A program made the translations under genes and the position numbers. The notes beneath the pieces are model-generated. The model searched no databases and was not told where the DNA came from. It saw only the letters and a program-made list of their open reading frames with translations. A stretch of 28,731 nt of DNA from a virus: IMG/VR virus record IMGVR_UViG_3300006802_000394, positions 1 to 28,731 of that record, one strand, 5' to 3'. Numbering within the stretch: position 1 is the first letter of the stretch; every line of letters begins with the position of its first letter. Below, piece by piece: positions 1 through 28,731 of this stretch.

Positions 1-30
1 AAAGAATTTGCAAGAGAATTGAGAAAGTAA
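1..30 (+). CDS. 3' end of an unidentified upstream gene (partial)
   Basis: Reading from base 1, the frame KEFARELRK runs into a TAA at 28-30, and a new gene starts 13 bases later. This suggests the last nine codons of a co-directional gene whose body lies outside the window. In a phage of this layout the preceding genes would be head or head-tail joining genes, but nine residues cannot identify it. An open frame this short could also be chance. Confidence 0.35.
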   Translation, partial: KEFARELRK

Positions 31-43
31 TGTAAAATATATT
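31..43 (+). promoter_or_regulatory. TGTAAAATATATT motif in front of the first complete gene
   Basis: The 13 bases between the TAA at 28-30 and the ATG at 44 read TGTAAAATATATT. They match the start of the longer leaders seen before the genes at 3365, 8873, 24727 and 20183 (minus strand). Here the motif touches the start codon, so if it is a promoter the transcript would serve the next gene or start leaderless. Support is only the recurrence of the motif, and AT-rich chance matches are easy to get. Confidence 0.25.
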
Positions 44-466
44 ATGAATATTAATTTTTGTAAAATAATAGCTGAAAAAGATAAAAATAGAGCGCCGCTT
101 AATAAACCATTCAGATTACCAAAGGGCGACAAAAAGAAATTTGGAGTTTATGTCAAAAATGACAAGGGTAATGTTGTTTTAGTTAAATTTGGCGACCCGA
201 ATATGGAGATTAGAAGGGACGATCCTGAGAGGAGAAAATCTTTTAGGGCTAGGCATAATTGTTCGAATCCTGGGCCAAAGTGGAAAGCGCGCTATTGGGC
301 GTGCAAGACCTGGGACAAGAAAAGAGTTTCTGACATCGTTTCATCTTCTTCAAATTTTAATAATTTACTAAACTTCGACTGGGACGGAGAAACCCTGTGG
401 GACCAGCAGTCTCTTATTGATGAATTTCCGTTTTTAAAAGATGTTGAAATAATTGAAAGTGAATAA
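44..466 (+). CDS. conserved phage protein with GDPNM...RARHNC signature
   Basis: A 140-residue protein. Residues about 30-90 carry a dense conserved-looking core: GVYVKNDKGNVVLVKFGDPN, then RRDDPERRKSFRARHNC, then KARYWACKTW. I recognise this GDPNM/RARHNC/YWxCKxW block as a common small module in phage genomes, often near head or portal genes. I know of no settled function. The Cys and His in RARHNC and WACK could bind a metal, but this is inference. The C-terminal 45 residues are acidic and probably variable. Its TAA overlaps the next ATG by one base (TAATG), so the two genes are translationally coupled. The position before the neck-like and tube genes fits a head-tail joining or head assembly role. 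Confidence 0.7.
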   Translation: MNINFCKIIAEKDKNRAPLNKPFRLPKGDKKKFGVYVKNDKGNVVLVKFGDPNMEIRRDDPERRKSFRARHNCSNPGPKWKARYWACKTWDKKRVSDIVSSSSNFNNLLNFDWDGETLWDQQSLIDEFPFLKDVEIIESE

Positions 467-1317
467 TGAAAATAACTTACGGCAACAAATTAAAATCATC
501 ATTTCTATTGTGGGCAGATCACCTATTATTGAACAACGGCGAAGCCTACATTAATCACTCTTCTCAATTTTATGATATTAATGATGAGTATTATGGTCAT
601 TTTACTTATGGAGCGCCGTTTAAAGGATTTGTCGCCGATCAGAGCATAACTGGGGCAACTATAATGTCCGGTGTTTATGTGGATGGCACGTTCACAACAA
701 AAGGAAATAACAATTACATTGATGTTAACTACAATGAGGGGCAAGTATATTTTAACGCCGATCAGGGATCGGCGACAATTAGCGGCGACTATTCAATTAA
801 AGAATATAACATTCAATTGACAAGCAGAACTGAAGCCAATCTCCTTTTTGAATCAAAATTTCAACTAAAGCCGGAGGCGTCCCATAATATTGCAAATACT
901 GGCTTACAACCAAATGTTTTGACATACCCCTCTATTCACATAATGTCCCGAAATTCCAGAAATGAAGAGATTGCATTGGGTGGCTATGAGGATACTATGC
1001 ACGGTCTTCGCCTTATGGTTTTTTCCGACTCTCTCTTTTCCAATGATGCTGTAAATTCTCTTTTTGTTGATAAGGTGAGAACTTGTGTAACAATTTTTGA
1101 TGAAAGTGATTTTCCATTTAATTCGTGGGGAGGGACAATCTCCGACTATAATTACACTGGTCTTGTAGCGACGAAGTCGCCCTCTGACTGGGCCTTCATT
1201 TCTGATGTGCGAGTTTCCCCAGTAAACAACACAATCATTCAAACAAACAATACTGAGATTTTCGCCTCAATTATTGATATTGATATTAATAAGTTTAGAT
1301 ATGCTCGAAACGAATGA
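466..1317 (+). CDS. probable neck / tail-terminator-region structural protein
   Basis: A 283-residue protein, beta-rich by inspection and without membrane segments or signal peptide. The N-terminal half has the run FTTKGNNNYIDVNYNEGQVYF followed by ISGDYSIKEYNIQLTS, alternating strands and turns typical of phage virion proteins. The C-terminal half (about 155-283) reads as a second alpha/beta domain with PSIHIMS and LGGYEDTMHGLRLMVFSDS. In lambda-type order, genes between head completion and the tail tube encode tail-terminator or head-tail connector proteins, and this gene holds that slot. No family is recognised with certainty, so the function comes from position and general character. It starts inside the stop codon of the preceding gene. 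The tube gene normally expected next has been pushed 2 kb downstream by a homing endonuclease gene. Confidence 0.65.
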   Translation: MKITYGNKLKSSFLLWADHLLLNNGEAYINHSSQFYDINDEYYGHFTYGAPFKGFVADQSITGATIMSGVYVDGTFTTKGNNNYIDVNYNEGQVYFNADQGSATISGDYSIKEYNIQLTSRTEANLLFESKFQLKPEASHNIANTGLQPNVLTYPSIHIMSRNSRNEEIALGGYEDTMHGLRLMVFSDSLFSNDAVNSLFVDKVRTCVTIFDESDFPFNSWGGTISDYNYTGLVATKSPSDWAFISDVRVSPVNNTIIQTNNTEIFASIIDIDINKFRYARNE

Positions 1318-1330
1318 ACCGTTTTTTTTG

Positions 1331-1359
1331 TTGATATTTTGCTTTTTTGGGGTTATATT
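1331..1359 (+). promoter_or_regulatory. sigma70-type promoter for the 643-residue endonuclease gene
   Basis: TTGATA at 1331-1336 and TATATT at 1354-1359 are separated by exactly 17 bases. This is a near-consensus host-type -35/-10 pair, 20 bases before the ATG at 1379. It lies in the short gap after a structural gene, so the inserted endonuclease gene seems to bring its own promoter. No experimental start is known. Confidence 0.55.
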
Positions 1360-1378
1360 GATGGATAAATGATTCAAT

Positions 1379-3310
1379 ATGAGGGGAAAGAAAATAACAA
1401 AAGAAGAATTTATTCAAGAAGCCAAATCTGTTCATGGGGATAGATATGATTATAGTTTGGTTGAGGATGAGTTTTTCAATCTTCAGTCAAAAGTTCAAAT
1501 TAAATGCAATAAACATGACATTATTTTTGAACAATCAATAAAATACCATTTAGGCGGTCAAGGGTGCAATTTTTGCGGCACTGAATCAATGGTACAAAAA
1601 CAATCCCTTAATATTGAAGAAGTTTTAAAAAGGTTTAAGAGAACGCATGGCGACAAGTATTGTTATGACTTTGTTGAATACAAAAGCAAAGATTCGCCTG
1701 TTGATATTGTATGTCTTGAACATGGGCTTTTTCGTCAGAGCCCAAGTTCTCACTGGAAGGGATCTGGGTGTCCAGAATGTGGCCGTAAAAAGCGGTCGCG
1801 AAGCAGAAAATTAACAACAGAGCGATTTATTAAAAGGGTAATTGAAAATCATGGGGAAAAATACGACTTTTCATTAACAAAATATAAGAGCTATTCAGAA
1901 AATGTCACGGCAATATGCAAAATTCATGGTAAATTTGAATGTATGGCTGATTACCTAATTCACAAACATGAATGTTGTCCAAAATGCATAGAAATAAACA
2001 AAGATAATAATAAAAAGAAGGCTTCAAAAAGATATTCAAAAGGAAAAGAAAAATTTATCAAAGAAGCACTTGAGATCCACGGTGACAAATATGATTACTC
2101 ATTAGTGAAGTACAAAACAAATAAAGATAAAGTAATACTTATTTGCGACAATCATGGAGAATTTGAAATATCTCCTGTATGTCATGTAAATGGAAAAAGT
2201 GGTTGCCAAAAATGCTCTCACGAAACTCTCGGAGAAAGACTTTCAATGGGTCGAGACGGCTTCATAAGAAGATCAAGGCAAATATTTGGAGATTATTATA
2301 AATACGACAAAGTTGAGTATGTAAATACCGGAACAGATGTTACGCTAACATGTCCAAAACATGGGGATTTTCAAAAAAACCCAGGCAACCATTTAAGCCA
2401 ACACCAAGGTTGCCCAAAGTGTAATGATTGGAATGTTTCAAAAGACGAAAAAAGACTGTTTGATTTTTTAAAAAAATATAACAAAAAAATTATTCAAAGC
2501 GACAAAAATATACTTGGCGGCCTTGAAATAGATATATTTATTCCTGATAAGAATATTGCAATTGAATTTAATGGGTTATATTGGCATTCTGAAAATTGTG
2601 GTAAAGGTAAGGATTACCATTTAAATAAAACTAATTTATGTAATAAAAAAGGCGTTCAATTGATACATATTTTTGAATCGGAGTGGAAATTAAAAAATAA
2701 AATTGTTAAATCTCGCTTAAAGAATGCTCTTAATCTAAATAAATATAAAATTTTTGCGCGAAAATGTGAGATTAAAGAAGTTGACGCAAAGGTTAAAAAC
2801 CGATTTTTGGAAAAATACCATATTCAAGGCGCTGATCGAGCATCTGTCAAATTAGGGCTATTTTATAAAAATAGGCTAGTCGCCGTTATGACCTTCTGCA
2901 AGAATAGAAAAGCCCTTGGGAAAAATCATATTGAAGGTGAATGGGAGTTGTCGCGCTATGTGACGATAAACGGATTTTCTATCGTGGGAGGAGCTGGAAA
3001 ACTCCTTAAATATTTTGAACGAAACTGGAGTCCTAAAAAAATAACTAGCTACGCTGATATTAGGTGGTCACAAGGTAATTTGTATTATAAATTAGGTTTT
3101 GAAAAAATCCACCAATCCAATCCAAATTATTGGTATTTTAAAGGTTCAAGCTATAATTTAAAACATAGATTTAATTTTAGAAAATCAGAATTATCAAAAA
3201 AATTAGAAAATTTCGATCCAAATAAAACTGAATGGCAAAACATGAAAGGGAATAAATGGAAAAGAATTTGGGATTGCGGAAACTTAGTATTTGAAAAAAA
3301 ATATTCATAG
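1379..3310 (+). CDS. free-standing homing endonuclease, five zinc-ribbon repeats + EDxHD/Vsr-like nuclease
   Basis: A 643-residue protein with three parts. Residues about 1-345 are five repeats of some 70 residues. Each has [20 protein letters not shown], then a C-x(2)-HG and a C-x(2)-C ribbon; the style resembles the DUF723-type DNA-binding repeat. Residues about 350-440 look like a nuclease core of the Vsr-related EDxHD homing endonuclease type: an early Glu in SKDEKRL, Asp in LEIDIFIPDK near 384, and His in GLYWHSE near 403. Residues about 445-643 form a C-terminal domain (RKCEIKEV, ASVKLGLF, SIVGGAGKLLKYF, YADIRWSQGNLYYKLGF) that I have seen in phage homing endonucleases and that has a GNAT-like feel. 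It sits between neck and tube genes and is probably not needed for the virion. The domain family is fairly sure; the cleavage site is unknown. Confidence 0.85.
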   Translation: MRGKKITKEEFIQEAKSVHGDRYDYSLVEDEFFNLQSKVQIKCNKHDIIFEQSIKYHLGGQGCNFCGTESMVQKQSLNIEEVLKRFKRTHGDKYCYDFVEYKSKDSPVDIVCLEHGLFRQSPSSHWKGSGCPECGRKKRSRSRKLTTERFIKRVIENHGEKYDFSLTKYKSYSENVTAICKIHGKFECMADYLIHKHECCPKCIEINKDNNKKKASKRYSKGKEKFIKEALEIHGDKYDYSLVKYKTNKDKVILICDNHGEFEISPVCHVNGKSGCQKCSHETLGERLSMGRDGFIRRSRQIFGDYYKYDKVEYVNTGTDVTLTCPKHGDFQKNPGNHLSQHQGCPKCNDWNVSKDEKRLFDFLKKYNKKIIQSDKNILGGLEIDIFIPDKNIAIEFNGLYWHSENCGKGKDYHLNKTNLCNKKGVQLIHIFESEWKLKNKIVKSRLKNALNLNKYKIFARKCEIKEVDAKVKNRFLEKYHIQGADRASVKLGLFYKNRLVAVMTFCKNRKALGKNHIEGEWELSRYVTINGFSIVGGAGKLLKYFERNWSPKKITSYADIRWSQGNLYYKLGFEKIHQSNPNYWYFKGSSYNLKHRFNFRKSELSKKLENFDPNKTEWQNMKGNKWKRIWDCGNLVFEKKYS

Positions 3311-3331
3311 TTGTTTTATTTTTATTCTTTG

Positions 3332-3348
3332 TGTAAAAATATATAAAG
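3332..3348 (+). promoter_or_regulatory. TGTAAAAATATATAAAG motif upstream of the tail tube gene
   Basis: The 54-base gap between the endonuclease stop and the tube ATG at 3365 contains TGTAAAAATATATAAAG, related to the leaders at 31, 8838, 24688 and 20223 (minus). It is a candidate phage late-promoter element. There is no convincing Shine-Dalgarno sequence before the ATG, only an A/T-rich stretch. Confidence 0.35.
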
Positions 3349-3364
3349 AATTTAATATAAAATT

Positions 3365-4726
3365 ATGAGTAGAAATCGAATCATTACACAATCTGAAGCT
3401 CTTTATGTCGGACCTTCTCCGGCCACGGGTTATCATTTTACTCTTACTGCGGCAGAAAACCAAAACGGCTCTATTGCTGGATTGCCCTCTGGGGTTCCAG
3501 TTAATTACGGCTATTCTGGATCGGCTGAAGCGGGTGAAATTCATTTAAAAAGTGCAACCTATACAAACCTCACCGATTCTCTTAGTGGATTTATGGGTCA
3601 AGGCGGCTCCAATACTTTGAGCGGGGTTACGCTCGTAAACAAGATCAAACAACTTCACCGTGTCCAAGGATACTCCCATGACTTCTCCCAGTCTAGGACT
3701 GACGTAAACCAGCTTGGTCAGCTTGCTCGCATTGATTCTATCATCACTTCTACGCCGATTGTTAACCTTTCTTTTTCTTACCTTCTTGCGAATATGGCAA
3801 ATGAAGAGGCGCTTGGTTTTGTAGTGGATGGCTCAACGAGCGCCCTCACAAACATCATTAACAATAATGAAGAAGAGAAAAATTATTTTATAAAAACTGT
3901 TGCTGAAGGAGTGGATGCAATTGGCGGGGGCGTAAGTGATTCAGCCACAGATATTATCGGAATTGGAAATGGTTTTATTACCTCTTACAGTTCTGAGGCG
4001 TCTGTCGGAAGTTTTCCTACGGTGAATGTTTCTGTTGAGGCAGTTAATCAAGAATTCATGACAGGGGCATCTGGTAATTTCATCCCCGCTATTAATCCCG
4101 CTAACGGTTCTAGAATAACAGATACTCAAAACGATTATAATTCTACAATTAAATTTGATTTACCTGCTGCGACCGAGAATCCATCCGGTATCTTGACGGG
4201 CGTTGCTGATATTTCCGTTTTGCGCCCTGGCGACATTACGATTACATTCAAAAAGCACGGTTCTCAAAATGACTACGATGCATTTGGTGCAAAAATTGAA
4301 GAATCAACTGCCAAACTGCAATCCTACAATCTATCCATCAACCTTTCTAGAACGCCAATTGAAAAACTGGGAAGCAGATTTGCATTCACTAGAGAAATTG
4401 ATTTTCCAGCCCCAATCACATTGTCGATAGATGCAATCGTCGATAATATTCGAACTGGCGGCCTTGTTGATAGAATGGATTGCGATGAAGAATACGATGT
4501 AACAATCAATATTAAAGATCCTTCGACTTGTAATGGTGCCAGCAATTCTCAGGTTGATGTAGCCAAATATGTTCTCAAGAAACTTACATTAGATTCTCAG
4601 TCATACTCAGCCTCTATCGGCTCGAACAAAACTGTCACTATGGACTTCTCTACTCAAGTTCAAGGGCCAAATCAGACTGGCGTGGGTATTTTCATGTCCG
4701 GTAGATTACTGGATGATGGTGTATAA
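3365..4726 (+). CDS. probable major tail tube protein
   Basis: A 453-residue beta-rich protein without signal peptide, in the major-tail-protein slot before the chaperone-slot genes and tape measure. Two tube-like halves can be seen. The first, about residues 97-150, has VQGYSHDFSQSRTDVNQLGQ followed by a strand ending in LSFSYLLAN. The second, about 317-365, has LSINLSRTPIEKLGSRF and ITLSIDAIVDN. A closing segment (about 401-432) contains LTLDSQSYSAS and TVTMDFSTQV. The same order of motifs recurs in the proteins at 21894-23522 (minus), 25315 and 26187, which suggests paralogous tube-like folds. A terminator directly after the gene fits a strongly expressed, separately transcribed structural gene. 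At 453 residues it is longer than the lambda gpV (246), consistent with a two-domain subunit. The assignment rests on position and fold pattern, not on a named family match. Confidence 0.7.
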   Translation: MSRNRIITQSEALYVGPSPATGYHFTLTAAENQNGSIAGLPSGVPVNYGYSGSAEAGEIHLKSATYTNLTDSLSGFMGQGGSNTLSGVTLVNKIKQLHRVQGYSHDFSQSRTDVNQLGQLARIDSIITSTPIVNLSFSYLLANMANEEALGFVVDGSTSALTNIINNNEEEKNYFIKTVAEGVDAIGGGVSDSATDIIGIGNGFITSYSSEASVGSFPTVNVSVEAVNQEFMTGASGNFIPAINPANGSRITDTQNDYNSTIKFDLPAATENPSGILTGVADISVLRPGDITITFKKHGSQNDYDAFGAKIEESTAKLQSYNLSINLSRTPIEKLGSRFAFTREIDFPAPITLSIDAIVDNIRTGGLVDRMDCDEEYDVTINIKDPSTCNGASNSQVDVAKYVLKKLTLDSQSYSASIGSNKTVTMDFSTQVQGPNQTGVGIFMSGRLLDDGV

Positions 4727-4765
4727 AAAAACAATAAATAATAATAACTAACCAAACAAACGTAA

Positions 4766-4801
4766 CGGGGGCAGCGTTTCAAAATAAATGCCCCGCTTTT
4801 T
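4766..4801 (+). terminator. intrinsic terminator after the tail tube gene
   Basis: CGGGGGCA at 4766-4773 pairs with TGCCCCG at 4789-4795 with one bulged G, around a 15-base A/T-rich loop, and is followed by CTTTTT. It lies 40 bases after the tube stop codon. It should end much of the transcript coming from the tube gene. Confidence 0.7.
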
Positions 4802-4808
4802 AAAAATG

Positions 4809-4828
4809 ATAGACACCGGAATGTCTAT
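4809..4828 (+). other. perfect 7-bp hairpin between terminator and next gene
   Basis: ATAGACA (4809-4815) and TGTCTAT (4822-4828) are exact inverted repeats around the hexamer CCGGAA. It follows the terminator by only a few bases and lies 40 bases before the gene at 4870. A weak A/T tail follows. It could be an operator, an RNA processing or stability hairpin, or a second weak terminator. No choice can be made from sequence. Confidence 0.4.
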
Positions 4829-4869
4829 TTATAACAAAAAAAATAAGTAACAAGGAACAAGGAAATGCA

Positions 4870-5085
4870 ATGTTTGACAAACAAAAGCAAAAAGAACTTT
4901 ACGTCTTCCAAATAGACCGCAATTATTCTTCTTTTTATAAAAATATTCTTTTTATTTTTGAGGAATTGAGGGATGACGACCAAATCTCCAATGATCAATA
5001 TCAGAGGTTTCGTAAGAGAATATTGGATCTAGGCAATGATTCTTCGCGCCAACTCAAAGATTATTCTGAGATTTTTTTCAGATAA
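4870..5085 (+). CDS. small hypothetical protein in the tail-assembly region
   Basis: A 71-residue protein, highly charged, with many Gln, Asp, Arg and Phe/Tyr residues (FDKQKQKELYVFQIDRNYSS, then a helical-looking acidic/basic C-terminal half). The ATG has AAGGAA close upstream, and a second AAGGAA precedes that, so translation is likely. An ATG five bases earlier (4865) is in another frame. No family is recognised. It lies between the tube gene and the 257-residue coiled-coil protein, in the interval where phages carry tail-assembly chaperones. A role as assembly factor is only a guess by position. Confidence 0.65.
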   Translation: MFDKQKQKELYVFQIDRNYSSFYKNILFIFEELRDDDQISNDQYQRFRKRILDLGNDSSRQLKDYSEIFFR

Positions 5086-5146
5086 TTTTAAAAAATAGTT
5101 GACTTTTCCTTTTTTCCCATTAAGTTAATTAAGAAGATTTATATTT

Positions 5147-5920
5147 ATGAGCAATAATAAGAAAATTTATACTTTTGTTAAAAACAAAACAGAAGAAGTC
5201 GAAGAAGAAATCGTCACTAAAAATGAAGCTGGCGAAGAGGTAATTACAAAGAAAAAGGCAAAAAAAGAAGTCCCTTACAGATTCTTCATTAAAAAGCCTT
5301 CTAGATCGCTCTCTGACGAAGCCTCCCTTTATTATGCTAAAGAGGTAGCAGTAGGTCTCAAACAAGGCCTTATGAGCGCCGCTATGGTCAGCAAACGCTA
5401 TACTGACGATGGAGGCACCCTCTCAGAAAAGGATAAGGTTGAGGTCGAAGAATTAAGAAAGAAATTGGAAAAACTCCAAGAAGAAAGTCTCGCCCTCGAA
5501 AAAAGCAAAAATAAAGACAGAAAAGAGAAGCAAGAAGAAGTAAATAAGCAAATTGAAGAAATCGGCGACAAATTGACAAACTTGATCTCTTATGAGCAAA
5601 GTCTCTTTTCTAATACCGCTGAATATCGGGCGCGCAATAAAACTGTGCTTTATTGGATTGCATTTTTAAGTTATCAAATCGATAATGAGAGTAATGAAAC
5701 ACCGTTTTTTGGTGACGGTTCATTTAATGAAAGGGTTGAAAAATATGATGAGATCGCCGAGGGCGACGACGATTTTCTCATTGATATTGTTGATAAGTTC
5801 ACCAATTTGATTACAGTTTGGGCTAACAATTCTTCAATTACTGAAAAGGATTTTGATGAATTTATTAAAATGCTAGACAAGGAAAAGAAAGAAGAAAAAA
5901 GTAATGATGATGATGAATAA
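5147..5920 (+). CDS. putative tail-assembly chaperone-slot protein, coiled coil
   Basis: A 257-residue acidic cytosolic protein. Residues 1-45 are Lys/Glu-rich with a TKNEAGEEVITKKKAKKEVP stretch. A conserved-looking block follows (PYRFFIKKPSRSLSDEASLYYAKEVAVGLKQG). Residues about 94-140 form a long Glu/Lys coiled coil (EELRKKLEKLQEESLALEK). A helical domain follows with NKTVLYWIAFLSYQ, ending in an acidic DKFTNLITVW...SNDDDE tail. Its place before the tape measure, its charge and its helical make-up fit the gpG-type tail-assembly chaperone that coats the tape measure. I do not see the usual -1 slippery heptamer that would make a gpGT fusion. The ATG is preceded by AAGAAG at about 10 bases. 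Its end overlaps the next gene by 17 bases. Confidence 0.6.
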   Translation: MSNNKKIYTFVKNKTEEVEEEIVTKNEAGEEVITKKKAKKEVPYRFFIKKPSRSLSDEASLYYAKEVAVGLKQGLMSAAMVSKRYTDDGGTLSEKDKVEVEELRKKLEKLQEESLALEKSKNKDRKEKQEEVNKQIEEIGDKLTNLISYEQSLFSNTAEYRARNKTVLYWIAFLSYQIDNESNETPFFGDGSFNERVEKYDEIAEGDDDFLIDIVDKFTNLITVWANNSSITEKDFDEFIKMLDKEKKEEKSNDDDE

Positions 5921-6335
5921 TAACAATAAGATAAATAGAAAAAGTTTTTTTGGTAAAGTCCTATGCGGCATCGGCGCGCTTTTTGGAATTAAAGCTGTTG
6001 CTAAAGAAAATGGTTACTCTGGAATGCAAGCATATTCCGTTCCGTTTGGGACATCTGGGGTATCTGGGACAGAGGTTACTGAACGGGCTCTTAACCCAAG
6101 GTTATTTTCAATTAATGACATTAGGGACAGCAATGGTAAAATCATAAAAATTGAATTAAGACAAGAAGGGGGTTTAGTTTTTGAGGTAACTGGAGAAAAT
6201 ATAAACGTTTTTTTAAGTTCTAATTCAACTGGTGAGTATTTTAAACCAAATATTACAAATTGGACAAGTAATACAAATAGCGCGCCAGATTTTAAATCTT
6301 TTGATTTTGACAAGGAATTGTTTTTCATTAAATGA
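5904..6335 (+). CDS. hypothetical protein with Tat-like N-terminal segment
   Basis: A 143-residue protein. The start overlaps the end of the preceding gene, within four ATG triplets in a row at 5904-5915, so any of these could be the true start. The N-terminus is MMMM-NNNN, then NRKSFFGKVLCGIGALFGIK: basic, then hydrophobic, resembling a twin-arginine-type motif with RK in place of RR. The remaining 100 residues are beta-rich and Gly/Ser/Asn-rich (FGTSGVSGTEVTERALNPRL, GLVFEVTGENINVFLSSN). No family is recognised. It is coupled to the next gene by an ATGA overlap. It might be a minor virion protein or an envelope-targeted factor. Confidence 0.6.
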   Translation: MMMMNNNNKINRKSFFGKVLCGIGALFGIKAVAKENGYSGMQAYSVPFGTSGVSGTEVTERALNPRLFSINDIRDSNGKIIKIELRQEGGLVFEVTGENINVFLSSNSTGEYFKPNITNWTSNTNSAPDFKSFDFDKELFFIK

Positions 6336-7348
6336 GCGATAAGAATTATGAAATACTATACTTAAAATCCATTTACGGAGAAATTTTACAAGGTTATACT
6401 CATAGTTACTGTGCGTCCGAAGGGGCGCACTTTTATTTTAAACATCTCTCTCCCAAGGATTTCTCAAATATTGATTTAAGTTCATATAATTTTCAGCAGA
6501 AAGCTATTGAAAATGGAGCGCCGACCCGTGACGAAAAAATCTCTCTCCTAAAAGAAGAGGATATGTGGCCGTTTGAAGATGAACAAAGAACCTTTGAATT
6601 GAAAGACATTATTTCCAGACAAAAAAACACCATTAAGAAGTTAAAAATTCCTTCACAAATTGAAGCATTACAAAGAGAAATCAAAAAGAATAGCGAAGAG
6701 CTGAGTAGAATAGAGGGTGAAATCAATGAATTAATCGGCTTTACTGCCGAAGCGTATGCTTCAAGCAAAATCAATGAGGTTTACATTTATTACTCTTGTT
6801 ATTCTAGCCCCGAACTACAAAAATTAAAGTATGACAAAGAGCAATTTGATGAATTAAGCAACCATGAAGTTGGCAAAATAGCCTCCCTTTATAACAAAAA
6901 AATGGGCCGCATTGACAGCAATAATATTAAAAAAATTGCAGTTTCGGACTTTTTTACTTCCGTTTTTTCTATTTGCAAGGATAACCCCATGACTTATTAT
7001 GGGCGACCAGTTGTAGAATTATCAAATTTTCAATCTGAACTTTTTGTTTTCGGTTTGCATTATAAGCATATTCTTAACAAACATGGCAGTGAAATTCCAG
7101 ATGATATACGTTATAATCCTGATGAATTGACAAATTATCATGAAATGAAGGAGAATATTGCCAATAATAATCAAAATTTAGGAGTAGACACCTCGAAGAA
7201 CTTCTCTATGGTTGGGGCGACAAAGGAAGATTATAAGAAGATGGGGATAGATTCCGAAGGAATAAGTTTGAGTAAAATTGCAAGAGAAAGGGGCAGGCCT
7301 TTAAGTATGAAGGACTTAATGGAATTAGAGGGTAAGAAAATGAGGTGA
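6332..7348 (+). CDS. hypothetical protein of the tail-assembly region
   Basis: A 338-residue protein whose ATG overlaps the TGA of the preceding gene (ATGA). Residues about 88-140 form a coiled coil (IISRQKNTIKKLKIPSQIEA and following). After that comes a mixed region with VYIYYSCYSSPELQKLKYDK and a more globular core, CKDNPMTYYGRPVVELSNF and ELFVFGLHYKHILNKHG, around 220-250. The C-terminus is basic (LSKIARERGRPLSMKDLMEL). No family is recognised with confidence. Its slot, second large gene before the tape measure, is where a gpT-type or other assembly factor would be expected. An 8-bp hairpin with a T-rich tail lies within its first 110 bases (6411-6439) and may reduce its transcription. 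Confidence 0.65.
   Translation: MSDKNYEILYLKSIYGEILQGYTHSYCASEGAHFYFKHLSPKDFSNIDLSSYNFQQKAIENGAPTRDEKISLLKEEDMWPFEDEQRTFELKDIISRQKNTIKKLKIPSQIEALQREIKKNSEELSRIEGEINELIGFTAEAYASSKINEVYIYYSCYSSPELQKLKYDKEQFDELSNHEVGKIASLYNKKMGRIDSNNIKKIAVSDFFTSVFSICKDNPMTYYGRPVVELSNFQSELFVFGLHYKHILNKHGSEIPDDIRYNPDELTNYHEMKENIANNNQNLGVDTSKNFSMVGATKEDYKKMGIDSEGISLSKIARERGRPLSMKDLMELEGKKMR
6411..6439 (+). terminator. terminator-like hairpin inside a coding region
   Basis: GTGCGTCC (6411-6418) pairs with GGGCGCAC (6423-6430) through one G-U pair. The loop is GAAG, and TTTTATTTT follows at once. This has the form of an intrinsic terminator but lies about 80 bases inside the gene starting at 6332. Translating ribosomes may prevent its action, so it could act as an attenuator. 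It is also possible that it has no function. Confidence 0.4.
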
Positions 7349-7356
7349 TTATCTCG

Positions 7357-7860
7357 TCAACCAATAAAACGTCCTCCTTTGAATAAATTTCTCTCTTTTG
7401 ATAGGGGTTGCAAATTATTTAAACACCAGCACAATTTAAATTCTTCATCATCATAAGAAGAGAATTTAAACATAGATTTTGGTATAATATGGTCAATTTC
7501 CCAATAAGTGCCATAATTGTCCCAATTTGTATTTGAATCGAACTGTTTTTCAAGATGATCTCTTAAATCATCAATGCTGTAACCAACATATTTTGTTAAA
7601 CTTGGAACATTGCGCCCCTTGGCAATTCCAAAATATATTTTGTCGCCGATTCTTTTATTGATCTTGTATTGTTCATCTCTTTTCATTCGTTCCCTTTTGT
7701 ATCGTTGAGTTTCGGCGCGATGCTTTTCTTTGTATTTAACTTTATAGACTTCCCTTTTGTAGTCTCGGTGCATTTTTCTTTTGCAATCCTTGCACTTGTA
7801 TTGAGTAACGAAAAGGAATTCTTCTTTATTTTGGCCGCAATATTTGCAATTTCTAGTCAT
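7357..7860 (-). CDS. HNH homing endonuclease with N-terminal zinc ribbon
   Basis: A 167-residue protein. N-terminal Cys5, Cys8, Cys23 and Cys26 (NCKYCGQ, YKCKDCKRK) form a zinc ribbon for DNA binding. A basic helix follows (about 27-65). The C-terminal HNH core begins near residue 121 with EIDHIIPKSMF and continues with LCWCLNNLQPLSKERNLF, where D123-H124 and N149 fit the beta-beta-alpha metal site. The preceding block VGYSIDDLRDHLEKQF is typical of phage HNH nucleases. It is antiparallel to the tail genes and ends nine bases from the stop of the 338-residue gene, with no terminator seen between. Its C-terminal half is clearly related, also at DNA level, to that of the neighbouring gene at 7965-8801. 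Probably a mobile gene not needed for virion assembly. Confidence 0.85.
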   Translation of the reverse strand: MTRNCKYCGQNKEEFLFVTQYKCKDCKRKMHRDYKREVYKVKYKEKHRAETQRYKRERMKRDEQYKINKRIGDKIYFGIAKGRNVPSLTKYVGYSIDDLRDHLEKQFDSNTNWDNYGTYWEIDHIIPKSMFKFSSYDDEEFKLCWCLNNLQPLSKERNLFKGGRFIG

Positions 7861-7880
7861 AATTTTTTAAACTTTTTGTG

Positions 7881-7909
7881 AATTTAATGTAATTTTTTGA
7901 TTTTGTCAA
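7881..7909 (-). promoter_or_regulatory. sigma70-type promoter for the minus-strand HNH gene
   Basis: On the minus strand TTGACA (7909-7904) is followed after 17 bases by TAAATT (7886-7881), about 20 bases before the ATG at 7860. The -35 is perfect and the -10 matches four of six positions. As with the gene at 1379, the endonuclease seems to have a host-type promoter of its own. Confidence 0.5.
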
Positions 7910-7964
7910 GAAAATAGGTAGGTTTTTTGAATTTTTTTGTTATATTAAATAAAAACAATTAATT

Positions 7965-8801
7965 ATGAAGGAAAATAAAAAGAAATGTAGGACTTGTGAG
8001 GTTGAGAAGAGTTTGGATGAGTATTATCAAATTGCAGGAGGTAAAAGACTTGACCCAGACTGTAAAGACTGCCGAAAAGAAAAGTTAAGAAGATATAGTC
8101 AAAAGAACAAAAACGAAATTAGTAAAAAAAGAAAAGAAAAATATTACGCCAATCATGATAAAAATCTCAAAAGAAGGAGAGAATACAGGCAAAAAAATAA
8201 AGAAAAGATAAAAGAAAGAAAAAGAAAATATCAAGAAAAAAACAAAGAAAAGACAAAACAAAAAAGAAGGGAAAGGCATATTCAGATAAAAAATAAAGAA
8301 TGTAAAAATTGTCATAAAATTGGCGATTATAAAAAATTTAATATTAACTCGACTATTTGCAAAAATTGTCAAAGTAAATATAACAAACAATATCACAAAG
8401 AAAATAGGGATAAAATTTCAAAAAAACAAAGAGAATACCAAAGAAAAAAAATTTTAAATGATCCAAAATTTAGATTAAATAGAATTATCTCTGGAGGAAT
8501 TCGTCACTCTTTAGAAAACGGAAAAGACGGGAGACACTGGGAAGATATTGTTGGTTATACGATTACTGAATTGAAAAATCACCTAGAGTCCCTGTGGGAG
8601 TCGTGGATGAATTGGGAAAATCACGGGCCATACGACCCAAAAGGTCCAAAAACTTGGCAAATTGACCATATCATACCCAAAAGTATGTTTGATTTTGAAT
8701 CTTATGAGGATGAAGAGTTTAAATTGTGTTGGAGTTTGAGGAATTTACAACCAAAATGCTCAAAAATGAACAATCTGAAGAGAGATAGGTATATTGGGTA
8801 G
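7965..8801 (+). CDS. HNH homing endonuclease with two zinc ribbons and Lys-rich linker
   Basis: A 278-residue protein. The first zinc ribbon has Cys8, Cys11, Cys33 and Cys36 (CRTC, CKDC). A long Lys/Arg/Glu helix follows (about 40-108, RRREYRQKNKEKIKERKRKY). A second CKNC...CKNC ribbon lies near 112-135. The C-terminal HNH core starts near residue 232 with QIDHIIPKSMF, then LCWSLRNLQPKCSKMNNLK. The final 100 residues align closely with the minus-strand neighbour (GYTITELKNHLESLW against GYSIDDLRDHLEKQF). It is larger than the neighbour because of the extra ribbon and linker. The A/T-rich upstream region has TATATT at 7941 but no well-spaced -35. It ends 72 bases before the tape measure gene. 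Probably a mobile intergenic endonuclease. Confidence 0.85.
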   Translation: MKENKKKCRTCEVEKSLDEYYQIAGGKRLDPDCKDCRKEKLRRYSQKNKNEISKKRKEKYYANHDKNLKRRREYRQKNKEKIKERKRKYQEKNKEKTKQKRRERHIQIKNKECKNCHKIGDYKKFNINSTICKNCQSKYNKQYHKENRDKISKKQREYQRKKILNDPKFRLNRIISGGIRHSLENGKDGRHWEDIVGYTITELKNHLESLWESWMNWENHGPYDPKGPKTWQIDHIIPKSMFDFESYEDEEFKLCWSLRNLQPKCSKMNNLKRDRYIG

Positions 8802-8837
8802 CGAAATAATATTAAATTATAGCCATTTCTTGCCTAG

Positions 8838-8872
8838 TGTAAAATAATATAAGCAAAAAATAGGTAAAAGGA
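8838..8872 (+). promoter_or_regulatory. TGTAAAA leader and ribosome site of the tape measure gene
   Basis: The leader opens with TGTAAAATAATATAAG and ends with ATAGGTAAAAGGA touching the ATG at 8873. It matches, in order and spacing, the leaders at 24688 (+) and 20223 (minus): TGTAAAA, an A/T stretch, then AGGTA-AAGG. This suggests one class of phage promoter plus strong ribosome binding site for late genes. Confidence 0.45.
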
Positions 8873-11800
8873 ATGGCAGTTAATGATGTTACAATTCAGG
8901 TTGGCGCAGATATCAATCCGGCTGTAGGGCCGTTAAGAAAGGTTGAGGAGTCTTTAAAAAGAATTCAGGCTAGTGCGTTTAACTTAAAATTAAATCCGCG
9001 CAATTTTAGCGAACCCCTTGGAAGAATCACTGGGCAAGCATCTGAATTTGAAAAAAGCATGGGTGCGGCCAATGCGAGAGTGATCAGTTTTGCCGCGTCT
9101 GCCGGTATATTTTTTCAAGTAACAAGGTCATTAAAAGAAACTGTTCGTGCTGCCGTAGAGGTTGAGAAGTCCCTCGCTGATATTAATGTCATTTTAGACA
9201 AAGATACTAAAACTTTAAATAAATTTGGAAAAGAGCTGTTTAAGGTTGCCTCCAGCACAGGCCAGTCATTCGGGGTTGTGGCCGAGGCTGCCACTGAATT
9301 GGCCCGTCAAGGTTTAAGTATAACAGAAACTCAAAAAAGGGTAAAAGATGCTCTTATTTTAACTCGCCTTTCTGGAATGTCCGCTAAAGATTCTGTCGAA
9401 TCTCTTACTGCGGCCCTCAACACGTTCAAAGATGTTGGCTTAACATCTAGTCAAGTAATTAACAAATTAGCCAAGGTTGATGCGGCATTTGCAGTCAGCA
9501 CAGGGGATTTAGCAGAGGCATTAAAGCGTGTTGGTTCTACCGCTCAAGATGTAGGTGTTACATTTGATCAATTAAATGGCTTAGTTGCTTCCTTGCAACA
9601 AACTACAGCAAGGGGAGGCGCGACAATAGGAAATAGTTTGAAAACAATCTTCACCCGTATTGGTCGCCCCGAAACATTAAGACAATTAGAGGCACTTGGG
9701 CTTTCTGTAAGGGATGCTCAAAAAAATACTCTTCCAGCAGTTCAAATTTTAAAACAATTAGCGGGGGTATACGGTTCCCTTTCCGATGCTCAAAAATCAG
9801 ATATTACACAAACTGTGGCCGGTGTATTTCAAAAGAACATCTTAATTGCAACATTAAAAGATTTATCTAGAGCAAATAGTGAATATGAAAGGGCCACACT
9901 AGCTTCAGCGTCAGCTACGGACGAAGCAAATAAAAGAAATGAAGAATTAAATAAAACTTTGTCGGCCCAGACCCAAAGATTATTAAATAATTTCAAACAG
10001 GCAGGATCAGCTCTTGGCGGCAATATTTTCGGCCCTTCAATCGGAACAATTTTCGGAGGTTTAAATAAAGTTCTGGAATCCGGTGACTCAAGTAACCAGT
10101 TTGTCCAAGCTGGACTTAGAATTGGAGATGACTTAACTAAAGGAATTGGAAAAGCTCTTACGGGCCCTGGACTTGCAATATTGGGAATATTTGCAAAAAA
10201 TGTATTAGGACAATTTTATACATTTTCTAAAGACGTTGTCAAAGAATTGAAAAACATGGGGACGGCAGCCCAATCTTTCGCGAATATAGAAAGAAACATA
10301 TCTAACATCTTAACAAGCCAACCAGATATTCTAGCCAGAATCGCCAAAGGACAAACGAATATAGCAGTGGAAGCTGCAAAAGTTACAGAGCAGCTTCTTG
10401 CCCAAAGAAATATTCAAGCTGCAATTGCCGGAACCGCACCCGCAATGGCAAGGTCTGTTGCGGCTCAGGCTGGCGGTATAAAGAACTTTGGCTCAACTGG
10501 CAGTTTAAAAGTTATGGGAGCTGCTGGCGGAGTCCCGCAAATGTTCGGCTCTCTTGGCGGAGCTATCAATAATGAAATTAGAGCTGGCATCCCAAGGAGC
10601 GCTATTAGAATTAATTCCTCATCTGCTTTGGCTACGAGATCCAATCCTGCTGGTTTAGCGGTCACAAATATCAAAGATGAGCCGATGGGATTAAGGAGTC
10701 TGGGAATTCCTAATTTTGCAGGTGGAGGCCAATTTGTTACAACAAAAGGAACGGTCGGTGGTAAATTAAAACTAAATAGACAAGAATTAGACCAATTAGA
10801 AAGCGCTTTAAACACATTAAAAAAAGAAGGTAAATTCCTTTCAGAAACATTTTCTCAATTGAGAGGTTCTGTAAAATCAAAAAAGGGAAGCGGAACAATA
10901 TTTAATGATTTGATTAGGGACGCCAGACAAGGCTTTATCGGCGGACCAGACGTTGTCAATCCTTATGCTGCTTCGAATGTTTTGGCGGGAAAAAGTGGCG
11001 TCAGAGTCGCTGACCCAAGGATGCTCCCGGTTTTAGCGTCTTCTGTAACCAACCCATTTAAACAACAGCAACAATCTTTATTATATTCTACGGGTCAATT
11101 TATTGGGCCTCAAATGCCATCTCCTTTTGAAATGTATGGAACGGGATCTATGTTCGGCCCAGCAATTCCGACAGCGGGACAAAGAAGAATGGGCAGTTTA
11201 AGAAAATTTGGAAGAAATATAAAATCTGGTGCCACAAAATTTGGGGGAAAGTTTTCAAGTGGCAAGGGAATGGGGGCAGCCTTTATAGGGTCTTCCCTTT
11301 TGTCTACCGCCGCACCAGAATCCAAAATAACATCAGTAGCAAACATGGCCATAACAGGAGGCATTCTCGGCAGTATGTTTACTCCTCTTGGCGCAGCGAT
11401 TGGGACAGCGGCAGGTGGATTACTCGGGCTTGCCATGTCTGCTTCAAAGGCCGAAAAGGTATTCTCCGAATTTGAGGTAAAATTAAAAGAAAATACAGAA
11501 GTTCAGGGAAATATAGCTAGAGATTTATCTGATTTATTTTCCACAGAACAGGTTGGACCTAAGAAGTTTCAAATATCCGGTCAAGGAACGGGAAGGCTCG
11601 GAATGGGTTCTGTAACAGATATAACTAAGCAAAGATCATTTTTGACAGACCAATCCAAGGCCGACGCCGCAAACCAAATTTTTAACTTACTTGGTGGCGG
11701 AGGCATACAAGACCGACAGCAGTTAATTAATCTTGCAAGATTCTCAGTTTCCGCAGGTGGAATCGGCTCTGCTGGAAAAGACCCTGTAAAAGCAATAGGC

Positions 11801-13969
11801 AATTTAACAAAGTATTTGCCGAAAGATCAGGCTGCAAACGTTAGATTTGGGCTTTTAGGATTGGGAGAAGATAAAATGAAGCAAGTTTTTTCTCCAGAGG
11901 TAATGTCCATTCTTGCTGAAAGATTTAGAGGAAAAGCGGGAGGGATGAGTATTGGAGGGGGAAATATTCCATTAGATTTTACAGCAGCTTCACTAATGAT
12001 GGGTCAAACCGCAAATCTTCAAAATGTTGCATCAAATGCAGCTATACAAAGGGGCGCGGCAAGTAAAATATTCGATTTACAATCAAATTTTAATCAAAGA
12101 GGTTTATTTGGTAATGAATTATTTAATGCTCGATTTTCAGCAAACAAGCAAGGGATTGCAAATCAACAGATTTCCGCAAATGAACAAGCACTGTATTCGA
12201 GAGAGATTGCAAAAAGGTCAGCTTTTCAAAATGCTGCCAAAACTTTAAATAGAGCTGGCTTTGGTGGAGAACTAGATATTTTCAAAAAGTTAATGTCCGG
12301 TGGAGAGACCCAAATAAAAGAATACTCAAAAGACGCAACAGAAGAAAATAGAAGAACTTTAGATGGTCTCGGTAGAGAGCTTTTACAAATAGAAGAAAAT
12401 TACAACTCAGCGAGAGAAAGAGCTGCCGAAACTGCTGTTGCAGACCTCGAAGTTGCAAGAAAAACACTTGAATTAAAAAAGAAAGAATTTGAAACTGAAT
12501 TACAAATACAAAGAGAACTTCAACAAAAAACAGCATTAAGAAATTTTAGAGACGCAAGAGGTCAATTCGCCAGAGGTTCAATTGGCGGCGCTGCATTAGC
12601 CGGAGCTGCACAATCTTCATTAGATGCGAATATTGCGGCTAGAGGTTTTCGCCGTTCTGATTACGGGACTGGATTCAATATTGCTATAAGAAGAAATTTT
12701 CAACGTAACGATTATGACGTTTTTCAATCCACAATAAGGGCCGTAGATGACCTCAGTGTCGCCCTAAAGGATGGTTTAACCACAGCAATAGCAGATACAG
12801 TATTACAAGCCAGAAGTGCGAGAGAGGCCTTCTCTGGGCTCGCAAATGCCCTTTCACGAATAGCTCTCGAACGAGGGCTCGATATGTTCATGACAGCCGC
12901 CATGTCAAAGATTAATTTTGGTGGAGTTCAAAAATTTGCAAAAGGAGGTTTAGTGAATGGGGGGTCATCCGCCAATGTTGATACTGTCCCAGCAATGCTA
13001 ACTGGAGGTGAATTCGTATTAAGAAGATCAGCAGTAAATAGAATTGGTGTTAATAATTTAAATGCAATTAATAGCGGGGGATTTGCCGGACTGCAAAGTG
13101 GCGGTTATGCCAATATCAACTTAAACAATTCAACTGATTTTCTTGGAAATCCTAGCAGACCGACAGGGATGCAATTTAATATTGACCCGTCACTTTCCGC
13201 ATTCGCTCTAACCTCCTCTATGAATCGACAAAATCAAATTAGAGATCAAAAGGCTAAACAATATTTCTCATATAGGAAAAATCAACTCGCAGCTATGGCT
13301 GCATATAAAAAACAAATTCGAGGAAGACGATATGGGGCTTTAATTGGCGCTGCTACAGCATTCGCTGGAGCTGGGATCAGCTCTATGGGCGGAATACAGG
13401 GAATGTCTGCCGCTAATGCCGGAACTGGCGCTCCAAGCGGACTGGGGGCAAGTGCAGATTATATTAATGGGCCACAGCTCATGATGGCAAATTCTGGCGG
13501 CTCAATCCCCTCAATATTAACAGGTGGAGAATTTGTAATAAATAGCCAAGCTGCTTCAAGAATGGGTTCTGCCAATTTGGGCAGATTAAACTCTGGAGGA
13601 GCATCGCTGGGATCAGGGTCTTCCATCGGCAGCCAAGAAAATGGAGCTGATAGAGTCGTCGAAGCAATTAAAGAATTAAAATCTATATTCGATAACAAGA
13701 ATAGTGGAAATTCATTCAAACCATCTCAAGTCAGTCAAAATTCTGGCGGCCCGATTTCTGTTACTGTTCCTGTATCAGTAAATGTAACTTCAGTCGGGGC
13801 CGAGACAGCCCCTAAGTCCGACATGGAAAACTCCAATGCTACAGAAGAAGCTGATAGTCGCCAAATGATGGCGAAGCAGTTGGGAGAGACAATTCGTGGA
13901 AGTGTTCTTCAGGAGTTGGAAAAACAGCAACGCCCAGGCGGTATGTTGTATAAGATGCAAAATAGGTAA
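8873..13969 (+). CDS. tape measure protein
   Basis: A 1698-residue protein that sets tail length and is threaded through the tube. Residues about 70-330 carry the TP901-type minor tail/tape measure core (VEKSLADINVILD, then ATELARQGLSITETQKRVKD, GMSAKDSVESLTAALNTFKD, ARGGATIGNSLKTIFTRIGR). The middle has long helical and Gly/Ala-rich stretches, with a hydrophobic segment at about 820-865 (ITGGILGSMFTPLGAAIGTA) that may insert in a membrane. A coiled coil lies near 1160-1225. The C-terminal part has two copies of the phage motif LTGGEFV (near residues 1377 and 1548), each after a Gly-rich stretch and before a RxGxxNLxxxNSGG block. By the usual rule of about 0.15 nm per residue, the tail would be near 250 nm, an inference only. 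The ATG has AAAGGA directly upstream. A terminator follows nine bases after the stop. Confidence 0.95.
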   Translation: MAVNDVTIQVGADINPAVGPLRKVEESLKRIQASAFNLKLNPRNFSEPLGRITGQASEFEKSMGAANARVISFAASAGIFFQVTRSLKETVRAAVEVEKSLADINVILDKDTKTLNKFGKELFKVASSTGQSFGVVAEAATELARQGLSITETQKRVKDALILTRLSGMSAKDSVESLTAALNTFKDVGLTSSQVINKLAKVDAAFAVSTGDLAEALKRVGSTAQDVGVTFDQLNGLVASLQQTTARGGATIGNSLKTIFTRIGRPETLRQLEALGLSVRDAQKNTLPAVQILKQLAGVYGSLSDAQKSDITQTVAGVFQKNILIATLKDLSRANSEYERATLASASATDEANKRNEELNKTLSAQTQRLLNNFKQAGSALGGNIFGPSIGTIFGGLNKVLESGDSSNQFVQAGLRIGDDLTKGIGKALTGPGLAILGIFAKNVLGQFYTFSKDVVKELKNMGTAAQSFANIERNISNILTSQPDILARIAKGQTNIAVEAAKVTEQLLAQRNIQAAIAGTAPAMARSVAAQAGGIKNFGSTGSLKVMGAAGGVPQMFGSLGGAINNEIRAGIPRSAIRINSSSALATRSNPAGLAVTNIKDEPMGLRSLGIPNFAGGGQFVTTKGTVGGKLKLNRQELDQLESALNTLKKEGKFLSETFSQLRGSVKSKKGSGTIFNDLIRDARQGFIGGPDVVNPYAASNVLAGKSGVRVADPRMLPVLASSVTNPFKQQQQSLLYSTGQFIGPQMPSPFEMYGTGSMFGPAIPTAGQRRMGSLRKFGRNIKSGATKFGGKFSSGKGMGAAFIGSSLLSTAAPESKITSVANMAITGGILGSMFTPLGAAIGTAAGGLLGLAMSASKAEKVFSEFEVKLKENTEVQGNIARDLSDLFSTEQVGPKKFQISGQGTGRLGMGSVTDITKQRSFLTDQSKADAANQIFNLLGGGGIQDRQQLINLARFSVSAGGIGSAGKDPVKAIGNLTKYLPKDQAANVRFGLLGLGEDKMKQVFSPEVMSILAERFRGKAGGMSIGGGNIPLDFTAASLMMGQTANLQNVASNAAIQRGAASKIFDLQSNFNQRGLFGNELFNARFSANKQGIANQQISANEQALYSREIAKRSAFQNAAKTLNRAGFGGELDIFKKLMSGGETQIKEYSKDATEENRRTLDGLGRELLQIEENYNSARERAAETAVADLEVARKTLELKKKEFETELQIQRELQQKTALRNFRDARGQFARGSIGGAALAGAAQSSLDANIAARGFRRSDYGTGFNIAIRRNFQRNDYDVFQSTIRAVDDLSVALKDGLTTAIADTVLQARSAREAFSGLANALSRIALERGLDMFMTAAMSKINFGGVQKFAKGGLVNGGSSANVDTVPAMLTGGEFVLRRSAVNRIGVNNLNAINSGGFAGLQSGGYANINLNNSTDFLGNPSRPTGMQFNIDPSLSAFALTSSMNRQNQIRDQKAKQYFSYRKNQLAAMAAYKKQIRGRRYGALIGAATAFAGAGISSMGGIQGMSAANAGTGAPSGLGASADYINGPQLMMANSGGSIPSILTGGEFVINSQAASRMGSANLGRLNSGGASLGSGSSIGSQENGADRVVEAIKELKSIFDNKNSGNSFKPSQVSQNSGGPISVTVPVSVNVTSVGAETAPKSDMENSNATEEADSRQMMAKQLGETIRGSVLQELEKQQRPGGMLYKMQNR

Positions 13970-13977
13970 AAAAATCG

Positions 13978-14007
13978 AGGGGGCCAAAAGCCCCCTTTTA
14001 CTTTTTT
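13978..14007. terminator. bidirectional terminator between converging tape measure and tip operon
   Basis: AGGGGGC (13978-13984) pairs perfectly with GCCCCCT (13990-13996) around the loop CAAAA. On the plus strand TTTTACTTTTTTT runs on from the stem; on the minus strand the stem is followed by CGATTTTTTT. Both the tape measure gene (ends 13969) and the minus-strand operon (ends 14011) stop here. Confidence 0.85.
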
Positions 14008-14010
14008 TAA

Positions 14011-14781
14011 TTACAATCCCACTTTATTTTTAATTTGCTGGATTTCAAAATCCAATTTTTTCACAATTTCATTGATAACAGCAGATTGAGCTGGGCCAAA
14101 AGTCGGCACCATAGGAAGGTCCAAGTAAGGAGTTCTATCTCTTGAAATATGACAAGAGACATTAATTTTATCATGCCCCATGTAAGGAGAGTTTAAAAAA
14201 GCCTCCCATTTTTGAACACTGATTTTCCCCTCAGTTACATTTTTGGGCAAAGGTTTATTTAACAAGAGCGTGGATTCATTGGTGTTGATTTGCACAACCT
14301 CATATTTAATCACCTTTCTATCAGAAAATTCAACATAATTCAACTTTATGTCATTAATAATTTCTGGCCGCGAAAGGCATTTGCCGCCGTTTAAAATTTC
14401 AACATTCTTCGACCCTTTTGTTGTTTTGATAGTAATTGGCTCAGAGAATGAATTGTGATTAATGGTTTTTTCCCCAGATGCGTCAGCGTCTTCAAGAAGC
14501 GTAGCTTCGATTACATAATATTCTTTATAACTTAAATCAATAACATCATTCGGCAGCAAATTGTGTTTTATTGAATCTTCAATTTTAATTACTTGGTCGC
14601 CGACTTTTGAAAAAGACTTGATATAAAAGAATGGCTTGCTTTCAGCAACGGTATATGGCATTTTATCATTGGCAATAAAGATGTTGCTATTTTGCCTCAA
14701 GGCCGCCCAGTCAGCGGCGCTAGATGATATTATTCTATTTGTATTATTCAATATTGAGATTTTTGTGTCGATATTCTTCAT
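14011..14781 (-). CDS. hypothetical tail-tip operon protein, last gene
   Basis: A 256-residue protein with no signal peptide or membrane segment. It looks mostly beta: NRIISSSAADWAALRQNSNI near the N-terminus, then strands such as YYVIEATLLEDADASGEKTI and KGSKNVEILNGGKCLSRPEI. A short C-terminal helix (AVINEIVKKLDFEIQQIKNK) could drive trimer formation. It starts two bases after the gpJ-like stop codon, so it is translated with it. In lambda relatives the gene after J codes for a fibre, outer-membrane or assembly protein. This protein has no recognisable match to those, and a structural role at the tail tip is inferred from position. Confidence 0.65.
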   Translation of the reverse strand: MKNIDTKISILNNTNRIISSSAADWAALRQNSNIFIANDKMPYTVAESKPFFYIKSFSKVGDQVIKIEDSIKHNLLPNDVIDLSYKEYYVIEATLLEDADASGEKTINHNSFSEPITIKTTKGSKNVEILNGGKCLSRPEIINDIKLNYVEFSDRKVIKYEVVQINTNESTLLLNKPLPKNVTEGKISVQKWEAFLNSPYMGHDKINVSCHISRDRTPYLDLPMVPTFGPAQSAVINEIVKKLDFEIQQIKNKVGL

Positions 14782-14782
14782 A

Positions 14783-17700
14783 TTAATTAGTTCTCGTTAA
14801 TTGTTGTATGGTCGTCAGTCTTTCTGACGTTGGGATAATGCTTCTATAATATGACCCTTTATCAATATAGGCTGTGCCAGCTATAGCCTCCACTTGTTTT
14901 TCAGCCTCTTGATCAAATGAATCTAATAAGACGATACCTCCATAAAGATTTGCTCCGGCATTTCTAAAAGAGACGCTTTGCAATGTATTTTTTTCATATT
15001 GGTTATTAAAATATTTTATATGATAATTAATTGTCAGATCTGTTTCTATGTCGCTTTGAGTAAATTCCTGATTTTTATAATAGAAGATGTAACCTCTATA
15101 ATCTTTATTTGCTTCAAAATCGACGCTTGAAAAATCGAATGTTACAATTCCCCGTGGGTAAGTATATGTGTAATCATTGATATATTCATTAATGTCCGTA
15201 ACCACTTCTGGGGGAGGATTTTTAACAGAAAGAACGTCAAAACCTTCATCATTACAATCTCTTGAAGATTTTTTGCTATTTTTGTCGATTACATCGACGA
15301 CCAAATCATAACTTCTAAAAGGTCCAATTTTTGGATATTCACTTCTATTGTTGTGGCCGAGAACATTTTCTCCCATTGTAAACACAATTTCACCATCAAA
15401 GGCGATTCCATAATTAGCGCGCCTATAAATTTCAGCGCCGTTTTCTTCTAACTTTCCATTAGCGACAGTAACAACATCCGGTTCGTAATAAGTAAGGCGA
15501 GTTTCATAATTGTTGTAGATGTTATCATCAAGTTTAAACTGAGTATCATAATCGAGATTCCATCTAAAAATAGGATTAGTTCCTTCATAGATGTAAGTAG
15601 AATCTGTCGCTGAAGCGTTGCCAGCTTGACATTTACCTCTCAATGAATATACCTTAAAATTACAAACACTTGATGCACAACCAATTGCAGAGTAAGTTTG
15701 GCCATTGCTTAATGATGAATATGTAGCTCCATTATTTGAAAAACTAGCTCCATCCGTTCCCCAAAAGGCAAAATCATAATCAACATTGTCGCCGAACAAA
15801 TTATAGTCAATAATTACAGTTTCGTCATTTGAGTCAATTGCTGTTAAAGAAGTTTGTAAAGATGAATCTGGCAATACAGTTGTAGAAAAAACCTCACCAT
15901 CTCTCCTTGCATACATTACAATATGACGGTTATTTTCACCCTTTTTAATAACGAATGAAAGTTTACACTCCCCTTCATCATAGAATATTGTATTAATGGT
16001 TGGCGCTCCGATATTCTTCGCAGAAATACTCGACTCAAAAGAGAGTCCAGTCTCAATAATGTCAAATTTGCCAGAATTATGCTGCATTGCGAAAATATTA
16101 TAAAGCGACGAATCCTGCTCTTCAACACGAATTACTTTATAAAGTTCAAATTCACAGTTGTCAGCTATATTTCCAGATTGCTCAATTGCGAAAATTAAAT
16201 TATTAGTGACACTATATTCCCCCGTATTGAATTGATTCATTCCAGCTCCAGTATAAGAATCGCCAGTGAAATACATTGTTGTTAAACCATTGTTGTGAGA
16301 AATGGTTGTCGGGCCGCCGGTAAAATAAATTTCCTGAATTGCTCCTCTTTTTAAACCACTAATATTTGTTGAATTAAAATCGGAACTCTTATTAACCAAT
16401 GAAGATTCATAAGAATAAGTTGGTGTAGCCAAGGAGAATTTGTAAGTTTCGTAATTGTGTAAAGGTATTTTTCTATCCAATGTAATAACTGCACCACTCG
16501 CATTTGGGTAGTCATAGATTTCGGTTTTTAAAGTGCGGCCACTATATCGTTTTTTAGTTTTATTTTCATCAAATATCTTAATCACGTCGCCTGGTCTATA
16601 ATACTGGGCTTCCATCCCCATCTGGAAATTAACCGTTTCCGTCTCAGTTCTTTCAGTTGTCAATATCCATTTCCCAAGCCGAAAGGCTTGCCCTCTACTA
16701 GCACAACCAATTGCCGTAACATCTCTTTGAACTAATCCATACTTCCTAATCCCCTCTGGATCTTCAATATATTCGACTGCTGGATTATAATTGTTTAACT
16801 TATCATTGTATCTAACAAGGGCAACAGTGTGTCTGCTCTTTTTGCTTGAACTTGAATAAACAAAATTACCATCAACAACATTAGCATTTGTCAAAATAAA
16901 ACGAGGATCTTTTGGAGCATCCTGACTAACATCAATAGAACCTCCAATATAATATGTCATTCCTCTAAAAACACTCGCTAAGTCATTTATAACTTGATAA
17001 GCGTCATCTTGTTGAGCGAGATAAACATTCGTTTCGAAACGAGGCTCCAGTCCAGAATATGGAGATTCAGAAGGGGCATAACCATCTCTCACCAGTCCAT
17101 TACAATATTGAGAAATTTGATAGAGAGACCATTTGTCAACCAAATCTTCATCAATGTAATTGCCGACACCATAGCGTTTATTAGTTAAAATATCATAAAA
17201 TGTCCAAGCTGGATCACTTGTCCACTTTTTTTCAGTAGAAAAAGTCCCATCCCAATCTCCATCATAACTTCTTGTAATTGGGTCAAAATTGTCCGGCACT
17301 TTAACTTTTAACATTTCAACATCATAACTTGTCTCTGGCACTTCAGAAAAGAACTCAGCATCATAAAGGTTTGACGCCATTGCTGAATTTGGATATCGAA
17401 AAGTTTGATTATAGATTTGAGTGATTGAATCAACCGTTGCATTACAAGTTACCGCTGGATGAATGGCGTCGGCAGTTTTTCTAATGATTTCCAGTTCCCA
17501 CGCTAAAAAGTCTGATTGTTCAGAGAAATCATCAACCTCAATTCTATCAGATTGCAAAAAAGGACTTGTTGTAACTTTTCCTTTTAGAGAGACATCTTTG
17601 ACAGTTTCATAGGAGAACAAAGAAGATTTGTCTTCATTTTTAAAAATTGGTCTAACTTTTATAACATAGTCGATATAATAAGAAAGATTGTCCCCGTATT

Positions 17701-18382
17701 TATCTTTATCAATGATTTCTGTATAACTTAAAGAGTTAATTCTAACATTAACATCAAAGGCGACAATATTTTTATCATAATAACGATAGACCTTTCTATT
17801 GATTATTGCGGCATCCTGATCCCTTGCATAAAGTTTATCGTAATCCCCTCTAAATTTATCAAAGCGCTCGTTACCGTCAACTAAAACATCAGTCGGCATA
17901 CCATCATTACTAAAATTATAATTTGGCCCCAACATTTGTTCACCAATTTGTTTAGTAATTGTCAGCTCATCATCGAAAATGGACTCAGCGCCAACTCCGG
18001 TTGCGCCCATTGGGGTGCCATTTACAAATTTAAATCGAATATTACTAAAATTATACTTATCAGAAGAATCTAAAATTGGGACATTATTATAATAAACTGA
18101 TCTTAGAACCCCTGAATTAATATTTGTTCCCGATAAAATGCCATCATTGTAAGGAATAAATTCAGCTTCAGCCCAACCAGTTCTTCCAAGGTATCCACCA
18201 TGCATTCTGTAATAGCCAGAGACTAGACCTTGCATCGGTCCTTCGCCCAACAAATCTAATACTTCGATTTTTGTCTTAGAACTTGAACGCGCATAATTCC
18301 CTGCGACATTTACTGTTACGCCTTCACTTTCTATAACTGGCTGGCGAACGTCGCCTCCCTTTCCAAATCCTTGAATAATCAT
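14783..18382 (-). CDS. J: gpJ-like central tail tip / host specificity protein
   Basis: The open frame allows a TTG at 18394, but the ATG at 18382 gives MIIQGFGKGGDVRQP, in line with the Gly/Lys-rich start of the family, so I chose it (1199 residues). The N-terminal region has KIEVLDLLGEGPMQGLV and VYYNNVPILDSS, typical of gpJ proteins. Near residues 393-440 is PAWTFYDILTNKRYGVGNYI followed by LYQISQYCNGLV. Near 566-610 is RLGKWILTTERTETETVNFQ and YRPGDVIKIFDEN, the tube-closing domain. The rest is beta-rich, fibronectin-like in feel (IFRWNLDYDTQFKLDDNIYN), and carries the receptor-binding part at the C-terminus. The lambda protein is 1132 residues, so the size fits. It lies directly after the gpI-like gene. 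No good ribosome site is seen, so coupling to the upstream gene is likely. Confidence 0.9.
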   Translation of the reverse strand: MIIQGFGKGGDVRQPVIESEGVTVNVAGNYARSSSKTKIEVLDLLGEGPMQGLVSGYYRMHGGYLGRTGWAEAEFIPYNDGILSGTNINSGVLRSVYYNNVPILDSSDKYNFSNIRFKFVNGTPMGATGVGAESIFDDELTITKQIGEQMLGPNYNFSNDGMPTDVLVDGNERFDKFRGDYDKLYARDQDAAIINRKVYRYYDKNIVAFDVNVRINSLSYTEIIDKDKYGDNLSYYIDYVIKVRPIFKNEDKSSLFSYETVKDVSLKGKVTTSPFLQSDRIEVDDFSEQSDFLAWELEIIRKTADAIHPAVTCNATVDSITQIYNQTFRYPNSAMASNLYDAEFFSEVPETSYDVEMLKVKVPDNFDPITRSYDGDWDGTFSTEKKWTSDPAWTFYDILTNKRYGVGNYIDEDLVDKWSLYQISQYCNGLVRDGYAPSESPYSGLEPRFETNVYLAQQDDAYQVINDLASVFRGMTYYIGGSIDVSQDAPKDPRFILTNANVVDGNFVYSSSSKKSRHTVALVRYNDKLNNYNPAVEYIEDPEGIRKYGLVQRDVTAIGCASRGQAFRLGKWILTTERTETETVNFQMGMEAQYYRPGDVIKIFDENKTKKRYSGRTLKTEIYDYPNASGAVITLDRKIPLHNYETYKFSLATPTYSYESSLVNKSSDFNSTNISGLKRGAIQEIYFTGGPTTISHNNGLTTMYFTGDSYTGAGMNQFNTGEYSVTNNLIFAIEQSGNIADNCEFELYKVIRVEEQDSSLYNIFAMQHNSGKFDIIETGLSFESSISAKNIGAPTINTIFYDEGECKLSFVIKKGENNRHIVMYARRDGEVFSTTVLPDSSLQTSLTAIDSNDETVIIDYNLFGDNVDYDFAFWGTDGASFSNNGATYSSLSNGQTYSAIGCASSVCNFKVYSLRGKCQAGNASATDSTYIYEGTNPIFRWNLDYDTQFKLDDNIYNNYETRLTYYEPDVVTVANGKLEENGAEIYRRANYGIAFDGEIVFTMGENVLGHNNRSEYPKIGPFRSYDLVVDVIDKNSKKSSRDCNDEGFDVLSVKNPPPEVVTDINEYINDYTYTYPRGIVTFDFSSVDFEANKDYRGYIFYYKNQEFTQSDIETDLTINYHIKYFNNQYEKNTLQSVSFRNAGANLYGGIVLLDSFDQEAEKQVEAIAGTAYIDKGSYYRSIIPTSERLTTIQQLTRTN

Positions 18383-18398
18383 AATATCAACCAATTAA

Positions 18399-19058
18399 TT
18401 AATAACAGTCAACAACATCTCCATTGTCAGTCTTATAGGAAACTTTAAAACTCGCAGCAACTCGATGAGAGCCAATTCTCAATTTCCCATAACCCACTTG
18501 AACTGGACGACCCTCACCTATTACATTAGCTGGGCCACTAAATAAATATGATTCAGACTGAGATTCCAACTCAGGGGTTGAAGGTGGTTTTGAAAGCAAA
18601 TTTGATATTCCAGCGGCAAACATTCCTAAACCAGCTACAAACATTGCTGGACCCCAAGGTCCGAGGGCAGCAGACGCAACAATCGCTACAACCATCAGGA
18701 CCGCTCCAACGACTGTTAATAAAGCATCAAATGCTTTCCCACTGCCTTCAATAACTGGCACAATATCTAATGTTTTAATTTTTCTTTTTATTGTCAAAGA
18801 GGAGTTTTTAACTTTTGACAGGTCGTCTTCTAATCCTTCATTGTTTTTGTAAATTTTATTATTAATGATAATTTTATAGCGCGCCTGTATTTTATTCTTT
18901 TGATAAAGAATGTTCGTTAGGCCATTTTTGGTTAAAGCGTCAATCGCTCGGACTGCCTCGCCAACAGATTTTACCGACAAATTCCACTCTTTTTTTAATT
19001 TCTTGCTGAGAAATCCATGAAGTCTAATTTTTGTTAATTCTTTTTTCTCTTTTTTCAT
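18399..19058 (-). CDS. I: gpI-like tail assembly protein
   Basis: A 219-residue protein, close to lambda gpI (223). The N-terminal part (about 10-95) is a ubiquitin-like fold: IRLHGFLSKKLKKEWNLSVK, then VGEAVRAIDAL and an alternating region. The middle (about 110-160) is the family's hydrophobic Gly/Ala stretch (LLTVVGAVLMVVAIVASAAL, then GPWGPAMFVAGLGMFAAGI). The end has SYLFSGPANVIGEGRPVQVG and YGKLRIGSHRVAASF, a near-diagnostic gpI signature. It helps gpJ assembly and is not thought to stay in the virion in lambda. Its ATG overlaps the TGA of the gpK-like gene (ATGA), a common K-I coupling in this family. Confidence 0.9.
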   Translation of the reverse strand: MKKEKKELTKIRLHGFLSKKLKKEWNLSVKSVGEAVRAIDALTKNGLTNILYQKNKIQARYKIIINNKIYKNNEGLEDDLSKVKNSSLTIKRKIKTLDIVPVIEGSGKAFDALLTVVGAVLMVVAIVASAALGPWGPAMFVAGLGMFAAGISNLLSKPPSTPELESQSESYLFSGPANVIGEGRPVQVGYGKLRIGSHRVAASFKVSYKTDNGDVVDCY

Positions 19059-19807
19059 TTTTTTAACCTCAATATTGAGTATGCTTTTTGTTTTATTTTG
19101 CCGGAATCAACTAAGTGCTTTAAAGATTGAACTTTTGAAACAGAAAACGAAGACTGTCCAAGAAATTCTCCTTTCCCAATATAAACCATTGCATGACAAG
19201 CTGGTATAATACCCTTTTCTTTAAAAAGTAAAACATCATTAACTTTTAAATCATTCACTTCATAAAAATCAAGGGAGATGAAGTAATCTTTCATTATATC
19301 CTTAAACTCCTCTTTATTATAGGGACTGCTTGGCATATCTGTATAAGAAAGCAATCTCAAATCAAAAAACTTTTTATCTTTTAGGGTGATATTTAAATTT
19401 TGTGTGTAATAATCCTTTACCAATTCAATACAATCCAATGTGCCTAAAATAAATGGGCGGCCCAAAAGAGGGATTGGCTTATCACTAGGAGAGTAAAAAC
19501 AGAAAGATTTATCTAATAAAGAGAATATTAGCCCCGATTTTTTTATTTTTTTGGCAATTAATTCATCTTCTCTAGATGGAACTGAAGTTGAAAATGGATG
19601 GGTATGATAGGTGCAATAAATATTATCTTTAATTGGCTCAAGTTGTTTTGGATCTATTAAAAAATGCACACCCCTTTTATTTGATATGTTCCTACATGGA
19701 AATACTGTCCCGTCATTGAGAATCACGCCACAAATCTCCTCATAAGGATTTAAAAAAGCCAGTCCTTTAATGATTTCTTTTTGTTTGGTGAGGGTTTCGT
19801 CAATCAT
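19055..19807 (-). CDS. K: gpK-like tail tip hydrolase: JAMM + NlpC/P60
   Basis: A 250-residue protein from the ATG at 19807. A TTG at 19828 could add seven residues and has AAGGA very close, but the ATG gives the N-terminus expected of the family. Residues 1-115 are a JAB/MPN domain with the full JAMM set: Glu24 (EEICG), His68-Thr-His70-Pro, Ser78 and Asp81 (HTHPFSTSVPSRED), the zinc site of an isopeptidase-like fold. Residues about 118-235 are an NlpC/P60 peptidase with Cys126 (LGTLDCIELVKDYY) and His205 (ACHAMVYIGKG), the likely nucleophile and base for peptidoglycan stem-peptide cleavage. Such proteins assist tip assembly and entry. It lies between a stand-alone JAMM gene and gpI, and overlaps gpI by four bases. 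Confidence 0.88.
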   Translation of the reverse strand: MIDETLTKQKEIIKGLAFLNPYEEICGVILNDGTVFPCRNISNKRGVHFLIDPKQLEPIKDNIYCTYHTHPFSTSVPSREDELIAKKIKKSGLIFSLLDKSFCFYSPSDKPIPLLGRPFILGTLDCIELVKDYYTQNLNITLKDKKFFDLRLLSYTDMPSSPYNKEEFKDIMKDYFISLDFYEVNDLKVNDVLLFKEKGIIPACHAMVYIGKGEFLGQSSFSVSKVQSLKHLVDSGKIKQKAYSILRLKK

Positions 19808-19817
19808 AATGTTTTTT

Positions 19818-20183
19818 CTAAAGGCCAATCTTCCTTTTTATATCTTCTGATATTACTTTACAAGGGTCTACAATAAAAATTTGATCTTTTGACATAATGT
19901 AAACAATATTAAAATAACCAGTAAGTTCAGAATAGTAATGATCGAATTCAGATGGTTTATCTAAACAATTTTCAGTATGAGAGTGGTAGATTCCAATTAC
20001 TTTGCCGAGATTTTCTGCCAAAATAAAGTCGTTGGCTGAAATTTCAAAATCTGTTTCTGGGGTTTGATGAACGTTAGCGCAGGGGAAATAAAGAAGGCTA
20101 TCGCCTTCACTTCTCATTATAAAAAGCCCACATGATTCAACTTTGGGTGCTTTTAAACAAATTTGCTTGATTTTTTCAATCAT
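19818..20183 (-). CDS. stand-alone JAMM/MPN-domain tail tip protein
   Basis: A 121-residue protein from the ATG at 20183 (a TTG one codon earlier is in frame, less likely). It is one JAB/MPN domain: Glu16 in VESCGLFI, then GIYHSHT with His67 and His69, Ser78 and Asp81 in KPSEFD. The gap between the second His and the Ser is eight residues, where seven is usual, so the zinc site may be slightly altered. It resembles the N-terminal half of gpK and stands directly before it, so the operon has two JAMM proteins in a row. It could be a gpK duplicate, or a part of a split gpK. It has its own TGTAAAA leader with AAGGTATAAGG and a spacer of nine bases to the ATG, which suggests strong separate expression. 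Confidence 0.85.
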   Translation of the reverse strand: MIEKIKQICLKAPKVESCGLFIMRSEGDSLLYFPCANVHQTPETDFEISANDFILAENLGKVIGIYHSHTENCLDKPSEFDHYYSELTGYFNIVYIMSKDQIFIVDPCKVISEDIKRKIGL

Positions 20184-20223
20184 CAATTTTTTCCTTATAC
20201 CTTTTTTATTACTATATTTTACA
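20184..20223 (-). promoter_or_regulatory. TGTAAAA leader inside the minus-strand tip operon
   Basis: On the minus strand TGTAAAATATAGTAATA starts one base after the gpL stop codon and is followed by AAAGGTATAAGG and the ATG at 20183. The AGGTATAAGG part is identical to the leader at 24688 on the other strand. An internal promoter and strong ribosome site for the JAMM, K, I and J genes is likely. Confidence 0.45.
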
Positions 20224-21312
20224 CTACCTCTGTCCTAGCTTTTCTGTCCCAGCAAAGCCTCCAAATGGATTTTCTGTTGCGCCATAATGCAGTTGGCACG
20301 CTTTAATATCTTTCGTGCATTGATCGGCTTCCCAAAAGAAGTTGTTTGGCGGTGGTGTATTTTTGGGGACCGCTTTTTTTGCAACAAAATAATAGTTGAT
20401 TCCACCTTTTGTTATATAAATAAATTGTGCCTGTAAATACTCTTCGTCAGAATCGTATTCCCCCTTATCATAATCGAGTAATTCAACATCACTTAAATTA
20501 AAATAATTAATTCCATAAAGTTCTTCAAATTTTGTCCCTGCTTCATTTGTTACCGGAGGGGCATATCCATTTCTTCCTAGATATTTCTCAATAACACCAT
20601 CATGAAGTTCTGAAAGTCTACTCGGTCCAGAAACCCTAGAATTTGAAAATTCGTAACAACACCCTGTCCCTCTGTAATTAAAAGAGCATCTATTTGCGAA
20701 TATAAGTCTGGATGGCAATTTTATATTTTTTAGGTCAAAAATAGAATTCAATTCATATTTTAGGACAAGTTTACTCTCCTCAACCTTTCTATCTACATAA
20801 TAGATTTGTGGGGTAAATTCATTGTTCGGAGACTCTTCATAATCATCAGGCTTTTTCCTTCCCGCAAAATTAATTTCATCAATAAACTTTAAAAAAGTTC
20901 TTTTTATTGTAACTTTGGCCCCGACAAGGTCTCTCAGGCTGGCAATTTGGCATTTTAACAAAGATAAGGCGGCGCTCCCTTCCTCGATTGTGCTTAATGT
21001 TAAAGTTGGAGTTGGGAGAGTTCCAGAGCCAGTTATCTCCAACCCTTCTATCATTATAGGAAGGGCGTAATATGTATTGCCTTGAAAAACAATATTGCTG
21101 TTAATTAGATTGATATTGTTGTGAAATCTAAAAATTTTAATTTGCTCCTCTTGTAGGTTATTGCCAGTTAAAGATGCTAGTTTGCCATCTTCGAAAAGAA
21201 TATCAGTAAGATCAATTTCTATAAATGTTAATATTGGAGATGGCTGTAGTTTTGCGGACTCAGCCTGAACCTGCTTAACGGATGTTTGTGCTTGCGTTCT
21301 TGTTAAAGTCAT
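20224..21312 (-). CDS. L: gpL-like minor tail protein with Cys cluster
   Basis: A 362-residue protein; lambda gpL has 232. Residues 1-205 resemble the family's N-terminal domains, with ILTFIEIDLTDILFEDGKL and a KCQIASLRDLVGAKVTIKRT stretch. The Cys residues that hold a 4Fe-4S cluster in lambda gpL are visible as Cys209, Cys218 and/or Cys219 (RCSFNYRGTGCCYE), Cys332 and Cys339 (CTKDIKACQLHYG), followed by the family ending FGGFAGTEKL. About 110 residues (220-330) are inserted between the Cys pairs. They end in YYFVAKKAVPK...FFWEAD, like a small carbohydrate-binding-type module. It acts as part of the tip ring next to gpM. It starts five bases after the gpM-like gene. Confidence 0.85.
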   Translation of the reverse strand: MTLTRTQAQTSVKQVQAESAKLQPSPILTFIEIDLTDILFEDGKLASLTGNNLQEEQIKIFRFHNNINLINSNIVFQGNTYYALPIMIEGLEITGSGTLPTPTLTLSTIEEGSAALSLLKCQIASLRDLVGAKVTIKRTFLKFIDEINFAGRKKPDDYEESPNNEFTPQIYYVDRKVEESKLVLKYELNSIFDLKNIKLPSRLIFANRCSFNYRGTGCCYEFSNSRVSGPSRLSELHDGVIEKYLGRNGYAPPVTNEAGTKFEELYGINYFNLSDVELLDYDKGEYDSDEEYLQAQFIYITKGGINYYFVAKKAVPKNTPPPNNFFWEADQCTKDIKACQLHYGATENPFGGFAGTEKLGQR

Positions 21313-21316
21313 TTTA

Positions 21317-21883
21317 TTATTGTAATATTAATTCATAGGGTTCCGGTTTAACTTGATTGAATGTAGCTGTAATGTCAAAGTGTTCTCTTTTTAATGATGT
21401 TACTTCCCATTCTTCGCAGGTATACATTTTTTTGGCCTTGAAAGGTTTCGGCGGCTCAAAAATAAACGCTTCAACCCCACTCCTTTCATGAAGAAAGTGA
21501 ATAATTGCATTTGTTTCAAGCAAATCTCTCGTCATAAATTTGAATTGGTAGCTATTTAAATTGGTGTTGATTCCGTCTTGGGATCGATGCTCGATGCTGA
21601 GACCAAATCTTGCAATTTTTAATCTGGGCGACTGAATTAAAGTTGAGCCATAAGACGCTTCCCAAATAAAATACTTTTTGGTTACATTGTTTAAGGTTGT
21701 TTCTCCTTTTGACCATTTCGTAGTATCGTATGATGATGATGTTATGTCACTACTTTCTCGATTGTGGTCTTTAAGGGCATAATAATAAATGAATGAGTTT
21801 TTAGGATATTCTACAATTTCATTTTTTTTGAATGAACTTTTAGATCCCCAATATTCTATGTCGTAAATTGATGGTTGACTCAT
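21317..21883 (-). CDS. M: gpM-like minor tail protein (tip operon copy)
   Basis: A 188-residue protein. The N-terminal 75 residues (DIEYWGSKSSFKKNEIVEYP, then FIYYYALKDHN and TTKW) resemble a small carbohydrate-binding-type domain with spaced aromatics. Residues about 80-188 are the gpM core: ARFGLSIEHRSQDGINTN, then ETNAIIHFLHERSGVEAFIF, then CEEWEVTSLKREHFDITATF and a closing NQV. Lambda gpM has 109 residues, so the N-terminal domain is extra. It forms the ring between tube and tip. A clear paralogue is encoded on the other strand at 24727-25308. It lies five bases before the gpL-like gene and ten after the tube-like gene, in operon spacing. Confidence 0.85.
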   Translation of the reverse strand: MSQPSIYDIEYWGSKSSFKKNEIVEYPKNSFIYYYALKDHNRESSDITSSSYDTTKWSKGETTLNNVTKKYFIWEASYGSTLIQSPRLKIARFGLSIEHRSQDGINTNLNSYQFKFMTRDLLETNAIIHFLHERSGVEAFIFEPPKPFKAKKMYTCEEWEVTSLKREHFDITATFNQVKPEPYELILQ

Positions 21884-21893
21884 AGTTTTTTAA

Positions 21894-23522
21894 TTAACTT
21901 CCTGCTGAAAATTCAAAATGATATACGCAATCTTCGTATTGGTTACTTTCTTGAGATAAAATTTTAACACTTCCATTATTACTACAAAGTTCTAAATAAC
22001 TAAGTTTGACTTTTCCTATACATTTACACGTTGGTATATTGTAATAAATAGACGTTTCTTCTGAAATTGTAATAGAATCTTGGTCGTAAGATTGCAATAA
22101 AACTCCATCTGTATTAAAAAGCGATATAACTATCTGATTATATGCCGTGCTTGTGCAAAAATTTCCGTATTTAACTATTATGGTTACTATAGATGGATAG
22201 CTGCCATCATCACATAAAAGCGGTTGAGACTTGCTCGGGGTTGGGCTCGGCGTCGGAGTTTGACTAGATGTTGGCGTAACGCTAGGAGTGTTACTCGGGG
22301 TTGGAGTGTTGCTTGGGGTTGGGGTCACGCTGGAGCCTGGGCTACTCGTAGGGGTCGGTGTCTGCGTCGGGGTATTAGATGGTGTATTACTAGGAGTATT
22401 TGATGGGGTATTACTTGGAGTTGGTGTATTCGACGCTGAATTTGACGGCGACGCAGAATTTGATGGTGTCGGAGTGCAAATCCCTCTCCCACAATACAAA
22501 TCACTTAAACATTCAAAGCAATACTCTTCATCTTCTCCAATATTATCATAAATATCATTCAATCCGGTATTTAAAATATTTGCCACCCCCGATGTATTAA
22601 TATTACCAGCATTGTAATGAGAATAATTCGGCATAGCTGGTTTTGCCAGTAAATTTGAATCTAATTTTTTCAAAAATGTTCTGTAATTAACAGAAGCAAT
22701 GATGTTCCCCTCTGTCGTTGCTGAATAACTTTCTGCGGTCAACCTCATTCCAGAAAAAGCGTAACTAATTAATGTGTCATGGGTTTGATATTGTTTTAGA
22801 TTAAGTGTTAAATTTTCAATTTTCTCCTTATAGGGGGTTTGGCGCATTCTTGAAAAGTCGTAATTGTCAATTTCGACATCCAGTCCTAAATTTATTTCCA
22901 ATGGATAGTTAATTTCTGTATATTTAGGTATCCTGCTACCAAGGATATAAAAGCTATTTCTATTGATATTATAATTTAATTCAATAGATTGCACTCGATT
23001 TGTATTGAAATCATCAAGAGAAATTTCTATAGACCCAGGGTCAATAATTTTGTAATTTCCTGTATTATACAAATTTTTGGAATTGTTTGTTAATTCGTTT
23101 AGAATTTGTTCGTCCCCACTTCCAATTGGGCCAAAATCACCCAAAACAGAAAAAGTTGCATTAATTTCAATTGGATTATCGATTGAGGCTCTCATTCCAT
23201 AATTTGTCAAATAACCACTTTGAAAAGTCAATGTTTCTTCAGCGCTTCCGTTTTTTGGCATTATATAACCATTAACACCCTGCTCCCCCGAATATTGCAA
23301 TAACACATCAGGACCAACCGCTATAGTTGAAATATTAACGGTCCCAATTTGTGGGCCGATTGGATGCTCAACAATTTCCTGTTGCTGCATCCCCAAAAAC
23401 TTTATATTTTCCTTATTAGAAGTCCATGAGGTTGAAATAGATTGAACTCCACTCAACAGATTTTCACCCAAAAATACAAATGCGTCCCTTTTATCTTGCC
23501 TTCCGAAAGTATTTGTTATCAT
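21894..23522 (-). CDS. tail-tube-like protein with Thr/Pro/Ser linker and Cys-rich C-terminal domain
   Basis: A 542-residue protein in three parts. Residues about 22-285 repeat the two-domain layout of the probable tube protein at 3365: [20 protein letters not shown], a strand ending [15 protein letters not shown], then [20 protein letters not shown] and, at 259-283, [15 protein letters not shown]...VNYRT. Residues 350-434 are a low-complexity linker of TPTPSN-type units, framed by Cys-containing segments ([16 protein letters not shown] before). Residues about 435-542 form a beta domain with six Cys ([27 protein letters not shown]). The first part probably sits in the tube or tip ring; the last hangs outside as a decoration or binding domain. 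First structural gene of the minus operon. No Shine-Dalgarno sequence is seen; coupling with the endonuclease gene five bases upstream is possible. Confidence 0.75.
22221..22475 (-). repeat. coding TPTPSN repeat tract
   Basis: About 85 codons repeat short units such as [13 protein letters not shown] and TPTSS. At DNA level the 9-15 base units (on the plus strand variants of GGAGTATTAC, GGTGTATT and CTCGGGGTTGG) are similar but not identical. The tract encodes an extended, flexible, exposed linker. Copy number could change by slippage or unequal recombination. Confidence 0.85.
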
Positions 23523-23526
23523 AATT

Positions 23527-24615
23527 TTATTTTAAAACATTATTCAAAATGTTTATTATATTCTTTTTGTCAAAATAAGGGATTCTTAATAATTTTATGT
23601 TATTATTTTTACACCAATCATTTTTAATGTTATCTTTTGTTTTTATATCTTTTAATTTATCTTTGCCTCCGAAATACTTTACAGGTTCAAAATGTTGTTT
23701 TCCGTCATATTCTATTAGGAGATTATAGTTTGGAAGATAAAAATCAAATTTTAATCTACGTTTAGTTTCTATATTTATACAGGTTTTGAAGGTTTTTTGC
23801 TCCTTGAAATTTATATTATTTTTTTCCAAATAATTTCTTATCATATTTTCACCAGTAGAGCTGGCGCATTTTAAACACCCACTCCCTGCTAAATGACAAG
23901 TTGGAGTTTGCTCAAATATTCCGTGCTTTTTGCAAATTATCTGAACTTTTACATTACATCTTTTATACTCAACCGGTGAATAGTCGTATTTATCATCGTG
24001 AATTTTTTTGGCATCTTTAATAAAACGCTCTTTTGTTGAAAATTTTCCAGAACAAAACCGACACCTAACTCCCTTTATATGATTACTTGGAGTCATAAAA
24101 AACTCACCGTGATCCGGACAAAGTATCTTAATTTTTGTTGAGTAATTTACATAATCAACCAAAGAGTAGTCATACTTATCCCCATGAACTTTTTTGGCTC
24201 TTTTTATAAATTTGTCATTATCTAAATACTTCTTATTACAGATTTTACATCCCTGTCCTTGAAGGTGTTTAAATGCCTTCTGGCGGAATGCGCCATGCTC
24301 TGGACATAGTATCGTTACGTAATCATGGCATTTTTTGTATACAGTTAATTCATAATTGTATTTATTTTTGTGAATTTCATTAGATCTATTGATAAAATCA
24401 TCGTTTGCAATAGTTCTTTTTTTAAAAGAGCATTTTTTACATCCATTCCCCCTGATGTGTGCCATCGCATTTTGAAAAAACTCTCCGTGAATTTTACATA
24501 CAATTTTCACGTTTGACCTCATATTAACATACTGACTATCTGAATAATCGTATATATTGCCATGTTTCTTTACAGATCTCTCTACAAATTCTTCTTTTGT
24601 TATCTTTTCTGACAT
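23527..24615 (-). CDS. zinc-ribbon-repeat endonuclease with PD-(D/E)XK-like C-terminus
   Basis: A 362-residue protein. Residues about 1-245 are four repeats of about 60 residues, each with [20 protein letters not shown], a C-x(2)-HG pair and a C-x(2)-C ribbon. They are of the same type as those of the 643-residue protein at 1379. Residues about 250-362 look like a restriction-type nuclease: [14 protein letters not shown] (Glu), [15 protein letters not shown] (Asp), [11 protein letters not shown] (Glu...Gln) and a C-terminal [14 protein letters not shown]. The nuclease part differs from the EDxHD type of the other gene, so similar DNA-binding arrays carry two catalytic ends. It stands upstream of the tip operon, at the divergent control region. 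AAAAGG-AAAAAGGA precedes the ATG. Probably a mobile intergenic endonuclease; a repair or exclusion role cannot be excluded. Confidence 0.8.
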
Positions 24616-24650
24616 TCCTTTTTCCTTTTACCGTATTATTTAACCTTAAA

Positions 24651-24680
24651 GCCTATATTATTATTTACATTATTATAGGC
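24651..24680. promoter_or_regulatory. inverted repeat in the divergent control region
   Basis: GCCTATA (24651-24657) and TATAGGC (24674-24680) are exact inverted arms around 16 A/T bases. The right arm overlaps a perfect TATAAT on the minus strand (24677-24672), a candidate -10 for the minus transcript, though its -35 is poor. Position between two divergent operons suggests an operator for a dimeric regulator. A cruciform or RNA hairpin is also possible. Confidence 0.4.
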
Positions 24681-24687
24681 CCAACGG

Positions 24688-24726
24688 TGTAAAAATTAAT
24701 AACAAAGCAATAAGGTATAAGGCAAA
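24688..24726 (+). promoter_or_regulatory. TGTAAAA leader of the second tip operon
   Basis: TGTAAAAATTAATAAC is followed by CAATAAGGTATAAGGCAAA and the ATG at 24727. It matches the minus-strand leader at 20223 and the tape measure leader at 8838. TTTACA at 24664-24669 could be a -35, 18 bases upstream. A candidate phage late promoter with strong ribosome site. Confidence 0.45.
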
Positions 24727-25308
24727 ATGGCAATTCCAAACTGGGAAAATGATAAAAATTATAAGAAGTATGATATAATTGAAGAACCGGATGGTTCAAA
24801 TATCTTTTATTATGCTACTTTTGACCACAATTCTTCATTGTCTGGATCAAGTGGTTCAAGTGGAGCTGCTGGAACATTTTATACAGATAAAGTAAAATTT
24901 GCGGGAATTTTGGAGGTTAATGGTGAAAAAATCCCTCATTTCTTTTGGAAATCAGATTATAACACTCGATATTCCGTCAAAACCGAAGTAAAGAAAACAA
25001 AATATGGCGACGGCTATGAACAAAGAAGTAAGGCAAACTTCGATAATATTCTTTTAAACTTGGATTTAACCTTCTCCAACAGAAGTTACAAAGAGGCTGT
25101 AGCGATTTTACATTTCCTAAATAGGCGCAAAGGATATGAGCAGTTTATTTTTACTCCTGAGTATATTTATACAACCTACAATTATTCTTCTCCTTTGAGA
25201 TGGATTTGCAAAGAGTGGACCCACTCCCATCAATTTGACGAAAATAATGTAATTAAAGCGACCTTTAACCAAGTTCCAATCAATGGAAAGTTTGAAATAA
25301 TAAGGTAA
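24727..25308 (+). CDS. second gpM-like minor tail protein
   Basis: A 193-residue paralogue of the protein at 21317-21883. The N-terminal domain has NWENDKNYKKYDIIEEPDGS and FYYATFDHNSS, matching the other copy's YWGSKSSFKKNEIVE...YYYALKDHN. A Ser/Gly loop (SGSSGSSGAAG) follows. The gpM core has KTKYGDGYEQRSKANFDNIL, AVAILHFLNRRKGYEQFIFT, CKEWTHSHQFDENNVIKATF and NQVP. The KYGDGYEQR start is closer to the general gpM family than the other copy. It is the first gene of the plus-strand operon and is followed six bases on by a tube-like gene. It may act in a second ring of the tip or in an alternative tip. Confidence 0.82.
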   Translation: MAIPNWENDKNYKKYDIIEEPDGSNIFYYATFDHNSSLSGSSGSSGAAGTFYTDKVKFAGILEVNGEKIPHFFWKSDYNTRYSVKTEVKKTKYGDGYEQRSKANFDNILLNLDLTFSNRSYKEAVAILHFLNRRKGYEQFIFTPEYIYTTYNYSSPLRWICKEWTHSHQFDENNVIKATFNQVPINGKFEIIR

Positions 25309-25314
25309 GATATT

Positions 25315-26172
25315 ATGATATATTGGGATAATGTAGATGTTATTATTGGAGGAAGCACGGGTATAATGGCCGACGGCGCATCATTTTCTTCTAAAAATTC
25401 TTTAACCCCAGTTTATTCAATAGGAAATATTGGAACTCATAGTATTACCCCGAATGGCCCAATCACCAATGAATTCTCATTTTCTTACTCACCTTTGGTA
25501 AATGGAGATCCTAATTTTGACATAGCGAATGGAATTAAAGAACTGACCAACCATTTGTATACCGGAGTAACTATAGAGGTGAATGGAATAACCGGTTTTG
25601 ACTGTAGATTAAAATCACTCTCCTATCAAATTAGACCAAATGATATTGTCAGAGCTAATGCAACTTATGAAAGTTTTGTCAATACATCTGGCAATGCTTT
25701 TGCAAACCATTCTTACAGTGGGGATTATAAAAATAAGAATGACATAGCGCATGGATGGACAACATATTTTAACACCCAATCAGATTATTTTGAAGCGCCG
25801 ATTTATAATCTTTCTTATAGTTTTGAAGCGAATTTCTCTCCAAGGTATACATTGGGACGAAAAGAGGCGGCGCAAGTTTCTTTTATGTCTGCAACGGAAA
25901 GAATTGATATAGATCAAGATACATATTCCCCAATTCAATTTTCTGGAGAAGATGTTTTTACATCACTATTGGTAAACAATACTTCTGGATTGGATTTTAT
26001 GACATTGAATATTGTCGGCTATTCAGAATATGATACTGGAGTTAAGCCATTTACTGGAGATTATACTAACATGACCATCAATTTGTCAGGAATGAAAATA
26101 GCACAATCCAATGTAGATGCTAAAATAAACGATATTCTTGCCAATAAATTATCATTGATTAAATACTTTTAA
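25315..26172 (+). CDS. tail-tube-like tip protein
   Basis: A 285-residue protein, beta-rich, without signal peptide. The first half has the strand pattern seen in the tube-like group: DGASFSSKNSLTPVYSIGNI, then NEFSFSYSPLVNGDPNF, then RLKSLSYQIRPNDIVRANAT. The second half, residues 162-200, has PIYNLSYSFEANFSPRYTLG followed by RKEAAQVSFMSATERIDID, matching LSRTPIEKLG...REIDFPAPITLSIDA of the probable tube protein. It lacks the long loops of the 453- and 542-residue members, so it may be the minimal form. Spacing of six and 14 bases to its neighbours places it in one operon with the second gpM-like gene. A distal-tail or tube-initiator ring is a reasonable guess. Confidence 0.7.
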   Translation: MIYWDNVDVIIGGSTGIMADGASFSSKNSLTPVYSIGNIGTHSITPNGPITNEFSFSYSPLVNGDPNFDIANGIKELTNHLYTGVTIEVNGITGFDCRLKSLSYQIRPNDIVRANATYESFVNTSGNAFANHSYSGDYKNKNDIAHGWTTYFNTQSDYFEAPIYNLSYSFEANFSPRYTLGRKEAAQVSFMSATERIDIDQDTYSPIQFSGEDVFTSLLVNNTSGLDFMTLNIVGYSEYDTGVKPFTGDYTNMTINLSGMKIAQSNVDAKINDILANKLSLIKYF

Positions 26173-26186
26173 TTTTTAAAAAAAAC

Positions 26187-27164
26187 ATGCAATATACCTT
26201 CAGAAACGCAGAATTAAAGTTTAATGATAAGAGCATACTTGCTGATAGTGTTAATTTTTCACTCAATGCCCCGATTGAAGGTGTTTTTAGAGAGGGCGAG
26301 AAGAATTCGTATGATTTTGCACCCGTAAACGGAAATGATAACTCTCTGAGTGTTAGTTATTTGCTAACTGGTAGTGACCCAATTAAAGAATACGTGCATC
26401 TTGAAACAGGTTCCATATCTGGATATTTCGGCGGCCTTTATTTTCAAAGTGGTTATTTAACAAGTTATTCATTCAATGCAAACCCAAATCAGCCAATTTC
26501 AGTAAATGCCAATTTAAAATTCTTTGAACCTTTAACTGGAAACTTCGTTCCCTCAGAAAACACCGCCACCGATTACAAAATATTAAACATTGCTGACGTT
26601 TCAGTTACAGGAACTTCATTGGGGAGTTTAGACGACATTGATTCTGTTTCATACTCTTTTAATCAAAACATTGTCCCACAGTATATCATTGGAGAGACAA
26701 AGCCGCGCAAAATTCTTTTTGAAAGCAAAGAAATTTCAATGAATATTAATGGAGCGCATATTACTGGAAATTTGCCGCCACAAGGAATTTGGGCCGACTA
26801 TCAAATAACATTACAACATCCAGAAATTAGCTCATTGAGTGAAGTTTATTTTGTCAATGGAAAAATAATGAATAGATCAATAGAAACGAGTGCTGGCAAT
26901 GAAATAAAAACCAGTTTAACAATAAAGCAAAATTATACCAAAAAGCGCCCGATTATTACATCTATTTCAAGGTCAACGATTTACGCAGGACAACAACTCA
27001 ATATTTATGGCCGCAATTTATTAAATGTTGAAAAAGTGCTTTTTTGTATTAACGGGGAAACGATACCAAGAAAAGAGGCGACCTTTACAATAGGATCGGA
27101 TACTGTTATAAGAGCCGTTGCTCCAGCAGGTGTCAGTCGAGGACCAATAGAGTTAAGACCATAA
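26187..27164 (+). CDS. tail-tube-like protein with C-terminal IPT/TIG domain
   Basis: A 325-residue protein. Residues 1-240 follow the tube-like layout: ADSVNFSLNAPIEGVFREGE, LSVSYLLTGSDPI, SGYLTSYSFNANPNQPISVN, then SVSYSFNQNIVPQYIIGETK and ISMNINGAHITG. The SGYLT-Y segment matches the same place in the 542-residue protein. Residues about 250-325 are an IPT/TIG (immunoglobulin-like) domain: ITSISRSTIYAGQQLNIYGR, then NLLNVEKVLF and VIRAVAPAGVSRGPIELRP. The fusion links a tube ring to the adhesin-like TIG array of the next gene, which begins 13 bases downstream after AAAAAGGA. It may be the anchor that ties the TIG fibre to the tail. Confidence 0.78.
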   Translation: MQYTFRNAELKFNDKSILADSVNFSLNAPIEGVFREGEKNSYDFAPVNGNDNSLSVSYLLTGSDPIKEYVHLETGSISGYFGGLYFQSGYLTSYSFNANPNQPISVNANLKFFEPLTGNFVPSENTATDYKILNIADVSVTGTSLGSLDDIDSVSYSFNQNIVPQYIIGETKPRKILFESKEISMNINGAHITGNLPPQGIWADYQITLQHPEISSLSEVYFVNGKIMNRSIETSAGNEIKTSLTIKQNYTKKRPIITSISRSTIYAGQQLNIYGRNLLNVEKVLFCINGETIPRKEATFTIGSDTVIRAVAPAGVSRGPIELRP

Positions 27165-27176
27165 AAAGGAAAATCA

Positions 27177-28731
27177 ATGAGTTTTTTTGTAGAAGTAGAT
27201 GATAAATCAACAGTAAGCCAAATCAACATAATTAATGTTGAGCCGAATACTGGTGTCGTAAATACAACGGTAAGAATTAGCGGTCAAAACTTTTATGGCG
27301 TCGATTCTGTTATATTCTCAGATAATGTAACTGGAAATTTTACAGTAGTTAATAAAAATTTAATACTTGCTACAATACCAAATAATGCAGCTTATGGATC
27401 AATTTCTGTCGGCTCTCAATCAAGATCTACAACTGGAACTTATTCATATTTTACCCCGTTCCCAAATATAACTGGATTCAATCCAATAACTGGAACTTCC
27501 GGTGATTTAATATCAATTTACGGCAACGCCTTTTCTGGAATAACTGGTGTCAAATTAAATAACTTAGATTTAAAGTCTTTCGCCGTTGCAAACAATAGCA
27601 CAATTACTGGTCAGATAGATTCTGGCAATACCAAAGGATTGCTGACAGTTTATGGACAGAACGGCACGTTTGACGAATCCTCAAAAGAATTTACCCCACA
27701 GCCAATATTAACATCAGTGACGCCCACAAGTGGGCTTTCTGGGATCGCTGTAGAAATATCGGGCCTCAATTTCTTTTCAACTAATTTAGTAGAAACAAGC
27801 AATGGGTCGTCGCAATATAAAATTGGATTTGGAAATATTCAAAATACTGGCGGCTTTGAAATTGTAGATCAATATACATTAACAGGATTTGTTCCCAATT
27901 CAGCTCAGAGTGGTTATCTTTATGTTTATAGTGCCACATCAATAAATAAATCATCTGTAATTTTTAATACCGTAAACGATGCTCCGTCATTAATAAATTG
28001 GTTTCCATCATCTGGGGCATCCGGCGACTTCGTTTCTATAAGTGGAGCTAATATTTTTAATATCAACTCTGTAACATTTTCTGGCGACACTTTAAATCCA
28101 GTAACGGATTTCACCTACGACACGGGAAATGGAAAATATATCCACTTTAATGCTCCTTCATTGAATCAAGGACTTTATGATATTATTGTATCAGGTAGAG
28201 ATGGTGATGGAAGAATAATAGATGGTTTTACAGTTTTAGGAACAGGATCTATCAGTGGTTTTGAGCCAATCACTGGAGCGCAAAATTCAATAATTACAAT
28301 ATCTGGAGAAAACCTATATACCTTTTCTGAGGTTTATTTGAATAATAGAAGTGGTGTAGCCAATATAATATCGGGATTAGATAACCATACCTTATATGTC
28401 AGATTGCCAGACTTGGGGACAACTGGTTCCAACTTTATTATTAACAATTCGGTTAATACCGTTACAGGGGATCAATTTAGATATTATTTGACGCCGAGAA
28501 TAACTGGGTTTGATCCTACTTCAGGCTCTCAAGGCGACTCTATTATTATTAGCGGTGATAGGTTTGACGGCGTGACTGGGTTGCAATTAGGCACAAAATA
28601 CATCTCTTCTTATAATATTGTTGATCAGACTGGTATCAATTTTAGTCTTCCTTATGACTTTTTTGATGGGCCGTTTAAAGTTATCGCAACTGGAGGAAAT
28701 TCAATATCTAGAAATTATTTTAATTTTTTGG
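27177..28731 (+). CDS. IPT/TIG-repeat tail fibre or adhesin-like protein (3' end beyond window)
   Basis: An open frame from the ATG at 27177 (AAAAAGGA seven bases upstream) runs 518 codons without stop to the end of the window, so the C-terminus is missing. It consists of at least six IPT/TIG immunoglobulin-like repeats of about 80-95 residues, starting near residues 17, 98, 177, 272, 359 and 442. Each opens with a form of ITGFxPxxGxxGDxIxISGxNF (for example ITGFNPITGTSGDLISIYG and ITGFDPTSGSQGDSIIISG). There is no signal peptide, as expected for a virion protein. TIG domains in phage tails usually decorate the tip or fibres and bind cell-surface sugars weakly; that role is inferred. The upstream gene ends in a TIG domain too, so the two probably work together. 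Confidence 0.85.
   Translation, partial: MSFFVEVDDKSTVSQINIINVEPNTGVVNTTVRISGQNFYGVDSVIFSDNVTGNFTVVNKNLILATIPNNAAYGSISVGSQSRSTTGTYSYFTPFPNITGFNPITGTSGDLISIYGNAFSGITGVKLNNLDLKSFAVANNSTITGQIDSGNTKGLLTVYGQNGTFDESSKEFTPQPILTSVTPTSGLSGIAVEISGLNFFSTNLVETSNGSSQYKIGFGNIQNTGGFEIVDQYTLTGFVPNSAQSGYLYVYSATSINKSSVIFNTVNDAPSLINWFPSSGASGDFVSISGANIFNINSVTFSGDTLNPVTDFTYDTGNGKYIHFNAPSLNQGLYDIIVSGRDGDGRIIDGFTVLGTGSISGFEPITGAQNSIITISGENLYTFSEVYLNNRSGVANIISGLDNHTLYVRLPDLGTTGSNFIINNSVNTVTGDQFRYYLTPRITGFDPTSGSQGDSIIISGDRFDGVTGLQLGTKYISSYNIVDQTGINFSLPYDFFDGPFKVIATGGNSISRNYFNFL

Follow-up and report, generated by a model that had tools for sequence, protein, structure and literature searches.

Why does one phage genome encode four proteins that resemble the subunit of the tail tube, and where would the three additional ones act? 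We studied this question in the record of an uncultured tailed phage (IMGVR_UViG_3300006802_000394), whose whole 28,731-base stretch is called the window here. A sequence-only reading had proposed that four genes share an ordered set of motifs on a two-domain tail tube architecture, and that the tube subunit had been duplicated to build several rings or a long tip. All four open reading frames are present in the record at the positions which that reading gave. The labels tipA, opB, and opC were coined in this analysis. These genes and their neighbors are as follows.

3365..4726, + strand: tube, the major tail tube protein, 453 aa, with domains at about residues 90-255 and 285-446 (model, structure matches, and relatives)
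8873..13969, + strand: tape measure protein (PF10145, 2.7e-31)
14783..18394, - strand: J-like central tip protein (PF13550, 1.5e-24)
18399..19058, - strand: probable gpI-like protein (assigned from its place in the cluster, without a Pfam match; adjoins J in relatives)
19055..19828, - strand: K-like protein, JAB and NlpC/P60 (PF14464/PF00877, slightly below the curated cut-offs)
20224..21312, - strand: gpL-like hub protein (PF05100, 1.7e-35)
21317..21883, - strand: gpM1, distal tail protein, Phage_min_tail (PF05939, 7.8e-19)
21894-23522, - strand: tipA, whole gene, 542 residues
21894..22202, - strand: C-terminal domain of tipA, very variable among close relatives (sequence comparison)
22203..22490, - strand: low-complexity S/T/P/N linker of tipA (TPSNTPS..., about residues 345-440; sequence)
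22623..23522, - strand: tube-like part of tipA, residues 1-300 of 542 (profile matches to tube, opB, and opC)
24727..25308, + strand: gpM2, second distal tail protein paralogue and first gene of the opB-opC operon (PF05939, 1.2e-17)
25315..26172, + strand: opB, tube-like putative ring protein, 285 aa, without an extra domain (model and structure matches)
26187-27164, + strand: opC, whole gene, 325 residues
26187..26940, + strand: tube-like part of opC, residues 1-251 of 325 (profile matches to opB and tipA)
26949..27134, + strand: C-terminal IPT/TIG domain of opC (PF01833, 1.7e-4, exceeding the curated cut-off)
27177..28731, + strand: IPT/TIG-repeat protein directly 3' of opC, continuing beyond the window end

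The lambda-type tip order gpM, gpL, K, I, and J is present in the window (Pfam; I from its position only), and gpM2 fell in a clade apart from gpM1 in a tree. The tube gene is located 5' of that for the tape measure protein. The distance from it to tipA, opB, and opC is 17-22 kb, and the latter three are grouped with the gpM genes. The IPT/TIG-repeat protein next to opC is probably a fiber or surface protein. It showed a 97% profile match with the opC-TIG family via the common TIG domain, and L010 has a relative of 748 aa.

Homology of the Four Proteins

Direct blastp comparisons (one-against-one E-values, no profile) related tube to tipA (7e-10), opB to opC (2e-9), tipA to opC (3e-7), and tube to opC (1e-4), while no significant similarity was found by this method for tube-opB and tipA-opB. 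Single-sequence hhalign comparisons without relatives were too weak for most of the pairs. Family profiles were then built on relatives from viral contigs, with about 185 for tube, found by profile search among uncultured viral contigs, and 12 loci for tipA plus further records. With these profiles, hhalign gave 99.3% for tube-tipA (1.5e-20), 98.0% for tipA-opB (1.8e-13), 98.4% for tipA-opC (5e-15), and 99.7% for opB-opC (3e-27). The direct comparisons of tube with opB and with opC were not significant (<9% probability), and therefore tipA is the bridge that joins tube to opB/opC.

Strands rich in S, N, T, and G abound in tail proteins, which makes motifs found by eye unreliable, and such a likeness could also arise by convergence of beta-rich, low-complexity sequence without homology. 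However, the 88 negative control pairs, drawn from nine further tail families that these phages encode (gpM, gpL, K, I, J, p466, p14011, and the two genes between tube and tape measure) and from reversed profiles, never exceeded 5.4% probability against 98-99.7% for the true pairs, and the alignments were long and colinear, so that the chance of convergence is next to negligible and, for the connected set of four proteins, the controls refute it.

The motif blocks noticed by eye fell in register in the profile alignments. The first block was aligned as VQGYSHDFS.../[10 protein letters not shown].../ADGASFSS..., the second as VNLSFSYLL/VNISTIA/FSFSYSPL/SVSYLL, and the third as [75 protein letters not shown]. 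With these motifs in register, the profile links, and the clean controls, the proposed sharing of ordered motifs was confirmed, and the profile comparison connected the four proteins as one set, tube-opB and tube-opC via tipA only. Our results show that the four genes encode homologous proteins on one unit, namely two fused tail-tube beta-sandwich domains.

A stronger common motif, (S/N)G(F/Y)(I/L)T(S/N)Y(S/G), was also seen; it was absent from the motif list of the sequence-only reading.

Predicted Structures

We obtained AlphaFold2 models of tube (60 tube sequences as input; pLDDT 77, pTM 0.79) and of opB (pLDDT 64.8, pTM 0.71; moderate confidence). The opB alignment was restricted to opB and opC sequences and excluded tube and tipA, and the input alignments of the two models did not overlap. 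In Foldseek, the opB model had nine PDB matches below E 0.001, all of them two-domain tube chains of siphophages (3.5e-7 to 7e-6). The same nine chains, from T5 pb6, T5 p140-type, DT57C, P74-26, and SH-Ab15497 proteins, were the top nine of the tube model (E 6e-11 to 4e-9). The best match of the tube model was T5 chain 7qg9_G (6e-11), which we identified as p140 by its length (298 aa, the same as the T5 gene beside pb6) and from the published structure (PMC10038345); p140 was also the second best match of the opB model. The TM-scores were modest, at about 0.4-0.65 with high rmsd across the whole chain, and thus the models support a fold and domain count in common, not a close similarity.

Two-domain tube-like proteins were common in viruses in a search among predicted viral structures. 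When the profiles were searched against PDB sequences, no convincing tube match emerged; the single hit of opB was the tail tube of phage 812, at E 0.32. Judging from their homology to the modeled tube and opB, tipA and opC would have the two-domain tube fold as well. The match to known tube folds was seen directly for tube and opB, and the fold of tipA and opC is assigned by homology.

Internal Repeat and Duplication History

When the tube profile was split, domain 1 matched domain 2 (3e-7, 93%), and the reversed controls for this internal repeat gave a probability of at most 1.4%. The two-domain tail tube architecture is thus supported by the profiles, the internal repeat of tube, and two structure predictions. 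Among the paralogues, matches of domain 1 with domain 1 and of domain 2 with domain 2 were mostly stronger than those of domain 1 with domain 2. Because like domains match better across paralogues, two tube domains had most likely already fused when the whole-gene duplications took place. By domain, opB and opC matched at 1e-22 (domain 1) and 2e-8 (domain 2). Domain 2 of opC was the most diverged; it matched opB, but tipA domain 2 only weakly on its own (10%).

In a quickly built tree of 82 sequences, with long branches and a midpoint root only, tipA, tube, and opC were single clades (SH-aLRT 97, 94, and 97, respectively), and so was opB save one long-branch row. The opB and opC clades were sisters with a support of 99, and tipA grouped with tube and its extra copies with the same support (SH-aLRT). 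Each paralogue clade covers the same range of phages, which indicates that the duplications predate those phages and that the copies were retained. Duplication first produced two lineages, one of tube and tipA and one of opB and opC, and both divided once more before the divergence of the many phages in which they are now found. Duplication of the tube subunit, as first proposed, is therefore supported by the profile comparison, the internal repeat, and the separate paralogue clades.

The dN/dS value between the window and L003 was 0.085 for opB and opC, indicating strong purifying selection; across opB, opC, and tube the values were 0.085-0.093, also purifying, with the tube value near saturation. 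A mosaic pattern was found for tipA between the window and close relatives. Residues 241-420 were 98-100% identical, and the C-terminal 120 residues were 20-40% identical, as would be expected if the variable C-terminus were an exposed outer domain.

Distribution among Uncultured Phages

We counted the paralogues in 50 tube-bearing records. A separate full-length tipA was present in 30 of them (tipA profile), and opB/opC in 16 (opB profile), with opB and opC adjacent in 12. Phages with tube and tipA only therefore exist beside phages with all four. TIG domains were found in 10 of the 16 records with opB/opC and in 0 of the 34 others (Fisher's test, 8e-7, kinship not taken into account); three of the 50 records had been recruited through tipA, and some of the counted domains are located in opC itself. 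The largest sets were seen in G016 and G020, each with three tube-type genes plus tipA, opB, and opC, that is, six.

In about a dozen uncultured phages (L128, L142, L150, L151, L152, L156, L157, L158, L162, L163, and L032), two gene sets diverge from a common point, J-I-K-gpL-gpM and, on the opposite strand, tipA-opB-opC. In L153, L155, L159, L160, L161, L164, and L165, tipA without opB/opC adjoins gpM and diverges from it. Our searches found no cultured member of the phage group carrying these proteins; to judge from a single MAG contig, the hosts may be Flavobacteriaceae. Searched singly against PHROGs, Pfam, and cultured phages, the four proteins gave only the TIG domain and a low-complexity match. 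Our analysis offers likely identities for previously unannotated proteins of a widespread phage group.

Comparison with Known Tails

In the T5 tip, pb6 rings are followed by a p140 trimer, which bears the collar and the side fibers, and next by a pb9 hexamer (PMC10038345). The major tail proteins of T5 and P74-26 form trimeric, pseudo-hexameric rings (PMC10034513, PMC10038345). p140 and its DT57C/T5-like homologues have a tube fold of two domains and lack an Ig domain, like the proteins of the window, and pb6 and the major tail proteins of P74-26 and SH-Ab15497 are likewise two fused tube domains; the latter three share with the window proteins only the fold, at about 10% identity. Profiles of p140 and pb6 gave no sequence match to tube, tipA, opB, or opC in hhalign (p140 at most 0.5%), and on sequence grounds orthology to either T5 protein was rejected. 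T5 has one extra ring protein, and its gene adjoins the pb6 gene in T5-like records, whereas the window has three candidates among lambda-type tip genes, none of them directly 3' of the tube gene.

The p140 protein has been attributed to duplication of pb6, and p140 and p132 have been described as a landmark of T5-like phages only (PMC10038345). That origin is visible in structure only, since p140 and pb6 share 9% identity (PMC10038345). In contrast, the four proteins of the window are still related by sequence, and the steps can be read there: domain duplication and fusion, followed by gene duplication giving tube, tipA, opB, and opC. Because these steps are still legible, how tail-tip rings and the anchoring of fibers on them originated becomes testable by comparison.

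In lambda, a gpM hexamer is followed by gpL and gpJ, and gpM has a tube fold, its hexameric ring being located between the tube and the hub (PMC10721106). The lambda set gpM-gpL-gpK-gpI-gpJ is also encoded in the window. However, the lambda tube is hexameric and built of a single-domain protein (gpV), and gpM is its only additional tube-like ring, whereas the window also encodes tipA, opB, opC, and another gpM. In T4, one or more additional tube-like rings, of gp54 (with gp48), are located between the tube and the baseplate (PMC10038345), but T4 is a contractile phage and gp54 is not a two-domain siphophage tube protein. Each of p140 and gp54 provides a precedent for a single additional ring. 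That the tube fold is reused to make tip rings is a known principle, of which the window represents an expanded variant, and our searches of the open-access literature found no description of this gene set. It may be regarded as the extra-ring solution of T5 in multiplied form, apparently outside the T5-like family and with no sequence relationship to T5 that our comparison could detect.

A Possible Series of Tail-Tip Rings

Taken as a whole, the model that tipA, opB, and opC form extra specialized two-domain tube rings at the distal tail end is probably correct. They are most likely additional pseudo-hexameric rings near the tip, for which we infer the following position, stoichiometry, and order. 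Three subunits would make one pseudo-hexameric ring, as in T5 pb6 and P74-26. The tube protein would stack around the tape measure protein, and tipA, then opB and opC, would follow the last tube ring as one or a few rings ahead of the gpM/gpL/J tip, presumably through the same ring contacts as in the tube (the long loop and the sandwich). The presence of one such gene for the tube and three in the tail-tip cluster suggests that successive duplications gave rise to several distinct rings where the DNA-delivery tube ends.

The extra parts may give each ring its own job. The opB ring would be bare, and the tipA ring would carry the long S/T/P/N linker and the fast-changing outer domain. opC with its IPT/TIG domains probably anchors the large TIG-repeat protein as side fibers, a role comparable to that of the T5 p140 ring, which the side-fiber collar surrounds. 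The best reading is that opC or its neighbor bears the TIG fibers, and the gene neighborhood and TIG association are consistent with the role of a p140-like analogue. A broader proposal, that many uncultured phages have a fixed series of at least three two-domain tube rings, each a platform for a different decoration and all joined to a lambda-type tip, has in our view slightly less than an even chance. If true, it would be a graded multi-ring adaptor that has not been described in any cultured phage.

It is also conceivable, though rather unlikely, that opB and opC keep the tube fold but form an outer collar or side-fiber base around the tipA ring, with a channel made of tube and tipA only. 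This would agree with the joint occurrence of opB and opC and their absence from many phages with tube and tipA, with the TIG domains of opC and its TIG-repeat neighbors, and with a similarity to tube that direct profile comparison does not detect. However, opB and opC each retain two recognizable tube domains, and the best superpositions of the opB model are with tube proteins that form rings. Moreover, the collar protein of T5, p132, has an Ig fold and not a tube fold (PMC10038345).

The window and its close relatives have two gpM copies, one per divergent operon. The tipA operon and the gpM2-opB-opC operon might therefore specify alternative tips for different particles or conditions, with a separate gpM for each tip. 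We regard this as very unlikely, because the right-hand operon lacks its own gpL, K, I, and J, a single gpM serves the tipA-opB-opC cluster in the distant L128, L142, L150, and L151, and the measured genes are under purifying selection.

Tail terminators share the tube fold, and at least one copy could act at the head-proximal end as a terminator-like ring instead of at the tip. Some relatives (L140, L144, and L145) have an extra tube paralogue away from the tail genes, and in G016 it is near the terminase gene, where Pfam identified TerL and ribonucleotide reductase as neighbors and no tail function. This placement is highly improbable for the proteins studied here, since in every distant relative observed tipA is a neighbor of gpM and gpL, with opB/opC alongside where they are present.

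Duplicated Tail Genes

The distal tail protein gpM was also found in two copies, located at 21317-21883 (-) and 24727-25308 (+). Within the lineage of the window, these copies (gpM1 and gpM2) fall into separate clades, and the related records G020 and G021 each have a gpM pair of their own.

In some phages a further tube-type paralogue was observed far from the tube gene, at the following loci of related contigs:

L140:8535-9881, further tube-type paralogue
L144:9571-11364, further tube-type paralogue
L145:9084-11519, further tube-type paralogue
L033:18444-19754, further tube-type paralogue

One clade unites three of these four. In G016 this paralogue lies near the terminase gene. Some phages have clusters of two or three adjoining tube genes (L114:9992-13911, L118:7421-15383).

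The gene for opC, the tube-like protein with an IPT/TIG domain, is intact in L002. In L004 (L004:5291-6264) it is broken by an apparent one-base length change, which could be a sequencing error; the sequence is otherwise near-identical.

The tube-like tip protein tipA ends in the following part, whose C-terminal domain diverges strongly among close relatives:

21894-22490 (-), TPSNTPS-type repeat linker and C-terminal domain

At 19055-20186 (-), a stand-alone JAB gene accompanies the JAB domain within the K-like tip protein, and a partial duplication is possible.

Endonuclease-Like Genes

Two DUF723-like genes of the window are paralogues:

23527-24615 (-), endonuclease-like, repeated modules containing Cys
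1379-3310 (+), endonuclease-like, repeated modules containing Cys

The former appears to be an insertion between tipA and gpM2, and is absent from the corresponding place in the relative L003. A second paralogous pair, without a Pfam match for either gene, lies between the genes for p6332 and the tape measure protein:

7357-7860 (-), HNH-like endonuclease
7965-8801 (+), HNH-like endonuclease

Host

Tube relatives at L124 and L166-L167 (G067) belong to a Flavobacteriaceae MAG, the sole bacterial contig found, which hints weakly at Bacteroidota hosts.
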